DNA of 64,000 nt, from IMG/VR virus record IMGVR_UViG_3300035181_001867, positions 1-64,000 of that record. One strand, given 5' to 3'. The DNA is from a virus. The position numbers and the translations under genes are program-made. Of this stretch, positions 1 through 64,000 are shown in pieces. The first letter of the stretch is position 1. Each line of letters starts with the position of its first letter. The notes under the pieces were generated by a model that had not been told where the DNA came from, did no database searches, and saw only the letters and a program-made list of their open reading frames with translations.

Positions 1-1
1 A

Positions 2-352
2 CAGACTGGTGTTGAAGTGCTAATCAAAACAGATAAGTTCCTCGCTGTGAGGTTACTGACACACGAAGCAGCATGCTATTATGCATCAGGTACAAAATGG
101 TGTACTGTAAATAAAAGCAACTTCGATTATTATTCTAAAAATGATCCACTCTTCGTGATTATAATAGCAGAGAAGGACGCTCAGGGTCGACAACGTAAAT
201 TTCAATTTCATTACGAATCAGGACAGCTAATGAACGAACGAGACCAAGAAATCACCAAGACAGAAATAAAACTTCTTTCATCATATCCAGAATGGAGTAA
301 GTTCCTAGAAAAAATAATTAAAGACAAATATATGAGCATGTCACAGAAGTGA
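2..352 (+). CDS. Partial gene with TxWCT motif, 5' end outside window
   Basis: The frame stays open to the left edge (Q-T-G-V-E is read before the GTG at 17), so this is the C-terminal end of a longer gene and GTG 17 is probably not its start. The visible part holds THEAACYYASGTKWCT, then a beta-rich stretch and a lysine-rich end. From memory, proteins with this TxWCT core recur in large phages, often beside repeat proteins like those downstream; I know of no proven function. Its TGA lies six bases before the first array member, so the two are probably cotranscribed. It may share the MKLRDLFEA leader of its neighbours, but that part lies outside the window. Confidence 0.75.
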   Translation, partial: QTGVEVLIKTDKFLAVRLLTHEAACYYASGTKWCTVNKSNFDYYSKNDPLFVIIIAEKDAQGRQRKFQFHYESGQLMNERDQEITKTEIKLLSSYPEWSKFLEKIIKDKYMSMSQK

Positions 353-358
353 ATCAAA

Positions 359-979
359 ATGAAATTGCGCGACTTATTCGAAGCAATGGATTTATACAAA
401 TATCATTCAAACCCAGAGAAGTTACATGGATATGATAAAAAACACATAGCTACGCCTGAGATGGCTTTTAGAGCATTAAAAGGTGGAAAATTAAACGCAC
501 AACAGAAAAAAGAAGCAGAGTCTGTTGTTGCAACAGATCCACAGTGGGCTTATTGGTATGCTCATTATGTCATTAAGGGAAGATGGCCTAAAGCGGAACC
601 TGTTATTGCAAAAGATCTACTGTGGGTTCATGCGTATGCTCGTGATGTCATCAAAGGAAGATGGCCTGAAGCAGAACCTGCTATTGCAAAAAAAGCATAT
701 TGGGCTTATGCGTATGCTCTCAATGTCATCAAAGGAAGGTTTCCTAAAGGAGAACCTGCTATTGCAAAAGATCCAGAGTATGCTTGTGGGTATGCTCGTT
801 ATGTCATTAAAGGAAGATGGCCTGAAGCAGAACCTGCTATTGCAAAAAAAGCATATTGGGCTTATGCGTATGCTCGTCATGTCATCAAAGGAAGGTTTCC
901 TAAAGGAGAACCTGCTATTGCAAAAGATCCACAGTGGGCTAACAAATACAACGAATTTATTAAAGGACTTTCAAAATGA
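359..979 (+). CDS. Array paralogue 1 (5 repeats)
   Basis: 206 residues. This is the only member whose start does not overlap a preceding stop: it begins six bases after the upstream TGA, and no strong Shine-Dalgarno is visible. The head has HGYDKKHIATPEMAF. Repeat 2 departs from consensus (DLLWVHAYA). Repeats 3 and 5 both carry KKAYWAYAYA followed by RFPKG, a pairing seen again in paralogue 6, which suggests sequence exchange within the array. It ends NKYNEFIKGLSK. Confidence 0.9.
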   Translation: MKLRDLFEAMDLYKYHSNPEKLHGYDKKHIATPEMAFRALKGGKLNAQQKKEAESVVATDPQWAYWYAHYVIKGRWPKAEPVIAKDLLWVHAYARDVIKGRWPEAEPAIAKKAYWAYAYALNVIKGRFPKGEPAIAKDPEYACGYARYVIKGRWPEAEPAIAKKAYWAYAYARHVIKGRFPKGEPAIAKDPQWANKYNEFIKGLSK

Positions 980-1674
980 AATTACGTGACTTATTTGAAG
1001 CAATGGACTTATACAAATATCACTCGAATCCAGAGACGTTACCTGGATATGATAAAAAGCACATAATTACTCTTGAGATGGCCTATGAGGCACTAAAGAG
1101 TGGAAAACTAAACGCACAACAGAAAAAAGAAGCGGAGTCTGTTATTGCAACAGATCCACGATGGGCTTATAGGTATGCTCGTTATGTCATCAAAGGAAGA
1201 TGGCCTAAAGTAGAACCTGTTATTGCAGAAGATTCAGAGTGGGCTTATAGTTATGCTCGTTATGTCATCAAAGGAAGATGGCCTAAAGCAGAACCTGTTA
1301 TTGCAAAAGATCCAGAGTGGGCTTGTTGGTATGCTCATCATGTCATTAAAGGAAGATGGACTAAAGCAGAACCTGTTATTGCAAAAGATCCAGAATGGGC
1401 TTGGTTGTATGCTCGTCATGTCATTAAAGGAAGATGGCCTGAAGGAGAACCTGCTATTGTAAAAGATCTACAGTCGGCTTCATATTATGCTTATTATGTC
1501 ATTAAAGAAAGATTTCCTGAAGCAGAACCTGCTATTGCAAAAGATCCAAAGTGGGCTTATGTGTATGCTCGTCATGTCATTAAAGGAAGATGGCCTGAAG
1601 GAGAACCTGCTATTGCAAAAGATCCAGAATGGGCTAACAAATACAACGAATTCATCAAAGGACTTTCGAAATGA
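976..1674 (+). CDS. Array paralogue 2 (6 repeats)
   Basis: 232 residues. The head carries ETLPGYDKKHI in place of the usual EKLHGYDKKHM, a variant shared only with paralogue 11, and ITLEMAY in place of ATPEMAY. Repeats are almost all of the RWP type, with one RWTKA and one ERFPEA unit. Repeat 2 starts AEDSEW, a rare change of the basic K of AKDP. It starts at ATGA over the stop of paralogue 1. Confidence 0.9.
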   Translation: MKLRDLFEAMDLYKYHSNPETLPGYDKKHIITLEMAYEALKSGKLNAQQKKEAESVIATDPRWAYRYARYVIKGRWPKVEPVIAEDSEWAYSYARYVIKGRWPKAEPVIAKDPEWACWYAHHVIKGRWTKAEPVIAKDPEWAWLYARHVIKGRWPEGEPAIVKDLQSASYYAYYVIKERFPEAEPAIAKDPKWAYVYARHVIKGRWPEGEPAIAKDPEWANKYNEFIKGLSK

Positions 1675-2525
1675 AACTACGCGACTTATTCGAAGCAATG
1701 GATTTATACAAATATCACTCGAATCCAAAAAAATTGCATGGGTTTGATAAAAAACACATGGCTACTCCTGAGATGGCTTTTGAAGCATTAAAAGGTGGAA
1801 AATTAAACGCACAACAGAGAAAAGAAGCAGAATCTGTTGTTGCAACAGATCCAGAGTTGGTTTACATTTATGCTCGTGATGTCATCAAAGGAAGATGGCC
1901 TGAAGGAGAATCTGTCTTTGCAAAAGTTCCAGAGTGGGCTTATAGGTATGCTCGTTATGTCATCAAAGGAAGATGGCCTAAAACAGAACCTGTTATTGCA
2001 AAAGATCCAAAGTGGGCTTATATTTATGCTCGTGATGTCATCAAGGGAAGATGGCCTAAAGCAGAACCTGTTATTGCAAAAGATCCACGGATGGCTTATA
2101 TGTACGCTCACGATGTCGTCGAAGGAAGATGGCCTGAAGGAGAACCTGCTATTGTAAAAGATCTAGAGTGGGCTTATGAGTATGCTTGTTATGTCATCAA
2201 AGGAAGATGGCCTGGAGCAGAACCTGCTATTGCAAAAGATCCACGGTGGGCTTTACATTATGCTCGTTCTGTAATTAAAGGAAGATGGACTGAAGGAGAA
2301 CCTGCTATTGCAAAAGAGTCAGGGTCAGCATATTGGTATGCTCGTGATGTCATCAAAGGAAGATTTCCTGAAGGAGAACCTGTTATTGCAAAACATCCAG
2401 AGTATGCTTATTGGTATGCTCGTGATGTCATCAAAGGAAGATTTCCTGAAGGAGAACCTGTTATTGCAAAACATCCAGAGTATGCTAAATATTATAAACA
2501 ATACATCAAAGGAATTTCAAAATGA
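1671..2525 (+). CDS. Array paralogue 3 (8 repeats)
   Basis: 284 residues. The head has HGFDKKHM and AFEALKGGKLN. The region at 2331-2486 consists of two identical 78-base copies carrying HPEYAYWYA-type units, the mark of a recent in-frame duplication. It ends KYYKQYIKGISK, a tail type shared with paralogue 16 (which has KELSK). Confidence 0.9.
   Translation: MKLRDLFEAMDLYKYHSNPKKLHGFDKKHMATPEMAFEALKGGKLNAQQRKEAESVVATDPELVYIYARDVIKGRWPEGESVFAKVPEWAYRYARYVIKGRWPKTEPVIAKDPKWAYIYARDVIKGRWPKAEPVIAKDPRMAYMYAHDVVEGRWPEGEPAIVKDLEWAYEYACYVIKGRWPGAEPAIAKDPRWALHYARSVIKGRWTEGEPAIAKESGSAYWYARDVIKGRFPEGEPVIAKHPEYAYWYARDVIKGRFPEGEPVIAKHPEYAKYYKQYIKGISK
2331..2486 (+). repeat. Two identical 78-base units in tandem
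   Basis: Copies at 2331-2408 and 2409-2486 match base for base by eye, so the array gained a unit here recently without breaking the frame. Confidence 0.85.
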
Positions 2526-3298
2526 AACTACGTGACTTATTCGAAGCGATGGATTTATACAAATATCATTCAAACCCAGAAAAATTGCATGGGTTTGATA
2601 AAAAGCACATGGCTACGCCTGAGATGGCTTTTAAAGCACTAAAGAGTAGAAAATTAAACGCACAACAAAAGAAAGAAGCAGAATCTGTTATTGTAACAGA
2701 TCCAGAGTATGCTCATTGGTATGCTCGTTCTGTCATCAAAAGAAGATGGCCTGAAGCAGAACCTGTTATTGCAAAAGATCCAGAGTTGGCTTATTGGTAT
2801 GCTCGCGATGCCATCAAAGGAAGATGGCCTGAAGCAGAACCTGTTATTGCAAAAGATCCACGGTTGGCTTATTGGTATGCTCGTGATGTCATCAAAGGAA
2901 GATGGCCTAAAGGAGAACCTGCTATTGCAACAGGTCCACAGTGGGCTTATGAGTATGCTCGTAATATCATCAAAGGAAGATGGCCTAAAGGAGAACCTGC
3001 TATTGCAAAAGATCCAGATTGGGCTTATGGTTATGCTCGTGATGTCATCAAAGGAAGATGGTCTGAAGGAGAACCTGTTATTGCAAAAAAAGCAGATTGG
3101 GCTTTATACTATGCTCGTTCTGTCATTAAAGGAAGATGGCCTGAAGGAGAACCTGCTATTGCAAAAGATCCACGGTGGGCTTATGAGTATGCTCGTGATG
3201 TCATCAAAGGAAGATTTCCTGAAGCAGAACCTGTTATTGCAAAAGACCCAACATATGCTAAACAGTATAACCAATTCATCAAAGGAATTTCAAAATGA
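2522..3298 (+). CDS. Array paralogue 4 (7 repeats)
   Basis: 258 residues. The head has AFKALKSRKLN, with R where nearly all siblings have G. The first unit starts VTDPEYAHWYA and contains IKRRWPEA. All units are of the W type (RWP or RWS) except the last, which is RFPEA. It ends DPTYAKQYNQFIKGISK, a tail that looks like a hybrid of the PTYAKRYKQ and KYNEF tails used elsewhere. Confidence 0.9.
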   Translation: MKLRDLFEAMDLYKYHSNPEKLHGFDKKHMATPEMAFKALKSRKLNAQQKKEAESVIVTDPEYAHWYARSVIKRRWPEAEPVIAKDPELAYWYARDAIKGRWPEAEPVIAKDPRLAYWYARDVIKGRWPKGEPAIATGPQWAYEYARNIIKGRWPKGEPAIAKDPDWAYGYARDVIKGRWSEGEPVIAKKADWALYYARSVIKGRWPEGEPAIAKDPRWAYEYARDVIKGRFPEAEPVIAKDPTYAKQYNQFIKGISK

Positions 3299-4068
3299 AA
3301 TTACGTGACTTATTTGAAGCAATGGATTTATACAAATACCACTCAAATCCAGAAAAATTGCATGGATATGATAAAAAACACATGGCTACGCCTGAGATGG
3401 CCTATGGGGCACTAGAGAGTGGAAAACTGAATGCACAACAAAAGAAAGAAGCAGAATCTGTTGTTGCAACAGATCCACGGTGGGCTTATGAGTATGCTTG
3501 TAATGTCATCAAAGGAAGATGGCCTGAAGCAGAACCTGTTATTGCAAAAGATCCAAAGTGGGCTTATGAGTATCATTATGTCATCAAAGGAAGATGGCCT
3601 GAAGGAGAACCTGCTATTGCAAAAGATCCAAAGTATGCTTATTGGTATGCTCGTGGTGTCATCAAAGGAAGATGGCCTGAAGGAGAACCTGCTATTGCAA
3701 AAAATCCACAGTGGGCTTATGAGTATGCTGAAGATGTCATTAAAGAAAGATTTCCTAAAGGAGAATATGTCTTTGCAAAAGATCCAGAGTTGGCTTATTT
3801 GTATGCTCATAATGTTATCAAAGGAAGGTTTCCTAAAGGAGAACCTGCTATTGCAAAAGTTCCAGAGTATGCTTATGCGTATGCTCGTTATGTCATCAAA
3901 GGAAGATGGCATGAAGCAGAACCTGTTATTGCAAAAAATCCAGAGTTGGCTTTTTTGTATGTTCGTGATGTCATCAAAGGAAGATGGCCTGAAGGAGAAC
4001 CTGCTATTGCAAAAGATCCACAGTGGGCTAAAAAATACAACGAATTCATCAAAGGACTTTCGAAATGA
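3295..4068 (+). CDS. Array paralogue 5 (7 repeats, one a residue short)
   Basis: 257 residues, the only intact member off the 26-residue ladder. Repeat 2 reads WAYEYHYVIKG, lacking one codon against the sibling pattern WAYEYAHYVIKG, so a single-codon deletion (GCT) is likely. The head has AYGALESGKLN. Units mix RWPEG, ERFPKG and RWHEA; the fourth leads into an unusual GEYVFAKDPE junction. Confidence 0.9.
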   Translation: MKLRDLFEAMDLYKYHSNPEKLHGYDKKHMATPEMAYGALESGKLNAQQKKEAESVVATDPRWAYEYACNVIKGRWPEAEPVIAKDPKWAYEYHYVIKGRWPEGEPAIAKDPKYAYWYARGVIKGRWPEGEPAIAKNPQWAYEYAEDVIKERFPKGEYVFAKDPELAYLYAHNVIKGRFPKGEPAIAKVPEYAYAYARYVIKGRWHEAEPVIAKNPELAFLYVRDVIKGRWPEGEPAIAKDPQWAKKYNEFIKGLSK

Positions 4069-5153
4069 AACTACGTGACTTATTCGAAGCAATGGATTTA
4101 TACAAATACCACTCGAATCCAGAAAAATTGCATGGGTTTGATAAAAAACACATGGCTACTCCTGAGATGGCCTATGAGGCACTAAAGAGTGGAAAATTAA
4201 ATGCACAACAAAAGAAAGAAGCAGAATCTGTTGTTGCAACAGATACAACGTGGGCTTATAGGTATGCTCGTAATGTCATCAAAGGAAGATGGCCTAAAGC
4301 AGAATCTGTCATTGCAAAAGTTCCAGAGTTGGCTTATGAGTATGCTACAGATGTCATCAAAGGAAGGTTTACTAAAGGAGAACCTGTTATTGCAAAAGAT
4401 CCAAAGTGGGCTTATGCGTATGCTCGTAATTTCATCAAAGGAAGATGGCCTGAAGGAGAACCCGCTATTGCAAAAAAAGCAGATTGGGCTTATACGTATG
4501 CTCATGATTTCATTAAAGGAAGGTTTCCTAAAGGAGAACCTGCTATTGCAAAAGATCCACATTGGGCTTGTGAGTATGCTCGTTATGTCATCAAAGGAAG
4601 ATGGCCTGAAGTAGAACATGTTATTGCAAAAGATCCAGGTTGGGCTTATATGTATGCTCGTGATTTCATTAAAGGAAGATGGCCTGAAGGAGAACCTGCT
4701 ATTGCAAAAAAAGCATATTGGGCTTATGCGTATGCTCTCAATGTCATCAAAGGAAGGTTTCCTAAAGGAGAACCTGTTATTGCAAAAGATCCAGAGTTGG
4801 CTTATGAGTATGCTCTCAATGTCATCAAAGGAAGGTTTCCTAAAGGAGAACCTGTTATTGCAAAAGATCCACAGTGGGCTTGTGTGTATGCTCATTATGT
4901 CATCAAAGGAAGATGGCCTGAAGGAGAACCTGTTATTGCAAAAAACCCACGGTGGGCTTATGAGTATGCTCGTTATGTCATCAAAGGAAGATGGTCTGAA
5001 GGAGAACCTGCTATTGTAAAACATCCAGAGTATGCTTATTGGTATGCTCGTCATGTCATTAAAGGAAGATGGCCTGAAGCAGAATCTGTTATTGCAAAAG
5101 ATCCAAGATGGACTAAAAAATACAACGAATTCATCAAAGGACTTTCGAAATGA
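4065..5153 (+). CDS. Array paralogue 6 (11 repeats, longest)
   Basis: 362 residues, with eleven units before the tail. Units 7 and 8 both carry YALNVIKGRFPKGEPVI, and unit 7 (KKAYWAYAYA) is shared with paralogue 1. Several units have DFIKG instead of DVIKG. Changes such as WAYEYATDV and RFTKG are unique to this copy. The tail is RWTKKYNEFIKGLSK. Its length shows how far the unit number can grow without loss of frame. Confidence 0.9.
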   Translation: MKLRDLFEAMDLYKYHSNPEKLHGFDKKHMATPEMAYEALKSGKLNAQQKKEAESVVATDTTWAYRYARNVIKGRWPKAESVIAKVPELAYEYATDVIKGRFTKGEPVIAKDPKWAYAYARNFIKGRWPEGEPAIAKKADWAYTYAHDFIKGRFPKGEPAIAKDPHWACEYARYVIKGRWPEVEHVIAKDPGWAYMYARDFIKGRWPEGEPAIAKKAYWAYAYALNVIKGRFPKGEPVIAKDPELAYEYALNVIKGRFPKGEPVIAKDPQWACVYAHYVIKGRWPEGEPVIAKNPRWAYEYARYVIKGRWSEGEPAIVKHPEYAYWYARHVIKGRWPEAESVIAKDPRWTKKYNEFIKGLSK

Positions 5154-6004
5154 AACTACGTGACTTATTCGAAGCAATGGATTTATACAAATATCACTCG
5201 AATCCAGAGAAATTGCATGGGTTTGATAAAAAACACATGGCTACTCCTGAGATGGCTTTTGAAGCATTAAAAGGTGGAAAATTAAATGCACAACAGAAAA
5301 AAGAAGCAGAATCTGTTGTTGCAAAAGATCCAAGATGGGCTTATGAGTACGCTCGTGATTTCATCAAAGGAAGGTTTCCTAAAGGAGAACCTGTTATTGC
5401 AAAAGATCTAGAGTTGGCTTATTGGTATGCTCGTGATGTCATCAAAGGAAGATGGCCTGAAGGAGAATCTGTCTTTGCAAAAGTTCCAGAGTCGGCTTAT
5501 TGGTACGCTCGTGATGTCATCAAAGAAAGATGGCCTGAAGCAGAACCTGCTATTGCAAAAGTTCCAGGGTATGCTTATAGTTATGCTCGTGATGTCATTA
5601 AAGGAAGATGGCCTAAAGGAGAACCTGCTATTGCAACAGATCCACAGTGGGCTTCATATTACGCTCATTTTGTCATCAAAGAAAGATTTCCTAAAGGAGA
5701 ACCTGCTATTGCAAAAGATCCAGAACGGGCTTTTTTGTATGCTCGTGATGTCATCAAAGGAAGATGGCCTGAAGCAGAACCTGCTATTGCAAAAAAAGCA
5801 GATTGGGCTTATACGTATGCTCGTGATTTCATTAAAGGAAGATGGCCTGAAGCAGAACCTGTTATTGCAAAAGATCCACGTTGGGCTTATTGGTATGCTC
5901 ATAATGTCATCAGGGGAAGATTTCCTGAAGCAGAATCTGTTATTGCAAAACATCCAAAGTGGGCTAAAAAATACAACGAATTTATTAAAGGAATTTCAAA
6001 ATGA
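5150..6004 (+). CDS. Array paralogue 7 (8 repeats)
   Basis: 284 residues. The first unit begins AKDPRW rather than ATDPRW. Units 3 and 4 begin AKVPES and AKVPGY, the V-P variant of K-D-P. The protein mixes W and F units, with one DVIRGRFPEA. It ends KKYNEFIKGISK, so the ribosome-binding stretch for the next gene is AAAGGAATTTCAAA. Confidence 0.9.
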   Translation: MKLRDLFEAMDLYKYHSNPEKLHGFDKKHMATPEMAFEALKGGKLNAQQKKEAESVVAKDPRWAYEYARDFIKGRFPKGEPVIAKDLELAYWYARDVIKGRWPEGESVFAKVPESAYWYARDVIKERWPEAEPAIAKVPGYAYSYARDVIKGRWPKGEPAIATDPQWASYYAHFVIKERFPKGEPAIAKDPERAFLYARDVIKGRWPEAEPAIAKKADWAYTYARDFIKGRWPEAEPVIAKDPRWAYWYAHNVIRGRFPEAESVIAKHPKWAKKYNEFIKGISK

Positions 6005-6621
6005 AATTACGTGACTTATTCGAAGCAATGGATTTATACAAATATCATTCAAACCCAGAAAAATTGCATGGGTTTGATAAAAAGCACATGGCTACTCCTG
6101 AGATGGCTTATGAGGCACTAGAGAGTGGAAAACTGAATGCACAACAGAAAAAAGAAGCAGAGTCTGTTGTTGCAACAGATCCACAGTGGGCTTATGAGTA
6201 TGCTCAACGAGTCATCAAAGAAAGATTTCCTAAAGGAGAATCTATCATTGCAAAACACCCAGAGTATGCTTATTGGTATGCTCATGGTGTCATTAAAGGA
6301 AGATGGCCTGAAGGAGAACCTGCTATTGCAAAAGATCCACAATGGGCTTCATATTATGCTCGTTATGTCATCGAAGAAAGATTTCCTAAAGGAGAATCTG
6401 TCATTGCAAAACACCCAGAGTATGCTTATGGGTATGCTCGTGATGTCATCAAAGGAAGATGGCCTGAAGGAGAACCTGCTATTGCAAAAGCTCCACGGTG
6501 GGCTTCATATTATGCTCGTCATGTCATCAAAGGAAGATGGCCTGAAGGAGAACCTGCTATTGCAAAAAACCTACAGTCGACTAAAAATTACAACGAATTT
6601 ATTAAAGGACTTTCGAAATGA
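6001..6621 (+). CDS. Array paralogue 8 (5 repeats)
   Basis: 206 residues. The head has AYEALESGKLN. Unit 1 has YAQRVIKERFPKGESII, and F-type ERFPKG units alternate with RWPEG units. The tail starts NLQSTKNYNEF, in which the usual W-A pair is S-T. Confidence 0.9.
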   Translation: MKLRDLFEAMDLYKYHSNPEKLHGFDKKHMATPEMAYEALESGKLNAQQKKEAESVVATDPQWAYEYAQRVIKERFPKGESIIAKHPEYAYWYAHGVIKGRWPEGEPAIAKDPQWASYYARYVIEERFPKGESVIAKHPEYAYGYARDVIKGRWPEGEPAIAKAPRWASYYARHVIKGRWPEGEPAIAKNLQSTKNYNEFIKGLSK

Positions 6622-7238
6622 AACTACGTGACTTATTCGAAGCAATGAATTTATACAAATACCACTCAAATCCAGAGAAGTTACATGGATATGATAAAAG
6701 GCACATGGTTTCTCCTGAGATGGCCTATGAGGCACTAAAGAGTGGAAAATTAAACGCACAACAGAAAAAAGAAGCAGAGTCTGTTATTGCAAAAGTTCCA
6801 GAGTTGGCTCATTATTATGCTCGTGATGTCACCGAAAGAAGATTTCCTAAAGGAGAACCTGCTATTGCAAAAAATCCACAGTGGGCTTGTTTGTATGCTC
6901 GTGATGTCATCAAAGGAAGATGGCCTGAAGCAGAACCTGTTATTGCAAAAGATCCAGGTTGGGCTTCATATTATGCTCGTGATGTCATCAAAGGAAGATT
7001 TTCTGAAGCAGAATCTGTTATTGCAAAATATCCAAAGTCGGCTTATTGGTATACTCATGATGTCATCAAAGGAAGATGGCCTAAAGCAGAACCTGTTATT
7101 GCAAAAGATCCAGAGTTTGCTTATGGGTATGCTCGTGATGTCATCAAAGGAAGATTTCCTGAAGCAGAACCTGTTATTGCAAAAGATCCAACATATGCTA
7201 AACGGTATAAACAAGACATCAAAGGACTTTCGAAATGA
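6618..7238 (+). CDS. Array paralogue 9 (5 repeats)
   Basis: 206 residues. The head reads LFEAMNLYKYH (N for D, as in paralogues 16 and 18), then KRHMVSPEMAY, unique in the array. Unit 1 has DVTERRFPKG. The tail is DPTYAKRYKQDIKGLSK, a distinct tail type also found in paralogues 18, 24 and the reconstructed 25. Confidence 0.9.
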   Translation: MKLRDLFEAMNLYKYHSNPEKLHGYDKRHMVSPEMAYEALKSGKLNAQQKKEAESVIAKVPELAHYYARDVTERRFPKGEPAIAKNPQWACLYARDVIKGRWPEAEPVIAKDPGWASYYARDVIKGRFSEAESVIAKYPKSAYWYTHDVIKGRWPKAEPVIAKDPEFAYGYARDVIKGRFPEAEPVIAKDPTYAKRYKQDIKGLSK

Positions 7239-7931
7239 AACTACGTGATCTATTCGAAGCAATGGATTTATACAAATACCACTCGAATCCAGAGAAGTTA
7301 CATGGATATGATAAAAAACACATGGCTACTCCACAGATGGCATATGAGGCACTAAAGAGTGGAAAACTGAATGCACAACAGAAAAAAGAAGCAGAATCTG
7401 TTGTTGCAAAAGATCCAGAATGGGCTTATGAGTATGCTCATTATGTCATTAAAGGAAGATGGCCTAAAGCAGAATCTGTTATTGCAAAAGATCCAGAATG
7501 GGCTTATTGGTATGCTCGTTATGTCATCAAAGGAAGATGGCCTGAAGTAGAACCTGTTATTGCAAAAGATCCACATTGGGCTTATAATTATGCTCGCGAT
7601 TTCATTAAAGGAAGATGGCCTGAAGGAGAACCTGCTATTGCAAAAGATCCACGGTGGGCTTATGAGTATGCTTATAATGTCATCAAAGGAAGATTTCCTG
7701 AAGCAGAATCTGTTATTGCAAAAAAAGCAAATTGGGCTTATATATGTTGATGATATCATCAAAGGAAAATGGCCTGAAGGAGAACCGGCTATTGCAAAAA
7801 ACCCACAGTATGCTTATTGGTATGCTCGTGATTTCATCGAAGGAAGATGGCCTGAAGGAGAACCTGCTATTGTAAAAGATCTAAGATGGGCTAAAAAATA
7901 CAACGAATTCATCAAAGGACTTTCAAAATGA
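7235..7931 (+). pseudogene. Array paralogue 10, frameshifted (6 repeats if restored)
   Basis: Translation from 7235 runs in the family pattern for 171 residues and stops at TGA 7748-7750. The family pattern then continues in another frame (VDDIIKGKWPEG onward) to a normal tail and TGA at 7931. The span is 697 bases; a 232-residue sibling has 699. The junction GGGCTTATATATGTTGATG matches paralogue 18 near 12668 if two G bases were lost after GGGCTTATA, so a 2-base deletion is likely. Decay, a switchable state or a sequencing error are all possible. Ribosomes that stop at 7750 would be 177 bases short of the next start, so translational coupling to paralogue 11 would be lost. Confidence 0.85.
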
Positions 7932-8548
7932 AATTACGTGATCTATTCGAAGCGATGGATTTATACAAATATCACTCGAATCCAGAGACGTTACCTGGAT
8001 ATGATAAAAAGCACATAGCTACGCCTGAGATGGCTTGTGGAGCATTAAAAGATGGAAAATTAAACGCACAACAGAAAAAAGAAGCAGAGTCTGTTGTTGC
8101 AAAAAACCCACAGTGGGCTTATTGGTATGCTTGTAATGTCATCAAAGAAAGATTTCCTAAAGGAGAACCTGCTATTGCAAAAGATCCAGAATGGGCTTTT
8201 TTGTATGCTCGTGATGTCATCAAAGAAAGATTTCCTGAAGCAGAACCTGTTATTGCAAAAGATCCACGTTGGGCTTATAATTATGCTGATGATATCATCA
8301 AAGGAAGATTTCCTAAAGGAGAACCTGCTATTGCAACAGATCCAACGCGGGCTTGTCCGTATGCTCGTGATGTCATCAGGGGAAGATGGCCTGAAGCAGA
8401 ACCTGTTATTGCAAAAGATCCAGGTTGGGCTTATTGGTATGCTCGTCATGTCATCAAAGGAAGATGGCCTGAAGCAGAACCTGTTATTGCAAAAGATCCA
8501 CAGTGGGCTAAGCCATACAACGAATTCATCAAAGGACTTTCAAAATGA
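7928..8548 (+). CDS. Array paralogue 11 (5 repeats)
   Basis: 206 residues. The head has ETLPGYDKKHI, as in paralogue 2, and ACGALKDGKLN. Unit 3 has YADDIIKGRF. Unit 4 begins ATDPTRACPYA, where the aromatic W of the unit is R and a proline enters the helix-like part. It ends KPYNEFIKGLSK. Confidence 0.9.
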   Translation: MKLRDLFEAMDLYKYHSNPETLPGYDKKHIATPEMACGALKDGKLNAQQKKEAESVVAKNPQWAYWYACNVIKERFPKGEPAIAKDPEWAFLYARDVIKERFPEAEPVIAKDPRWAYNYADDIIKGRFPKGEPAIATDPTRACPYARDVIRGRWPEAEPVIAKDPGWAYWYARHVIKGRWPEAEPVIAKDPQWAKPYNEFIKGLSK

Positions 8549-9165
8549 AATTACGTGATCTATTCGAAGCGATGGATTTATACAAATATCATTCAAATCC
8601 AGAGAAGTTACATGGATATGATAAAAAGCACATGGCTACTCCTGAGATGGCCTATGAGGCACTAAAGAGTGGAAAATTAAATGTACCACAGAAAAAAGAA
8701 GCAGAATCTGTTGTTGCAACAGATCCAAAGTTTGCTTATGAGTATGCTCGTAATGTCATCAAAGGAAGGTTTCCTAAAGGAGAACCTATTATTGCAAAAG
8801 ATCCAGAGTTGGCTTATGAGTATGCTATAGATGTCATTGGAGAAAGATTTCCTAAAGGAGAATCTGTCATTGCAAAAGATCCAGAGTGGGCTTGTTTGTA
8901 TGCTCGTAATGTTATCGAAGGAAGGTTTCCTAAAGGAGAACCTGCTATTGCAAAAAAAGCAGATTGGGCTTATGTGTATGCTCAACAAGTCATCAAAGAA
9001 AGATTTCCTAAAGGAGAATCTGTCATTGCAAAAGATCCACAGTGGGCTTATACGTATGCTCGTTATGTCATTAAAGGAAGATTTCCTGAAGCAGAATCTG
9101 CTATTGCAAAAGATCCACACCTGGCTAAAAATTACAACGAATTCATCAAAGGACTTTCGAAATGA
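8545..9165 (+). CDS. Array paralogue 12 (5 repeats, all F type)
   Basis: 206 residues. The head has KLNVPQKKEAE in place of KLNAQQKKEAE. Every unit is of the RFP type (four FPKG, one FPEA), unlike most siblings. Unit 2 has YAIDVIGERFPKG and unit 4 YAQQVIKERFPKG. The tail is DPHLAKNYNEFIKGLSK, close to that of paralogue 15. Confidence 0.9.
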   Translation: MKLRDLFEAMDLYKYHSNPEKLHGYDKKHMATPEMAYEALKSGKLNVPQKKEAESVVATDPKFAYEYARNVIKGRFPKGEPIIAKDPELAYEYAIDVIGERFPKGESVIAKDPEWACLYARNVIEGRFPKGEPAIAKKADWAYVYAQQVIKERFPKGESVIAKDPQWAYTYARYVIKGRFPEAESAIAKDPHLAKNYNEFIKGLSK

Positions 9166-9704
9166 AATTACGTGACTTACTCGAAGCAATGGATTTATAC
9201 AAATATCACTCGAATCCAGAGAAATTGCATGGGTTTGATAAAAAGCACATGGCTACTCCACAGATGGCATATCAGGCACTAGAGAGCGGAAAACTGAATG
9301 CACAACAAAAGAAAGAAGCAGAATCTGTTATTGTAACAGATCCAGAGTTTGCTTATTGGTATGCTCGTTCTGTCATCCAAAGAAGATGGCCTAAGGCAGA
9401 ACCTGTTATTGCAACAGATCCACAGTGGGCTTATAGTTATGCTCGTGATGTCATCAAAGGAAGATTTCCTAAAGGAGAACCTGCTATTGCAAAAGATCCT
9501 GAATGGGCTTATTGGTATGCTTGTAGTGTCATCAAAGAAAGATTTCCTAAAGGAGAACCTGCTATTGCAAAAGATCCAGAATGGGCTTGTTGGTATGCTC
9601 GTTCTGTCATCAAAGGAAGATTTCCTGAAGCAGAACCTGCTATTGCAAAACATCCAAAATGGACCAAAAAATACAAAGAATTTATTAAAGGAATTTCAAA
9701 ATGA
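9162..9704 (+). CDS. Array paralogue 13 (4 repeats)
   Basis: 180 residues, the shortest size class. The leader is MKLRDLLEA (L for F), shared with paralogues 14, 15 and 26. The head has TPQMAYQALESGKLN. Unit 1 begins VTDPEF and has VIQRRWPKA; the rest are RFPKG or RFPEA. The tail KYKEFIKGISK has K for N. Confidence 0.9.
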   Translation: MKLRDLLEAMDLYKYHSNPEKLHGFDKKHMATPQMAYQALESGKLNAQQKKEAESVIVTDPEFAYWYARSVIQRRWPKAEPVIATDPQWAYSYARDVIKGRFPKGEPAIAKDPEWAYWYACSVIKERFPKGEPAIAKDPEWACWYARSVIKGRFPEAEPAIAKHPKWTKKYKEFIKGISK

Positions 9705-10399
9705 AATTGCGTGATCTACTCGAAGCAATGGATTTATACAAATATCATTCAAACCCAGAAAAATTGCATGGGTTTGATAAAAAACACATGGCTACGCCTG
9801 AGATGGCTTATGAGGCACTAAAGAGTGGAAAATTAAATGCACAACAAAAGAAAGAAGCAGAATCTGTTGTTGTAACAGATCCAGAGTTTGCTTCATATTA
9901 TGCTCGTGATGTCATCCAAGGAAGATGGCCTAAGGCAGAACCTGTTATTGCAAAAGATCCTGAATGGGCTTATTGGTATGCTTGTAATGTCATCAAAGAA
10001 AGATTTCCTAAAGGAGAATCTGTCATTGCAAAAGATCCACGGTCGGCTTATACGTACGCTCGTGATGTCATCAAAGGAAGATGGCCTGAAGCAGAACCTG
10101 CTATTGCAAAACATCCAAAATGGGCTTATGATTATGCTCGTGATGTCACTAAAGGAAGATGGTCTGAAGCAGAACCGGTTATTGCAAAAAACCCACAGTG
10201 GGCTTATTGGTATGCTCGTAATGTCATCAAAGGAAGATTTCCTGAAGCAGAACCTATTATTGCAAAAGATTCAGGTTGGGCTTATTGGTATGCTCGTTAT
10301 GTCATCAAAGGAAGATTTCCTGAAGCAGAACCTATTATTGCAAAAGATTCAGAATGGACCAAAAAATACAAAGAATTTATTAAAGGAATTTCAAAATGA
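9701..10399 (+). CDS. Array paralogue 14 (6 repeats)
   Basis: 232 residues with the MKLRDLLEA leader. Unit 1 begins VTDPEFASYYA and has VIQGRWPKA. The last unit and the tail repeat the junction PIIAKDS, found nowhere else, again pointing to local duplication. Tail KYKEFIKGISK as in paralogue 13, which suggests that 13 and 14 are recent relatives. Confidence 0.9.
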   Translation: MKLRDLLEAMDLYKYHSNPEKLHGFDKKHMATPEMAYEALKSGKLNAQQKKEAESVVVTDPEFASYYARDVIQGRWPKAEPVIAKDPEWAYWYACNVIKERFPKGESVIAKDPRSAYTYARDVIKGRWPEAEPAIAKHPKWAYDYARDVTKGRWSEAEPVIAKNPQWAYWYARNVIKGRFPEAEPIIAKDSGWAYWYARYVIKGRFPEAEPIIAKDSEWTKKYKEFIKGISK

Positions 10400-11094
10400 A
10401 ATTGCGTGATCTACTCGAAGCAATGGATTTATACAAATACCACTCGAATCCAGAGAAGTTACATGGATATGATAAAAAACACATGGCTACTCCTGAGATG
10501 GCCTATGAGGCACTAGAGAGTGGAAAACTGAATGCACAACAAAAGAAAGAAGCAGAATCTGTTGTTGCAACAGATCCAAAGTTTGCTTCATATTATGCTC
10601 GTGATGTCATCAAAGGAAGATTTCCTGAAGGAGAACCTGTTGTTGCAACAGATCCAAAGTTTGCTTCATATTATGCTCGTGATGTCATCAAAGGAAGCTT
10701 TCCTGAAGCAGAGTCTGTTATTGCAAAAGATCCACGGTGGGCTTCATATTATGCTCGTGATGTCATCAAAGGAAGATTTCCTAAAGGAGAACCTGTTATT
10801 GCAAAAGATCCAGAGTATGCTTATTGGTATGCTCATTCTGTCATCAAAGGAAGATTTCCTGAAGCAGAACCTGTTATTGCAAAAGATCCACGGTGGGCTT
10901 ATAGTTATGCTCGTGATGTCATTAAAGAAAGATTTCCCAAAGGAGAACCTGCTATTGCAAAAGATCCAGATTATGCTTATGGGTATGCTCGTGATGTCAT
11001 CAAGGAAAGATTTCCTGAAGCAGAATCTGTCATTGCAAAAGATCCACACCTGGCTAAAAATTACAAAGAATTCATCAAAGGACTTTCAAAATGA
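10396..11094 (+). CDS. Array paralogue 15 (6 repeats, all F type)
   Basis: 232 residues with the MKLRDLLEA leader. The head-repeat junction itself is doubled: VVATDPKFASYYA occurs twice, 26 residues apart, as expected after unequal crossing-over at unit 1. All units are RFP or SFP type (GSFPEAES is unique). The tail is DPHLAKNYKEFIKGLSK. Confidence 0.9.
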   Translation: MKLRDLLEAMDLYKYHSNPEKLHGYDKKHMATPEMAYEALESGKLNAQQKKEAESVVATDPKFASYYARDVIKGRFPEGEPVVATDPKFASYYARDVIKGSFPEAESVIAKDPRWASYYARDVIKGRFPKGEPVIAKDPEYAYWYAHSVIKGRFPEAEPVIAKDPRWAYSYARDVIKERFPKGEPAIAKDPDYAYGYARDVIKERFPEAESVIAKDPHLAKNYKEFIKGLSK

Positions 11095-11789
11095 AATTAC
11101 GTGACTTATTCGAAGCGATGAACTTATACAAATACCACTCAAATCCAGAGAAATTGCATGGATATGATAAAAAGCACATGGCTACGCCTGAGATGGCATA
11201 TGAGGCACTAAAGAGTGGAAAACTAAATGCACAACAGAAAAAAGAAGCAGAGTCTGTTGTTGCAACAGATACAAAGTGGGCTTATTGGTATGTCAGTAAT
11301 GTCATCAAAGAAAGATTTCCTAAAGGAGAACCTGCTATTGCAAAAGATCCAGAATGGGCTTTTTTGTATGCTCGTGATTTCATCAAAGGAAGATTTCCTG
11401 AAGCAGAATCTGTTATTGCAAAAGATCCACGGATGGCTTATATGTACGCTCATGATATCATCAAAGAAAGATTTCCTAAAGGAGAACCTGCTGTTGCAAA
11501 AAAAGCAGATTGGGCTTATGAGTATGCTCGTTATATCATTAAAGAAAGATTTCCTAAAGGAGAATCTGTCATTGCAAAAGATCCAGATTATGCTTTTTGG
11601 TATGCTCGTGATGTCATCAAAGGAAGATGGCCTGAAGGAGAACCTGCTATTGCAAAAAATCCACGGACGGCTTATATGTACGCTCATGATGTCATCAAAG
11701 AAAGATTTCCTAAAGGAGAATCTGTTATTGCAAAAGATCCAGAGTATGCTAAATATTATAAACAATACATCAAAGAACTTTCAAAATGA
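11091..11789 (+). CDS. Array paralogue 16 (6 repeats)
   Basis: 232 residues. The head has LFEAMNLYKYH. Unit 1 holds YVSNVIKERFPKG. Units 3 and 6 share AYMYAHD. It ends KYYKQYIKELSK: the G of KGLSK is E here, so the ribosome-binding stretch for the next gene becomes AAAGAA instead of AAAGGA. Initiation of paralogue 17 may therefore be weaker or depend more on coupling. Confidence 0.9.
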   Translation: MKLRDLFEAMNLYKYHSNPEKLHGYDKKHMATPEMAYEALKSGKLNAQQKKEAESVVATDTKWAYWYVSNVIKERFPKGEPAIAKDPEWAFLYARDFIKGRFPEAESVIAKDPRMAYMYAHDIIKERFPKGEPAVAKKADWAYEYARYIIKERFPKGESVIAKDPDYAFWYARDVIKGRWPEGEPAIAKNPRTAYMYAHDVIKERFPKGESVIAKDPEYAKYYKQYIKELSK

Positions 11790-12484
11790 AACTACGTGAT
11801 CTATTCGAAGCGATGGATTTATACAAATATCACTCGAATCCAGAGAAATTGCATGGATATGATAAAAAGCACATGGCTACTCCACAGATGGCATATGAGG
11901 CACTAAAGAGTGGAAAATTAAATACACCACAGAAAAAAGAAGCAGAATCTGTTGTTGCAACAGATATAAAGTGGGCTTATTGGTATGCTCGTGATGTCAT
12001 TGAAGGAAGATTTCCTAAAGCGGAACCTGTTATTACAAAAGATCCAGAGTATGCTTATTGGTATGCTCATGATGTCATTAAGGGAAGGTGGCCTAAAGCG
12101 GAACCTGTTATTGCAAAAGATCCAGAGTATGCTTATTGGTATGCTCATGATGTCATTAAGGGAAGGTGGCCTAAAGCGGAACCTGTTATTGCAAAAGATC
12201 CAGAATGGGCTTATGAGTATGTTCGTAATGTCATCAAAGGAAGATGGCCTGAAGCAGAACCTGTTATTGCAAAAGATCCAGAGTATGCTTATTGGTATGC
12301 TCGTGATGTCATCGAGGAAAGATTTCCTAAGGGAGAACCTGCTGTTGCAAAAAATCCACGGACGGCTTATTGGTATGCTCATGATGTCATCAACGGAAGA
12401 TTTCCTAAAGGAGAACCTGCTATTGTAAAAGATCCAAGGTGGGCTAAAAAATACAACGAATTCATCAAAGGACTTTCGAAATGA
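11786..12484 (+). CDS. Array paralogue 17 (6 repeats)
   Basis: 232 residues. The head has KLNTPQKKEAE. It holds two identical 78-base units at 12036-12191 (EYAYWYAHDVIKGRWPKA). Unit 6 has DVINGRFPKG. Its predicted ribosome-binding site is the weakened AAAGAA left by the changed tail of paralogue 16. Confidence 0.9.
   Translation: MKLRDLFEAMDLYKYHSNPEKLHGYDKKHMATPQMAYEALKSGKLNTPQKKEAESVVATDIKWAYWYARDVIEGRFPKAEPVITKDPEYAYWYAHDVIKGRWPKAEPVIAKDPEYAYWYAHDVIKGRWPKAEPVIAKDPEWAYEYVRNVIKGRWPEAEPVIAKDPEYAYWYARDVIEERFPKGEPAVAKNPRTAYWYAHDVINGRFPKGEPAIVKDPRWAKKYNEFIKGLSK
12036..12191 (+). repeat. Two identical 78-base units in tandem
   Basis: Copies at 12036-12113 and 12114-12191 match base for base by eye, including the uncommon codon choices AAGGGAAGG and AAAGCGGAA. 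The duplication is recent and in frame. Confidence 0.85.
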
Positions 12485-13101
12485 AACTACGCGACTTATT
12501 CGAAGCGATGAATTTATACAAATATCATTCAAACCCAGAAAAATTGCATGGGTTTGATAAAAAACACATGGCTACGCCTGAGATGGCTTTTGGAGCATTA
12601 AAAGGTGGAAAATTAAATGCACAACAGAAAAAAGAAGCAGAGTCTGTTATCGCAAAAGATCCACGTTGGGCTTATAGGTATGTTGATGATATCATCAAAG
12701 GAAGATGGCCTGAAGCAGAATCTGTTATTGCAAAAGATCCAGAATGGGCTTTTTTGTATGCTCGTGATTTCATCAAAGGAAGATTTCCTGAAGCAGAATC
12801 TGTTATTGCAAAAAATCCACGGACGGCTTATATGTACGCTCATGATGTCATTAAAGGAAGATTTCCTGAAGCAGAATCTGTTATTGTAAAAGATCCAGAA
12901 TGGGCTTGGTTGTATGCTCGCGATGTCATCAAAGGAAGATTTCCTGAAGCAGAATCTGTTATTGCAAAAGATCCACGTTGGGCTTATTGGTATGCTAGTG
13001 ATGTCATCAAAGGAAGATGGATTGAAGGAGAACCTGCTATTGCAAAAGACCCAACATATGCTAAACGGTATAAACAAGACATCAAAGGACTTTCAAAATG
13101 A
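12481..13101 (+). CDS. Array paralogue 18 (5 repeats)
   Basis: 206 residues. The head has LFEAMNLYKYH and AFGALKGGKLN. Unit 1 begins AKDPRWAYRYVDDIIKG, the sequence that best matches the broken junction of paralogue 10. The last unit has GRWIEGEPAI, unique in the array. The tail is DPTYAKRYKQDIKGLSK. Confidence 0.9.
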   Translation: MKLRDLFEAMNLYKYHSNPEKLHGFDKKHMATPEMAFGALKGGKLNAQQKKEAESVIAKDPRWAYRYVDDIIKGRWPEAESVIAKDPEWAFLYARDFIKGRFPEAESVIAKNPRTAYMYAHDVIKGRFPEAESVIVKDPEWAWLYARDVIKGRFPEAESVIAKDPRWAYWYASDVIKGRWIEGEPAIAKDPTYAKRYKQDIKGLSK

Positions 13102-13718
13102 AATTACGTGATCTATTCGAAGCAATGGATTTATACAAATATCATTCAAATCCAGAGAAGTTACATGGATATGATAAAAAACACATGGCTACTCCTGAGA
13201 TGGCTTATGAGGCACTAAAGAGTGGAAAATTAAATGCACAACAAAAGAAAGAAGCAGAATCTGTTGTTGCAACAGATCCACGGTGGGCTTATGAGTACGC
13301 CCAACAAGTCATCGAAAGAAGATTTCCTGAAGCAGAACCTGTTATTGCAAAAAAAGCAGATTGGGCTTGTGTGTATGCTCAACAAGTCATCAAAGGAAGA
13401 TGGCCTGAAGCAGAACCTGTTATTGCAAAAAAAGCAGATTGGGCTTATGAATATGCTCGCTCTATCATCCAAGGAAGATGGCCTAAGGCAGAACCTGCTA
13501 TTGTAAAAGACCCAAGGTGGGCTTATTGGTATGCTCGTTATGTCATCAAAGGAAGATGGACTGAAGCAGAACCTGTTATTGCAAAAGATCCAGGTTGGGC
13601 TTATGAGTATGCTCGTTATGTCATCAAAGGAAGATGGCCTGAAGGAGAACCTGTTATTGCAAAAGATCCAAAGTGGGCTAAAAAATACAACGAATTCATC
13701 AAAGGACTTTCAAAATGA
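13098..13718 (+). CDS. Array paralogue 19 (5 repeats)
   Basis: 206 residues. Units 2 and 3 both begin AKKADWA, with YAQQVI in units 1 and 2, and unit 3 continues ARSIIQGRWPKA. YAQQVI units also occur in paralogues 12, 21 and 22, so unit types move between genes. Tail KKYNEFIKGLSK. Confidence 0.9.
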   Translation: MKLRDLFEAMDLYKYHSNPEKLHGYDKKHMATPEMAYEALKSGKLNAQQKKEAESVVATDPRWAYEYAQQVIERRFPEAEPVIAKKADWACVYAQQVIKGRWPEAEPVIAKKADWAYEYARSIIQGRWPKAEPAIVKDPRWAYWYARYVIKGRWTEAEPVIAKDPGWAYEYARYVIKGRWPEGEPVIAKDPKWAKKYNEFIKGLSK

Positions 13719-14335
13719 AACTACGTGACTTATTCGAAGCGATGGATTTATACAAATACCACTCAAATCCAGAGAAGTTACATGGATATGATAAAAAGCA
13801 CATGGCTACGCCTGAGATGGCATATCAGGCACTAGAGAGTGGAAAACTGAATGCGCAACAGAAAAAAGAAGCAGAGTCTGTTGTTGCAACAGATCCAAAG
13901 TTTGCTTGTTGGTATGCTCGTTCTATCATCCAAGGAAGATGGCCTGAGGCAGAACCTGTTATTGCAAAAAACCCACAGTGGGCTTATTGGTATGCTGATG
14001 ATATCATTGAAGGAAGATGGCCTAAAGCAGAACCTGTTATTGCAAAACATCCAGAGTGGGCCACATATTATGCTCATAATGTCATCAAAGGAAGATGGCC
14101 TGAAGCAGAACCTGCTATTGCAAAAGATCCAGAATGGGCTTATGAGTATGCTGATGATAGCATCAAAGGAAGATGGCCTGAAGGAGAACCTGCTATTGCA
14201 AAAGATCCACAGTATGCTTATTGGTATGCTCGTGATGTCATCAAAGGAAGATGGCCTGAAGCAGAACCTGCTATTGCAAAAAATCCAGAGTGGGCTAAAA
14301 AATACAACGAATTTATTAAAGGACTTTCGAAATGA
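13715..14335 (+). CDS. Array paralogue 20 (5 repeats, all W type)
   Basis: 206 residues. Every unit is of the RWP type, the mirror of paralogues 12 and 15. The head has AYQALESGKLN. Unit 1 has SIIQGRWPEA; unit 4 has YADDSIKGRWPEG, where the usual V/I before I is S. Tail KKYNEFIKGLSK. Confidence 0.9.
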   Translation: MKLRDLFEAMDLYKYHSNPEKLHGYDKKHMATPEMAYQALESGKLNAQQKKEAESVVATDPKFACWYARSIIQGRWPEAEPVIAKNPQWAYWYADDIIEGRWPKAEPVIAKHPEWATYYAHNVIKGRWPEAEPAIAKDPEWAYEYADDSIKGRWPEGEPAIAKDPQYAYWYARDVIKGRWPEAEPAIAKNPEWAKKYNEFIKGLSK

Positions 14336-14952
14336 AATTGCGTGATCTATTCGAAGCAATGGATTTATACAAATATCATTCAAACCCAGAAAAATTGCAT
14401 GGATATGATAAAAAACACATGGCCACGCCTGAGATGGCTTTTGAAGCATTAAAGAGTGGAAAATTAAATGCACAACAGAAAAAAGAAGCAGAGTCTGTTG
14501 TTGCAAAAGATCCACGGTGGGCTTATAGGTATGCTCAACAAGTCATCGAAAGAAGATTTACTGAAGCAGAACCTGTTATTGCAAAAAAAGCAGATTGGGC
14601 TTATGTGTATGCTCAACAAGTCATCAAAGGAAGATTTCCTGAAGCAGAATCTGTTATTGCAAAACATCCAGAGTGGGCTTCATATTATGCTCGTGATGTC
14701 ATCAAAGGAAGATTTCCTGAAGCAGAATCTGTTATTGCAAAAGATCCACGTTGGGCTTATTGGTATGCTAGTGATGTCATCAAAGGAAGATGGACTGAAG
14801 GAGAACCTGCTATTGCAAGAGATCCACAGTGGGCTTCATATTATGCTCGTTCTGTCATCAAAGGAAGATTTCCTGAAGCAGAACCTGTTATTGCAAAAGT
14901 TCCAGAATGGGCTAAGCCATACAACGAATTCATCAAAGGACTTTCAAAATGA
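14332..14952 (+). CDS. Array paralogue 21 (5 repeats)
   Basis: 206 residues. Units 1 and 2 have YAQQVIERRFTEA and YAQQVIKGRFPEA. Unit 5 begins ARDPQWASYYA with R for K. The tail begins AKVPEWAKPYNEF, the AKPYNEF type also used by 11, 23 and 27. Confidence 0.9.
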   Translation: MKLRDLFEAMDLYKYHSNPEKLHGYDKKHMATPEMAFEALKSGKLNAQQKKEAESVVAKDPRWAYRYAQQVIERRFTEAEPVIAKKADWAYVYAQQVIKGRFPEAESVIAKHPEWASYYARDVIKGRFPEAESVIAKDPRWAYWYASDVIKGRWTEGEPAIARDPQWASYYARSVIKGRFPEAEPVIAKVPEWAKPYNEFIKGLSK

Positions 14953-15569
14953 AATTACGTGACTTATTCGAAGCAATGGATTTATACAAATACCACTCAA
15001 ATCCAGAGAAGTTACATGGATATGATAAAAAACACATGGCTACTCCTGAGATGGCTTTTGAAGCACTAAAGAGTGGAAAATTAAACGCACAACAGAAAAA
15101 AGAAGCAGAGTCTGTTATTGCAAAAGATCCACGTTGGGCTTATAATTATGCTGATGATATCATCAAAGGAAGATTTCCTGAAGCAGAACCTGCTATTGCA
15201 AAAGATCCAGAGTATGCTTATTGGTATACTCATGATGTCACTAAAGGAAGATGGCCTGAAGGAGAACCTGCTATTGCAAAAGATCCAAAGTGGGCTTGTT
15301 TGTATGCTCGTAATGTCATCAAGGAAAGATTTCCTAAAGGAGAACCTGCTATTGCAAAAAAAGCAGATTGGGCTTATGTGTATGCTCAACAAGTCATCGA
15401 AAGAAGATTTCCTAAAGGAGAACCTGCTATTGCAAAAGATCCACAGTGGGCTTATGGGTATGCTCGTGATGTCATTAAAAGAAGATTTCCTGAAGCAGAA
15501 CCTGTTATTGCAAAAGATCCAGAATGGGCTAAAAAATACAAAGAATTTGTTAAAGGACTTTCGAAATGA
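14949..15569 (+). CDS. Array paralogue 22 (5 repeats)
   Basis: 206 residues. Unit 1 has YADDIIKGRFPEA; unit 2 has YTHDVTKGRWPEG, shared with paralogue 24; unit 4 has YAQQVIERRFPKG. The tail KYKEFVKGLSK has V for I but keeps the AAAGGA stretch. Confidence 0.9.
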   Translation: MKLRDLFEAMDLYKYHSNPEKLHGYDKKHMATPEMAFEALKSGKLNAQQKKEAESVIAKDPRWAYNYADDIIKGRFPEAEPAIAKDPEYAYWYTHDVTKGRWPEGEPAIAKDPKWACLYARNVIKERFPKGEPAIAKKADWAYVYAQQVIERRFPKGEPAIAKDPQWAYGYARDVIKRRFPEAEPVIAKDPEWAKKYKEFVKGLSK

Positions 15570-16108
15570 AATTACGTGATCTGTTCGAAGCAATGGATTT
15601 ATATAAATATCATTCAAATCCAGAGAAGTTACATGGATATGATAAAAAGCACATGGCTACGCCTGAGATGGCTTTTGAAGCATTAAAAGGTGAAAAATTA
15701 AACGCACAACAGAAAAAAGAAGCAGAGTCTGTTGTTGCAACAGATCCAAGATGGGCTTGTTTGTATGCTCGTAATGTCATCAAAGAAAGATTTCCTAAAG
15801 GAGAATCTGTCATTGCAAAAGATACACGTTGGGCTTGTTTGTATGCTCGTTATGTCATCAAAGGAAGATGGCCTGAAGGAGAACCTGCTATTGCAAAAAA
15901 AGCAGATTGGGCTTATGAGTATGCTCGTAATGTCATCAAAGGAAGATTTCCTGAAGCAGAATCTGTTATTGCAAAAGATCCAGAGTGGGCTTATGGGTAT
16001 GCTCGTGATGTCATCAAAGAAAGATTTCCTGAAGCAGAACCTGTTATTGCAAAACATCCAGAGTGGGCTAAACCATACAACGAATTTATTAAAGGACTTT
16101 CAAAATGA
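15566..16108 (+). CDS. Array paralogue 23 (4 repeats)
   Basis: 180 residues. The head has AFEALKGEKLN, with E for G. Units 1 and 2 both have W-A-C-L-Y-A, and unit 2 begins AKDTRW. Tail HPEWAKPYNEFIKGLSK. Confidence 0.9.
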   Translation: MKLRDLFEAMDLYKYHSNPEKLHGYDKKHMATPEMAFEALKGEKLNAQQKKEAESVVATDPRWACLYARNVIKERFPKGESVIAKDTRWACLYARYVIKGRWPEGEPAIAKKADWAYEYARNVIKGRFPEAESVIAKDPEWAYGYARDVIKERFPEAEPVIAKHPEWAKPYNEFIKGLSK

Positions 16109-16803
16109 AATTACGTGACTTATTCGAAGCAATGGACTTATACAAATACCACTCAAATCCAGAGAAATTGCATGGATATGATAAAAAGCACATGGCTACG
16201 CCTGAGATGGCTTTTGAATCATTAAAAGGTGGAAAATTAAACGCACAACAGAAAAAAGAAGCAGAGTCTGTTGTTGCAACAGATCCACGGTGGGCTTATG
16301 AGTACGCTCGTGATGCCATCAAAGGAAGATGGCCTGAAGGAGAACCTGCTATTGCAAAAGATCCAAAGTATGCTTATTGGTATACTCATGATGTCACTAA
16401 AGGAAGATGGCCTGAAGGAGAACCTGCTATTGCAAAACATCCAGAGTATGCTTATTGGTATACTCATGATGTCATTAAAGGAAGATGGCCTGAAGGAGAA
16501 CCTGCTATTGCAAAACATCCAGAATGGGCTTATGAGTATGCTCGTGGTGCCATCAAAGGAAGATGGCCTGAAGGAGAACCTGCTATTGCAAAAGATCCAC
16601 AGTATGCTTATTGGTATGCTCGTAATGTCATCAAAGGAAGATTTCCTGAAGCAGAATCTGTTATTGCAAAAGATCCACAGTGGGCTTCGTATTATGCTCG
16701 TAATGTCATCAAAGGAAGATTTCCTGAAGCAGAACCTGTTATTGCAAAAGATCCGACATATGCTAAACGGTATAAACAAGACATCAAAGGACTTTCGAAA
16801 TGA
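16105..16803 (+). CDS. Array paralogue 24 (6 repeats)
   Basis: 232 residues. The head has AFESLKGGKLN. The first four units are RWPEG and the last two RFPEA, so the protein is split into a W half and an F half. Units 2 and 3 share YWYTHDV. Tail DPTYAKRYKQDIKGLSK. Confidence 0.9.
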   Translation: MKLRDLFEAMDLYKYHSNPEKLHGYDKKHMATPEMAFESLKGGKLNAQQKKEAESVVATDPRWAYEYARDAIKGRWPEGEPAIAKDPKYAYWYTHDVTKGRWPEGEPAIAKHPEYAYWYTHDVIKGRWPEGEPAIAKHPEWAYEYARGAIKGRWPEGEPAIAKDPQYAYWYARNVIKGRFPEAESVIAKDPQWASYYARNVIKGRFPEAEPVIAKDPTYAKRYKQDIKGLSK

Positions 16804-17498
16804 AATTACGCGACTTGTTTGAAGCAATGGATTTATACAAATATCACTCGAATCCAGAAAAATTGCATGGGTTTGATAAAAAACACATGGCTACTCCTGA
16901 GATGGCTTTTTTTGCATTAAAAGGTGGAAAATTAAACACACAACAGAAAAAAGAAGCAGAGTCTGTTGTTGCAACAGATCCACAGTGGGCTTATAGTTAT
17001 GCTCGTAATGTCATCAAAGGAAGATGGTCTGAAGCAGAACCTGCTATTGCAAAAGACCCAGAATGGGCTTTTTTGTATGCTCGTGATGTCATCAAAGGAA
17101 GATGGTCTGAAGCAGAACCTGCTATTGCAAAAGACCCAGAATGGGCTTTTTTGTATGCTCGTGATGTCATCAAAGGAAGATGGTTTGAAGGAGAACCTGC
17201 TATTGCAAAAGATCCACGGTGGGCTTATTGGTATGCTAGTAATGTTATCAAAGAAAGATTTCCTAAAGGAGAACCTGCTATTGCAAAAGATCCAGAATGG
17301 GCTTTTTTGTATGCTCGTGATGCCGTCAAAGGAAGATGGCCTGAAGCAGAACCTGCTATTGCAAAAGACCCACGTTGGACTTATAATTATGCTCGTTCTG
17401 TCATCAAAGGAAGATGGCCTGAATAAGAACCTGCTATTGCAAAAGATCCAACATATGCTAAACGGTATAAACAAGACATCAAAGGACTTTCGAAATGA
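16800..17498 (+). pseudogene. Array paralogue 25, internal stop (6 repeats if restored)
   Basis: The frame starts normally (head AFFALKGGKLN, with F-F) and stops at TAA 17424-17426 after 208 residues, in the last unit: GAA-TAA-GAA where siblings have GAA-GCA-GAA or GAA-GGA-GAA. The family pattern continues in the same frame to TGA 17498, giving 232 residues if read through. Two base changes separate TAA from either sibling codon. Coupling to paralogue 26 at 17495 would be lost, since ribosomes stop about 70 bases early. It contains the identical pair of units at 17011-17166. Confidence 0.85.
17011..17166 (+). repeat. Two identical 78-base units in tandem
   Basis: Copies at 17011-17088 and 17089-17166 match base for base by eye and encode the RWSEA unit followed by DPEWAFLYA. 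The next unit at 17167 diverges after GGAAGATGGT. Confidence 0.85.
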
Positions 17499-18115
17499 AA
17501 CTACGTGACTTACTCGAAGCAATGGATTTATACAAATATCATTCAAACCCAGAAAAATTGCATGGGTTTGATAAAAAGCACATGGCTACGCCTGAGATGG
17601 CATATGAGGCACTGGAGAGTGGAAAACTGAATGCACAACAAAAGAAAGAAGCAGAATCTGTTGTTGCAACAGACACAAAGTGGGCTTATGAGTATGCTCA
17701 TGATGTCATCAAGGGAAGATGGCCTAAAGGAGAATCTGTCATTGCAAAAGATCCACGTTTGGCTTATATTTATGCTCGTGATGTCATCAAGGAAAGATTT
17801 CCTGAAGCAGAACCTACTGTTGCAAAAGATCCACGTTTGGCTTATTGGTATGCTCGTGAGGTCATCAAAGGAAGGTTTCCTAAAGGAGAACCTGCTATTG
17901 CAAAAGATCCAGAGTTGGCTTATGGGTATGCTCGTGATGTCATCAAAGGAAGATGGCCTGAAGCAGAATCTGTCATTGCAAAAGATCCAAAGTGGGCTTA
18001 TGGGTATGCTCGTGATGTCATCAAAGAAAGATGGCCTGAAGGAGAACCTGCTATTGCAAAAGATCCAAAGTGGGCTAAAAATTACAACGAATTCATCAAA
18101 GGACTTTCGAAATGA
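17495..18115 (+). CDS. Array paralogue 26 (5 repeats)
   Basis: 206 residues with the MKLRDLLEA leader. Three units begin with leucine-type faces (PRLAY, PRLAY, PELAY) rather than W. Unit 2 ends EPTVAKDP, and unit 3 has YAREVIKG. Tail KWAKNYNEFIKGLSK. It follows the disrupted paralogue 25. Confidence 0.9.
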   Translation: MKLRDLLEAMDLYKYHSNPEKLHGFDKKHMATPEMAYEALESGKLNAQQKKEAESVVATDTKWAYEYAHDVIKGRWPKGESVIAKDPRLAYIYARDVIKERFPEAEPTVAKDPRLAYWYAREVIKGRFPKGEPAIAKDPELAYGYARDVIKGRWPEAESVIAKDPKWAYGYARDVIKERWPEGEPAIAKDPKWAKNYNEFIKGLSK

Positions 18116-18654
18116 AATTACGCGACTTGTTTGAAGCAATGGATTTATACAAATATCATTCAAACCCAGAAAAATTGCATGGGTTTGATAAAAAGCACAT
18201 GGCTACTCCACAGATGGCATATGAGGCACTAAAAAGTGGAAAATTAAACGCACAACAGAAAAAAGAAGCAGAATCTGTTGTTGCAACAGATCCACAGTGG
18301 GCTTATAGTTATGATCGTGATGTCATCAAGGGAAAGTGGCCTGAAGGAGAACCTGCTATTGCAAAAGATCCAGAATGGGCTTTTTTGTATGCTCGTGATG
18401 TCATTGAAGGAAGATGGCCTGAAGGAGAACCTGCTATTGCAAAAGATCCACGTTGGGCTTATTGGTATGCTCGTGATGTCATCAAAGGAAGATTTCCTAA
18501 AGCAGAACATGTTATTACAAAAGATCCACGGTGGGCTTATTGGTATGCTCGTTATATCATCAAGGGAAGATGGCCTGAAGCAGAACCTGCTATTGCAAAA
18601 GATACAGAACGGGCTAAACCATACAACGAATTTATTAAAGGACTTTCGAAATGA
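18112..18654 (+). CDS. Array paralogue 27 (4 repeats, last)
   Basis: 180 residues. Unit 1 has YDRDVIKGKWPEG, with D for A in the YA pair. Unit 3 ends AEHVITKDP. The tail is DTERAKPYNEFIKGLSK, with R for W. Its stop overlaps the ATG of a 19-residue mini-gene rather than another full copy. Confidence 0.9.
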   Translation: MKLRDLFEAMDLYKYHSNPEKLHGFDKKHMATPQMAYEALKSGKLNAQQKKEAESVVATDPQWAYSYDRDVIKGKWPEGEPAIAKDPEWAFLYARDVIEGRWPEGEPAIAKDPRWAYWYARDVIKGRFPKAEHVITKDPRWAYWYARYIIKGRWPEAEPAIAKDTERAKPYNEFIKGLSK

Positions 18655-18710
18655 AACTGCACACTGGAAAATGTTTCTGGTGTAGCAACAATAAGAAAGT
18701 AGTCAATTGA
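18651..18710 (+). CDS. 19-residue mini-ORF with CxxC closing the array
   Basis: The ATGA overlap and the AAAGGA ribosome-binding stretch seen throughout the array are repeated here, but the frame gives only MKLHTGKCFWCSNNKKVVN before TGA 18708-18710. It keeps MKL and has one C-F-W-C pair, as in half of a zinc knuckle. It could be a translated micro-protein, the remnant of a longer gene, or merely the landing site of the coupled ribosome. Confidence 0.4.
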   Translation: MKLHTGKCFWCSNNKKVVN

Positions 18711-18721
18711 ACATTAAAATG

Positions 18722-18751
18722 TTGTTTTTCTTTATCTTCTCGGTGTATAAT
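18722..18751 (+). promoter_or_regulatory. Sigma70-like promoter for replication genes
   Basis: TTGTTT at 18722-18727 and TATAAT at 18746-18751 are separated by 18 bases and lie about 45 bases before the MazG-like gene. The -10 is perfect and the spacing near ideal, unlike the TATAAATA boxes before virion genes, which fits early or middle expression. A short AT-rich inverted repeat (AACATT, AA, AATGTT) just upstream could be an operator or a weak terminator of the array. Confidence 0.6.
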
Positions 18752-18794
18752 TATTAGAATAATAAACAATAATAATTATAACAAAGGACGCACT

Positions 18795-19109
18795 ATGTCA
18801 TTGGTACCAGACTATTCACTATCAGACGCGATTTATAACATTGTTCTTGAACTCAAAAAAGCAAAAGCGAAATTTCCAAATTGGCCTACAGACCCACTTC
18901 ATGCTCTTGCTGTTTTAGGTGAAGAATACGGAGAATTGAATAAAGCTGTTCTTCAGTATTCACATGAACCCCACAAAACGAGCCTGGAAGAAATTCGAAG
19001 TGAGGCAATTCAAACAGCAGCAATGGCTATGAGATTTATTATGAATTTAGATCAATATGTATACACTCAAAGCGAACAACACATACTGGATGTGCAATAT
19101 GAAGATTAA
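18795..19109 (+). CDS. MazG-like nucleotide pyrophosphohydrolase
   Basis: 104 residues. The segment GEEYGELNKAV followed by EEIRSEAIQTAAM matches the metal-binding pattern of the MazG/all-alpha NTP pyrophosphatase family (ExxE, then ExxE/D on the next helix). Such enzymes hydrolyse NTPs or dNTPs to monophosphates; phage versions may tune nucleotide pools or (p)ppGpp, which is not proven here. Start ATG 18795 has AAAGGA upstream. It overlaps the clamp gene by 11 bases, so the two are likely coupled. Confidence 0.7.
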   Translation: MSLVPDYSLSDAIYNIVLELKKAKAKFPNWPTDPLHALAVLGEEYGELNKAVLQYSHEPHKTSLEEIRSEAIQTAAMAMRFIMNLDQYVYTQSEQHILDVQYED

Positions 19110-19809
19110 CAAATCAATAATAGATTATATTCGGAATGTAATCAAAGTAGCAAAAATAGCAGGAATTGATTCAGCAGTTTTTGAGAAAGACCTTGTTCGT
19201 GGTTTAGATGAAAACAAAACAGTGTTTATTCTACATAAAGACGATGTTCCTGAATTTCCATTTGATGGAATGGGTCTTGGGCGACTTGATTTGTTTTCAT
19301 CACGATACGCTTTAGTCGATGGTCGTCCAGATGTCTCCATAGAAGGTGAAATTTCTACAAAAGATGGGACAAATCAGGTTACACAATTAACATTCAAAGC
19401 TAAAAATCTTAAAGTTGATTATCGTTGTGCAAACGCAACAATATTCAAATCTCCAAAAAATGTTAAAAATCCTATGATTTATCAGTTTTCGATAAATCAA
19501 GATGCCGTGGAAACACTAGTTAAAGCACAAAGTGCGATGGGTGTTGAACACTTAACGCTTATTAGTAACGCAGACGGAATGCGCTTTGAATTAGTTGACA
19601 CCAACAATGATGTATTTTCGCATGATTTTTCAGCCCAAGCTATTTCGATAGAAGAACGCGAAGATGTAATGTTTGTTCATCGTTATCCTGTTAAAACACT
19701 TATTGCATTGTTTAAACAAGACCCCGAACAGACTGTCGAATTAAATTTGAGTGGTATAATGAAAGTTCGTATTTTAGGAGTTGATGTATATGTCTTCCCA
19801 GCCATCTAA
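19099..19809 (+). CDS. 45: Sliding clamp (DNA polymerase processivity factor, gp45-like)
   Basis: 236 residues from ATG 19099 (MKINKSIIDYIRNV), close to the 228 of T4 gp45. I chose this start over upstream codons because it gives a normal clamp N terminus and a short overlap with the previous gene. The two-domain beta-rich pattern, with YQFSINQDAVETLVKAQ and IEEREDVMFVHRYPVKTLIALF, resembles T4-type clamps. It would form a ring that tethers the phage polymerase to DNA and, in T4, also activates late transcription. That fits the TATAAATA-type boxes in this window. Confidence 0.75.
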   Translation: MKINKSIIDYIRNVIKVAKIAGIDSAVFEKDLVRGLDENKTVFILHKDDVPEFPFDGMGLGRLDLFSSRYALVDGRPDVSIEGEISTKDGTNQVTQLTFKAKNLKVDYRCANATIFKSPKNVKNPMIYQFSINQDAVETLVKAQSAMGVEHLTLISNADGMRFELVDTNNDVFSHDFSAQAISIEEREDVMFVHRYPVKTLIALFKQDPEQTVELNLSGIMKVRILGVDVYVFPAI

Positions 19810-20137
19810 TTTTGTAACAGAAGATCGTATAGGTATAGTCATGGTTGCATGGCATAATGTGAGGAATAATCCGGAACTAATTCAAAGAGTATTAAGTTAT
19901 GGTATAGTTATTGGTGTTGAGAACTCAATCCTTGGAATCGATAACATAAAATATCTTATTGCATCACCCCTGTTTGATATTGTTTACCCTGGACAAACCA
20001 TTCCTAAATATGATGTGATTATCACACAAAGTGACAGAAATTATCAAATTAGTTTTCAAAAACAAATTGATGTTGTAAACGAATTAATTTTTAAAGAGGA
20101 TTCAATCCATGTTTGGCCTATTCAAAAAGAAGAATAA
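19790..20137 (+). CDS. Unknown small protein between clamp and RNase H
   Basis: 115 residues from ATG 19790, with AGGAG nine bases upstream; TTG 19781 and ATG 19784 are too close to that site. It overlaps the clamp gene by 20 bases. It shows mixed alpha/beta character with EDRIGIVMVAWHNV and SLKYLIA-like hydrophobic stretches, but no motif I recognise. T4 places clamp-loader genes after gene 45; this is not one of them by length or motif. Confidence 0.7.
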   Translation: MSSQPSNFVTEDRIGIVMVAWHNVRNNPELIQRVLSYGIVIGVENSILGIDNIKYLIASPLFDIVYPGQTIPKYDVIITQSDRNYQISFQKQIDVVNELIFKEDSIHVWPIQKEE

Positions 20138-20378
20138 TCAATCCAACGAAGATAATAAAAAAGACAGCAACGAACCTTGGGTTCAGGTTGTTGGTGATCA
20201 CGTTGATGCAAAAGGGATTAAAATAGAATTGGATTGGAATGATGCTTTTGTTACTTATTTAAAAAACAATGGATATTCAGGTGTGGATGATGAAACCATT
20301 GTTCAAAAATGGGTTGCACATATGTATAAGCATGTAATGGAAAATATGAACGATACACAAACTTCAAAATATGAATAA
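20109..20378 (+). CDS. Small conserved phage protein, FGLFKKK start
   Basis: 89 residues starting MFGLFKKKNNQ, then an acidic/basic linker and a compact part with KIELDWNDAFVTYLKNNGYSG and VQKWVAHMYKHV. From memory, similar small proteins occur in T4-like and other myophages; no function is known to me. It starts inside the previous gene (29-base overlap) with AGAGGA upstream, and overlaps the RNase H gene by 8 bases. Confidence 0.7.
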   Translation: MFGLFKKKNNQSNEDNKKDSNEPWVQVVGDHVDAKGIKIELDWNDAFVTYLKNNGYSGVDDETIVQKWVAHMYKHVMENMNDTQTSKYE

Positions 20379-21291
20379 TTCAGAAACTTTCCTCTGCGTT
20401 GATATGTCAAATATACTACATAAAACTTTTTATGTAAACGCCCGCGAAGATAGTGAAACACTTGCAGCACTTGCATATCATTCATCATTGACTACACTCA
20501 ACAAATATCATAAATTATATAAGCCAACAAAAACCATTTTTGTTTTTGATCGTGATAATTGGAGAAAATACTACACAAAGTCTGAGGATTGTTATTCCCA
20601 AAAATTATATAAGGGTCAACGTCGTCAAAATATGACTCCAAGTGAAAGAAAACGTTATGAAATTTTCTTAACGTTTATTAGTGATTTTGAAACATTAATG
20701 AGAGAACATACCGGAATTGTGTGTTTAGCAGGTGATATGTTGGAAGCAGATGATTTAATCGCAGGTGTTGCGGAAATATATTCTGACCAAGATACAGTTA
20801 TCATTCTATCAGCAGATAAAGACATGATTCAGTTACTGAAGTATCCTAACGTTCAATTAATTGATCCAGCAACTGGAAAAAATAGAACTCTTGAAGAATG
20901 GGATAATGATGTTGATTACTTTATGTATACCAAGTGTCTTCGTGGAGATATTGGTGATAATGTTCAGTCTGCATATCCAAGGATTCGCAAAACACGAATC
21001 AAAGAAACATACACAGACCCATATAAACGTTTAAATATGATGAAAGAAACATGGACAGATCAAAATAACAGAACGATGGTAGTTGGGGATTTGTTTGAAG
21101 AAAATCAATTATTGATGAGTTTAACAAACCAACCAGCTTGTATTCGTAGGAAAATTTTTGAAGTTATTGAACATGAAATTAACAATCCAGGCAAATATTC
21201 TCATTTCCATTTCATTAAATTCCTTGGAAAATATCAACTCAAAAAAGTTGTAAGTCAGCTGGACTTATTTGTTCCACTATTAATGGGTTAA
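20371..21291 (+). CDS. rnh: RNase H / FEN-family 5'-3' exonuclease (T4 Rnh-like)
   Basis: 306 residues, against 305 for T4 RNase H. Acidic residues of the FEN/PIN nuclease site are in order: D11 (CVDMSN), D60 and D62 (FDRDNW), E125-D127-D128 (LEADDL), D149 and D151 (SADKD), D193 and D196 (DIGDN). It would remove RNA primers and adjacent DNA from lagging-strand fragments. It is the last gene of the replication cluster. Its stop overlaps the stop of the convergent membrane-protein gene by three bases. Confidence 0.85.
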   Translation: MNNSETFLCVDMSNILHKTFYVNAREDSETLAALAYHSSLTTLNKYHKLYKPTKTIFVFDRDNWRKYYTKSEDCYSQKLYKGQRRQNMTPSERKRYEIFLTFISDFETLMREHTGIVCLAGDMLEADDLIAGVAEIYSDQDTVIILSADKDMIQLLKYPNVQLIDPATGKNRTLEEWDNDVDYFMYTKCLRGDIGDNVQSAYPRIRKTRIKETYTDPYKRLNMMKETWTDQNNRTMVVGDLFEENQLLMSLTNQPACIRRKIFEVIEHEINNPGKYSHFHFIKFLGKYQLKKVVSQLDLFVPLLMG

Positions 21292-21737
21292 GTCCCATCT
21301 TTTGGGGGTGGTGGAGCTTTAGTTCCACCCGAATCAGATGAATCATCGTCTCGGTTTGGAATTTTTCCGTGTTTCAACCACTCATTAAAACCTGCACCAC
21401 CGACGAGATATGTCAAGTAAACACCCAATACATCAACTTCTAGATGTCCTTTATCTGCAAATGTTATAATTACCCACGTTGATATGATTACACCAATTAA
21501 GTATCCCATCTTATATGGAGATGTTTTGCTTGTGGCGCTGTCTACTATTAATTGTTCCCACCGAATGGGACTATTTGGATTTTTGTCTGCTTTAACAAAT
21601 AACCAAACAAAGAAACCCATGATTGAAATTACGAACCACGATGCTGTAGAAAAAGGAAGACTTGTAGCTATAAAAGTAAAAAAATTACCAATCACAGTTG
21701 CAATTTCACCCAGTGTGGATATAAATGTCGTTACCAT
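21288..21737 (-). CDS. Membrane protein with three hydrophobic segments, holin-like
   Basis: 149 residues from ATG 21737 (MVTTFIST), which has GAGAGA just upstream; ATG 21749 is an alternative, and anything further upstream lies before the promoter. Hydrophobic stretches: near the N terminus (IATVIGNFFTFIA), WFVISIMGFFVWLF, and IGVIISTWVIITF, followed by a weaker one in VLGVYLTYLVGG. The C-terminal tail is acidic and proline-rich (APPPPKDGT). Size and layout fit a holin, but no lysis enzyme is adjacent, so this is inference. It is divergent from the PAAR gene. Confidence 0.6.
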   Translation of the reverse strand: MVTTFISTLGEIATVIGNFFTFIATSLPFSTASWFVISIMGFFVWLFVKADKNPNSPIRWEQLIVDSATSKTSPYKMGYLIGVIISTWVIITFADKGHLEVDVLGVYLTYLVGGAGFNEWLKHGKIPNRDDDSSDSGGTKAPPPPKDGT

Positions 21738-21746
21738 ATTATCTCT

Positions 21747-21754
21747 CATAAATA
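21747..21754 (+). promoter_or_regulatory. T4-type late promoter -10 (CATAAATA) before PAAR gene
   Basis: CATAAATA lies 33 bases before the PAAR start, at a normal distance. It faces the - strand promoter at 21766-21773. Confidence 0.65.
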
Positions 21755-21765
21755 TTGTATATACG

Positions 21766-21773
21766 TATTTATT
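21766..21773 (-). promoter_or_regulatory. T4-type late promoter -10 (AATAAATA) before membrane protein
   Basis: Read on the - strand, AATAAATA is 29 bases before ATG 21737. The two late boxes at this point fire toward each other's side, so the transcripts overlap by their leaders. Confidence 0.55.
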
Positions 21774-21786
21774 AAAAAGGTAAAAA

Positions 21787-22086
21787 ATGCCAGCACAAAC
21801 AAGAGTAGGAGACATAGGAATTGGAGTGTGTCCTTGTCATGATTCTCCAGTTACATATGTTACTACGTTCGTAACTGGAGCCAATTCAACATTTGCAAAT
21901 GGTCAAATTTCTTGTATTGTTGGAACACTAGGGATTTCCAGTTGTGGACACATGACTACTGCTTTTACAGGTTCTCCAGATGTATTTCTTGAAAATCAGC
22001 CAGCACATAGAATTGGAGACACAGGTTCTAACTGTGGACCATATTCAGTTGTAACAGGTTCCCCAGACGTGTTTGATAATTTATAA
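21787..22086 (+). CDS. PAAR-domain spike-tip protein
   Basis: 99 residues covering a whole PAAR fold: TRVGDIGIGVCPCHD at the N terminus, repeated turns GANSTFANGQ, GHMTTAFTGSPDVF and a second TGSPDVF near the end, with H and C residues placed to bind a metal at the tip. Such proteins cap the central spike of contractile tails and sharpen it for membrane piercing. The gp5-like spike it would cap is encoded 33 kb away on the other strand. Confidence 0.85.
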   Translation: MPAQTRVGDIGIGVCPCHDSPVTYVTTFVTGANSTFANGQISCIVGTLGISSCGHMTTAFTGSPDVFLENQPAHRIGDTGSNCGPYSVVTGSPDVFDNL

Positions 22087-22096
22087 TGGAGATAAA

Positions 22097-22906
22097 ATGA
22101 TTGATACAGTTACAGGTTTATTAGCTGCTGGTCAACAACCAGTGGGAACAATTGGAAGTTTATATAAAGATCCTTCAGCAGAAGGACGAAATGTGTTATT
22201 GGATGAAAAAACTTCTCTACTTGATATTCATGATTATTTGGGTTTACCACACCCAACCGTTAGTGCTTTTGATAATTTTGATACTATCGTATCAAATCAT
22301 TTCCTTGGTTCAAATGGTTCTCCCGGGAAGATAGATAAAATGCCCCAAGAGCTTGCATTGACACAATCAGTATCTGCTGTTAGAAATATAATAAGCCAAG
22401 CTGAACCCACCCAACCAGGACCAACAACAAACTCTTCTGGTTGCCCAAGTTTGTTTGATGATATTTTTGGAACCATAAAAAAGATTTCTTCAGTTATCGG
22501 AGATGCTTTAACAAGTATAAAATCAGCATTCCAGAGTGTATTTGATGATATTTCTGCATTTACAGGAAAGATTTATAACTCAATAAAAGATTTAGCTAAA
22601 GATGTTGTCGGAAACCCTGTTGTCAAATCATTTCTTCAAGGTTTGTCAGATTTTACAACAAAAATAGGTAGTGCTGTTAGTGATATAGTAACAGCTGTAA
22701 AAAAAGCAATTGGAGACTTCACAACATTAGTTCAAAAAGAAACAGCAGAACTCGGAAAGGCAATGAAAGATCTTTTAAATTTTCATTTTTTAAGTTCTTT
22801 GAATACCACAAATCCTTGTGTTCAGGATATACACAATCAAACAATCAACAAAGACCAAATAAGTCCAACTGCGATTGCTGCGCTGAATAGAATCACAATC
22901 ACGTAA
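22097..22906 (+). CDS. Unknown protein downstream of PAAR, probable virion component
   Basis: 269 residues from ATG 22097, preceded by GGAGAT. The first 110 residues are of mixed character. About residues 120-240 form a long run of amphipathic helices rich in S, K, V and I (SVIGDALTSIKSAFQSV and similar), a pattern compatible with a coiled or membrane-active segment. There is no motif I can name. Its place directly after the PAAR gene under one promoter suggests a spike or tail-associated role, which is inference. Confidence 0.65.
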   Translation: MIDTVTGLLAAGQQPVGTIGSLYKDPSAEGRNVLLDEKTSLLDIHDYLGLPHPTVSAFDNFDTIVSNHFLGSNGSPGKIDKMPQELALTQSVSAVRNIISQAEPTQPGPTTNSSGCPSLFDDIFGTIKKISSVIGDALTSIKSAFQSVFDDISAFTGKIYNSIKDLAKDVVGNPVVKSFLQGLSDFTTKIGSAVSDIVTAVKKAIGDFTTLVQKETAELGKAMKDLLNFHFLSSLNTTNPCVQDIHNQTINKDQISPTAIAALNRITIT

Positions 22907-22928
22907 ATTTCTATACGTAAATTTCTAT
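22901..22928 (+). repeat. 14-base perfect tandem repeat at a gene end
   Basis: ACGTAAATTTCTAT occurs twice in direct succession (22901-22914, 22915-22928). The first copy supplies the TAA stop of the preceding gene. It may be a scar of slippage or of insertion of the endonuclease gene that follows. Confidence 0.85.
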
Positions 22929-22981
22929 ACACTTTTTGTTGGTTTTCGTATATAATATACAAAACGGTTGAATGAAATATA

Positions 22982-24484
22982 GTGAAATCACAATTAATGG
23001 AATATAACCTTTTTATACAACGGAATGGTAAATTAACTATATCTCCGTCGTATAATAAAATTATAAACAAACATGAATTTTTATTTAACCGAATCAGAGA
23101 ATTAACAAAATTTTTACCTGAACACGTTTCAACATATGAACGACTTTATTGCATATTACATAATATAAGTGAATCTCCAACGTGTGGGTATTGTTCTAAC
23201 TTAATTCAATTTAGTCAAGGCAAAAAACACTATGCAACATATTGTCGCTCGTGTGTTCAAAAAGTTCCTGAAATAAGAGAAAAATATTACCAAAAAATGG
23301 AAGATAAATATGGGGAAAAAATCCCAGCAAAAGTTCCATCTATTCAGCACCAGATTCAATCTACAATGGTTGAAAGATACGGAACATCAAGCTACTTGGG
23401 ATCAGATAAACACAAGAATGATCAAATAGAAAAAAATAATTTATTACGAGATGGTCTTTATCCAAACACATTTAAAATTAAAGACATTTTACACAAAATT
23501 GATGACCCAGGTTGGTTAACTGAAGAGAATAAAAATAAATCCTTAATTCAGATTGCAACAGAACTTAACGTAAGTCCGTCATTAATCCAAAAACGATTCA
23601 ATTTGTTTGATATCGCCGTTCAACAACATTTCCAATCTCAACCAGAACGTGAAGTTTGCGATTTTATTGCTTCACTTGGAATCGAAGTACAAACGAGAGT
23701 AAAAAAGTTTGGACCAGAAGTAGATGTTTATCTTCCAGAATACTCAATTGCTATAGAAATTGATGGAGTATACTGGCATAGTGAATTGAATGGAAAAAAC
23801 AGAACATATCATATATCCAAAACAAATATGTTAAATTTACATGGTATTAGATTAATTCACATTATAGACGTTGAGTGGATTAATAAAAAAGATATTGTAA
23901 AATCGAGAATTTTATCATTATTAAATAAAAATACTGAAAAAATATACGCCCGAAAATGTAATATCGTAAATGTTAATTTTTCAGAAAGAAGAAATTTTAT
24001 GAATGCGTATCATATTCAAGGTGATGTTGGTAGTTCTTATAACATAGGTCTTACGTTTGAAAATAAATTAGTAAGTGTTATGACTTTTGGAAAACCGCGA
24101 TATGGAAAAGAAGAGTACGAATTAATCCGATTTGCTTCAAAACTTAACACCACTGTTGTGGGGGGTGCATCTAAATTATTTAAACACTTCATTTTAGAAA
24201 AATCTCCCACGTCTGTAATATCCTATAGCGATAAACGATATAACACAGGAGGAGTATATTTAAATTTGGGGTTTACATTATCCCACACAAGTTCACCCAA
24301 TTATTGGTATTTTCACAGAAACAATCCATATCAACTATACTCAAGGAACGTATTTCAGAAACACAAATTGAGTGAAAAATTGGATTTATTCGATCCACTT
24401 AAAACTGAATGGAATAATATGATCAATAGTGGTTATGATCGTATATGGGATTGTGGCAATGATGTGTGGACTTGGAAACCATAA
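22982..24484 (+). CDS. EDxHD (Vsr-like) homing endonuclease, copy 1
   Basis: 500 residues from GTG 22982; ATG 22997 is an equally possible start. Order of parts: a zinc ribbon C68xxC71 and C88xxC91; a VERYGTSS stretch like those common in phage homing proteins; a helix-turn-helix (LIQIATELNVSPSLIQKRF, about 188-206); a nuclease core with D248 (EVDVYLPEY), E259 (AIEIDG) and H266 (YWHSE), then RLIHIIDVEW; and a C-terminal module with HIQGDVGSSYNIGL, RFASKL, VVGGASKLF, SYSDKRY and RIWDCGN. The core fits the Vsr-like EDxHD family that includes I-Bth0305I. It would cut phage DNA lacking the gene and spread by repair. A TATAAT at 22951-22956 may drive it. Confidence 0.75.
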   Translation: MKSQLMEYNLFIQRNGKLTISPSYNKIINKHEFLFNRIRELTKFLPEHVSTYERLYCILHNISESPTCGYCSNLIQFSQGKKHYATYCRSCVQKVPEIREKYYQKMEDKYGEKIPAKVPSIQHQIQSTMVERYGTSSYLGSDKHKNDQIEKNNLLRDGLYPNTFKIKDILHKIDDPGWLTEENKNKSLIQIATELNVSPSLIQKRFNLFDIAVQQHFQSQPEREVCDFIASLGIEVQTRVKKFGPEVDVYLPEYSIAIEIDGVYWHSELNGKNRTYHISKTNMLNLHGIRLIHIIDVEWINKKDIVKSRILSLLNKNTEKIYARKCNIVNVNFSERRNFMNAYHIQGDVGSSYNIGLTFENKLVSVMTFGKPRYGKEEYELIRFASKLNTTVVGGASKLFKHFILEKSPTSVISYSDKRYNTGGVYLNLGFTLSHTSSPNYWYFHRNNPYQLYSRNVFQKHKLSEKLDLFDPLKTEWNNMINSGYDRIWDCGNDVWTWKP

Positions 24485-24511
24485 ACGATTGGTTCCTTCT
24501 TTTTTTCTTAG
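24474..24511 (+). terminator. Possible weak terminator after endonuclease copy 1
   Basis: GGAAACC and GGTTCC can pair with one bulge, and a T-rich tract (TTCTTTTTTTCTT) follows. The loop of ten bases and short stem make it a weak candidate. Confidence 0.3.
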
Positions 24512-24519
24512 TGTAAATA
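24512..24519 (+). promoter_or_regulatory. T4-type late promoter -10 variant (TGTAAATA)
   Basis: TGTAAATA lies 39 bases before the start at 24559, on the + strand. Confidence 0.5.
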
Positions 24520-24558
24520 TTTGTCATGCATATGCATAACACATTTAAGGAGAAACAA

Positions 24559-25014
24559 ATGCAAGGAAAATATAGAAACATTGAATGGCTGGAATTGGAA
24601 GGTGGAATTTTAACTGAATGTGCAATCATGAAACGTTCGAATGATGGTCATGTTTGGTTTTTCCCAATTAAACCACTTGATATGGTTGATAAACAACGGT
24701 TATTGAAGATTCTTCGTAACCGTAATGCTGAACTTTACGAACTCTGGGATTTGATGTCTCAAATCACACTTGGTAACGGCGTTAATGCTTTGACGTATTT
24801 TAACCAACTTGTTAAAGTTAGAACTCCATCAGGACAAGTTCTACCATTTGGAAGTGGACAATACGGAACACCTGTTCAAGCACAAGGCCCATATTCAAAC
24901 CAAACCACGTTTGCAAACAACCAATCAGAACCAATGGCACCAATGACAGATTCAAGTCAATTACAAGCCGCTGTTGAAACTGCTAAAGCACCTGCTCGAG
25001 GTCGAACAAGATAA
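24559..25014 (+). CDS. Unknown protein, probable late gene
   Basis: 152 residues from ATG 24559, chosen because AGGAG lies seven bases upstream. The N-terminal ~90 residues look folded (NIEWLELEGGILTECAIMKR, VWFFPIKPLDMVDKQRLL). The last 60 are low-complexity, rich in Q, P, A and T, ending APARGRTR. I do not recognise it. The late-type promoter and its position beside tail genes suggest a virion or morphogenesis protein. Confidence 0.65.
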   Translation: MQGKYRNIEWLELEGGILTECAIMKRSNDGHVWFFPIKPLDMVDKQRLLKILRNRNAELYELWDLMSQITLGNGVNALTYFNQLVKVRTPSGQVLPFGSGQYGTPVQAQGPYSNQTTFANNQSEPMAPMTDSSQLQAAVETAKAPARGRTR

Positions 25015-25032
25015 TATGAAGCCACACAAAAT

Positions 25033-25055
25033 AAAAGGCCCCAAAGGGGCCTTTT
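25033..25055. terminator. Bidirectional rho-independent terminator
   Basis: AAAAGGCCCC pairs perfectly with GGGGCCTTTT around a three-base loop, with A- and T-runs on both sides. It lies between two convergent genes (ending 25014 and 25071) and can end both transcripts. Confidence 0.9.
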
Positions 25056-25070
25056 ATTTTTTCAGAAGAA

Positions 25071-26162
25071 TTATGTACTTCGTGCTACCTGAATCGATAA
25101 AACGTACTTAATAGTCAATGTTCTATTGGCACTCTTTCTCACGGGACTGAAAATTAAATGTGTTAATAATCGTTCACCCTCCAAAGCAGGATTGGTTGGA
25201 TCATTTTGAAAACCTTGATCTTGACCAGCAACAGCAGGACTCACGCTCCCCCCAAAACCTGTCAAATTAGAAAACAACCAATTAGATGGAATCGTTGAGG
25301 GCGTCGTGATGTTAATAGATGAAGTGCTACCACTTGAATTAGATACAAAGCGAAGATTTCCAAAGGTGTTCACAGTCCCAGATGCATTAGATATAGCAAC
25401 AGTTGCACCAACTAACACGGAGTTAATGATATTTGTTAAATCACTAAATAAAATATCACCACCTGCACCACTACCTATACCTGTGTCAATTGTTATAACC
25501 TGTGCTGTTCCACCATCGACGGAAATAGTAAATGTATAATTTGTATTAACAGCCAAACCCGAAGAATCAGTATCTAGTTTGTTACTTACATTCACTTCCT
25601 GATAACCAAGAGTTGCGTTGTGTGGTGCTCCTGTTGTATATAACCCGATTTCATCAAAAACAAATGCATCCCCTGTAGATTCGGAAGGTGGAAGAATATC
25701 AGTAGTAGATTGTCCAGCAGGCTCAAATGGATTTAGTGTAACAGAAACTGTAACAGATGAAATTAATCCACTCTCTGAACTAACAACAGAATTTTTTGCA
25801 ACATCATTTATGGGAGATGCTCCAGGTCCCGTGTCATCCAAAGCAGATGAGTCATCGACAATCTCACTGTATGTCTCGTTATAGAGAGATGATTTCCACC
25901 CTGCTGTGTCTGGCGCTTGTCCGTCATTTGGTGTTTTGTATGTAATCGTGTATGCAGCATCAACGATTGTTCCACCATTACCAAATGCCATACGATAAAT
26001 GTAAAAATTATTTTCATTTGAGAGTGCTCGTGCAAAAACACGTGCCATATTTTCAGGGTGTATAGCGTTTGTCTTATCTAATAAGACATTATTTAAATCG
26101 TCTGTAATGCGTACATGTCCTTTTACACTAACAGGAAGGAAGTCTTTATTATTAAAATTCAT
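25071..26162 (-). CDS. Tail/baseplate-associated structural protein, unknown
   Basis: 363 residues from ATG 26162; GGAGAAA six bases upstream fixes this start. The N terminus (VSVKGHVRITDDLNNVLLDKTNAIHPENMARV) is followed by long S/T/G/N-rich beta-type sequence with FVFDEIGLYT and a C-terminal HLIFSPVRKSANRTLTIKYVL. This composition is typical of phage tail-fibre or baseplate proteins; no specific family is recognised. Its ATG overlaps the TGA of the endonuclease upstream, and its own late promoter lies inside that endonuclease gene. Confidence 0.65.
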   Translation of the reverse strand: MNFNNKDFLPVSVKGHVRITDDLNNVLLDKTNAIHPENMARVFARALSNENNFYIYRMAFGNGGTIVDAAYTITYKTPNDGQAPDTAGWKSSLYNETYSEIVDDSSALDDTGPGASPINDVAKNSVVSSESGLISSVTVSVTLNPFEPAGQSTTDILPPSESTGDAFVFDEIGLYTTGAPHNATLGYQEVNVSNKLDTDSSGLAVNTNYTFTISVDGGTAQVITIDTGIGSGAGGDILFSDLTNIINSVLVGATVAISNASGTVNTFGNLRFVSNSSGSTSSINITTPSTIPSNWLFSNLTGFGGSVSPAVAGQDQGFQNDPTNPALEGERLLTHLIFSPVRKSANRTLTIKYVLSIQVARST

Positions 26163-27679
26163 TGTGTTTCTCCACGTTGTGCTGTATTTATGGTGAACTT
26201 TATTAACCCACAATCCCATATTCTAAAAATTCCATTATTTTTACAGTTAACAACTTCACTCGAGTGTTCATCATACTTAGTAAGAATTTTTTTAAGATTG
26301 TTGTGTCTAAAATTAAATTTGTGTATTCGTTTGTGATTAACAACATAATGATAATCAGGAGTAATGATATACTCCAAACTAAAACCAGTTTTGTGATACA
26401 AATTCCCTTCTCCCCATCTTCTGTCAGCAAAAGATACAAGTTGCGTGGGATTATAGTTTTTAATAAAATATGTTAGTAGTTTACTAAAACCTCCCACAAC
26501 TTGTGCAGAAGTAGAATATCTATTAATTATATATCTATTATTTTTTTGTTTGATTAATCCCATACAAGCAACTAGTTCGTGTGTATCATACAAACCAATA
26601 TTAATAGAACTTGGACCATTACCTTGAATATGAGTATTTTCAAAAAATATTTGTTTTTCTTGTGTTGAAACATTAGATATATATGTTTGTCTAGCAAATA
26701 CCCGTTTACGAGGGTCTTTTCCTAATATCGCAAGCAATTTCAATTTTACTATATCCTGTTTTAGTGTCCACTCATCTTCAAAAATTGTTATTAATCTAAT
26801 GTCTTTAAGTAACAATTCGTTTAATTTATTTAAATGTGAATTTTTGGTGTTACGTTCAAAATAATCACTATGCCAATACAATCCACAATATTCTATAGCA
26901 ATATTATAATCTGGTAAAAAAACATCAATTTCTTTACCAGAAGTTAAGATTGTTCTATTGTTGAGTTCCACGGAGGTGAAATTTTGAAGAAATGAACCAA
27001 TTTCTCGTTGAGCAAGTGATGTATTAAAATGTTTAATAGGAATATTGTACTTGTGTAAGTAATTCGAAACTGTGGTAGGATTTACTTGTAGATTGTTGGA
27101 TATTTCTGCACACGATTTTTGTAAAACATGGTGTTCATGCGTCAACCAATTTATATCATTTAACAACGACAAAGTTTCATCACTAAAGTATTGTTGTTGA
27201 GGGTTTATTACTCCATAATTTGAAGCAAATGTATTGATGCGTTTTTGTTGAATGGATGAATTTTTCCAATGATGATCAACTCCGTAACGAAACAAACAAG
27301 TATTTTTTCTTTTTTGTTTTTGTTCATCTGTTTGTCCCCCATATTCCACACCATATGTTTTTAACATAGTTTGTTTGTGTTTATTTCTTGTTTGAATATT
27401 GGATTGAGCACATATTGAGGAACAAAAAGTTCTATACGAAGATTGAACAAATGATGAAATCTTCCCACATTGTGGACATCTAGGAACCGAAGTTATGTCT
27501 TTGAAAATACACAATAACCGTTCTTTCATAGAAGGTAAATAATCTTCTATATCAAGAAATTTAGTAAAATCAATTATTTGTTGTTCAATCGAAGGATGTT
27601 TAACTAATATTCTTTTATAATTATTAGAAATTCCTTTTTCAGTTAGAATACCATTTTGTTTTAAAATACTTTTTAACAT
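26159..27679 (-). CDS. EDxHD (Vsr-like) homing endonuclease, copy 2
   Basis: 506 residues. It has the same parts as the copy at 22982: a zinc ribbon (PQCGK and FCSSIC), KTYGVEYGG and FRYGVDHHW stretches, a helix-turn-helix (SCAEISNNLQVNPTTVSNYL), the nuclease core KEIDVFLPDY, AIEYCGLYWHSD, HLNKLN and IFEDEW, and a C-terminal module with HIQGNGPSSINIGL, VVGGFSKLL, FADRRW and RIWDCG. The end, after IKFTINT, runs on as AQRGETQ and carries the ribosome-binding site of the next gene. The TGA overlaps the next ATG. It sits between two structural genes. Confidence 0.75.
   Translation of the reverse strand: MLKSILKQNGILTEKGISNNYKRILVKHPSIEQQIIDFTKFLDIEDYLPSMKERLLCIFKDITSVPRCPQCGKISSFVQSSYRTFCSSICAQSNIQTRNKHKQTMLKTYGVEYGGQTDEQKQKRKNTCLFRYGVDHHWKNSSIQQKRINTFASNYGVINPQQQYFSDETLSLLNDINWLTHEHHVLQKSCAEISNNLQVNPTTVSNYLHKYNIPIKHFNTSLAQREIGSFLQNFTSVELNNRTILTSGKEIDVFLPDYNIAIEYCGLYWHSDYFERNTKNSHLNKLNELLLKDIRLITIFEDEWTLKQDIVKLKLLAILGKDPRKRVFARQTYISNVSTQEKQIFFENTHIQGNGPSSINIGLYDTHELVACMGLIKQKNNRYIINRYSTSAQVVGGFSKLLTYFIKNYNPTQLVSFADRRWGEGNLYHKTGFSLEYIITPDYHYVVNHKRIHKFNFRHNNLKKILTKYDEHSSEVVNCKNNGIFRIWDCGLIKFTINTAQRGETQ
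26185..26192 (-). promoter_or_regulatory. Late promoter -10 (CATAAATA) inside endonuclease gene
   Basis: On the - strand CATAAATA lies 23 bases before ATG 26162 and encodes part of T-I-N-T near the C terminus of the endonuclease. The downstream tail gene thus keeps its own late promoter. Confidence 0.65.
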
Positions 27680-27702
27680 TGGTTACAAGATAATAGTGAA
27701 AG

Positions 27703-27710
27703 TATTTATG
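27703..27710 (-). promoter_or_regulatory. Late promoter -10 (CATAAATA) before endonuclease copy 2
   Basis: Lies 24 bases before ATG 27679 and just downstream of a terminator, so the endonuclease forms its own late transcript. Confidence 0.6.
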
Positions 27711-27735
27711 ATTCAATTAAAATAGAGTTAAACAT

Positions 27736-27760
27736 AAAAAGGGGCGAATTTCTTCGCCCC
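27736..27760 (-). terminator. Rho-independent terminator
   Basis: On the - strand GGGGCGAA pairs with TTCGCCCC around a four-base loop and is followed by TTTTTATG. It ends the transcript of the gene at 27786-28388. Confidence 0.85.
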
Positions 27761-27785
27761 CAAATCTTCCCTTCCCTTGAGAATT

Positions 27786-28388
27786 TTAAAGTTTAAACTG
27801 TTTAACTTTTCCACCCTTTTTAAGAGTTTTGCTTTTCGCAGTCCATTCACTCTTAAACATCTGCAAACGTTTTCCATAATCTTCAAATACGGTCCATTCA
27901 TCACCTTCTGCTAAAACTTCTCCGTTATCATTCATAATATAAAACACTTCTCGAAGTTTGTTTTTCATCAAGTAGAACATCGTATTTGCGTAGGCAGGAG
28001 AAACTCCATGATTTGCAACGAACACGGTAAACTCTTTTCTGGTTGCATTTGGATGGTCTTGTAGAAATTTACGAGCTTGTGCAACCTTTTCTCCGCGTGA
28101 CTTTGTAGAAGCTTCACCACCGTTATGTTCTGTTGATTTGGCTGTTTTATTTGCGGGCTTTGGTGTTGATTTACCACTTGGTGCCTCATCATCGTCTTCG
28201 TCTTTTGAACTTTTATTCCCAACAACTTTATCAGGGTCAAAATCTTTAACCTTAACACCACGTTTAGATAAATCTTTATCTGCCTTTGCAACCAGTGCTT
28301 TTTCGGATGGGGACAAATCATCTTCATCGTCTTCCCATTCTGTTAAGGTACTATATTTTTTATTTTCAAGTGTTCCACGTAATTTCAT
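27786..28388 (-). CDS. Acidic-linker protein of unknown function
   Basis: 200 residues, start preceded by GGAG. Residues 1-100 are highly charged and probably disordered (WEDDEDDLSPSEKALVAK, SKDEDDDEAPSGK). Residues ~100-150 form a helical domain (KVAQARKFLQDHPNATRKEF, GVSPAYANTMFYLMKNKLRE), then VFYIMNDNGEVLAEGDEW and a basic end. I recall such KFLQDHPNATRKEF-type domains in other large phages without a known role. It begins MKLRG but lacks the LFEA of the array leader. Confidence 0.65.
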   Translation of the reverse strand: MKLRGTLENKKYSTLTEWEDDEDDLSPSEKALVAKADKDLSKRGVKVKDFDPDKVVGNKSSKDEDDDEAPSGKSTPKPANKTAKSTEHNGGEASTKSRGEKVAQARKFLQDHPNATRKEFTVFVANHGVSPAYANTMFYLMKNKLREVFYIMNDNGEVLAEGDEWTVFEDYGKRLQMFKSEWTAKSKTLKKGGKVKQFKL

Positions 28389-28412
28389 TTGTTTTCTCCA
28401 ATTAATTTTATC

Positions 28413-28420
28413 TATTTATA
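28413..28420 (-). promoter_or_regulatory. T4 late promoter -10, exact (TATAAATA)
   Basis: An exact match, 25 bases before ATG 28388 and a few bases past the stop of the upstream gene. Confidence 0.75.
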
Positions 28421-28422
28421 CT

Positions 28423-28635
28423 TTAACCAACAACCCTTACATTTCCTGTAAATCCTGTAGTAAATGTGACTGTTATTGTGTTAATGTCTGTATGTTGAAC
28501 ACTTAATGGGAGGATTTTCTCCAGATTTCCAGAATTGACAACATACACGTCTATAACTTCAGCGTTTGTTCCTAAGTTATGAGCAATTGTCCAAGAAGAC
28601 GAACTCGTTGATTGAATGTGATTATATTGAGCCAT
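28423..28635 (-). CDS. Single WTxxHN-module protein
   Basis: 70 residues, preceded by AAGGAG. It is almost entirely one copy of a module seen in at least six other proteins here: SSSSWTIAHNLGTNAEVIDVY, then PLSVQHTDINTITVTF and GNVRVVG. The module looks like a small beta-sandwich of the kind found at fibre tips or on tail surfaces. Function unknown; it probably trimerises or decorates the virion (inference). Confidence 0.7.
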   Translation of the reverse strand: MAQYNHIQSTSSSSWTIAHNLGTNAEVIDVYVVNSGNLEKILPLSVQHTDINTITVTFTTGFTGNVRVVG

Positions 28636-28645
28636 GAGTTTCTCC

Positions 28646-28873
28646 TTAAACTACTGTAGCACGACCAGCTTGTGCTGACGAAAATGTGGCAACTAACGTA
28701 TTAGCATTAGAAACAATCATTGATGAAGGCATAATCTTTGTATATGTTCCTCCATCCATAACCCAAAAATCTACACAAGGCATATTCGTTTGAAGATTAT
28801 GTGTAATTGTCCAAGTTGTTGATGCTGTAGATTGTTCAAAATAAAACTTATTTGAAATTGTTTTCATTCCCAT
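28646..28873 (-). CDS. WTxxHN-module protein
   Basis: 75 residues from ATG 28873, chosen because GGAG lies six bases upstream, the same spacing as its neighbour; the ATG at 28885 lies before that site. It has one module: TASTTWTITHNLQTNMPCVDFW, PSSMIVSNANTLVATF, AGRATVV. A short N-terminal arm (KTISNKFYFEQ) precedes it. Confidence 0.7.
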   Translation of the reverse strand: MGMKTISNKFYFEQSTASTTWTITHNLQTNMPCVDFWVMDGGTYTKIMPSSMIVSNANTLVATFSSAQAGRATVV

Positions 28874-28884
28874 GATTTTCTCCA

Positions 28885-29520
28885 TTAAACCAGTTTAGCA
28901 ACACCAGTAATTGCACTGGTAAATGTTATTGTGACCTGAAAAGCATCATCAACTTTAATGGAATAAGGTTGAATTTCTTCTCCAGTACCATTGAATACAC
29001 GAACATTAGGAACATAACCTAACCAATGACGAACAACCCAAGTGGCTGATGGTGTTGATTGTGTATATTCGTATGCATATTGTGGAGTAATTAAACCTCC
29101 ATACAAATTATCATCTCCATACATACAAACAGCAGTTCCCGATGCAGCTGTATTGAATGTAACCATAATAGAGGAATCGTCCACATAATGTATTGCATCT
29201 GGAATAATTTGATTGTTCGTATCATCAAATATTTGAACAAGAGGATATATTGGAGTTGTTGTTATTGCAGTTGTTGTGTTGAAATTGTGTTGAATTGTCC
29301 AAGAAGTGCTTGGCGTAGACTGTGTTAACACAAATGTGTCATGTTTTGGTCCTAATGGAACCCAAATAGTGTTTACACCAGCCTGAATACAAATCCAAAC
29401 TCGTTTACCTTTAAAGGTAATTCTTCCTACAACAGGTGTTAAGGGAAAATCTGCTTCAACTTGCAAAGCCATTTGTTGAGCTTGGTTATCGTTTAAATTT
29501 AAGTCACCATAAAATTTCAC
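28885..29520 (-). CDS. Fibre-like protein with attachment domain and two WTxxHN modules
   Basis: 211 residues from GTG 29520, preceded by AAGGAGG; longer frames would run over that site and the gene before. The N-terminal domain (KFYGDLNLNDNQAQQMAL, PVVGRITFKGKRVWIC) matches that of the next upstream gene and is the type that anchors phage fibres to the particle. Two modules follow: STSWTIQHNFNTTT to TFNTAASGTAVCMYG, and SATWVVRHWLGYVPN to TFTSAITGVAKLV. In the second the HN is HW. Confidence 0.7.
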   Translation of the reverse strand: MKFYGDLNLNDNQAQQMALQVEADFPLTPVVGRITFKGKRVWICIQAGVNTIWVPLGPKHDTFVLTQSTPSTSWTIQHNFNTTTAITTTPIYPLVQIFDDTNNQIIPDAIHYVDDSSIMVTFNTAASGTAVCMYGDDNLYGGLITPQYAYEYTQSTPSATWVVRHWLGYVPNVRVFNGTGEEIQPYSIKVDDAFQVTITFTSAITGVAKLV

Positions 29521-29536
29521 AACATGCCTCCTTAAA

Positions 29537-29947
29537 TTAAACTGTTGGATAAACTGTGGTATCACCAAACATAACAACTGCACGACCTGTAATACTAGTT
29601 CCAAAGGTTATCGTAAGACTATTATTGTTAATTGGGACAACCGAATTAGGAATTAACATGTTTCCTGTATTATCATAAACCTGAACTAATGGACTACCTG
29701 CATTCAGATTGTGAACGACAGTCCAAGATGAGGAAGCAGTAGTTTGATCATGCGTATATGTATTTGTTGTTCCTGTTAAAGGAATCCAAGCTGGAACTCC
29801 AAGAGTAATTTCAGCACAAATCCAAACTCTCTTTCCTGTGTAAGCAATTCTACCAACTACGGGGGGGTTTGGGAGATTTGCTTCTTCTTGAAGAGCCATG
29901 CGCTGCATTTGGTTGTTGTTAAGGTCAATATCTCCATAAGATTTCAT
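29537..29947 (-). CDS. Fibre-like protein with attachment domain and one WTxxHN module
   Basis: 136 residues, preceded by GGAG. The N-terminal domain KSYGDIDLNNNQMQRMAL, PVVGRIAYTGKRVWIC is paralogous to the downstream gene; the module is SSSWTVVHNLNAGSPLVQVY to GRAVVMFG. It is probably a duplicate of the gene at 28885-29520 with one module fewer. Confidence 0.7.
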   Translation of the reverse strand: MKSYGDIDLNNNQMQRMALQEEANLPNPPVVGRIAYTGKRVWICAEITLGVPAWIPLTGTTNTYTHDQTTASSSWTVVHNLNAGSPLVQVYDNTGNMLIPNSVVPINNNSLTITFGTSITGRAVVMFGDTTVYPTV

Positions 29948-29978
29948 TTTTTATTCTCCGTAGTTTGTGTCATAGTAG

Positions 29979-29986
29979 TATTTATG
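29979..29986 (-). promoter_or_regulatory. Late promoter -10 (CATAAATA)
   Basis: Lies 32 bases before ATG 29947, just downstream of the terminator of the large fibre gene. Confidence 0.65.
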
Positions 29987-30000
29987 ATTTAGGAGAAACA

Positions 30001-30026
30001 AAAAAAGCCTCCGAAGAGGCTTTTTT
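30001..30026 (-). terminator. Rho-independent terminator after large fibre gene
   Basis: AAAAAAGCCTC pairs with GAGGCTTTTTT around CGAA. It lies 16 bases after the stop of the 948-residue fibre gene. Confidence 0.9.
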
Positions 30027-30041
30027 GTAAGAGTTTTAAAA

Positions 30042-32888
30042 TTAACCCTTAACACCCATAACAATACAGGTTCCAGCGACAGCTGTGTTAAAAGTAACTG
30101 TAACTGTGTTTGCATCTGTAAATGTGATGCTTTGTGGAATAATAACTTCATCTAAATTATCAACGATTGTAACAACAACATATTTCTGACCAATATTGTG
30201 TGTGATCGTCCATGATGTAGCAGCTGTTCCAACTGTTCCTTGGTGATAAATCTTCTGTGCTTGCCATGCAGTACCATCAGCAATAAGAGCTGTTCCAGAA
30301 GCTGTTGCAGGAGCTGTGCCAACATCATGCAAATCACCAAGGTTAATACCTGCTGTGTTCACAGAAACAGTAACTGTTCCAGCGCTTTCAGTTGTAGTAA
30401 CTGTTGAACTACCAGCAATCGTCAATGTTGCACCAAGAGCTACTGTACTAGAACCTGTATCACCAGCAACTGTAATGGTGTTGTGTGATAACGCAACTGC
30501 ACCGGTTGTAACTGTGAAGTCTGTACCGAAACTAGCAACACCCTTCTGTGAAGAAGAAGCATCAGAAGCATTGATTGTGATTGTGTTAGCTGTAACTGCA
30601 GTTGTGATACCTTGACCTGAAGTTCCTAATACTGAGAATGTTTCACCAAGAGCGACTGGATCAGCAGTACCTGTATCAGCAGCCATTGTGATGGAACTGT
30701 TTGCAAGCTTACTGTTACCAATTGTTCCAAGAACAACACTACCAGAAGTTACTGTAAATTCAGTTGCATCAAACTTAGCAACACCCTTCTGTGAAGAAGA
30801 AGCATTAGCAGCTGTGATTGTGAATGTAGAAGTTCCTGCTGGGGATTCAACAACATCAGAAGCGATACCTTGTACGGAGTCACCCTTGATTTGTAACGTA
30901 TCACCAAGAACTAATGTATCGGTAGCTGTATCACCGTTAATTGTGAATGAAGGATGTGCTAACATTGCATTTGTAACACCAGCAGCACTGATCTTCAAGC
31001 CTGTAGCAGACTGTTCCATTCCAGAACCTGAATCAAGAACGAATGTTAACTGACCACCTGTAGCTGTACTTGTAAGCTGAACAGCCTTACCAGATACAAC
31101 GTCAACACCAACTTCATCAGTAGGTAATTGAACAATACCAGCACCCATGTTAATGTAAACTGTGTTACCAGTGTTAGCCAAACCTGTACCCCAAACGAAT
31201 GCTTGACCACCAGAGAACTGGCTGAATGCAACACTGTCGGTTCCAACTGTAGTAACTGTAGCTGTTTCTGTCCAACCTGTACCTTCGTTGACTGTACCTT
31301 GCTGAACGAATGTAGCTGATCCATCAAATTCTGCTGCTGTATTCATATCTGCTGCACGAGTCATTGCTGTAGCTGCACCATTGAACACATAGATACCATT
31401 TTCGGAAGCAGTTGTTTGATCTTTTACCAATACACGGTCACCCGCTGTAAGAGTAATACCATCAATCGCGGCACCAGGAGCAGTAATTGTTACATTTCCT
31501 GTGGTTGCAACTACAACTGCAGGCTTCCATGAAAGACCATTAACTGCTGAATCAACATATGCCTTGTTAGCTGCTTGTGTGTTTGCTGTTGGGGCATCTG
31601 GAAGAGTGATATATGTACCAGAGGACATGACCAAATTACCAGTCATTGTGTCACCAGCAACGTTAACATAAGTTGCATCAACAAGAGCTGTAATGTCTGC
31701 AGTAACAACTGCTGTAGTTCCTGTTACACGACCAAATGTGTCTGTAGCTAACTTCAAGAATGTACCTGAACCTGAATCTGTAACAGTTGCAAGACCAAAT
31801 GTTGTATCTGTAGTAACACCAGAAGCATCACCAGTAATAACTAACTGACCAGAATTAACTGCGAGTGAACGTGTTGTTGCTGTACCATTACCCGTACGGA
31901 CGACATAACCAGTTGTTGTCAAACCTTCATAAGCAGCCAAGTCATTCGCAAGAGCAAGTGTTGGGTTACCAGAAGCACCATTCCCGTTTGTGACTGTAAT
32001 ACCAGCTGTAGGAGCTGTTAATGTACGATAGGAAATTGTTGTACCATTAGAAGCAAGAATTCCGGTACCGCCTGTAGCAACTGCACCTGTGGCTGCATCC
32101 AACTTACCGATAGCAACTTGAAGACTGTCAGTCGAACCAACAATTGTTGTTGAAGAATAGCTATGAGCAGCTGAACCGTCAGTCATACCTGTGAATGTTT
32201 CTAGATTTAGAACATCACCTTCGTTGTTTGTAATACGTGCATCAAAACCATTGATGTTAGCAGCTGTTTCTGTAATTGCATGAAGCTTAACGAAGTCTGC
32301 ATTTACTGCACCAGCAGAATAAAGTTGATTAACTTCTGTTGCTGTTGTTGTAACATCGGTTACATCAGCAAGAACTAATGTATGATTATGCCACTTTGCA
32401 TCACCGGTTCCATATGGATCATATGGATCAATGGCTTGATATTGAAGGAATTGTCCATTCGTTGCATTAGCATTGTGTAAACCTGTGTTAACGTCTAACA
32501 ATTCTGACAACTCATTAGCAGAATTAATTGCTGCGTCCAATTGCATAATTGCATCTGCAACAGAAGCTGGCGCCGTAATATACCATGCACCTGTATATGA
32601 GCCAGCATTAAACGTTCCGTCAGCTTTTAAACCAACAGCAGTCTCAATGTTATCAACTTCTGTTTGAAGAGCTGTGGCGTTTCCACCTGTTGCTAAGCGC
32701 ACCCAAGCTGCACCATCAGCGTAGTAATAACCAATTCCAGGATATGTCGTTCCAGCACCTGTTTGGAAAGCAATACGACCCGCTGTTGTTGCCGCCAAAG
32801 AGGTCAAATCGGATACCCGTTCCATCACTGCATTCTGAAGTTCACCAGCGCCTAGTGTAGAAAATTTTAAATTACCATTAACTTGCAT
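30042..32888 (-). CDS. Large tail-fibre/adhesin-like protein
   Basis: 948 residues, preceded by AGGAG. The N terminus (MQVNGNLKFSTLGAGELQN, AGRIAFQTGAG) is a fibre-anchoring type. The middle has VAGDTMTGNLVM, KAYVDSAVNGLSWK and GDRVLVKDQTTASENGIYV, all familiar from phage fibres. Residues of roughly 640-800 hold two ~75-residue repeats each ending ASSSQKGVA. The last ~69 residues are one WTxxHN module (TSWTITHNIG to GTCIVMGVKG), shared with the small proteins downstream. It probably forms a trimeric fibre that binds the host. Low-complexity S/T/G/A content explains many false reading frames opposite it. Confidence 0.75.
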   Translation of the reverse strand: MQVNGNLKFSTLGAGELQNAVMERVSDLTSLAATTAGRIAFQTGAGTTYPGIGYYYADGAAWVRLATGGNATALQTEVDNIETAVGLKADGTFNAGSYTGAWYITAPASVADAIMQLDAAINSANELSELLDVNTGLHNANATNGQFLQYQAIDPYDPYGTGDAKWHNHTLVLADVTDVTTTATEVNQLYSAGAVNADFVKLHAITETAANINGFDARITNNEGDVLNLETFTGMTDGSAAHSYSSTTIVGSTDSLQVAIGKLDAATGAVATGGTGILASNGTTISYRTLTAPTAGITVTNGNGASGNPTLALANDLAAYEGLTTTGYVVRTGNGTATTRSLAVNSGQLVITGDASGVTTDTTFGLATVTDSGSGTFLKLATDTFGRVTGTTAVVTADITALVDATYVNVAGDTMTGNLVMSSGTYITLPDAPTANTQAANKAYVDSAVNGLSWKPAVVVATTGNVTITAPGAAIDGITLTAGDRVLVKDQTTASENGIYVFNGAATAMTRAADMNTAAEFDGSATFVQQGTVNEGTGWTETATVTTVGTDSVAFSQFSGGQAFVWGTGLANTGNTVYINMGAGIVQLPTDEVGVDVVSGKAVQLTSTATGGQLTFVLDSGSGMEQSATGLKISAAGVTNAMLAHPSFTINGDTATDTLVLGDTLQIKGDSVQGIASDVVESPAGTSTFTITAANASSSQKGVAKFDATEFTVTSGSVVLGTIGNSKLANSSITMAADTGTADPVALGETFSVLGTSGQGITTAVTANTITINASDASSSQKGVASFGTDFTVTTGAVALSHNTITVAGDTGSSTVALGATLTIAGSSTVTTTESAGTVTVSVNTAGINLGDLHDVGTAPATASGTALIADGTAWQAQKIYHQGTVGTAATSWTITHNIGQKYVVVTIVDNLDEVIIPQSITFTDANTVTVTFNTAVAGTCIVMGVKG

Positions 32889-32969
32889 TTTATTCTCCTG
32901 AAAATTTTTTGTTGTTTAAACCTGTGTGTTTTTGCAAAAACATACCAAAAGATATTTCTATCATGTTTA

Positions 32970-32977
32970 TATTTATG
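32970..32977 (-). promoter_or_regulatory. Late promoter -10 (CATAAATA)
   Basis: Lies about 80 bases before ATG 32888. The leader is longer than at other late genes of the window. Confidence 0.6.
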
Positions 32978-33017
32978 GTTATAAAGTTACATTCAAAAAC
33001 TTCGTTGATTCCCTACG

Positions 33018-33257
33018 TTATTCTGTGGAACTCTTATTTAATCTACGCACTGATGTCGTTAATTGTTTAATTGTATTGTTGAATGTGATTGGTTCAACTA
33101 AAATCTTTCCAAAATCAAAATTTTGTAAAAAATCATCACTGACGTTATTAAAAACAAACGTTCCTTTTCCATTAGTTTCAACTGTAATAGTATCAAGTTC
33201 ATAACTATTAATTTTTAAGCAAGCAGCCAAAACTATATCACTCGTTTTATATTGCAT
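33018..33257 (-). CDS. Small DUF5659-like protein
   Basis: 79 residues, preceded by AAAGGAT. YKTSDIVLAACLKINSYEL, GTFVFNNVSDDFLQ and FNNTIKQLTTSVRRLNK match the layout I associate with DUF5659 in phages, a small family of unknown function. It lies between fibre genes and has its own late box. Confidence 0.6.
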   Translation of the reverse strand: MQYKTSDIVLAACLKINSYELDTITVETNGKGTFVFNNVSDDFLQNFDFGKILVEPITFNNTIKQLTTSVRRLNKSSTE

Positions 33258-33275
33258 TCTAATATCCTTTTATGT

Positions 33276-33283
33276 TATTTATG
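33276..33283 (-). promoter_or_regulatory. Late promoter -10 (CATAAATA) over upstream stop
   Basis: Lies 19 bases before ATG 33257 and overlaps the TAA of the upstream gene. Confidence 0.6.
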
Positions 33284-33845
33284 CTGGTTTGAACAATATT
33301 AAATGGGCGAAACCACTCATTGGGGTTGTAAATGTTACAGTAATTTGGTTTGCGTCATCAATTATGGTTGAGTCAGGAAAGATGTGTTCCCTGGCTGTTG
33401 TGTATATTTGACAAATTAATGATGTAGTATTTTGATTGTGTTGAATTACCCATTGGTTCACAGAAGATATTTGTGTATGAACATACCCAAACGCTGGAAA
33501 GGAAATAATTTGACCACTTCCTAAATTTGTTTCTATCCAATTAATTTCACTATTTGGTAAAGCACCAGTAGCGAAATCTCTTACTTCTCCAGTCTGACTG
33601 ACATATTTATAATACGTATCTCCAGAGCGAACAAAAGATCCAGCTGTATATCCATTTTGAAGATATACTAACATACCTTCTGTTAAACGTTGACCTGAAA
33701 TGTTTGTTAAATAATCTCCAACAGTTCCTGAAATACTTTGCAAAGTTCCACGAAGGTCAGTATCAATTGCAATAGGAGCATTGGAGTTTGGTGCCCAAGT
33801 TCCAGGCCATGTATTTTTGGTTAGTCCGTTATAATTTCCACTCAT
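33279..33845 (-). CDS. Tail protein with C-terminal module of the WTxxHN type
   Basis: 188 residues. The first ~125 hold IDTDLRGTLQSISGTVGDYL, TEGMLVYLQNGYTAG and GDTYYKYV, a layout frequent in phage baseplate/fibre proteins. The C-terminal ~65 are a divergent module (VNQWVIQHNQNTTSLICQIY to TFTTPMSGFAHLILF). It starts at ATGA over the stop of the upstream gene. Confidence 0.65.
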   Translation of the reverse strand: MSGNYNGLTKNTWPGTWAPNSNAPIAIDTDLRGTLQSISGTVGDYLTNISGQRLTEGMLVYLQNGYTAGSFVRSGDTYYKYVSQTGEVRDFATGALPNSEINWIETNLGSGQIISFPAFGYVHTQISSVNQWVIQHNQNTTSLICQIYTTAREHIFPDSTIIDDANQITVTFTTPMSGFAHLILFKPA

Positions 33846-35137
33846 GATATACTCACATATGTATTACCAGGCTGTAGAATAATTCCATATAAATTGTAGC
33901 TAACAGGAACATAACCAGAAGGTAGCGGGGTTGGTTGTAACGATACAGAATTTCCTGTTGTAACGGAGACATCTGATAATAATGATGGTGAAGCACCAGT
34001 TTTAAACGTTGTTGGTTGAGTTGCCGAAGTTTTGACTGCAAACCAGAATGCTTGAGGAACAACTGCATTATTCATGATATACCCAGAAAGTGCTTTTACT
34101 TGATCTCCCAACTGTGTTACTCCAGCAGCGAAGCCTGTTCCATTAACGATATTACTAACTGTTGGAACAACTGCAACAGATGCTGTCCACAAATAAAGAG
34201 ATGGATACGTGAATGCTGCAGATAAAATAGATGCCGACGACGACAGTTGAGCTGTATAGGATGTCCCAGTAACTGATACAGGTCTTGTAAACGTTGTTAA
34301 ACAAGTTAAAGTTCTTGTTATACTAATGTTGTCTTTGGTGATTGGAACTGTAAATGTAAACGTTCCGTTGGATGTTGGATTGTTAACATTTCCTCCAACA
34401 GGAGTAACAGAACTAGAACATACAGCAGCAACATTATTTATACCTGAAACAGTAATTGTATATGGAGTAGAAGTATATGATGATAAGAATGTTTGACCGG
34501 TTAAATTTCCCAACAACAGTGTTAAGGTTGGTGTTACCCATGTAATGTTTACTTGGGCAGCGTTATCTGTAAACGGTAGCTCTCCGGAACCTGTTGAGTA
34601 ATTAAAACTAATAACTCCGTTAACACTGCCTCCGTTAATTGTAGTAGAAATAGGACGAATATACCCAGATGGTGGAGTTGTAAATTGTTGTGTCCAGCTT
34701 ATTCCACCGCTTGGTGTTGGGAGCATAGACCCAGCTGTAAAATTTTCCAAAGGACTTATTGAACCTGTTGTAGCTGTAATACTTCTAACAGAACTAATAT
34801 ATTCTGTTGTAAAATCCGGCGGATTAGCAACTGAAATATTAAAACCATTAGCAGGAACGTCCCAATTAAGTGAGGTTGATGGAAGTGGTGAAGCCGACAG
34901 TGTCGGTGAAAAAGTTGCAAGAACTAATTCTAGTAAATTATTCGGATTAAAACTCGCAGACCGAACTAACTGTAACACACCTTTATCGATAAACCCTGTT
35001 AATGTTCGTAAGTTGTTGTTTTCAGTCCACACAAGTGGATCAACACCTCCACTACTTCCACCTCCACTACTCGGATTACTTTTTGCAACCCACTTACCTG
35101 TGTCCTTGTCAATATATAATGGAACCAAATTAGACAT
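33842..35137 (-). CDS. Tail structural protein, Ig-like beta-rich
   Basis: 431 residues, preceded by AAGGAGG. The N terminus SNLVPLYIDKDTGKWVAK, followed by a Gly/Ser linker (SSGGGSSGGV), is of a kind seen at the attachment end of phage tail proteins. The rest is S/T/N-rich beta-type sequence with several segments that could be Ig-like domains. Its role is inferred from its place between other tail genes. Confidence 0.65.
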   Translation of the reverse strand: MSNLVPLYIDKDTGKWVAKSNPSSGGGSSGGVDPLVWTENNNLRTLTGFIDKGVLQLVRSASFNPNNLLELVLATFSPTLSASPLPSTSLNWDVPANGFNISVANPPDFTTEYISSVRSITATTGSISPLENFTAGSMLPTPSGGISWTQQFTTPPSGYIRPISTTINGGSVNGVISFNYSTGSGELPFTDNAAQVNITWVTPTLTLLLGNLTGQTFLSSYTSTPYTITVSGINNVAAVCSSSVTPVGGNVNNPTSNGTFTFTVPITKDNISITRTLTCLTTFTRPVSVTGTSYTAQLSSSASILSAAFTYPSLYLWTASVAVVPTVSNIVNGTGFAAGVTQLGDQVKALSGYIMNNAVVPQAFWFAVKTSATQPTTFKTGASPSLLSDVSVTTGNSVSLQPTPLPSGYVPVSYNLYGIILQPGNTYVSIS

Positions 35138-35150
35138 CTATAATTCCTCC

Positions 35151-36119
35151 TTATGATTGATCAAGAATGACTTGTTCTTCGATACTAACATAAATTGTAT
35201 CAGAATCAACCACCATCCCTATTCGTTGTATTGAACCTGTTTGAGGAACAACAGTTGTAATTTGTCCTGATGCTCCAACAAATAAAGGAGTAGAGGCTGG
35301 AACCGTCCAATTCCAATTATTGTTTGTTATATATCCGCCAGAATGAATTATTCCTTGATCACCAATATTCATATTCCACTTTACAATCCCAGCCGCTGGT
35401 TTGGTTTGATCCAAGTAAGATGCTAAAACAAGAGTGTTATAATCTTGGTAAGCAACAACAGACCACTGGGGAATTGCTTCTTTCGCAATGCATAAATCGG
35501 TTGCACCTTCCAACACAACATTTGAAACTCTCGAAAGATGTGAGATGATTGGTGATTCTGTCGTTAGGTATTGACCCTTATTATCACGTTGCCACTTTTT
35601 TATCGGTTTTTCGTCATCATCAAACAAAATAAATCCAGAGTTTACTCCAACATTTATACCTGCTTGTGAACCTGGAAGGTATGGAATGATTACTGAACTA
35701 TTATCATATTTTGCAGCAAAACACCGGATACAAGGAACCCACCTGGATCCATTCCAGTAATTCATTAATGTGTTTGTCAAGTCAAACCAGTGTTGATTTG
35801 TAGCAGGATTTGTAGGTGCTGAATAAAGGTATTTCGGTTCGTGTGAAGTATATCCAAATGTTCTAACTGCAGTTACGGGATCAATGTCCCAATATAACCA
35901 TTGATCGTTAGAACCTGTGAAAGGACCCCATGCATGTGTCACTGTTACTGTTTCTTCAAACAAATAATCTGTATCATTAAAGGCAAAATTTATGATAGTG
36001 GGAGTGGGAGATACTACAAGATTGATAAATTGTCCACCACTTACTTTTTGTAATGCCGCAGGGTTTGAATTACTATCAACCTGCAAACGAACTAATCCTT
36101 GTCTGAAAGGCACATACAT
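35151..36119 (-). CDS. Baseplate/tail protein, unknown
   Basis: 322 residues, preceded by AAGGAA. It begins MYVPFRQGLVRLQVDSN. It has WYWDIDP-like aromatic stretches, a W-C-I-R-C pair (PCIRCFAAKYDN), and a C-terminal beta-type part ending GMVVDSDTIYVSIEEQV. No family recognised; its position after the 784-residue protein suggests a baseplate or fibre-connector role. Confidence 0.6.
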   Translation of the reverse strand: MYVPFRQGLVRLQVDSNSNPAALQKVSGGQFINLVVSPTPTIINFAFNDTDYLFEETVTVTHAWGPFTGSNDQWLYWDIDPVTAVRTFGYTSHEPKYLYSAPTNPATNQHWFDLTNTLMNYWNGSRWVPCIRCFAAKYDNSSVIIPYLPGSQAGINVGVNSGFILFDDDEKPIKKWQRDNKGQYLTTESPIISHLSRVSNVVLEGATDLCIAKEAIPQWSVVAYQDYNTLVLASYLDQTKPAAGIVKWNMNIGDQGIIHSGGYITNNNWNWTVPASTPLFVGASGQITTVVPQTGSIQRIGMVVDSDTIYVSIEEQVILDQS

Positions 36120-36141
36120 AGTTTTTCCTTTTTATTATTAA

Positions 36142-36149
36142 TATTTATA
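36142..36149 (-). promoter_or_regulatory. T4 late promoter -10, exact (TATAAATA)
   Basis: Lies 23 bases before ATG 36119. A second, weaker box (AATAAATA) is at 36162-36169, so initiation may be doubled. Confidence 0.7.
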
Positions 36150-36191
36150 TTGTTATGTTTATATTTATTTAGGAGGGGTTTTGTTCCCCGT

Positions 36192-38546
36192 TTACGTAGT
36201 CGTAACAACTAACCAAGGATCCAATTCCGAAGACCACCCTTGACCCCACCCACGTCCTGATAACCAAGTTGGTTGTCCAGAAAGTGTCCCCATTTGTAAA
36301 GTTGATATTAATGTTCCACCAGAAAGAGTGATTGTTGTATATGCATAGTTAACAGTATCCACTTGAATGTTAGTTACAACCCAGTTCCAAGCTCCAATAT
36401 CATTAACCGATTGTTGAATAGTAACTTGTGAACCAACACTGAACATTCTTCTTAAATCACCTTTTACAGTAACCGTATTGTTGATTATATCAATTCCAAT
36501 AATTGGAGTTGTTGGTGCTGAATAATACATGTATCCCCAACCAGCAGGATTTACATTCTCGTCTATATCTACATTTATTCTTTCAGAGAAAACAGCAACC
36601 TCTTCCACAATTTGTCCATACGGTAATACTATTTCTTGAGGTTGCCCTTCTATACGCGAAGGAATTCCAGGAAGTGGCTCCACGGGAACAATAGTAGTTT
36701 GAGTAGAAATTGGATCATATGTTGATTGAGCAACAGTCCATTCTCCATCATTGTTTCCAGAACCTTCAATAATAAATATAGAACCTGGAACGAAATAATG
36801 AGTTAAGTCGTTTGGCCCAGAAGGATCAACAACCACGAATGTTCCAGGATTTTCACCAACAGGAAGTGTAACCGAAACAATATCTACAGGAACAGATTGA
36901 GTTGGGAATCCAATTTCAAAATCAACGGTTTCTTTGATTTTTGTTAATGCTGTCGTTGATGGAATCCGCGAACAAACATTTGGGAGATCAAAATTGGAAA
37001 CGTTTAATATTTCAACATCTCCACTAATCAACGGAATATTAAGATCTAAACCAGCAACACCATATCCATATATCGGATCCCAAGTCATAAACAATTCTGA
37101 AGGATTCCCGTTTGTTGCATCAACAACTGTAGAAATTTGGGCAAAAAGTGCAGTAACTTCAGTTGTGTTCGTTAATAATTTATATTGAACAGAACTAACA
37201 TTCCACACACCATCGTTTCCAGTTGAATCTTTAATTATAAATGTTGAACCGACACTAAAACTCGCCGTCTGTTGTCCAGCAACAGAAAATGTTGCACTTG
37301 GAAAAGATGAATCAAACACTGTAGACGCAACCGAACACCCAGTGTTCCCATTGAAACCTTCGACGAATGGAATTAATGGTTGAGTTAAAGATTCTACGTT
37401 TATTATGTTAAATGTCGGTGAAAGTGGATCAATAATAGGATGATTATACATTGGATCAAGATCATTAACTGGAACGGTTTCACTTAATACAAAATATTGA
37501 CTATCAATTGTAATCCATACAGAATTAACAGAATATTGGAATAATGTTTGTGATGACGTTTTATACCAGTATTCTCCAATTACAGGGGATACAGGAGGGG
37601 TGTTTGCTACAACTGGTGGAGTAACCAAGATCCAATTACTACCATCCCATTCAGATAATTCATTTGGTGTAGGAGCATACCACAATGTCCCGGTTGCCCA
37701 GTGGACTGTTGGATCTGGAATTACACTTGAATAAATTATACCATCCGCTGTGGTATCAGTTACGTGTTGAACTGTTAATTCTGAAAAGGTTATATCATTA
37801 CATATTTTATTAATTAACCAAGAACCGTTGTGATGATTATTTGAGTTAGTAATTGTAAAAGAATTTCCGACTGAAAAATATTGGGACACATCACCTGTAA
37901 CATACATAACATTCTTCATAGAACGAAGGTTTACCGGAGAAGCACCGATAGCACTATCCGTAGAATATGCTGCAAACAGTCGGAGAGTTATTTTATCCGA
38001 GATACATTCAACAATTAATTTTGTAACAGGAATTTCGGTTAAAATATGATTTTCGTTTCGTTGAGGTTGTGTTGTTGTAACAGGAATTTCTATTACTCTC
38101 CACTCTCCGTCATTGGAAAAAGTATTTGCAATTGTAAATTTAGTTCCAATGGGAAAGGTAGATGTTTGATCACCAGCCACATATAAAATGTTAGGATATT
38201 CAATATTAATTACACAAATAGATTGTCCAGAACTTGTTATCAATGTCCCCGGGCGCTCATTAATTGGTTCAAAAGAACACTGATTCATATCAACTGTAGA
38301 ATTTAGTTTCCGAACATACGTTTCACCCCAGGGTTGAGTTCCATAACCTTCCATACACCCAACATTACTAAAATCGTATACAGAGTCAATTTTCATATCA
38401 AACAGTTCTGTTACAGAAACTTTAATGTTTTCAGAATAAACGTATTCGACTAAAACTTCAATAAGTTTCGAATGGAATGGTTTAATATCTTGTGTAAAAT
38501 TTACAAGAGCGAGGATCGGATCAAGATTACTGATAGTGTTAGCCAT
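36192..38546 (-). CDS. Large baseplate protein with repeated DGxW modules
   Basis: 784 residues. The N terminus is ANTISNLDPILALVNFTQDI. At least five segments repeat a pattern of the form VxGDxxxxFxxGxxFxI, then NDGxWxV: TSTFPIGTKFTIAN, YFSVGNSFTITN, SFSVGSTFIIKD, YFVPGSIFIIEG, MFSVGSQVTIQQ. The upstream 2898-residue protein has a related one (SMLQPGNKIHVN). It lies downstream of the giant protein with an 8-base overlap and AGAGG upstream, hence coupled. Position corresponds roughly to T4 gp8 to gp10, but I see no direct match. Confidence 0.65.
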   Translation of the reverse strand: MANTISNLDPILALVNFTQDIKPFHSKLIEVLVEYVYSENIKVSVTELFDMKIDSVYDFSNVGCMEGYGTQPWGETYVRKLNSTVDMNQCSFEPINERPGTLITSSGQSICVINIEYPNILYVAGDQTSTFPIGTKFTIANTFSNDGEWRVIEIPVTTTQPQRNENHILTEIPVTKLIVECISDKITLRLFAAYSTDSAIGASPVNLRSMKNVMYVTGDVSQYFSVGNSFTITNSNNHHNGSWLINKICNDITFSELTVQHVTDTTADGIIYSSVIPDPTVHWATGTLWYAPTPNELSEWDGSNWILVTPPVVANTPPVSPVIGEYWYKTSSQTLFQYSVNSVWITIDSQYFVLSETVPVNDLDPMYNHPIIDPLSPTFNIINVESLTQPLIPFVEGFNGNTGCSVASTVFDSSFPSATFSVAGQQTASFSVGSTFIIKDSTGNDGVWNVSSVQYKLLTNTTEVTALFAQISTVVDATNGNPSELFMTWDPIYGYGVAGLDLNIPLISGDVEILNVSNFDLPNVCSRIPSTTALTKIKETVDFEIGFPTQSVPVDIVSVTLPVGENPGTFVVVDPSGPNDLTHYFVPGSIFIIEGSGNNDGEWTVAQSTYDPISTQTTIVPVEPLPGIPSRIEGQPQEIVLPYGQIVEEVAVFSERINVDIDENVNPAGWGYMYYSAPTTPIIGIDIINNTVTVKGDLRRMFSVGSQVTIQQSVNDIGAWNWVVTNIQVDTVNYAYTTITLSGGTLISTLQMGTLSGQPTWLSGRGWGQGWSSELDPWLVVTTT

Positions 38547-41500
38547 TCATTGCCTCTTTTGAAGTTTCTAATATTTTTATTCCATGCAACGCAATGGCTG
38601 AAGTTTTAAATATGTCTCCATATTCACTTTTTAGTGACATTGCATCGTGGAGACATGAGAAAAATATTCTATTGGTATCAGAGTATGCAAAAGTGTTATA
38701 AATGTAATCCATAGCAGTCAAAATATTCTCTGGTGTATCGAAACTGTATGTATCGAGAAATGCTGATTTGTCAATAGGAGATAAATCATAATTTGGATTT
38801 TCAATTTCATTAATAATTGTATTTAGAGCCAAATCTTTATCTACAAAACTTTGACCTTCTCCCATACCAATTCTCGTTGCACTACCATTTAATTGATCAT
38901 ATAAAACCCTATCCAAAGATGGAACAGGAGTATTATCGTCATGTAACTTATATCCTACGACAGACTCTGTTAATTTATTCCACAACGTTCTGGATATTAC
39001 AACGTTCTGTTCTTGTCTAAACAATTCCCATTGTGTATGAACATTTTTCTTTGTTAGACTGGAAGAAATATCACTATCATCACGGAGAGATGCGTCTGTT
39101 TGGAAACGAACTTTAAATCTGTCGTTTTGTGAAATAAATCTTGAAATTCCTCTGATTACAACACTATTGAAACGTTGGAGTGTTCCATCAATACCCAACA
39201 TAAACATATATGGTACTGACGGAACTTTCAACAAGGATTTAATTTCAGATAATGAAAGTGTGGTTGCCGTTGGTCTAACGTTCTTATTCATAACCCAGAA
39301 GTAATACTTTGTGTCTACTATGTTTCCTTGATTGTCTATTGTATTAACACTGGTGTATGGTGTAAATAAAGTATATTCAATCATCGTGTTCGGAAGAGTT
39401 GAAACATCAACATTAAATAAAGGATATTCAAATGTAATCGTGTCACCAACGTTTAATGTTGTTGGATCAAAAGTAACATAAGCACCCACACTGGAAAGAG
39501 CATCAAACTCAGCACCAGTGGTTAACACATCCCAACTCGAGGTTGTTTCATTCCACTGAACGATATCACCAATTGCGAATGGTGTCCAATCTCCAGTCGG
39601 AATTGTTCCAACCTTATACGAATCTTTGTCCATAGGATTCGTTGGTGGTTCATTTAAAATCGTACTTATTATAGAAGTTGTGTGTGTGGTCGTTTTTAAT
39701 ATTCCATTAACATAAACGTTTACAACTTGACCATTATCAATGTTATGATCCAACCTTAAATCAATTTGTTCTAAAAATTGAACTGGGAATACTGAAACAC
39801 TACTAATAGTATCATATAAAACCTGAATTCTTGGATTTGTGTCTATTCTTTGATAATCTGAATAAGTTGGTGGTAAAGTAGAATCTGTGTTAATATTGAC
39901 ACGTCTATAAATTACTTTCATCGGAGTTCCAGAAGGTAATGAATACTGGTCTAATTCTGTATTAGATGCTTGTGATATTACATACGCGTCCCAATTTTCA
40001 GGAGTTACAGGAGATTCAGTCCATTGTAAGACATCAAAAGAACTCCAATCTGTAGGTTTGCCCCAGTTTGTAATTCTATCACTAACGTTAGGATAAACTA
40101 TTGGATCATAGTATGGTGTATATCCAAATGAGCTAGTTCGCAACCAAATCTTTCCAACTTCCTGTGAATTCCAATTTGTTCTTGGAACAAATTCTTCTTG
40201 ATAATACATAGTTCCTGTTAATCCAGATGAAATGGTATTGTTATACGTTGCTGGATCATTATCACGTTGTATATCGATTAAACTTATAGGAACTTGATAA
40301 TGGAATCCAACAGCTGGATGCCAAATCATAATAGACGATATCACATCCTTGGATTGTTTATCTATTAACTTTGCTGGATTGTGTTTTTGTTTTGAAACAG
40401 AAAACACATAAACAGAATAATTAAAGTTATCAGAACTTGTAATAGTAATATGGTTGTTGTTAAGTTGAGAAACGCCACTTACCAAAACAGAAGAGATTTT
40501 TGTAACTGGATCAAATTTCACAACTTGATAACCATCATTGTTTGGTAGTATTACGTCAACAGGACTTCCATTGCATGTTCCAGTAATAACACCAATCACA
40601 CCAGCACTAAAATAAAAATCTAATGTTGGATTTATCGTAGAACGCTGATCAGGAAAATATTCCCAACGAACATCATCTGTTGGTGTAATCGTTATGAAGG
40701 TTGGATCGATATTTGAAGAAGCGAATTCTAACCTTAATTCATTTTTCTTAATATCTTCAGGTTCAATGTTAATGTCATTAAAATATTTTCTTGTTAGATT
40801 TCCAAACTCACCAACTTTGTAAGCCCAAAAATCGTCGATTTTTGCGTCAACAAACAATCTTGCATTAATAAAAGCTTTAACTGCGTTAATTGATCCTTTG
40901 TTGTGAATCATACCTCTCCAAAATATAAATTTAGATTTTGAATTAATACCGATATTGTCAAGGTAATCTGGTGATTCGTATCCTAAAGCAGCACGAGCGT
41001 AATCAAGAAAGTCAGCAGTTTCATTTACTTTAAACGTATCATAATACAATTGCATATTGTCAACAGTATTTTCAATGTTTTGAACTGTTTGTTCACCATT
41101 TAAGAAATAACCACCTATGTTTGGTCTAAACGTATAAGCAGCACCTTTTTCAAAGGCAAGAGTGAATTTACTTGTACTCAATCCGATAAATGGATCAAAT
41201 ATTAAGAAACCATCGGTTGTATAATCATTAAAAACAATTGCATGTTCATACCCATCCAGGAACAAGTGTGCACCACCTAAATGAGGAGTGGTATACGGAT
41301 TAATAGCTGCATCTTGGTTTGAATTTACCGCCCCTGACTGCGAATACACACTTCCACAAAGAAAGCATTCTCTGATACGACTCTTCGTGTCTTCTCGAAA
41401 TATGAAAACAGATGAACTTGGAAGAGTATCTCCAAACTGATCATATACTGTGGAATCAACACGAACATCTGAATAAGATTGTGAATATATATTCGATATT

Positions 41501-44500
41501 ATTCCTCGTGGTGTTTTAAACCATATATTGTTTCTGAAAGGATTAACTTCATGTAAGACTTCTCCTGAAATTGGTTGATTGAGCGACACTGGGAAAACGT
41601 TTAGTACTGTAAGTATTATATCGTCTCCACCTCCAAAGTTAGCTCCAAGGACAGAGATAGTATCACCCGTATTATACTGCATTCCAATTTTGTTAATATT
41701 TACAGAAAATACCTTATTGTCTTGTACCACAATATTAACAGTTGCCCCTGAACCTGTTCCGGTAATGGTTTCAGTTTGAATATTAATATATTTTCCTGAC
41801 GAGTAACCCACCCCTTGAATCAAATTACCTAATACTGAAATACTACCTGGTGACGTTGGGTTGCCTTGAATAGTAACCAAACCTAAACCAGAATAAATTC
41901 TTCCAATTAAACGTTCAATTTCTGTTTGCCAATTCAAAATTTTTCCAGTTTGGATATCAACTTCTACTGCTTCTGGTTCATTGAAAGCCCACCCTTGGTC
42001 CATTAACCAATTTGAATACCCATCAATTAAATTGATAACCGATTGGACTCCAGTAACATACATTGGAACAAGACTTGTATTCGTTGTTCTCTTGTCGAGT
42101 GCAATGTGTTTCCATATATTTGATGTTTGTGTTCCGTCTAAAGCAACAAATGTTCCAACTAACTCTTCAATGTATACCGCTGAACCAGGACTGGTTATAT
42201 CAATTGAAATTCCATTAACAGCGTTATTATACGAAGATGCAAGTTTGAATTGGTTATCAGCAACTTTTATAATGTAATATGTTGTGTTTGGTGCAAGAGG
42301 AGTTGGATAAAGTTCTGCCGAAGTTACCTGAACTGGTGAACCAGTAAACCATGTCAACGTATCGTCTTGAACATAAAGAATATCTTCTCCTGGGATTGGT
42401 GTTCCAGCAACGTTTGCCCATGGAAGCACAATAGCACCAATAGTGGAACCAACGTCGTTAATTGTATTAAACGAACACGGATAACTCTTAATACCATAAT
42501 AATTAATCGTGTGTCCAATTGGTGATGGTGTACTCAACCTAAACACCCAATCTGAACCATAGTATTTTGGAACTTTGTTGTTATGATTTAAAGTCCAATC
42601 CGTTCCTACAGATTCTGTCGTTACTAATAAAGCATCTACCCAGAAATTTTTCATATCAGGAGTTTTCTTAATAAGAACTTGATAATCTTGAGGTATAATA
42701 GAAAAATAATCTGCAGCAACATCCAAAGATTTGGAATTAATAAAAGAGCCAGTTTGGTATGTTAAGTTTGCATTCCAATTAATCCATTTCTCTTTAAAAT
42801 CAGAAGTGTTTATATCAAGATTGTTGAATCTAATAAAGTTTACATACCACTGATTTAATCCGTTTAATACAATATTCTGATCAGCGGAATTCAAATCTCC
42901 GTGGAATATTGCGTCTTTGTGTGAGTAAACCTTTTTAGTTCTGTTATCAATTTGCAATCCAGCAACGTTGATAAATGTTGGTCCAAACACATCATGTAGG
43001 AATCTCACGGGTTGCATTCTAAATGCAATATGTAACAATCCATATAGGAAATAAGAAGAATTTCTCCAGGTATATTCCGTAACACCCTGTTGACCAAAAG
43101 AGAATGGGTCAGAGAATGATGGGATATATTGGTTGATAATACTAACACTATTAAGGAAAGTGTTAGTATTCCCTTGAACATATGGAGCAAGCAATGTATC
43201 GGTTGATGTGTCAACACACATAAAATTGTATACCGGTGCTTGTGTAGGAGATTCGACTAACCCAGTTCCAACTGTGATGTTGTCCGGAAGTAAAGCTCCA
43301 ACGGGAATTATTCCATTTTTAATATTATTCCACATCGAATTCGTCCAACGGCGGAGACCAGAGGTGTCTTTGTATTGACTATCCCACCAAGTTGGTTTGT
43401 TATAATATCCTTGTAATTTCCAAGGCAAAAGATGTGGATACTGCGTTCCAAAGTTTTTCTCATATATTCCTTGGTAGCTCGCATCCCATATAGTTGGTGA
43501 ACCGACTTTAACAGCTGGAATATAACTCGGAGAAATAGAGTTATAGTTCCATGTAAACGGATTGCTTATATCAAAATTGTTAACAGATGGATTACTGTTA
43601 GTCTGTTGAATATAATCAAAGTATTGTTCTTTTAAATATGTAACGAATACATCTTGTTCAGATGTTGATGATAGTAGTGTTGAAAAATCAAACACTGTGG
43701 AATCAAAATCTGGAACAGCTTCATATAATTTAAGTTCAGCTTGATAAATCACATTCGCTATAATTTCTTCCAATACAATTGGTTTCCAAGCTGGTTCAAT
43801 ATATCCTGGAGTTATATGGCCATTTTTGTCTTTAACGATCTCCCAGCCAAGTGGTACTGAGTTCGTTCTAACATATAAAAGTCCACTTGTTCCATCTAAC
43901 CAATATGTTCCTACTGGATTAAAAATCGAAGGTGCTCCACCAGATGTACTAATAACATTAAATCTGTACAACACCCCACCCGTGTCCATCCAATATTGTC
44001 CTTTTTGTACCGTCGGCCAAACAGGGCGCGTTGTTATTGGACCTTGAACTCCGTTTGTTGACTGTAACAGTTTCGTATAAATCGATTTTGATGTTGACGA
44101 CGGAACAGAGATATTGGAAATATGTCCATCATGATGAAGAACCTGTTTAATTCCCAAATCTACATCAAATAATATTGCTGGAACAACTGGACGTGATAGT
44201 TTTAAATATGGAAGAGTTGTTATCCAATTTTTAATACCAAGTCCTGTTAACGTGTTGTGTGTAGTTGAATCACCAAATGAATTATCGAGGAATTCATTCT
44301 GTTCAAACAATGTTATAACGTAATCAGAAATAGCTTTATTAATATCCTGATAGAAAGGATCGCTCATATTTGTAAGTAACAAAATGGCATTCTGTAAAAA
44401 GTATTCTTGTAGAAGTGTTAGATTGTAATCATATCGAGAACGAGCAAAATCAATAATAGCTCTTGGATTCGTTGACGTTTGAAACATTGCAGATAAGAAT

Positions 44501-47235
44501 GTGTCATAACTATCATTAAATTCTTTTATAGTCCCACCAACACCAAAGTTTGGTATATTTAACAATCTATAAAAATCAGAAGTTGCAGAACTAAACTCAA
44601 CAGGAGGGGTTTGAGCATTAATAATAGACGTAAAGTGAGTATATATCTCTGAAAATAACACAACCTTTCGGTTTTCATGATGAATGTTAAACATCATCTG
44701 ACTTGGAATTTCCCAATCTGTTGGACCCAAAGGTGTATCAATTCCAGCAATCCGTTTTACTCCATTAGAATCAACATATGAATCTCCATAAGCTAATTGA
44801 TACTCATTTCTTTGTTTTGGAACATATTGAGAATCTGATTCAGGAATTCCACGTCTCCAAATACTTTGAAGCCCAGCGGGGTTTGAAGTTTCAATAGCCC
44901 AAGAATCTTTATAACAAGTTATTGCACCTGTGTCAGTATTAAGTAATTGTTGTTCAAAACCAAATTCTTTTCCATTATTGGTGACCGCAATTCTTCGACC
45001 AACTCTAGGATCCACAGAATATGTTGATCCTTCCTGAAACCCAAAGATATTGTTGGCTGTATAGGTTGTTGTTCCATCAACATTAAAAATATCAAATAAT
45101 GGATATTGTGTTTGTTCGGTTTTGATTTGTTCAACAAGACGATATTTAATTAGAGTTGTAAAAATTGAACTAAAGTTTGTTGTATAAAAATTTGCATCTG
45201 TAGAAGTTCTTACTTCTATCTCAGATAGATATTGATCGCTCAGTGCCGCTGGAATTGTTTCTATCGATACATTTGAAAATTGAGAAACAGGATCAAAGAA
45301 CTGAATTGTATTCCCGTGTGTTCCAGGATATGAATGTCCAGTAGACGAAACGACTGCCGTTTCAGCAATATTGGAATACGATGGATCGTTGGCCCCAGTA
45401 AAGTTCCCAGAAATGTACTCCCCGGGGATGTTTGTACTCCATCCTTCAATATACGTTCCGTATTGACGTTTTCCGTCAACATAAACACGAATAGTATCTC
45501 TACCAACCAAGAAAAGATCAGGGAGTACAAAAGTGTTATATCCAGCAGTAGGTAAAGGTCCAAATGACAATTGAGGAATTACTGTTGGACGGGTTTGAAG
45601 ATTCACAGGAACCGGAGTTGGTGTTTCTGTTAAAGCCCATTGTGAGAAGAAACTTACCCAAGTGTCACCAAGACTCGTTGTGGTAAGAACAAAATCGACT
45701 GTTGTATCAGTTGTTAATCCCAATATGACTTGTGCTGTATCTTCTACTACTAAAAATTTAGTAGTGTTTGTTTCAGGATCATAACCATCACTACCTGGAC
45801 CGTGAGTCGTATCTGCTTGATATATCGTTAATGTGAATACAGAGGAAGGTACTTCATTGACGTGGATTTTGTTCCCAGGTTGAAGCATACTTCTATGATC
45901 ACCATCAACAGTAATTGTTCCAGGGTTTGATATTGTAGAAGTCGATATACCTAAAACTTTAAATTTTATACCCATTTCATAAAGTGTTGGTTCACTATCT
46001 ACGCTTATCCAATCTTGTAGATAACTTCCTCTGTACGACCATTTATATTTTGTATATGACCACTGGTTTAATTCAATATTCGGATTATACTCAATAATTG
46101 GCATTGTTGCTCTAATTGCCAATGAAATATTTGGAACATCCGCTTGGTGGTACCACTTATTTTGGGCAGACCAATCATCTGTTTGGGTTACACAGAGAGA
46201 AGATTCAACAGAGTCCCATGGAAAAATTCCCGAAGATAAATCAGAAGGAGCAAAGAGAACCCATTTTTCTCCATCCCATGCTCTTAGTTTTGGACGGGGT
46301 GGCGTTCCAATCGGATCTGAGTCGTTAATTTTATCAACGTCGTTAATATCATACCAAAAAAATGGGTTAAAAGTATAAACAGTAGAACCAACAGTAAGTT
46401 CAGATATATTATCATAACTAACCCAACTACTTCCCATCCATCGTTTAAATTGCTTGGCATCAGTATCAAACCACAATGAATATAGTGGAGGAGATGATGG
46501 TGCTGTATTTATAGGACCAGTAGGTGGTTCTGCAGTAAATTCATTTATGTGCCACCAATTGAGAGAATTGTCATCCCACTGTGTCATATCCCAACCAACC
46601 CTTCCATTATAACAAGCGCAATCTCTAATAATTTGAAGCCGTGAGAGTTCGGATTGCATTTGAGCAACAGTGGTGTCAAATTCTGATTGAGATACTCCTG
46701 GTGCCGGTCCTCCAGCAATATAGCTTGCTATACTCGATGTTAAAACATTAACCCGAGCCACAGCACTCGCGCAAGTGTTTTTTATTGTTATATATTGAGG
46801 TGCTGAACCGGCAGGATCATACCAATAATATTTTCCCCAATTAACAAGTTTATCAAAATCAACAGGTGGTGCAAAATTAAACTGTGTTGTGTTCCCCCAC
46901 AACGGTAAACGTTCTGGATCAACTCCCAAATCAGAAGCTTTTGTTAAAATGTCAGCATAAGAAGATAGATAATTAACAGTTGCGATCGTTGAGTTTAAAA
47001 GTGGTTGAAGTTGGTAGGCCTGACGTTGAACAGATGGTTCAGGTATTCTTGTGCTTTTACTATAACGTGTTGATTTTTTTCCAATAGTTCCAAACGTAGG
47101 TGTTAACTCGGACTTCGTTAAATAACGATTTGGGCCATTTTCTAAAAATGAATTATTAACGTCTGTTCTAAACGTGTCTGGTAAAAGCTCTACAAGGTTA
47201 GTCCTTGGTTTTTTGTAATCTGAATTATCTGTCAT
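38539..47235 (-). CDS. Giant baseplate protein (2898 aa) in gp7 position
   Basis: 2898 residues from ATG 47235 (MTDNSDYKK); a TTG 21 bases further up is a poorer start. N-terminal part: RTNLVELLPDTFRTDVNNSF. Around two-thirds in lies KFIFWRGMIHNKGSINAVKAF, with a KGS..A helix like those of gpI/gp7-type wedge proteins (T4 gp7 has STKGIEASYKFLF). Several carbohydrate-binding-like or beta segments surround it (GTQTSNIWKHIALD, GEYWYK-like). T4 gp7 has 1032 residues, so this is nearly three times longer. It follows gp6 in transcription, as gene 7 follows gene 6 in T4. The gp7 role is inference from position and one motif. Confidence 0.65.
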   Translation of the reverse strand: MTDNSDYKKPRTNLVELLPDTFRTDVNNSFLENGPNRYLTKSELTPTFGTIGKKSTRYSKSTRIPEPSVQRQAYQLQPLLNSTIATVNYLSSYADILTKASDLGVDPERLPLWGNTTQFNFAPPVDFDKLVNWGKYYWYDPAGSAPQYITIKNTCASAVARVNVLTSSIASYIAGGPAPGVSQSEFDTTVAQMQSELSRLQIIRDCACYNGRVGWDMTQWDDNSLNWWHINEFTAEPPTGPINTAPSSPPLYSLWFDTDAKQFKRWMGSSWVSYDNISELTVGSTVYTFNPFFWYDINDVDKINDSDPIGTPPRPKLRAWDGEKWVLFAPSDLSSGIFPWDSVESSLCVTQTDDWSAQNKWYHQADVPNISLAIRATMPIIEYNPNIELNQWSYTKYKWSYRGSYLQDWISVDSEPTLYEMGIKFKVLGISTSTISNPGTITVDGDHRSMLQPGNKIHVNEVPSSVFTLTIYQADTTHGPGSDGYDPETNTTKFLVVEDTAQVILGLTTDTTVDFVLTTTSLGDTWVSFFSQWALTETPTPVPVNLQTRPTVIPQLSFGPLPTAGYNTFVLPDLFLVGRDTIRVYVDGKRQYGTYIEGWSTNIPGEYISGNFTGANDPSYSNIAETAVVSSTGHSYPGTHGNTIQFFDPVSQFSNVSIETIPAALSDQYLSEIEVRTSTDANFYTTNFSSIFTTLIKYRLVEQIKTEQTQYPLFDIFNVDGTTTYTANNIFGFQEGSTYSVDPRVGRRIAVTNNGKEFGFEQQLLNTDTGAITCYKDSWAIETSNPAGLQSIWRRGIPESDSQYVPKQRNEYQLAYGDSYVDSNGVKRIAGIDTPLGPTDWEIPSQMMFNIHHENRKVVLFSEIYTHFTSIINAQTPPVEFSSATSDFYRLLNIPNFGVGGTIKEFNDSYDTFLSAMFQTSTNPRAIIDFARSRYDYNLTLLQEYFLQNAILLLTNMSDPFYQDINKAISDYVITLFEQNEFLDNSFGDSTTHNTLTGLGIKNWITTLPYLKLSRPVVPAILFDVDLGIKQVLHHDGHISNISVPSSTSKSIYTKLLQSTNGVQGPITTRPVWPTVQKGQYWMDTGGVLYRFNVISTSGGAPSIFNPVGTYWLDGTSGLLYVRTNSVPLGWEIVKDKNGHITPGYIEPAWKPIVLEEIIANVIYQAELKLYEAVPDFDSTVFDFSTLLSSTSEQDVFVTYLKEQYFDYIQQTNSNPSVNNFDISNPFTWNYNSISPSYIPAVKVGSPTIWDASYQGIYEKNFGTQYPHLLPWKLQGYYNKPTWWDSQYKDTSGLRRWTNSMWNNIKNGIIPVGALLPDNITVGTGLVESPTQAPVYNFMCVDTSTDTLLAPYVQGNTNTFLNSVSIINQYIPSFSDPFSFGQQGVTEYTWRNSSYFLYGLLHIAFRMQPVRFLHDVFGPTFINVAGLQIDNRTKKVYSHKDAIFHGDLNSADQNIVLNGLNQWYVNFIRFNNLDINTSDFKEKWINWNANLTYQTGSFINSKSLDVAADYFSIIPQDYQVLIKKTPDMKNFWVDALLVTTESVGTDWTLNHNNKVPKYYGSDWVFRLSTPSPIGHTINYYGIKSYPCSFNTINDVGSTIGAIVLPWANVAGTPIPGEDILYVQDDTLTWFTGSPVQVTSAELYPTPLAPNTTYYIIKVADNQFKLASSYNNAVNGISIDITSPGSAVYIEELVGTFVALDGTQTSNIWKHIALDKRTTNTSLVPMYVTGVQSVINLIDGYSNWLMDQGWAFNEPEAVEVDIQTGKILNWQTEIERLIGRIYSGLGLVTIQGNPTSPGSISVLGNLIQGVGYSSGKYINIQTETITGTGSGATVNIVVQDNKVFSVNINKIGMQYNTGDTISVLGANFGGGDDIILTVLNVFPVSLNQPISGEVLHEVNPFRNNIWFKTPRGIISNIYSQSYSDVRVDSTVYDQFGDTLPSSSVFIFREDTKSRIRECFLCGSVYSQSGAVNSNQDAAINPYTTPHLGGAHLFLDGYEHAIVFNDYTTDGFLIFDPFIGLSTSKFTLAFEKGAAYTFRPNIGGYFLNGEQTVQNIENTVDNMQLYYDTFKVNETADFLDYARAALGYESPDYLDNIGINSKSKFIFWRGMIHNKGSINAVKAFINARLFVDAKIDDFWAYKVGEFGNLTRKYFNDINIEPEDIKKNELRLEFASSNIDPTFITITPTDDVRWEYFPDQRSTINPTLDFYFSAGVIGVITGTCNGSPVDVILPNNDGYQVVKFDPVTKISSVLVSGVSQLNNNHITITSSDNFNYSVYVFSVSKQKHNPAKLIDKQSKDVISSIMIWHPAVGFHYQVPISLIDIQRDNDPATYNNTISSGLTGTMYYQEEFVPRTNWNSQEVGKIWLRTSSFGYTPYYDPIVYPNVSDRITNWGKPTDWSSFDVLQWTESPVTPENWDAYVISQASNTELDQYSLPSGTPMKVIYRRVNINTDSTLPPTYSDYQRIDTNPRIQVLYDTISSVSVFPVQFLEQIDLRLDHNIDNGQVVNVYVNGILKTTTHTTSIISTILNEPPTNPMDKDSYKVGTIPTGDWTPFAIGDIVQWNETTSSWDVLTTGAEFDALSSVGAYVTFDPTTLNVGDTITFEYPLFNVDVSTLPNTMIEYTLFTPYTSVNTIDNQGNIVDTKYYFWVMNKNVRPTATTLSLSEIKSLLKVPSVPYMFMLGIDGTLQRFNSVVIRGISRFISQNDRFKVRFQTDASLRDDSDISSSLTKKNVHTQWELFRQEQNVVISRTLWNKLTESVVGYKLHDDNTPVPSLDRVLYDQLNGSATRIGMGEGQSFVDKDLALNTIINEIENPNYDLSPIDKSAFLDTYSFDTPENILTAMDYIYNTFAYSDTNRIFFSCLHDAMSLKSEYGDIFKTSAIALHGIKILETSKEAMNG

Positions 47236-47266
47236 ATACCACACCAAAAATAACAACTGTTTAGGT

Positions 47267-47274
47267 TATTTATA
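47267..47274 (-). promoter_or_regulatory. T4 late promoter -10, exact (TATAAATA)
   Basis: Lies 32 bases before ATG 47235 and after the endonuclease stop at 47321, so the giant gene keeps its own promoter. Confidence 0.75.
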
Positions 47275-47320
47275 GTGCATTATGTTTTCAGAAAAACTGG
47301 GAGGGTTATAGTAATTTATA

Positions 47321-48937
47321 TTACCAATTTTTAAAAGTTTGGAATTTGATTTTTCCACAATCCCACAATCGAAGAATTCCATCAGCATCACAGTTCTGTT
47401 TTTCACTTAAAGAAGAATCAAAATTGTCTAACCGAAGTGGCAGATATTTTCGTCTAAAATTAAATTTATGATATCGTATATTATTTTTTATATAATAATA
47501 GTCTGGTTTTAGTTGTTTCACATTTTTAAACCCAACAGACAAATATAACTGTCCTTGACTATACCGCAAATCAGCGAATGTTTCAATAACATTCCACTCG
47601 TATTGTTTTTTCAGAGCAGACAGTAACCGTGAAAATCCCCCAACAACAATCTTCGATGTTGCATACCTATTAATCAACAGCACCCCACCTTTGTTTTGTA
47701 TCACAGATATACATGCGACCAAAGAATTGTCTTCAAACAGTCCAATATTTATACTTCCAGGACCATCCCCCTGTAAATGATATTGCTCAAAAAACCTCTT
47801 CTTTTCGTTCACTCCAACCATTTTAATAGATAATTTTCTTGCAAACACTCTCGATTTTGTGGATCGATTTAGATTATGTAACAACATATCTTGTATTGTG
47901 GTTTGTTTTGTGAACCATTCATCCTCGTATATTGTAAAAAGACGAATGTTTTTATCCAAACACAATTTATACTTGTTATAGTGGTATGTTGAATTTTTTC
48001 CAAGTTGCTCACTATGCCAATACAATCCACAATATTCTATTGCAATTTTATACTCGGGTAAATATATGTCTAATTCCAGTGGAGCAATAATATTTCTAAC
48101 ATTCGTCTCGACCTTCAATCCATTACTAATTAAAAATTGGGATATTTGGTTTTGTCCAACAGACTCACGAAAGTGTTTCGTTTCTATTCCAAATTTTGTT
48201 AAATATCTCCCCACTGTGGTATCATTAACTCCAACCCTTTCCGCGATTTGTGTTAAAGGTTGTTTAAGTTCAACGTGTTGGTGAAATAACCATTCTGGAT
48301 CATTTAATTTGTTTAGTGCGTCTTCTGTAATATGTGTTTGTGTAGGATGTTCCCGAGAAAATTTTTGTAAATTTGTCGCTTTTGTTTTTTGTTTGAAATT
48401 TTCTTCCTGTTGTATATAATCCACCCCATACCGTTCAACGTTTGTTCTTCTTACTTTTTGTTGAAACTTTGGTAATAACATGGGATGAATAACACCATAT
48501 CTTTGCAAGTTTGTGTTTATCGCTTTAGACTTTATGCTGTCTAATTGGTTTGGGTTGGACACTCCATAGAGTAACACTGAATTGTCTCGTTTCTTTTGAA
48601 TTATAGAAGGAACCTTACTAATATTTGATACTCCGAATGTGGCTATCACCCCATCTTTACACAACTGTTGTTGGATGGGGTCTTTGTTTTTACAAGAAAC
48701 GCTACAGTAAGTGTTAAAACCGGAGGAAAATAATCGTCCCCATTTTGTTGGCCTTCCACAAATTTTACAGGAGGGGAGTTGTGAAATGTTATTGATAAAA
48801 CAAAAAAATCTTGCTGCAGGAGGGGAGTTTGGTGGTAAAAAGGAAGTTTCACTTAAAATTCTTTGTCGTATCAATGGTCTATTTTCTAACAAAGATGTTA
48901 ATTTTTTTGTTCCCCCTGTTTCAATATGGTATTTCAT
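47321..48937 (-). CDS. EDxHD (Vsr-like) homing endonuclease, copy 3
   Basis: 538 residues from ATG 48937 (MKYHIETGG). The frame is open further to ATG 48976, but the exact late box TATAAATA overlaps that codon, so a transcript from it would not contain it. Parts: zinc ribbon (CKICGR, YCSVSCK), four or more VxxxYGV/ERYGVDY stretches, a helix-turn-helix (LTQIAERVGVNDTTVGRYL), core LELDIYLPEY, AIEYCGLYWHSE, IYEDEW, and the C-terminal module (HLQGDGPGSINIGL, VVGGFSRLL, FADLRY, RLWDCGK). It sits exactly between gp6 and the giant gene. Confidence 0.75.
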   Translation of the reverse strand: MKYHIETGGTKKLTSLLENRPLIRQRILSETSFLPPNSPPAARFFCFINNISQLPSCKICGRPTKWGRLFSSGFNTYCSVSCKNKDPIQQQLCKDGVIATFGVSNISKVPSIIQKKRDNSVLLYGVSNPNQLDSIKSKAINTNLQRYGVIHPMLLPKFQQKVRRTNVERYGVDYIQQEENFKQKTKATNLQKFSREHPTQTHITEDALNKLNDPEWLFHQHVELKQPLTQIAERVGVNDTTVGRYLTKFGIETKHFRESVGQNQISQFLISNGLKVETNVRNIIAPLELDIYLPEYKIAIEYCGLYWHSEQLGKNSTYHYNKYKLCLDKNIRLFTIYEDEWFTKQTTIQDMLLHNLNRSTKSRVFARKLSIKMVGVNEKKRFFEQYHLQGDGPGSINIGLFEDNSLVACISVIQNKGGVLLINRYATSKIVVGGFSRLLSALKKQYEWNVIETFADLRYSQGQLYLSVGFKNVKQLKPDYYYIKNNIRYHKFNFRRKYLPLRLDNFDSSLSEKQNCDADGILRLWDCGKIKFQTFKNW

Positions 48938-48975
48938 TATTTGTTTCAACACAACACACTCTCCCTCTGTATCCA

Positions 48976-48983
48976 TATTTATA
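48976..48983 (-). promoter_or_regulatory. T4 late promoter -10, exact (TATAAATA), before endonuclease copy 3
   Basis: The box ends on the first in-frame ATG of the endonuclease frame and lies 39 bases before ATG 48937, which sets the true start. Confidence 0.75.
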
Positions 48984-49023
48984 CACTATAAAGGGAGTTT
49001 AGTGAAACATTATAAAAAGGTAA

Positions 49024-52000
49024 CTAGTTTGTTCCTTGCTTAATAGTGAGTCTGCTAATAGAGCTAATAAGTTCAATATCGTTCACAGTCACATCAGCAA
49101 TAAACAACTCGTCTTGTTTCGCGTTCACCTGGAATAAATCTCCAAAGAAATTCGTGGAATATAGAGGAACCAATACAACAGAGTCAATATCAACTGGTAA
49201 TGCGGCATGAATGGCAGCAGCCAATTCCGTAAAATAGAACGTTTCACCAAAATCCCATTGAGAAATATCAAAGAACGTATTAACTGTTCCAATAATTTTT
49301 AGTTTTATTTGATTATCAGTTAACGTGGAATGAGGAGACCGAATTACTTTTATTACAGCTTGTAGATTTTGAGGAGCATGTTTACCAAATAAAATTTTAA
49401 AATTTCCTGAATGGAGAATCATACTATCTGAAATCATTCTATTGTCGATCAAGTATGCATAAGACGTTCTTAAATCAAATGGTGTTGGGGCCGTTGGTTG
49501 GCTTTGTAGATACCCATCCAACCAACGACGAATACTTGTATAATATCCTCTTGAAATGATGTACGTATCAATTATATTCATCGCAGCTGGGTCTACCAAC
49601 TGATTATTAGGAGTTCTGTGCATCCACATAAAGTTCAACATATTTCTTCCAGTTTTTCTCGTGTATTCAACAAAAGTTAATGGGTCCATATAAACACCAT
49701 TATCAACTACAACATCAAAAGTAGAAAATAACTCAACTGTTTGATAATTTGTTGGAAGAATAGTCCAGTAATCATCCGACGAAGCTCGTGTAAAATAAAC
49801 ATATTCGTTTACAGTTAAAGAACTACCTGAATTGTTTACAGTTCCAGCATCATATAATAAATCACTTCCGAGTAAATTTGGACTAATATCTCTTGCGAGC
49901 GCTGCGAAAGGTAAAACACCATTTATCTGTATAGTTGGATTTATAAAATCACTCAATGGAACATAGGTTGGACTCGGAAAGTCTGGAAACAAATCACCGT
50001 TGTTATCAGCATAGATTACACTAAACTGGTTAATGTTTGGAAGACCAATATCAGTCGTTGGCCCTGTTCCTGTTTCAACATAAACAGAATCTAAAATGAT
50101 TAAGTTTGTATTGTTTAACATCGTTCCTGTTCGGTCCCTATTCTCATTCGCTTTCAATAAAACTAACACATCATTTCCAGGATTTAACGAATCGTAATTT
50201 ATAACCTGATTTTCATTATTAAACCAAAACTTCGTTGTTGGACTTTCAGCAACCATTGTAGCACTTTTGTACGACACAAGCCAGGAGTTAATATCTGCAC
50301 CTTTTTGAATTTTAATATACCAATCATTAGTTGAACCCAAAATCCAAGAGTGTGAAGAAAGATCATATGACAAATAACCATCAGAGTTTGAATAATCAAC
50401 AGAAGAAATAAGATTAAACTCATCTATTGTAAACGTTCTAGCTTTTGCATCAATACCATCACCCTTCATTGTTCTGTATAACATCAACCCTGGATTAGAT
50501 AATAACGGTTCTACATAATTACGGATTACAACATCAGCATTCAGGGAAGGGCTTATCGGAGGAAGTGATAATATGTTATCGGATAAATAAACTGCTAAAT
50601 CGTCACCAAAAATCTTAATATTGTCATACATTCCACTAGGATCAACGAAATCTACGTACTTAACATAATTTGATTCACCAGCAAATGTTCTATTGAATGA
50701 CCGTATTTTTAATATCGTTTGGTCTTGAAGCATAAACGTGTTATAGTCCCGACCATTGACCATACGATCTTGTGTGTAATAAACAGATGGAGCCATTCTA
50801 CGAATATGTTCAATGTCTTCTGTTTGAGCAGCATTTTGGAGTGTCGACGTTGCTGAAAACGTGAATGTACAAGTTCTTACAATTCCGTTAACGTCAACAT
50901 ACGTGAAACTCGTTGAAACGTTATTAATAGAACTTTGGGGGATGACTACATTTTCGTTTGCAGAGGTTCTAACCCAAAAATGGAACAACCCACTTGGAAT
51001 TTCTGCAAATTCACCATCTCCAAAAATAATTCTAACGTTATCATTTTCAAGTGTTTCGATTTCATACTTATTTCGAATTACGTTGGTATTGTATATGATG
51101 TTTTGGGCTTGTGCTAAATCGACGGGGAACCACTCCCCCTCAACTGAATTTCGAGTATAGATTTCGTTCCCTGTCACTGTCTGAAGTGTTACAGGATCAA
51201 CGTTATTAATCCAAACATCAGTTTCGTTTATATTAGTTTTGTTAATATCAAAAGTTTGGTTAGGGGTAATTCCATCAAAAGTATTTTGGACTAATTGAAG
51301 AGTTCCTTGTTTAGTGAAGAAAAAGAAACCAGTTCCCGAAGAACCATCTCCCAGACCGTCTGAACCATACAATAGAGTATTTGGGATGTTAATTTCTGGA
51401 CGCTTTTCGTATGGACCGTCACTGTTTAAAGACGACGATACCAACTCCATAGGATATGATGTTCCAGAAACAGATACGGAATATGGGAACACACCAGTTG
51501 GTGTTGGGACGTTATTGAGAGTATACAATTCAAATAATACATCTTGTACTTGAACTCGATCATCTGGTAATACACTACCAAACGGTTGTGTTAAAATATG
51601 ATCCATAACCAACAAAAATTGATCTTTCCAATTCGTATTTGAGGTATCATTCCAATTTATTTTAGTCCCTGATAAATTAGTTCCATTGGAATCATATATC
51701 GGTTCAGTTGTAGAGATTGATGTCAGTTTTACGAGTCCTCTTGCAGGTATATTCCGAGAAGCCTTATAAGAGATTAATTTTGCCAAGCGTAAAATTGATT
51801 GTTTTCTTTGTGCAGTAGGAAGAAAATTCTCTTGTGAATTCATATCAACACGATATGTTATTAATTCTCCAACATACGCAAATAATTCAAGAATAGCAAT
51901 GAATTCCGAACTTTCAATATAATCATTATATGTTTCAGGAAAATATAATTGAACATAAGCAATTAAACTCTCTTTTATTGATTGGTAATCAAATGCAGTA

Positions 52001-52083
52001 AAGTTTATATCTTGAAATGCTTTATAAACTGTTTCCCAACTTTCTGCTGCTGAAATTATTCGTCCACTCATTCTATTATCCAT
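49024..52083 (-). CDS. 6: Baseplate wedge protein, gp6-like (baseplate J family)
   Basis: 1020 residues from ATG 52083 (MDNRMSGR); ATG 52071, with GGATAA upstream, is also possible. N terminus: NFTAFDYQSIKESLIAYVQLYFPETYNDYIESSEF, then LELFAYVGELITYRVDMNSQENFLPTAQRK, the classic start of T4 gp6 and phage baseplate J proteins (FDYxxIxxSLxxYxxxxFP). It would form the inner ring of the baseplate with gp25. T4 gp6 has 660 residues; this one is longer in its middle and C-terminal regions. Confidence 0.85.
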   Translation of the reverse strand: MDNRMSGRIISAAESWETVYKAFQDINFTAFDYQSIKESLIAYVQLYFPETYNDYIESSEFIAILELFAYVGELITYRVDMNSQENFLPTAQRKQSILRLAKLISYKASRNIPARGLVKLTSISTTEPIYDSNGTNLSGTKINWNDTSNTNWKDQFLLVMDHILTQPFGSVLPDDRVQVQDVLFELYTLNNVPTPTGVFPYSVSVSGTSYPMELVSSSLNSDGPYEKRPEINIPNTLLYGSDGLGDGSSGTGFFFFTKQGTLQLVQNTFDGITPNQTFDINKTNINETDVWINNVDPVTLQTVTGNEIYTRNSVEGEWFPVDLAQAQNIIYNTNVIRNKYEIETLENDNVRIIFGDGEFAEIPSGLFHFWVRTSANENVVIPQSSINNVSTSFTYVDVNGIVRTCTFTFSATSTLQNAAQTEDIEHIRRMAPSVYYTQDRMVNGRDYNTFMLQDQTILKIRSFNRTFAGESNYVKYVDFVDPSGMYDNIKIFGDDLAVYLSDNILSLPPISPSLNADVVIRNYVEPLLSNPGLMLYRTMKGDGIDAKARTFTIDEFNLISSVDYSNSDGYLSYDLSSHSWILGSTNDWYIKIQKGADINSWLVSYKSATMVAESPTTKFWFNNENQVINYDSLNPGNDVLVLLKANENRDRTGTMLNNTNLIILDSVYVETGTGPTTDIGLPNINQFSVIYADNNGDLFPDFPSPTYVPLSDFINPTIQINGVLPFAALARDISPNLLGSDLLYDAGTVNNSGSSLTVNEYVYFTRASSDDYWTILPTNYQTVELFSTFDVVVDNGVYMDPLTFVEYTRKTGRNMLNFMWMHRTPNNQLVDPAAMNIIDTYIISRGYYTSIRRWLDGYLQSQPTAPTPFDLRTSYAYLIDNRMISDSMILHSGNFKILFGKHAPQNLQAVIKVIRSPHSTLTDNQIKLKIIGTVNTFFDISQWDFGETFYFTELAAAIHAALPVDIDSVVLVPLYSTNFFGDLFQVNAKQDELFIADVTVNDIELISSISRLTIKQGTN

Positions 52084-52093
52084 ATGTTTTTTA

Positions 52094-52101
52094 TATTTAT
52101 C
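52094..52101 (-). promoter_or_regulatory. Late promoter -10 variant (GATAAATA) before gp6
   Basis: Only 11 bases before ATG 52083, so the leader would be nearly absent. This favours ATG 52071 or partial read-through from upstream. Confidence 0.5.
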
Positions 52102-52146
52102 ATTCGTTACACAAAGGTTGAAATGCGTTAAAATCTTTTCTTTCGG

Positions 52147-52154
52147 TATAAATA
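52147..52154 (+). promoter_or_regulatory. T4 late promoter -10, exact (TATAAATA), for endonuclease copy 4
   Basis: On the + strand, 24 bases before ATG 52178. Together with the gp6 box it forms a divergent late promoter pair about 50 bases apart. Confidence 0.75.
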
Positions 52155-52177
52155 CACATATCAAAAAGAACGCAAAA

Positions 52178-53752
52178 ATGAAAATAAATTATGAAGAACT
52201 TATAACAGAAGTTTTATATACCTCCAAGTCAATATCTTTGATAGCATCAGAACACAGCATATACACCAACACGTTATCAAAAAGAGTTAAATCTTTTCTC
52301 AACATCAAAACAATTGATGATATTATAAAATGGTGTGATATTGTTGATGATACAAGAAAAATAATATCTCCACGAGACAAAAACATGCAGGTATTGTGGG
52401 AACAAATAATAAATTCGACTTCTTTTTTATCTCCCAATAGTACATTAAGAGAAAGATTGTATTATATTAAAAATAACACATCAACACCACCCAAATGTTT
52501 TTGTGGAAATGACTTAAAATGGAATACAACCACACAAAAAACATTTAATACATATTGTAGTCAAACGTGTGCGTTTTGTGTGTCAGATTCAAATATAAAA
52601 CGAAAACAAACAAACTTGAATCGTAGAGGAGTTGAGTATGCATATCTGGATGACACTGTTCGTGAGAAAAAAGAAAAAACAATGCTGGAGCGGTATGGAG
52701 ATATAAATTTTAACAAATCAACGATTTCCATAGAATCTAAACGTGTATTATCAAACAAACAAATACTCCAAGAACTATATGATAAACACAAATCTACATT
52801 TTCAGTTGCATCTGAATTAGGAGTTAGTCAGGCACACATATCAAACACACTAGCCAAACATTCAATTCCAACCCAAACACACAACTCGTCTTTCGAACAA
52901 CACATCAGAGATTACGTTGAATCTTTGGGGGTAATTAGCGGAAAAAGTAGAAATATCATTCCTCCACAAGAACTTGATATTTATATTCCTTCACTAAAAC
53001 TCGCGTTTGAGTGTGACGGTTTATATTGGCACAGTGAACAGTTTAAAGAACCTAATTATCACTTAAACAAAACTAAAGAATGTGAAAAACAAGGTATTAG
53101 ACTAATCCATGTTTTTGAACATGAATTCATAAATCACCCAGATAAAGTAAAATCAAGAATCTGTTCATTGTTAGGAAAGAATCAACGAATATATGGAAGG
53201 CAGTGTGAGTTACGAGAAATATCTTTTAAAGAAGGGTTTAGTTTTTTTGAAAAAACTCATATTCAAGGAGGATGCAGGAGTTCTTCTGTAAATTTAGGAT
53301 TATTCTTCGACAAAGAACTTGTTGCATGCATGTCATTCTCGAAAACCAGGTATACCAAATCTGCTCAGTTTGAATTAATTAGATATAGTACTAAACTCTT
53401 TACCACAATAGTAGGAGGACCTTCTAAATTATTTAAAGCATTTGTTAAATCGCACCCAACTGCTTCAATTGTTAGTTATTCCGATAAAAGATGGAATACT
53501 GGAAATTTATACAATCAACTGGGATTTGTTCGAACACACGATTCATCTCCAAATTATTTTTATTTTAATCAATCCAAGGGATTGTTTCAAGTATACTCTC
53601 GAATCAAGTTCCAAAAACATAAATTAACAAATTTGTTGGAACGATACGACCCTAACCTCACTGAATATGAAAATATGAAGAACCATGGATATGAAAGAAT
53701 CTGGGATTGTGGAAATTCTGTATGGATTTACACTCCCAATTATTCAAATTGA
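52178..53752 (+). CDS. EDxHD (Vsr-like) homing endonuclease, copy 4
   Basis: 524 residues from ATG 52178 (MKINYEEL). The frame is open to 52118, but the promoter lies in between. It is encoded against the direction of the surrounding tail genes. Parts: a helix-turn-helix at the N terminus (SLIASEHSIYTNTLSKRV), zinc ribbon (KCFCGN, YCSQTC), RRGVEYAYL and ERYGDIN stretches, a second helix-turn-helix (SVASELGVSQAHISNTL), core LDIYIPSLKLAFECDG, YWHSEQ, HLNKTK, VFEHEF, and the C-terminal module (HIQGGCRSSSVNLGL, IVGGPSKLF, SYSDKRW, RIWDCGN). It overlaps the end of gp25 by 13 bases. Confidence 0.75.
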   Translation: MKINYEELITEVLYTSKSISLIASEHSIYTNTLSKRVKSFLNIKTIDDIIKWCDIVDDTRKIISPRDKNMQVLWEQIINSTSFLSPNSTLRERLYYIKNNTSTPPKCFCGNDLKWNTTTQKTFNTYCSQTCAFCVSDSNIKRKQTNLNRRGVEYAYLDDTVREKKEKTMLERYGDINFNKSTISIESKRVLSNKQILQELYDKHKSTFSVASELGVSQAHISNTLAKHSIPTQTHNSSFEQHIRDYVESLGVISGKSRNIIPPQELDIYIPSLKLAFECDGLYWHSEQFKEPNYHLNKTKECEKQGIRLIHVFEHEFINHPDKVKSRICSLLGKNQRIYGRQCELREISFKEGFSFFEKTHIQGGCRSSSVNLGLFFDKELVACMSFSKTRYTKSAQFELIRYSTKLFTTIVGGPSKLFKAFVKSHPTASIVSYSDKRWNTGNLYNQLGFVRTHDSSPNYFYFNQSKGLFQVYSRIKFQKHKLTNLLERYDPNLTEYENMKNHGYERIWDCGNSVWIYTPNYSN

Positions 53753-54168
53753 ATATTGAGTTCAAACCCCGAAACCATATTAAGTTGGATGAACTGGAGC
53801 ATGATGTTAGCACTTACAGAATTTGAATCATAATTTGGGGTTATTGACAAATTCAGTAAACTAACTCTTGGGTCAGCATTTATAACTCTTGTTATTTCAT
53901 CTTCTAAAATAACCAAGGAAGTTGAATCCAGCGGTTCAAATAACAAATCAGGAATAATAGTACCTTGAGATGGTTGCATGACTCTAGACCCTTTGGTCGT
54001 ACAAATGTTATTCAAAATATCTTGTTTTACCAAATTTACGTCTTTTAATGAAAAATTGACATTTGGTCCACTATCAGGAGAAGATTGGTATACAATAGAT
54101 GAACCAGCATTCACCACTGTATTACAAACTCCATAAAATTTAGTTGAAAACCCTTTATACGTAGCCAT
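53740..54168 (-). CDS. 25: Baseplate wedge protein gp25-like
   Basis: 142 residues against 132 for T4 gp25, preceded by AAGGAT. FSLKDVNLVKQDILNNICTTKGSRVMQP followed by EDEITRVINADPRV is the fold signature of gp25/type VI TssE proteins (EIxxxIxxaLxxxEPRV). It would clamp gp6 dimers and start sheath assembly. It lies between the spike gene and gp6, as in many T4-like baseplate clusters. Confidence 0.85.
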   Translation of the reverse strand: MATYKGFSTKFYGVCNTVVNAGSSIVYQSSPDSGPNVNFSLKDVNLVKQDILNNICTTKGSRVMQPSQGTIIPDLLFEPLDSTSLVILEDEITRVINADPRVSLLNLSITPNYDSNSVSANIMLQFIQLNMVSGFELNIQFE

Positions 54169-54195
54169 ATCAAATCCTTGTGTTTGGTAATATAT

Positions 54196-55581
54196 TTACC
54201 TTCTCCAATACTTTCCTCGAGTCTTATCTTCAGAACCAATAGAGGGATCATCATATGAATATTTTGGTTCATGTGAGTAATCTGTTTTTGTTGTTGTTCG
54301 AGCATATGGTTCATGAGATGGAAGCCTGTTTGTCCATTTGGCAGGTTCCTCTCCAGCAACTGCTGCCTCGGAAGGTGGAGGACCGTTAAAATGAACTTGA
54401 CTTCCTTTACCTAATATGTTCCCACCAGCAAACAAATGAAGTGTTCCACCTGTTTTAATCATTCCTTCAGTTCCCACATTAATATTTAAATTTGTGTCTG
54501 TCTGTAAATTCATATCTGAAGCCGAATGAACTTTAACATACGTTCCAGCCTTTATATGCAAGTCTTCTATCGTTTGAATTCTTACTTGTTTAGTGAACAT
54601 ATGAATTGCTTCGTCAGCATACATACGAATTGATTTGTTCGCCGTAAAATTGATATCACCTTCTGTTCTAACGTTAACTTTCGTTGCTGAATATACGTCA
54701 ATGTTTCCATCTTCATCAAATTCTATCCAACTGTTTCCGTTGCTTGTATTAATATAAATTCTTTCATTTGTGTCATCCAAAATTATTTGGTGGCCAGATG
54801 TTGTTCGGATTTTAACTCTACAATTTTCTTTCCTGTCATCCATTGATATTGAATGGAAACCAGGTGATGTCCAAGAATACACTTGTGAGTCAAAATTTTC
54901 TTTTGTAGTAGATGATGCTAATGTTGGTTCAATTTGACTTAATCCATATCCCTGTCTAATATTAACTGTTTTCCCATCAGCTGATGTAAACTTGTGATCT
55001 TTGTCATCAGGTGTTGAATTTATTCCATCTGTTATATAGAAATCACCAGAAGTCGCTGAAACAGAATAATCAGCACCCCTTGTTCTCCATTCATAGTTCC
55101 CTGTTCTTGAACCAAAAGCGTTTGTTTGATTATCATATAAAGGTTGAATTGGTTGTTCGTATGAATCAAGTGGCCCATCTGGTTCTCCGTCCCCAAATAT
55201 GAAACGTCCGTGTGGGAGTGTGTGACTCAAACGTTCTGTGTGTAAACTTCCGATCCACAACCTTGACATTGGATGTCCATCAATACACGTAACAACCACC
55301 GTTGTTCCAATCTTGGGAATATTCCAAAACCCATAAGCAACTGGACCATTAGAAGAAGCTTCTTCAGTTCCCCTTTTAATTTTTTCATTATTAACAGTTC
55401 CACCCAGAGGGGAAACACATACAGCCCACGGAAGATTTTCAGTTGGCATATCAGGTCTGTCACCATAACTTGGAACCAATACACGAACTCTTCCGGTTTG
55501 TTGAGGGTCATTTGTATCAACAACAGTACCTACTGTAAACCCAGAATAATTTGGATTATTAAAAGTAGAAGAAGTAGACAT
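54196..55581 (-). CDS. 5: Central spike/hub protein gp5-like (VgrG-type), no lysozyme domain
   Basis: 461 residues. The N-terminal ~140 residues form an OB-fold: GTVVDTNDPQQTGRVRVLVP, WAVCVSPLGGT, GTTVVVTCIDGHPMSRLWIG. Then DKDHKFTSADGKTVNIR and HQIILDDTNERIYINTSNGNSW, followed by a run of DVYSATKVNVRTEGDINFTANKSIRMY-type repeats typical of a spike beta-helix; the tail is HEPYARTTTKTDYSH. T4 gp5 (575 residues) carries a lysozyme between these parts; none is visible here. The PAAR protein at 21787 would cap it. Confidence 0.8.
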   Translation of the reverse strand: MSTSSTFNNPNYSGFTVGTVVDTNDPQQTGRVRVLVPSYGDRPDMPTENLPWAVCVSPLGGTVNNEKIKRGTEEASSNGPVAYGFWNIPKIGTTVVVTCIDGHPMSRLWIGSLHTERLSHTLPHGRFIFGDGEPDGPLDSYEQPIQPLYDNQTNAFGSRTGNYEWRTRGADYSVSATSGDFYITDGINSTPDDKDHKFTSADGKTVNIRQGYGLSQIEPTLASSTTKENFDSQVYSWTSPGFHSISMDDRKENCRVKIRTTSGHQIILDDTNERIYINTSNGNSWIEFDEDGNIDVYSATKVNVRTEGDINFTANKSIRMYADEAIHMFTKQVRIQTIEDLHIKAGTYVKVHSASDMNLQTDTNLNINVGTEGMIKTGGTLHLFAGGNILGKGSQVHFNGPPPSEAAVAGEEPAKWTNRLPSHEPYARTTTKTDYSHEPKYSYDDPSIGSEDKTRGKYWRR

Positions 55582-55582
55582 A

Positions 55583-56203
55583 TTATGTTATATCCCTAAA
55601 CCACGATATATAATCACCAGGAAAATCCTTTATATTAAACAAAAACGGGACCTGGGTGGCTACGTGAAATCGCGCCTGGAATAAATCCCCTACTAAAATT
55701 TTAGTTGATATGTTTATAAAATGAGGATCACTGGGATAAATTATCAATGTTCCACGTTGGGGGTTGAAACCAAAATTCCATTGAGGGAATTCAAGTTTTC
55801 CCCCATAAACTTCAAACTCATCATCAAAGGGAATATTATCTTGATAATCCGACAAAAATAAAATTGCAGAAAAGTCACGATCTCTTGTTTTAACCCATTT
55901 ATTGTGTAAACGAGAACTATTTTCACAAGTAAATGAACCTTCAGCACCTTCAGTGAGCCACTCTATTAATATTGGTTCTGTTCCTCTATATGATACACCA
56001 TAATGTTGTTCTATTTGGGGAATGATTTGTTCAAACCTACTAAAAAGAATTTTTTGAGCTTCATCGTTTTGTCGAATTGTTACTTGAGGAATTCCTTCTT
56101 TATTCGTTTCTGGCATCAAAAAATCAACAGCATTCACAATTTGTTCACACAACAAAGGAGAAACAAAATTTTGAATTACAAGAAAAGGTGATTTAACTTC
56201 CAT
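55583..56203 (-). CDS. 2OG-Fe(II) oxygenase-like protein, degenerate site
   Basis: 206 residues, preceded by GGAG. The overall prolyl-hydroxylase pattern is there: FSAILFLSDYQDN (about 111-123), YGGKLEFPQWNFGFNPQRGTLIIYPSDPHFINI (133-165) and GDLFQARFHV with R178. The first histidine H100 is followed by N-K rather than x-D, so one metal ligand may be missing. Enzymes of this type hydroxylate peptides or nucleic-acid bases; in phages they sit near baseplate genes without a proven substrate. It may be a structural relic of the fold. Confidence 0.5.
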   Translation of the reverse strand: MEVKSPFLVIQNFVSPLLCEQIVNAVDFLMPETNKEGIPQVTIRQNDEAQKILFSRFEQIIPQIEQHYGVSYRGTEPILIEWLTEGAEGSFTCENSSRLHNKWVKTRDRDFSAILFLSDYQDNIPFDDEFEVYGGKLEFPQWNFGFNPQRGTLIIYPSDPHFINISTKILVGDLFQARFHVATQVPFLFNIKDFPGDYISWFRDIT

Positions 56204-56206
56204 ATA

Positions 56207-57178
56207 TTATGACTCCAGGTTTTCCATAATTTTTATTGTATCCATTTTAACATGTCCTAGTAACGTCGAAAACGTGACTTCTTGTTTTACCAAGTACTCA
56301 TACAATGCATGAACATCAGACGTTTTTCCTGTTAAACTATCTTCTGTTCCACAAACAGATTCATCTATTTCAAGACCTTCTATCTCTTCCAATATTAACT
56401 CCCATTCTTCAGCAGAAACCGGAACAGACAAATCAATAGATTCTAATGTCGGATCGATCTTATAACCAATACCACTTAATAAATTCATTCCGATTAATAA
56501 TTTATCTTCCATATCTTCCCTATCATTCAGGTTAAACATTACATCTGGAACAACCTTTTCTCCATACTTAACAGTAAACTGAACAACAGGACGATATTTG
56601 ATTCCTCCATCGGCTGATTGTACAGATTGGTATTGAGCTAAACCAACCGAATATCGTTTTCCGTTAAATTCAAAATCAACGATCTCTTGCTCTGGTTCAT
56701 ATGGATCTTTTCGGATTTTAATATTTGTAGCATGAAGTGAGTTTATTGTTGCTCCAGTGTCTACTTTTCCACGAATGGTCTGATTATCATTAAAACCATT
56801 CAATATAACGTCTATGTGAGAACCTATCACTGGCTCTTCAGGTTTTTCGTTCTTACTGGCTTGCTGGGACTCTGTCTTCATAATACTTTCTTCAGAACCA
56901 CCCCTGAAATGACCAACAAGTTTTACGAGAAGTGGAGAAATGACAAGTCCAGATTTCATAGACCAAACCAGTACCAACCGTTGTCCGGAGGATTTTGGGT
57001 GTTCGTTGTAAAGTGCTAATATTTTCTTTCCATTGTTTAATTCAATCAAGCTTGATGGAATTAAACTTTCTCTAAAAGAAAAGGCTGTTGCACCAATTGT
57101 TATTTCACTTGGAATTTTTGAAATTTCGTGTGATTTAAATGCTTTATTTAATTGCTCGATTGAAGTAAACGTATCCAT
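56207..57178 (-). CDS. Retropepsin-like aspartic protease (DTGA)
   Basis: 323 residues. The catalytic motif D140-T-G-A (RGKVDTGATINSLHA), then YRPVVQFTVKYGEK and LNDREDMEDKLLIGMNLLSG (LLIG at 227-230), follow the order of the cellular DTG(A) family that includes the RimB-type peptidases (Pfam Zn_protease). The 110 residues before it form a charged N-terminal part with GGSEESIMKTESQQ. One active-site D per chain implies a dimer. A processing role in capsid or tail assembly is inference. No serine prohead protease of the gp21 type is in this window. Confidence 0.7.
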   Translation of the reverse strand: MDTFTSIEQLNKAFKSHEISKIPSEITIGATAFSFRESLIPSSLIELNNGKKILALYNEHPKSSGQRLVLVWSMKSGLVISPLLVKLVGHFRGGSEESIMKTESQQASKNEKPEEPVIGSHIDVILNGFNDNQTIRGKVDTGATINSLHATNIKIRKDPYEPEQEIVDFEFNGKRYSVGLAQYQSVQSADGGIKYRPVVQFTVKYGEKVVPDVMFNLNDREDMEDKLLIGMNLLSGIGYKIDPTLESIDLSVPVSAEEWELILEEIEGLEIDESVCGTEDSLTGKTSDVHALYEYLVKQEVTFSTLLGHVKMDTIKIMENLES

Positions 57179-57201
57179 TGTAATAATCCCCGACTTTAGG
57201 T

Positions 57202-57209
57202 TATTTATT
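57202..57209 (-). promoter_or_regulatory. Late promoter -10 (AATAAATA)
   Basis: Lies 24 bases before ATG 57178. Confidence 0.55.
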
Positions 57210-57242
57210 AAACCTGCATTGTAGAGAAAACAAAGGAGGGTT

Positions 57243-57914
57243 TTATTTCTTTACACGGTTGGTATAAAATTCATTCACACGTTTTTTGAGAGGTGACACA
57301 TAAGGTAAAATATTCTTTTTAAATATAAGAGGAACTGCACCTTTTTCAACAGCCATTATAGTTACAATTTGTAAAATTTCTTCTCCAAAGTTTTCCAAAT
57401 AAGCAAGAGCATAAAAAGTTTCTTGAAGAAAATAATCTTCAATCATACTTTCATCCTTATTCCCGTTTGAAGTTTTAAAGTCAATAACCGACAACACTTT
57501 ATCAAATTCCGCAATACAATCAACCCTACCAGCAACTTGAAATTCTTTACTGTACAGTGGTACTTCTTGAACACGTATATTGTTTATCCTATTAAGCCCG
57601 AATCTTATCTGATTGAACAGCTTAACATATTCATTTGGCTGACCCTTAAGTGGATCTTCTTCGTTATTTAAATACTTTTCAGCTATTAAATGAACTGCTG
57701 TTCCTCGTTCAGCACAACGATCAGTTTCTTTCTTGGCTTTATCGGGACCTAGCATCTTCTTCCAATTTTCAAGATGTGGCTTTTCCTTTGTTCCTAAAAC
57801 AGACGTAATAGACGGATACAAATCACCTTCAGGAGTTTTATACCACCGCAACCCATCAACCGTCTTTGTTTTCATTTCCTCGAAAACAGGAACGTTCACA
57901 TGGTTAAATCTCAT
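57243..57914 (-). CDS. PD-(D/E)XK exonuclease
   Basis: 223 residues. YPSITSVLGTKEKP and CAERGTAVHLIAEKYL (H75), GRVDCIAEFDKVLSVIDFKTS (D132, D145, K147) and QETFYALAY (Q164, Y168) match the RecB/Cas4-like exonuclease family that is common in phages as a stand-alone nuclease. It may process DNA ends in recombination or replication. Its ATG overlaps the TGA of the upstream small gene. Confidence 0.8.
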   Translation of the reverse strand: MRFNHVNVPVFEEMKTKTVDGLRWYKTPEGDLYPSITSVLGTKEKPHLENWKKMLGPDKAKKETDRCAERGTAVHLIAEKYLNNEEDPLKGQPNEYVKLFNQIRFGLNRINNIRVQEVPLYSKEFQVAGRVDCIAEFDKVLSVIDFKTSNGNKDESMIEDYFLQETFYALAYLENFGEEILQIVTIMAVEKGAVPLIFKKNILPYVSPLKKRVNEFYTNRVKK

Positions 57915-58177
57915 TGGGTTGGTGTATTCTGTGTAGTTGGTTGTTGAGATCCAGGCTGAGGAGGCGGCTGAGGTGCTTGAGGAGGCTCTGTTCGTCTTTG
58001 AGAACTCAACTGTTTTTGTTTTTGAGCTAACTGTTGTTGTAAACGAATTAATTGATCGTTGAGTGGCTTCGATGATTGATTCATTTTAGCTTGCAAAGCA
58101 GAAATTTGTTGTTGTAGGTTCAACACATCAGCAGCAAGATCCTCATTTAATATAAAATCAGAGAATGATACTTTCAT
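57911..58177 (-). CDS. Small coiled-coil protein with Pro/Gln-rich tail
   Basis: 88 residues, preceded by GAGGAG. The start MKVSFSDFILNEDLA recalls T4 internal-protein leaders (MKxxxxFIxxE), but the site after E has D. A coiled coil follows (VLNLQQQISALQAKM to LIRLQQQLAQKQKQL), then a P/Q/T tail. It overlaps both neighbours by four bases. It may be a scaffold or internal protein. Confidence 0.6.
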   Translation of the reverse strand: MKVSFSDFILNEDLAADVLNLQQQISALQAKMNQSSKPLNDQLIRLQQQLAQKQKQLSSQRRTEPPQAPQPPPQPGSQQPTTQNTPTQ

Positions 58178-59139
58178 AATGTTGCTCCTCTATCATTATA
58201 ACTATAATCATCGTTTTTATAATCATCATATTCATCGTCGTCAACAGATGCAGCTTTTTCATGACGATATCGAGCCAATTTTGCTAACTTTTGTGCTTCT
58301 TTCTTTTCATCGTTTTGTTTTTTGAAAAAATCTTCCATATTGAGGATTTCTTCCTCACCCTTAATCTTTGCTTCAGCAGTCTTTGCAGCAAACTCTGCTT
58401 CTTTGGAATTATATTCTGCTTCTTTCGCTTTTGCTTCTGCTGTTCTTGCTTCTGCGTCAGCTTTTAACATCGCAATAACTTTATCTAAAACCGATGTTGC
58501 TTCAGATTCGTCAGGTGGTTGATCTCCATCACCCATGTCAAGATCTCCAGAATTATCGTTCATTCCAGGAGATCCCCCGGTTGTATCATCAAGTGATAGT
58601 GATTGGTCACCATTATCTGTTCCTTCAGCACCTCGAGCTGGAACTTCTTCTTCGTCTTCTTCAACCTCACCCCAATCAACGTGAACGATTTCAAATTTGT
58701 CTTTTAAATTAAACAATATCTCCGCAACCTCTCGAGGATCTTCATTTTTGTCATAAAGAATTTCAGAGAGGGTTTTTTCAAATTGATCTGCTTGATTTGC
58801 ACGAACGTAAACTTTTACTGTTTGTCCGTTGTCATCTTCAACACCAAACGCAACTGTGTGTTTTTCAAAGTTAAAATCTCTTTGAGCGTTGTTTAGTTTG
58901 GAAATAACATCAATTGTTTTGAATTGTCCTTCTTCAGTTTCTTTGAGAAAAGAATTCAACAAACTTTCTCTCAATCCACGAGCATCATTATGAAACACAA
59001 TTCGTTGAACCTTTATGTTTTTTTCTTTCTGACGCTTGATAGGTTTTGAAAAAAGAACACCTCGCACCCCAGCAATTCCTCCTGCTGTTGTTGCACCAGC
59101 TGCAGCTGTTTCTTTTAGTAATTTACGAATATGCTTCAT
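58174..59139 (-). CDS. Virion/core-like protein with charged coiled coil
   Basis: 321 residues, preceded by AAAGGAT. The start KHIRKLLKETAAAGATTAGGIAG carries an A/G/T-rich motif that I recall from many large-phage proteins; LKE|T fits a prohead-protease site except for T. Middle part: alpha/beta (RIVFHNDARGLRESLLNSFLK, VKVYVRANQADQFEKTL). Then a long acidic D/G/N/S linker (about 155-215), a coiled coil rich in A, E and K (LKADAEARTAEAKAKEAEY), and an acidic/tyrosine-rich end (DDDEYDDYKNDDYSYND). A head-core role is possible; not proven. Confidence 0.6.
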   Translation of the reverse strand: MKHIRKLLKETAAAGATTAGGIAGVRGVLFSKPIKRQKEKNIKVQRIVFHNDARGLRESLLNSFLKETEEGQFKTIDVISKLNNAQRDFNFEKHTVAFGVEDDNGQTVKVYVRANQADQFEKTLSEILYDKNEDPREVAEILFNLKDKFEIVHVDWGEVEEDEEEVPARGAEGTDNGDQSLSLDDTTGGSPGMNDNSGDLDMGDGDQPPDESEATSVLDKVIAMLKADAEARTAEAKAKEAEYNSKEAEFAAKTAEAKIKGEEEILNMEDFFKKQNDEKKEAQKLAKLARYRHEKAASVDDDEYDDYKNDDYSYNDRGATL

Positions 59140-59168
59140 ATACCAATCCTTTTTCGGGTATTATGGTG

Positions 59169-59176
59169 TATTTATA
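59169..59176 (-). promoter_or_regulatory. T4 late promoter -10, exact (TATAAATA)
   Basis: Lies 30 bases before ATG 59139 and directly after a terminator. Confidence 0.75.
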
Positions 59177-59182
59177 CAAAAA

Positions 59183-59209
59183 GAAAGGGAGACACAAAGT
59201 CTCCCTTTC
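59183..59209 (-). terminator. Rho-independent terminator
   Basis: GAAAGGGAGAC pairs with GTCTCCCTTTC around a five-base loop; the - strand continues TTTTTG. It ends the transcript of the helicase cluster after the gene at 59223. Confidence 0.85.
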
Positions 59210-59222
59210 TTTCAAAACAAAA

Positions 59223-59528
59223 TCAATCCAAGACTGTCGTATTTGAGTGTTTGAATGTTCGCCAAGGGAGTTCAGTTTCGAAAACTACCCCAGTGGAATG
59301 TTCTGCCCAATCTGAAAACGAAAACATTGTTTCATATACAGAATCAACATACTCTTGATATTGTTTAAACAAATCGATTAATCGATTTTGCTCATCCTCG
59401 TTGAATTGTGAAATATCAACGGCCCGAATGTTATGCGGAACTGTTGTTGTTGGAATTATTGTCCGTGTAGATACCTCTCCAGAGTCTTTTTCATACTTAA
59501 TTTTGATAGGTTCATACGCACGAATCAT
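59223..59528 (-). CDS. Small conserved phage protein, unknown
   Basis: 101 residues, preceded by AAGGAG. IRAYEPIKIKYEKDSGEVSTRTIIPTTTV resembles one strand pair of WYL-type domains. Then ISQFNEDEQNRLIDLFKQYQEYVDSVYETMFSF is a helical hairpin and ELPWRTFKHSNT the end. I recall relatives beside helicase genes in other myophages; no function known. Confidence 0.65.
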   Translation of the reverse strand: MIRAYEPIKIKYEKDSGEVSTRTIIPTTTVPHNIRAVDISQFNEDEQNRLIDLFKQYQEYVDSVYETMFSFSDWAEHSTGVVFETELPWRTFKHSNTTVLD

Positions 59529-59537
59529 AAAATCTCC

Positions 59538-59813
59538 TTAAACAGTTCCACCATCAGCGACGGGTGTATCAGCTACTGGGGCTTCTGTAGTGATCTCTGG
59601 AGTAACTTCATCGGGAGTCTGTGAAGCCTGAATTGCGGCAGTGATATCTGTCGAAAGCTGGCGAAGTGCAGCAGACAAAGAAATATGCTTAACTTCAACG
59701 TCGGCGCGTTCTGCGAAAACCTTTTCGTAAACAGCTACAAGCCGTTGAACTTCTTGTGAAAGATCTGCTACCTTTAATTCTTTTCCGTCCATGTTTAATG
59801 TTTCAATTGTCAT
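59538..59813 (-). CDS. Small DUF6447-like protein
   Basis: 91 residues from ATG 59813, set by AAGGAG upstream. ETLNMDGKELKVADLSQEVQRLV is the start seen in DUF6447-like small phage proteins; a helix (HISLSAALRQLSTDITAAIQ) and an acidic/proline tail follow (TPEITTEAPVADTPVADGG). Function unknown. It sits directly after the helicase gene. Confidence 0.6.
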   Translation of the reverse strand: MTIETLNMDGKELKVADLSQEVQRLVAVYEKVFAERADVEVKHISLSAALRQLSTDITAAIQASQTPDEVTPEITTEAPVADTPVADGGTV

Positions 59814-59826
59814 AATTTTCTCCTTT

Positions 59827-61176
59827 TTAAATGTCAATTAAATCTGATAATCTTGAACTTCGTTGTTCGAGATTATTTATTTTTTCACCAGATTTATTAT
59901 CTGATGATTTACCTACAAACGTCAAGGGTTTTATTCCTGGAGGATTTTCTACCCGTAACGCCTTCCTTTCCCATTTCAACTCTACACGCTTTCCAACACC
60001 TTCAGCTGAACGAGTTTTCAAGAATTCTAAATGAATTTCTCCTGCTGCTCTCATTACATTATTAAATATTATAGAAGCGTATATATCTGTTGTATTAATT
60101 TTACTAATACCACCTGCTATATGACTATGATTCAATTCAGATGTAGTAACCGCTGAACGGTTTTGTTGTGATGCTGATATTCCAATCATATTATAATCAA
60201 CAAGAATCTCACACACCTGCTCTGTTACTTGTTTATCCTTCTCATGTACATTATCTGCTGATACCTTTTCATTTGGGTTCATCAAATCCAAATAGTCGAG
60301 AATTATTAAATCGGGAGGAAATCCCCTACGTAGTATATATTCTCGTAAAAACCCTCGTACTCTATTAGGGGTAGTTCCAGAAGGTAAACGTTCGATGTGA
60401 ATATCAACTGTTTCAACTCCTGTTTGTTTTTGAATGTTTTGACGGATTTGTTCCATCATATGATCAATTTCAATCTCTCGGTTAGTTATCTCTGTTTGTT
60501 CAATACTTGTAACCATACTGAAGAAACGTTTTGCTATCATTTCTTCAGGGAGTTCAAAACTTAAATATAAAACACGAAGTCCATGATTAATGAGATAATT
60601 TAATCCAAAATTGGCCATCATAATTGACTTACCACCGCCGGAATTTGCTGAAAACAATAACAATTCTTTACGACGTAAACCACCACCAAGGATATTATCA
60701 AATTCTGTGTATCCGGATGCGAGAGCTGGGTGTTGTTTTAATCGTTCAAGTAGTTCTTTTCTATCTTCGAACAATCCAACACCAGCTTGGGTAAACACAG
60801 ACGTTGTGATAGCATCTCGAAGGTTGGATTCAATCTTTCCATAATCTCCTTTATTATATAATTCAACGGAATCGAGGATTGCTTGTCTAATCGCAGCTTT
60901 TTTACAAAAACTTTCGACTTCTGTTAATGCATATCTGGTTTGGTCTGTTGTTAATTCATGTTTGGTAAATTTTGTTCCTGATTCGGCTTCAACTTGTTCT
61001 AAGGAAGCAATTGAGTTATATTGATTGTAATAAATCAATATAAAATTGAGAGCTTTTTGCAGAGTAACGTCAAAATATTTCGCATGTATAATGGGTTCAC
61101 ATAACCCAAAAACATCCACAGATGATAACATATATTCAATTAATAATTTTTGCTTTGCTACATTTTCTATTTCCAT
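59827..61176 (-). CDS. 41: Replicative DNA helicase (DnaB/gp41 type)
   Basis: 449 residues against 475 in T4 gp41. Walker A at about 177-184 (ANSGGGKS), Walker B LIILDY at 290-295, the sensor-like ISASQQNRSA near 334-343, and RSAEGVGKRVELKWERKALR near the C terminus. An N-terminal helical domain (FGLCEPIIHAKYFDVTLQKAL) would contact primase. It would unwind DNA 5' to 3' at the fork. It is encoded on the - strand, 40 kb from the clamp cluster. Confidence 0.85.
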   Translation of the reverse strand: MEIENVAKQKLLIEYMLSSVDVFGLCEPIIHAKYFDVTLQKALNFILIYYNQYNSIASLEQVEAESGTKFTKHELTTDQTRYALTEVESFCKKAAIRQAILDSVELYNKGDYGKIESNLRDAITTSVFTQAGVGLFEDRKELLERLKQHPALASGYTEFDNILGGGLRRKELLLFSANSGGGKSIMMANFGLNYLINHGLRVLYLSFELPEEMIAKRFFSMVTSIEQTEITNREIEIDHMMEQIRQNIQKQTGVETVDIHIERLPSGTTPNRVRGFLREYILRRGFPPDLIILDYLDLMNPNEKVSADNVHEKDKQVTEQVCEILVDYNMIGISASQQNRSAVTTSELNHSHIAGGISKINTTDIYASIIFNNVMRAAGEIHLEFLKTRSAEGVGKRVELKWERKALRVENPPGIKPLTFVGKSSDNKSGEKINNLEQRSSRLSDLIDI

Positions 61177-61194
61177 ATATCTTCTCTGATAATT

Positions 61195-61202
61195 TATTTA
61201 TT
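61195..61202 (-). promoter_or_regulatory. Late-type -10 (AATAAATA) before helicase
   Basis: Lies 19 bases before ATG 61176. A late box before a replication gene is unusual, so it may be a coincidence in AT-rich sequence. Confidence 0.4.
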
Positions 61203-61231
61203 ATACGTTACAACACCTTGACCTTCAACAA

Positions 61232-62449
61232 CTACATGACCATAATTGCAGGGTAAACGACTTGTTGTTGGTCCTTTCTCACGAACAGAATTCCACTTAC
61301 TTGTGTGGTAACAACGAGAGATGACTTGAGAGAGAGTTTTGACGCATCAATTATATGTGTGGTATCTTTGTCATATGCTGTGTATGGGTCATCAGAGAGC
61401 AGAACGTATACTGATGATGGTTGTATTGGATAATCAACTACAATTTTACTTCTCCTAGCAAAAATTTCAGAAATTTCAATAGATGGAGATACACTGATGA
61501 TAGTGTCTCCAGTTGCGGTTTGAGTTGAATTAATAACTTGGTATTCTTTATCGTTCCCCTTTGAACCAACAACCTTGAGTGTTTTTGCTGGAAGCTGAGT
61601 AATATCTAAAAAACCAGATACTAAAAACGTTTGTTGAGAAGTATCAGCTGCAAGTAAGGGAAACGATTTCGTATTAGTTAAAAAGAATGTTGAACCATCA
61701 ACGATAAGAGGATTTGCGTTAATATCATCATCTAAACGAGTTGTTTGAACATTCCACGATTTACCAGCAAAGAACACTTTATTAAGTAACACACCTGCCG
61801 ATTGTTGTTTCCACCATGGAGATAGTGGAGAAGTGTCAGTGGTGAACGTGATTGGAAAAAGAGATATTAATTGTCCAGTAATACCTGATATAAATCCAAT
61901 CTTAATTCCAGATAAATCAAACGTTGGTGGAACTGCTAAAGAAAGAACTTTCCCACCTGTTATATTTACCAAAGGAATCTGGGACGGTTGTTGAGTTAAA
62001 ATTGTTTCTCTTTGAGTGTCTGTAACTGATGAACGAGCAAAACATTGAACTACTCCTGTCCTTGATTCGGTAAATGTAATATGTACTTCAAAAGGATCTA
62101 CATATTGAACAGTATAATCTGTTGTCTCAATCAGAGTTCCATCTGGTAGTTTTATATGAACTTGAAGGGAAGGATTCGTTCCAAGATTGTGAACTACTTT
62201 CCACAAACGTAAAGCAACTGTTTGATATAACTTATAATAAACTCTTCGTGGTAACCAATCTTGAAGTCCAGTAGGATCTGGAGCTGGCAATTTTCCTTGG
62301 ATGTAAGAAGACTTAATTCCTGTTTGAACTAATTTTCCTTTACACCCGTTTGTGATAATACAACGAGACATAATTTCCAACCCATCTATAACTTGAGGAA
62401 CATCTATATCTCGTTTGCAAGTATCACAAGTGTAAGAAACAACAGCCAT
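61232..62449 (-). CDS. Structural protein with zinc ribbon and WTxxHN-like module
   Basis: 405 residues, preceded by AAGGAT. A four-cysteine zinc ribbon lies at the N terminus (C8xxC11, then C30 and C36). Residues ~75-145 are a module of the WTxxHN type (LRLWKVVHNLGTNPSLQVHI to VHITFTESRTGVVQCF). The rest is beta-rich (VPLVNITGGKVLSL, KVVGSKGNDKEYQVI). This is the only copy of that module on the far side of the baseplate genes. It may be a virion or neck protein; unknown. Confidence 0.65.
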   Translation of the reverse strand: MAVVSYTCDTCKRDIDVPQVIDGLEIMSRCIITNGCKGKLVQTGIKSSYIQGKLPAPDPTGLQDWLPRRVYYKLYQTVALRLWKVVHNLGTNPSLQVHIKLPDGTLIETTDYTVQYVDPFEVHITFTESRTGVVQCFARSSVTDTQRETILTQQPSQIPLVNITGGKVLSLAVPPTFDLSGIKIGFISGITGQLISLFPITFTTDTSPLSPWWKQQSAGVLLNKVFFAGKSWNVQTTRLDDDINANPLIVDGSTFFLTNTKSFPLLAADTSQQTFLVSGFLDITQLPAKTLKVVGSKGNDKEYQVINSTQTATGDTIISVSPSIEISEIFARRSKIVVDYPIQPSSVYVLLSDDPYTAYDKDTTHIIDASKLSLKSSLVVTTQVSGILFVRKDQQQVVYPAIMVM

Positions 62450-62453
62450 CGTT

Positions 62454-62738
62454 TTATCCTTTTATTAATTGAATCCCAGTCGTTTGAGTTATATATTCCC
62501 GCTCAACGCTGTCCAAGACTTTAAAGTGACCAGCAACAGCATGACGCTCAAGTTCAATTGTAGCTTTTTCACCACCACTCATTGTCCATGGAACCAAACT
62601 TAAAATCACTCTATCTGTCATTTGTTGTGGAACAACACAATATGGATTCTTGACATGATATTTATTATCTATTATTGGACTATCGACATCCCCTATAACT
62701 TCTTCACCGTTTATTAATTTAAATCCTCTAACTGACAT
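62454..62738 (-). CDS. Sm-like small phage protein
   Basis: 94 residues, preceded by TAGGAG. RGFKLINGEEVIGDV, YHVKNPYCVV and LVPWTMSGG follow the Sm-like beta-barrel pattern common in phage small proteins (LxNGEEVIGxV). Some Sm-like proteins bind RNA; none of this type has a proven phage role that I know. It stands five bases from its downstream neighbour. Confidence 0.65.
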   Translation of the reverse strand: MSVRGFKLINGEEVIGDVDSPIIDNKYHVKNPYCVVPQQMTDRVILSLVPWTMSGGEKATIELERHAVAGHFKVLDSVEREYITQTTGIQLIKG

Positions 62739-62747
62739 GTAAAACTC

Positions 62748-63086
62748 CTATAACAAATAGTTGTTCATCATACTGACGAACGATGTATTCCATGATATTT
62801 CATTTATTCCAACAATACGAGAATAAATCAAAATTAAATCATAGAGTGTGAAAATTGTTCCTGTAAAAAAGTATGCATAAGAACCAAGAAGCAACGATTC
62901 AAGGGCCCACAACACATTACCTGAAAAAAATAATAACCAAGGGATTGGTGACTGTGCGGCAATTTGTGGACTTAACAGAGTAGTAGTTCCAAATATAAAC
63001 GAACAACCAACAATAAGTTGTAATAATTTTTTATGATTTGTTGTTATCGTTTGAAGATAGAACCACAACATGGAAAGATCAATCAT
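62748..63086 (-). CDS. Small membrane protein (3-4 segments)
   Basis: 112 residues from ATG 63086; GTG 63098 is an alternative. Hydrophobic stretches: LSMLWFYLQTI, LLQLIVGCSFIFGTTTLL, IPWLLFFSGNVLWALESLLL, YFFTGTIFTLYDLILIY. The layout recalls small transporters or holin-like proteins, but nothing is diagnostic. It overlaps the end of the upstream gene. Confidence 0.55.
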   Translation of the reverse strand: MIDLSMLWFYLQTITTNHKKLLQLIVGCSFIFGTTTLLSPQIAAQSPIPWLLFFSGNVLWALESLLLGSYAYFFTGTIFTLYDLILIYSRIVGINEISWNTSFVSMMNNYLL

Positions 63087-63327
63087 TTTCGTACCCACGT
63101 TTGTGTTGTTTCATTCCTACAAAACCTAAAAATAACGGAATTTTAACTTGTTGTCCTAAATGAGGGACACCACCCCCGTTTATTTCATTGTAACGTTCTG
63201 TAAATTTAACTAGCATATCTTCTGACATGTCGTTGTGGTTATACTTACGGATAATCGCTCTAATTGTTTCTCCTGACCCGAAGGTGTGATACACAAAATT
63301 GATTCCCTCTTTTTCTTTCGTTTCCAT
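63079..63327 (-). CDS. LysM-like small protein
   Basis: 82 residues. VYHTFGSGETIRAIIRKYN, FTERYNEIN and GQQVKIPLFLGF follow the LysM order (Y-x-V-x-x-G-D-T-I, then N, then G-x-x-L-x-I-P). T4 gp53, a baseplate wedge protein, carries a LysM-like fold, so this could be a tail protein. It is much shorter than gp53 (196 residues). Confidence 0.6.
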   Translation of the reverse strand: METKEKEGINFVYHTFGSGETIRAIIRKYNHNDMSEDMLVKFTERYNEINGGGVPHLGQQVKIPLFLGFVGMKQHKRGYEND

Positions 63328-63329
63328 AT

Positions 63330-63923
63330 CTATCTCTTTATTTGTTGTAATAATTCATTGTAATTTGGAAATGTGTTCGCATTAACAGCATAATAATATG
63401 GAATATTATATATTATTATTTCACAACCCTCAACAATGCCCCGTTCTAGTTCGTTCTCTACGTACGAATAAATCATTAAGTCTTTAACAATATCAGCTAT
63501 ATTGTCTACATTCAACTCAATTTTCTCTAATAAAGACTCGAAGGTATTTTGGTATTCGGAATTTGAATTTTTTATTTCTCTGCTATATGCAAATTTAAAT
63601 TCGTTTGTTGGAAAAACATAATAGGGTTGTGTTAGTTTGTTTTTAACAAAAGAACGTTCACCGTTTGCAAATATAGATCGTTGGTGAAAATTTGAAACGT
63701 TGAATTTATCGAAAAAGGCTTCGTTGAAAATATCTATCAAATCACTCTGTCGCTTGTGAAAACGAATCTTCATCTTTACAAAATCTTCAGTGTGATTTAA
63801 AAAGCCTTTTAACAGAGGTTTATCTGTCATAGACAAAAATTGATTGCAATTATTAGATAACAGCATTATTTGTTCTGCTGATAACTTGCTGTTATGTTCT
63901 TGGAAAAGTTCTTGGATTTTCAT
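63330..63923 (-). CDS. Unknown conserved phage protein, MKIQELF start
   Basis: 197 residues from ATG 63923; the frame is open further up, but a late-type box lies between. MKIQELFQEHN recalls the array leader but lacks L-x-E|A. Inside: FVKMKIRFHKRQSDLIDIFNEAFFD, QPYYVFPTNEFKFAYSREIKNS, ILIYNIPYYYAV-like end. I recall similar proteins in other large myophages with no known function. It ends two bases before the next start. Confidence 0.65.
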   Translation of the reverse strand: MKIQELFQEHNSKLSAEQIMLLSNNCNQFLSMTDKPLLKGFLNHTEDFVKMKIRFHKRQSDLIDIFNEAFFDKFNVSNFHQRSIFANGERSFVKNKLTQPYYVFPTNEFKFAYSREIKNSNSEYQNTFESLLEKIELNVDNIADIVKDLMIYSYVENELERGIVEGCEIIIYNIPYYYAVNANTFPNYNELLQQIKR

Positions 63924-63942
63924 ATACAAAATTGTTTTTGTA

Positions 63943-63950
63943 TATTTACA
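63943..63950 (-). promoter_or_regulatory. Late promoter -10 variant (TGTAAATA)
   Basis: Lies 20 bases before ATG 63923. Confidence 0.5.
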
Positions 63951-63963
63951 ATACAAACACAGA

Positions 63964-63993
63964 GAGGGATATCCCCTTAAGGGAACATCCCTC
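63964..63993. repeat. Hairpin with inner palindrome at window end
   Basis: GAGGGAT and ATCCCTC can pair, enclosing the palindrome CCCTTAAGGG. On the - strand no T-run follows, so it is not a clear terminator; it may end or separate transcripts from outside the window. Confidence 0.5.
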
Positions 63994-64000
63994 ATTATCT

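Follow-up and report, generated by a model that had tools for sequence, protein, structure and literature searches.

RESULTS

Organization of the array locus

The window analyzed here comprises the first 64,000 nucleotides of a linear IMG/VR virus record of 84,887 bp (G000). On its plus strand, between positions 359 and 18654, it carries 27 head-to-tail open reading frames (g1 to g27) whose products all start with MKLRDL, according to the open reading frame listing and a script (Table 1). Protein length follows 57+26n+19 residues, with n ranging from 4 to 11, exactly in 24 of the 27 genes. This confirms the array and the 26-residue length steps described in an earlier, sequence-only reading of this DNA, with three exceptions: g5 contains one unit of 25 residues, g10 is frameshifted in unit 5, and g25 has a TAA codon in unit 6. 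The frames of 25 members are open. Head and tail blocks do occur in mixed combinations, as that reading had also stated, with LLEA leaders and ETLPG heads (Table 1) and KRYKQD tails (g9, g18, g24, and g25) distributed differently across the genes.

Table 1. Features at the start of the window, with gene sizes and variants
Feature	Coordinates	Strand	Details
WCT partner gene, C-terminal part (KWCT...KFQFHY...)	2..352	+	5' end off record; PHROG 17056/28193
Repeat gene 1	359..979	+	206 aa, 5 units
Repeat gene 2	976..1674	+	232 aa, 6 units, ETLPG head
Repeat gene 3	1671..2525	+	284 aa, 8 units
Repeat gene 4	2522..3298	+	258 aa, 7 units
Repeat gene 5	3295..4068	+	257 aa, 7 units, one of 25 residues
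Repeat gene 6	4065..5153	+	362 aa, 11 units
Repeat gene 7	5150..6004	+	284 aa, 8 units
Repeat gene 8	6001..6621	+	206 aa, 5 units
Repeat gene 9	6618..7238	+	206 aa, 5 units
Repeat gene 10	7235..7931	+	frameshifted; 171 aa to 7750, repeats continue in other frame to 7931
Repeat gene 11	7928..8548	+	206 aa, 5 units, ETLPG head
Repeat gene 12	8545..9165	+	206 aa, 5 units
Repeat gene 13	9162..9704	+	180 aa, 4 units, LLEA leader
Repeat gene 14	9701..10399	+	232 aa, 6 units, LLEA leader
Repeat gene 15	10396..11094	+	232 aa, 6 units, LLEA leader
Repeat gene 16	11091..11789	+	232 aa, 6 units
Repeat gene 17	11786..12484	+	232 aa, 6 units
Repeat gene 18	12481..13101	+	206 aa, 5 units
Repeat gene 19	13098..13718	+	206 aa, 5 units
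Repeat gene 20	13715..14335	+	206 aa, 5 units
Repeat gene 21	14332..14952	+	206 aa, 5 units
Repeat gene 22	14949..15569	+	206 aa, 5 units
Repeat gene 23	15566..16108	+	180 aa, 4 units
Repeat gene 24	16105..16803	+	232 aa, 6 units
Repeat gene 25	16800..17498	+	nonsense codon in unit 6; 208 aa to 17426
Repeat gene 26	17495..18115	+	206 aa, 5 units, LLEA leader
Repeat gene 27	18112..18654	+	180 aa, 4 units
Start of vanished 28th gene (ATGAAACTGC), then unrelated DNA and breakpoint	18651..18761	+	G001 homology from 18762

Neighboring genes share a 4-nt start/stop overlap (ATGA), except after the two broken members. The KGLSK tail is encoded over AAAGGA, located about 8 nt ahead of the next ATG and kept in 26 of the 27 genes; the tail of one gene thus doubles as the ribosome-binding site of the next. 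The proteins are basic, with a median pI of 9.1 (8.7 to 9.6 in 26 of 27). A candidate late-promoter motif, TATAAATA at 15602, lies inside a gene, and the start of the operon is off the record.

The window also contains baseplate, tail, clamp, DnaB-like helicase, and other T4-type genes, recognized by reading the translations and by clamp and head matches. The carrier of the array is a large tailed phage. Its baseplate protein shares 47% identity with the jumbo phage XacN1 protein and 36 to 37% with those of the PA5oct group, a kinship from which the record probably covers just part of a considerably larger genome. Neither a prohead protease nor a scaffold (gp21/gp22) or main capsid gene was seen in the 84.9-kb record, in which the only gp23-like gene is a paralogue.

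A second phage fragment (G001; 72,685 bp) is 98.7% identical to this record from window position 18762 onward. On the array side of that junction its DNA is unrelated, and no repeat match was found anywhere in the fragment, so that the array is absent at the same junction. Hence, the array edge is a variable junction between near-identical phages. Remnants of repeat genes mark the end of the array and are also present in L014, which is the closest relative by synteny. An open reading frame beside MazG in G001, first read as TnpB-like, gave no Pfam match and was left unnamed.

Diversity and shuffling of the repeat units

The 152 units of the array share a mean nucleotide identity of 82% and include a single identical pair, in translation as well. 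Near-identical units occur in distant genes (g1u3 and g6u7 are 1 nt apart, g16u2 and g18u2 0 nt). Within genes, the blocks are unlinked: Mantel r values are 0.06 between head halves, 0.11 between head and tail, and −0.05 between head and last unit (all P>0.08), and no correlation was found among the distances of heads, first units, last units, and tails. The closest unit lies in an adjacent gene 19 times, against 16.7±4.6 by chance, which is no excess; a modest excess was seen for the same gene or the same position. Such uncorrelated block distances are as expected of extensive recombination or gene conversion below the gene scale. The unlinked blocks and the near-identical units in distant genes support the earlier proposal that recombination makes new repeat combinations.

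Within the 18.3-kb array, the longest exact repeat measures 100 bp and less than 1% of 80-mers recur, which means that 150-bp reads could resolve it. Together with the single identical pair, this makes assembly stutter unlikely, and a chance origin of the array pattern also appears unlikely. An assembly chimera of many phage variants would fit a metagenomic record that is linear and starts inside the WCT gene, as well as the divergence of a near-identical record at the array's edge. Nevertheless, we regard it as extremely improbable, given the shortness of the exact repeats, the ATGA coupling throughout the array, and the independent smaller arrays in other contigs.

Amino-acid change per unit position and predicted fold

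Per codon, the ratio of amino-acid to synonymous change in the units reaches 3.8 at position 9, 11 at position 13, 1.7 at position 12, and 1.9 at position 6, some of these ratios resting on very low synonymous counts, while positions 7, 10, 15, 18, and 23 are nearly fixed. As a sequence pattern, the arms race proposed in the sequence-only reading is therefore supported by the excess at these four positions; the whole of that interpretation, recombination and arms race together, is partly supported.

AlphaFold predicts an α-α solenoid (pLDDT 89.6) with two helices per 26 residues, at positions 4 to 15 and 20 to 26. From periodicity rather than coordinates, helix A would have a conserved face (positions 7, 10/11, and 14/15) and a variable one (positions 5, 9, and 12/13). 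Solenoids of the LRV, DUF4116, Sel1, TPR, and HEAT types are likewise built from a pair of short helices per repeat and coil into a superhelix (predicted here), but the array differs from them in its 26-residue unit, and no Pfam solenoid model (LRV, TPR, Sel1, HEAT, or DUF4116) matches the repeats up to E=1. Among the Pfam matches, HTH_35 alone exceeds its own cutoff, over 19 residues of g6, and appears to be spurious; other matches on the repeats (FF, tachylectin, and others) are short and were likewise read as spurious. Foldseek gave no match to the solenoid at E<=0.001, with weak matches to LRV, Sel1, and DUF4116 proteins, and the PHROG 28193 profile matches 65 residues of g6 weakly (E 3.6e-6). 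No description of the repeat or of the array was found in a literature search. The 26-residue repeat is part of no Pfam family.

Targets of diversity-generating retroelements also concentrate their variation at certain codons, those of a binding surface. Here, in contrast, it is spread over 152 units by recombination; such an element was rejected, as no RVT_1 match (and thus no reverse transcriptase) was seen in G000 or G001, both of which are fragments.

Distribution of the repeat and the WCT partner gene

A search with the repeat alignment yielded 119 IMG/VR relatives, of which at least 74 loci were kept, and the repeat is also present on 7 MAG contigs, which may be viral. The repeat alignment alone found these relatives; IMG/VR scans with a whole array protein or with the head alignment gave none. 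Similarly, reference phages yielded no tblastn match to genes of the array, short-head, or L013 type. Arrays of 2 to 6 genes are common among the relatives. The comparison of gene number across related phages proposed in the sequence-only reading gives differing counts: 3 in L014, 6 in L064, and 27 here.

Two architectures were recognized. In the first, the repeats come after an N-terminal domain, about 230 residues long, in which a WCT motif is invariant; in the second, they follow a short head, MNLYxxHxxPExLxxY. The array head corresponds to the second with nine extra N-terminal residues. In L014, gp20-gp21(S77)-gp22-gp23 lie just upstream of the repeat and WCT genes, gp21 being the S77 prohead protease. 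Proximity to head genes was rejected as a general rule: it holds strongly in just part of the contigs, most of them short, and in contigs of >60 kb the distance between repeats and head genes ranges from 0.3 to >50 kb.

The truncated open reading frame directly upstream of the array encodes a WCT domain without repeats. It is 49.6% identical to a standalone WCT protein located between repeat genes (L014:10106-10885), and 47% and 43% identical to proteins encoded directly upstream of repeat genes (L064:7177-7965 and L022:5301-6083, respectively). Standalone WCT genes are thus followed by short-head repeat genes in L014, L022, and L064 (six in the last), and in L046 a standalone WCT gene lies 1.4 kb from the repeats. 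In over a dozen loci, WCT and the repeats form a single fused protein. That the two are fused in certain phages and neighbors in others points to a functional partnership.

The WCT open reading frame matches PHROG 28193 (E 1.4e-5), and PHROG 17056 also matches WCT-type proteins. The two families share the WCT domain and 28193 also matches a few repeat units; they contain no array, and their function is unassigned. In PA5oct, the WCT homologue EST35_0205 is annotated "structural protein, ESI-MS/MS" and adjoins the terminase gene; no repeats are detectable in it. Foldseek gave no confident match for the WCT domain, and weak proteasome-like matches were disregarded. Both families, repeat and WCT, occur widely in phage metagenomes, and neither has been assigned a function. 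The sequence-only reading had mentioned neither this distribution nor the upstream WCT gene, the conserved leader, or the ribosome-binding site embedded in the tail.

The leader peptide

All 27 array proteins begin with the nine-residue leader MKLRDL(F/L)EA, in which a conservative replacement at residue 7 (F or L) is the sole variation. Its codons 3, 4, 5, 6, and 9 vary synonymously, and its pN/pS is 0.026, versus 0.109 for the rest of the head. The leader is thus under strong purifying selection. That the protein sequence is selected while synonymous changes occur freely speaks against a role at the RNA level. Short-head homologues start at Met10 of the array proteins (MNLYNLHSKPESLD), indicating that the leader is a separable module. 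By a loose test it is absent from 36 of 37 short-head relatives; leaderless short-head genes (L029, L033, L035, L064, and others) keep repeats and arrays, and L013-type heads also lack it. Packaging would therefore not be a property of the whole family.

The cleavage consensus of the T4 prohead protease is [LI]xE. Leaders of the type M[KR]x(2-13)[LI]xE were found in 28 of 32 WCT proteins versus 9% (loose) or 6.7% (strict) of other open reading frames, [LI]xE being a short motif and the leader being scored by resemblance alone. In L014, the same MKLHE stands ahead of both the WCT gene and the repeat genes. The array leader resembles the capsid-targeting sequences of T4, of which 10 residues suffice and which are cleaved after Glu (PMC9026906).

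Selection on the leader also bears on a neutral accordion, in which the array would have grown by unequal recombination and be largely selfish or decaying. A lesion or odd unit in 3 of the 27 members, the remnant genes, and the junction that varies between nearly identical genomes are all in keeping with this idea. However, we find it highly improbable, because nearly all frames are open despite the divergence of the units, the leader and the head are under purifying selection, and AAAGGA is retained in the tails.

DISCUSSION

We propose that the array encodes a recombining set of binding proteins packaged in the virion, and we give this reading a probability of about 0.5. One polycistronic operon would produce a repertoire of small, mostly basic α-α solenoid proteins, in which helix-A positions, presumably exposed, would be diversified by point substitution, and units, heads, and tails would be reshuffled by recombination. 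These proteins would act with the upstream WCT protein, as suggested by its covalent fusion to repeats in other phages. The MKLRDL(F/L)EA leader would serve as a capsid-targeting sequence drawing them into the prohead core, where a T4 gp21-type protease would cleave after the Glu of LFEA. The mature proteins would then be ejected with the DNA and most likely bind variable host targets, e.g., defense or restriction proteins, like T4 IPI, an anti-restriction protein (PMC9026906). The sequence itself shows the array, the coupling of its genes, the shuffling of units, the excess of amino-acid change at certain unit positions, the WCT linkage, and selection on the leader; the solenoid fold is predicted, and the exposed face, packaging, cleavage, ejection, and target are inferred.

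As a working kind, the array is closest to the T4 internal head proteins (IPI, IPII, IPIII, and Alt). These likewise carry an N-terminal leader of about 10 residues ending in a Glu cleavage motif, and they are small, basic, and variable between related phages; other basic proteins with capsid-targeting sequences occur in related T-even phages (PMC9026906). The array proteins are also basic, and T4-type head genes are present in L014. On the other hand, there is no sequence similarity beyond the leader, the array consists of 27 tandem paralogues of a modular repeat, and we infer packaging from genes.

The same leader and basic pI would also suit internal head proteins that serve as structural components or filler of the prohead core or inner body and whose variation is tolerated rather than selected, and T4 IPIII indeed influences head assembly (PMC9026906). 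This explanation seems improbable to us: neutral tolerance fails to predict a pN/pS of >1 at positions 9, 13, 12, and 6 next to nearly fixed ones, and 27 distinct genes for one bulk role seem wasteful.

The main rival, which we consider unlikely, holds that the proteins are made from the phage genome and remain inside the infected cell, where they bind proteins of the host or of competing phages as anti-defense or take-over adaptors, the leader being used otherwise, e.g., for WCT binding or translation. It would account for the retention of repeats and arrays by leaderless short-head genes, for the leaderless L013-type heads, and for the position of the array in its own record, where its neighbors are not structural genes but MazG-like and clamp genes. 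Protein-level selection on the leader speaks against a use at the RNA level, however, and so, for a cytoplasmic role, does the similarity of the leader to those of WCT proteins, a family with one homologue annotated as a virion protein.

Within the packaged-binder proposal, we put forward tentatively, and as a doubtful extension, that the array is an injected combinatorial repertoire of solenoid binders. A constant WCT protein would be combined with up to 27 interchangeable recognition proteins evolving by unit shuffling, forming an antibody-like or effector-like virion library against host defenses.

A simple test of packaging is at hand, since laboratory culture is feasible for isolates that carry WCT, including PA5oct and its relatives. 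If the leader acts as it appears to, a large recombining set of binding proteins would be carried in the phage particle. The internal-protein concept known from T4 would thereby grow from three proteins to dozens, and evolved binders built of 26-residue repeats would be available from a natural source.

Further leader-bearing, variable and candidate mobile genes

The gp23-like protein of the record may be a vertex (gp24-like) paralogue. No protease or scaffold gene adjoins its gene in G001, the near-identical genome that has no repeat match. A protein of the window carries a leader resembling the T4 capsid-targeting sequence (CTS), and, judged from its sequence, has a possible LKE|T site similar to the sequence following ILAE in gp23 of L014, the closest syntenic relative. 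In Salicola phage SCTP-2 (L091:442-13380), MKVKHITQYLFES or a similar N-terminus (LFE/LYE) is common to several genes, some apparently non-homologous, which suggests a common leader; one paralogue there of WCT, the conserved partner domain, bears another kind of repeat, about 20 residues long.

The T4-type late-promoter octamer TATAAATA occurs 12 times in the window versus 6.2 expected, and several minus-strand genes have such an octamer 20-30 nt upstream.

Glycine-rich tandem genes at locus L009 also differ between G000, the record itself, and G001 (86-95% there). Four paralogues interspersed among other genes of the window look like mobile (homing) genes.

Coordinates of the features
Feature	Position	Strand	Remarks
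gp23-like protein, 356 aa	L010:1366-2436 (record about 83365-84435)		
Protein with N-terminus MKHIRKLLKETAAAGATTAGGIAG	window 58174-59139	-	CTS-like leader; TATAAATA precedes gene
Two similar tandem glycine-rich (collagen-like) proteins	L009:14014-14913 and 14933-15817		
IS200-like Y1 transposase gene, in phage	L009:16879-17301		Pfam E 1.2e-31
TATAAATA	window 28413, 36142, 59169 and others	-	T4-type late-promoter octamer
Paralogue 1 (each about 500-550 aa)	window 22982-24484	+	matches Vsr-like/MTES_1575 endonuclease
Paralogue 2	window 26159-27679	-	
Paralogue 3	window 47321-48976	-	
Paralogue 4	window 52118-53752	+	
L014 relative of paralogues	L014:7667-9289		C-terminal domain Mom/GNAT-like

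Genes of the array's repeat-protein family, some in tandem, are also present on three metagenome-assembled contigs binned as Lokiarchaeota (L092, L093 and L095), which are possibly viral.
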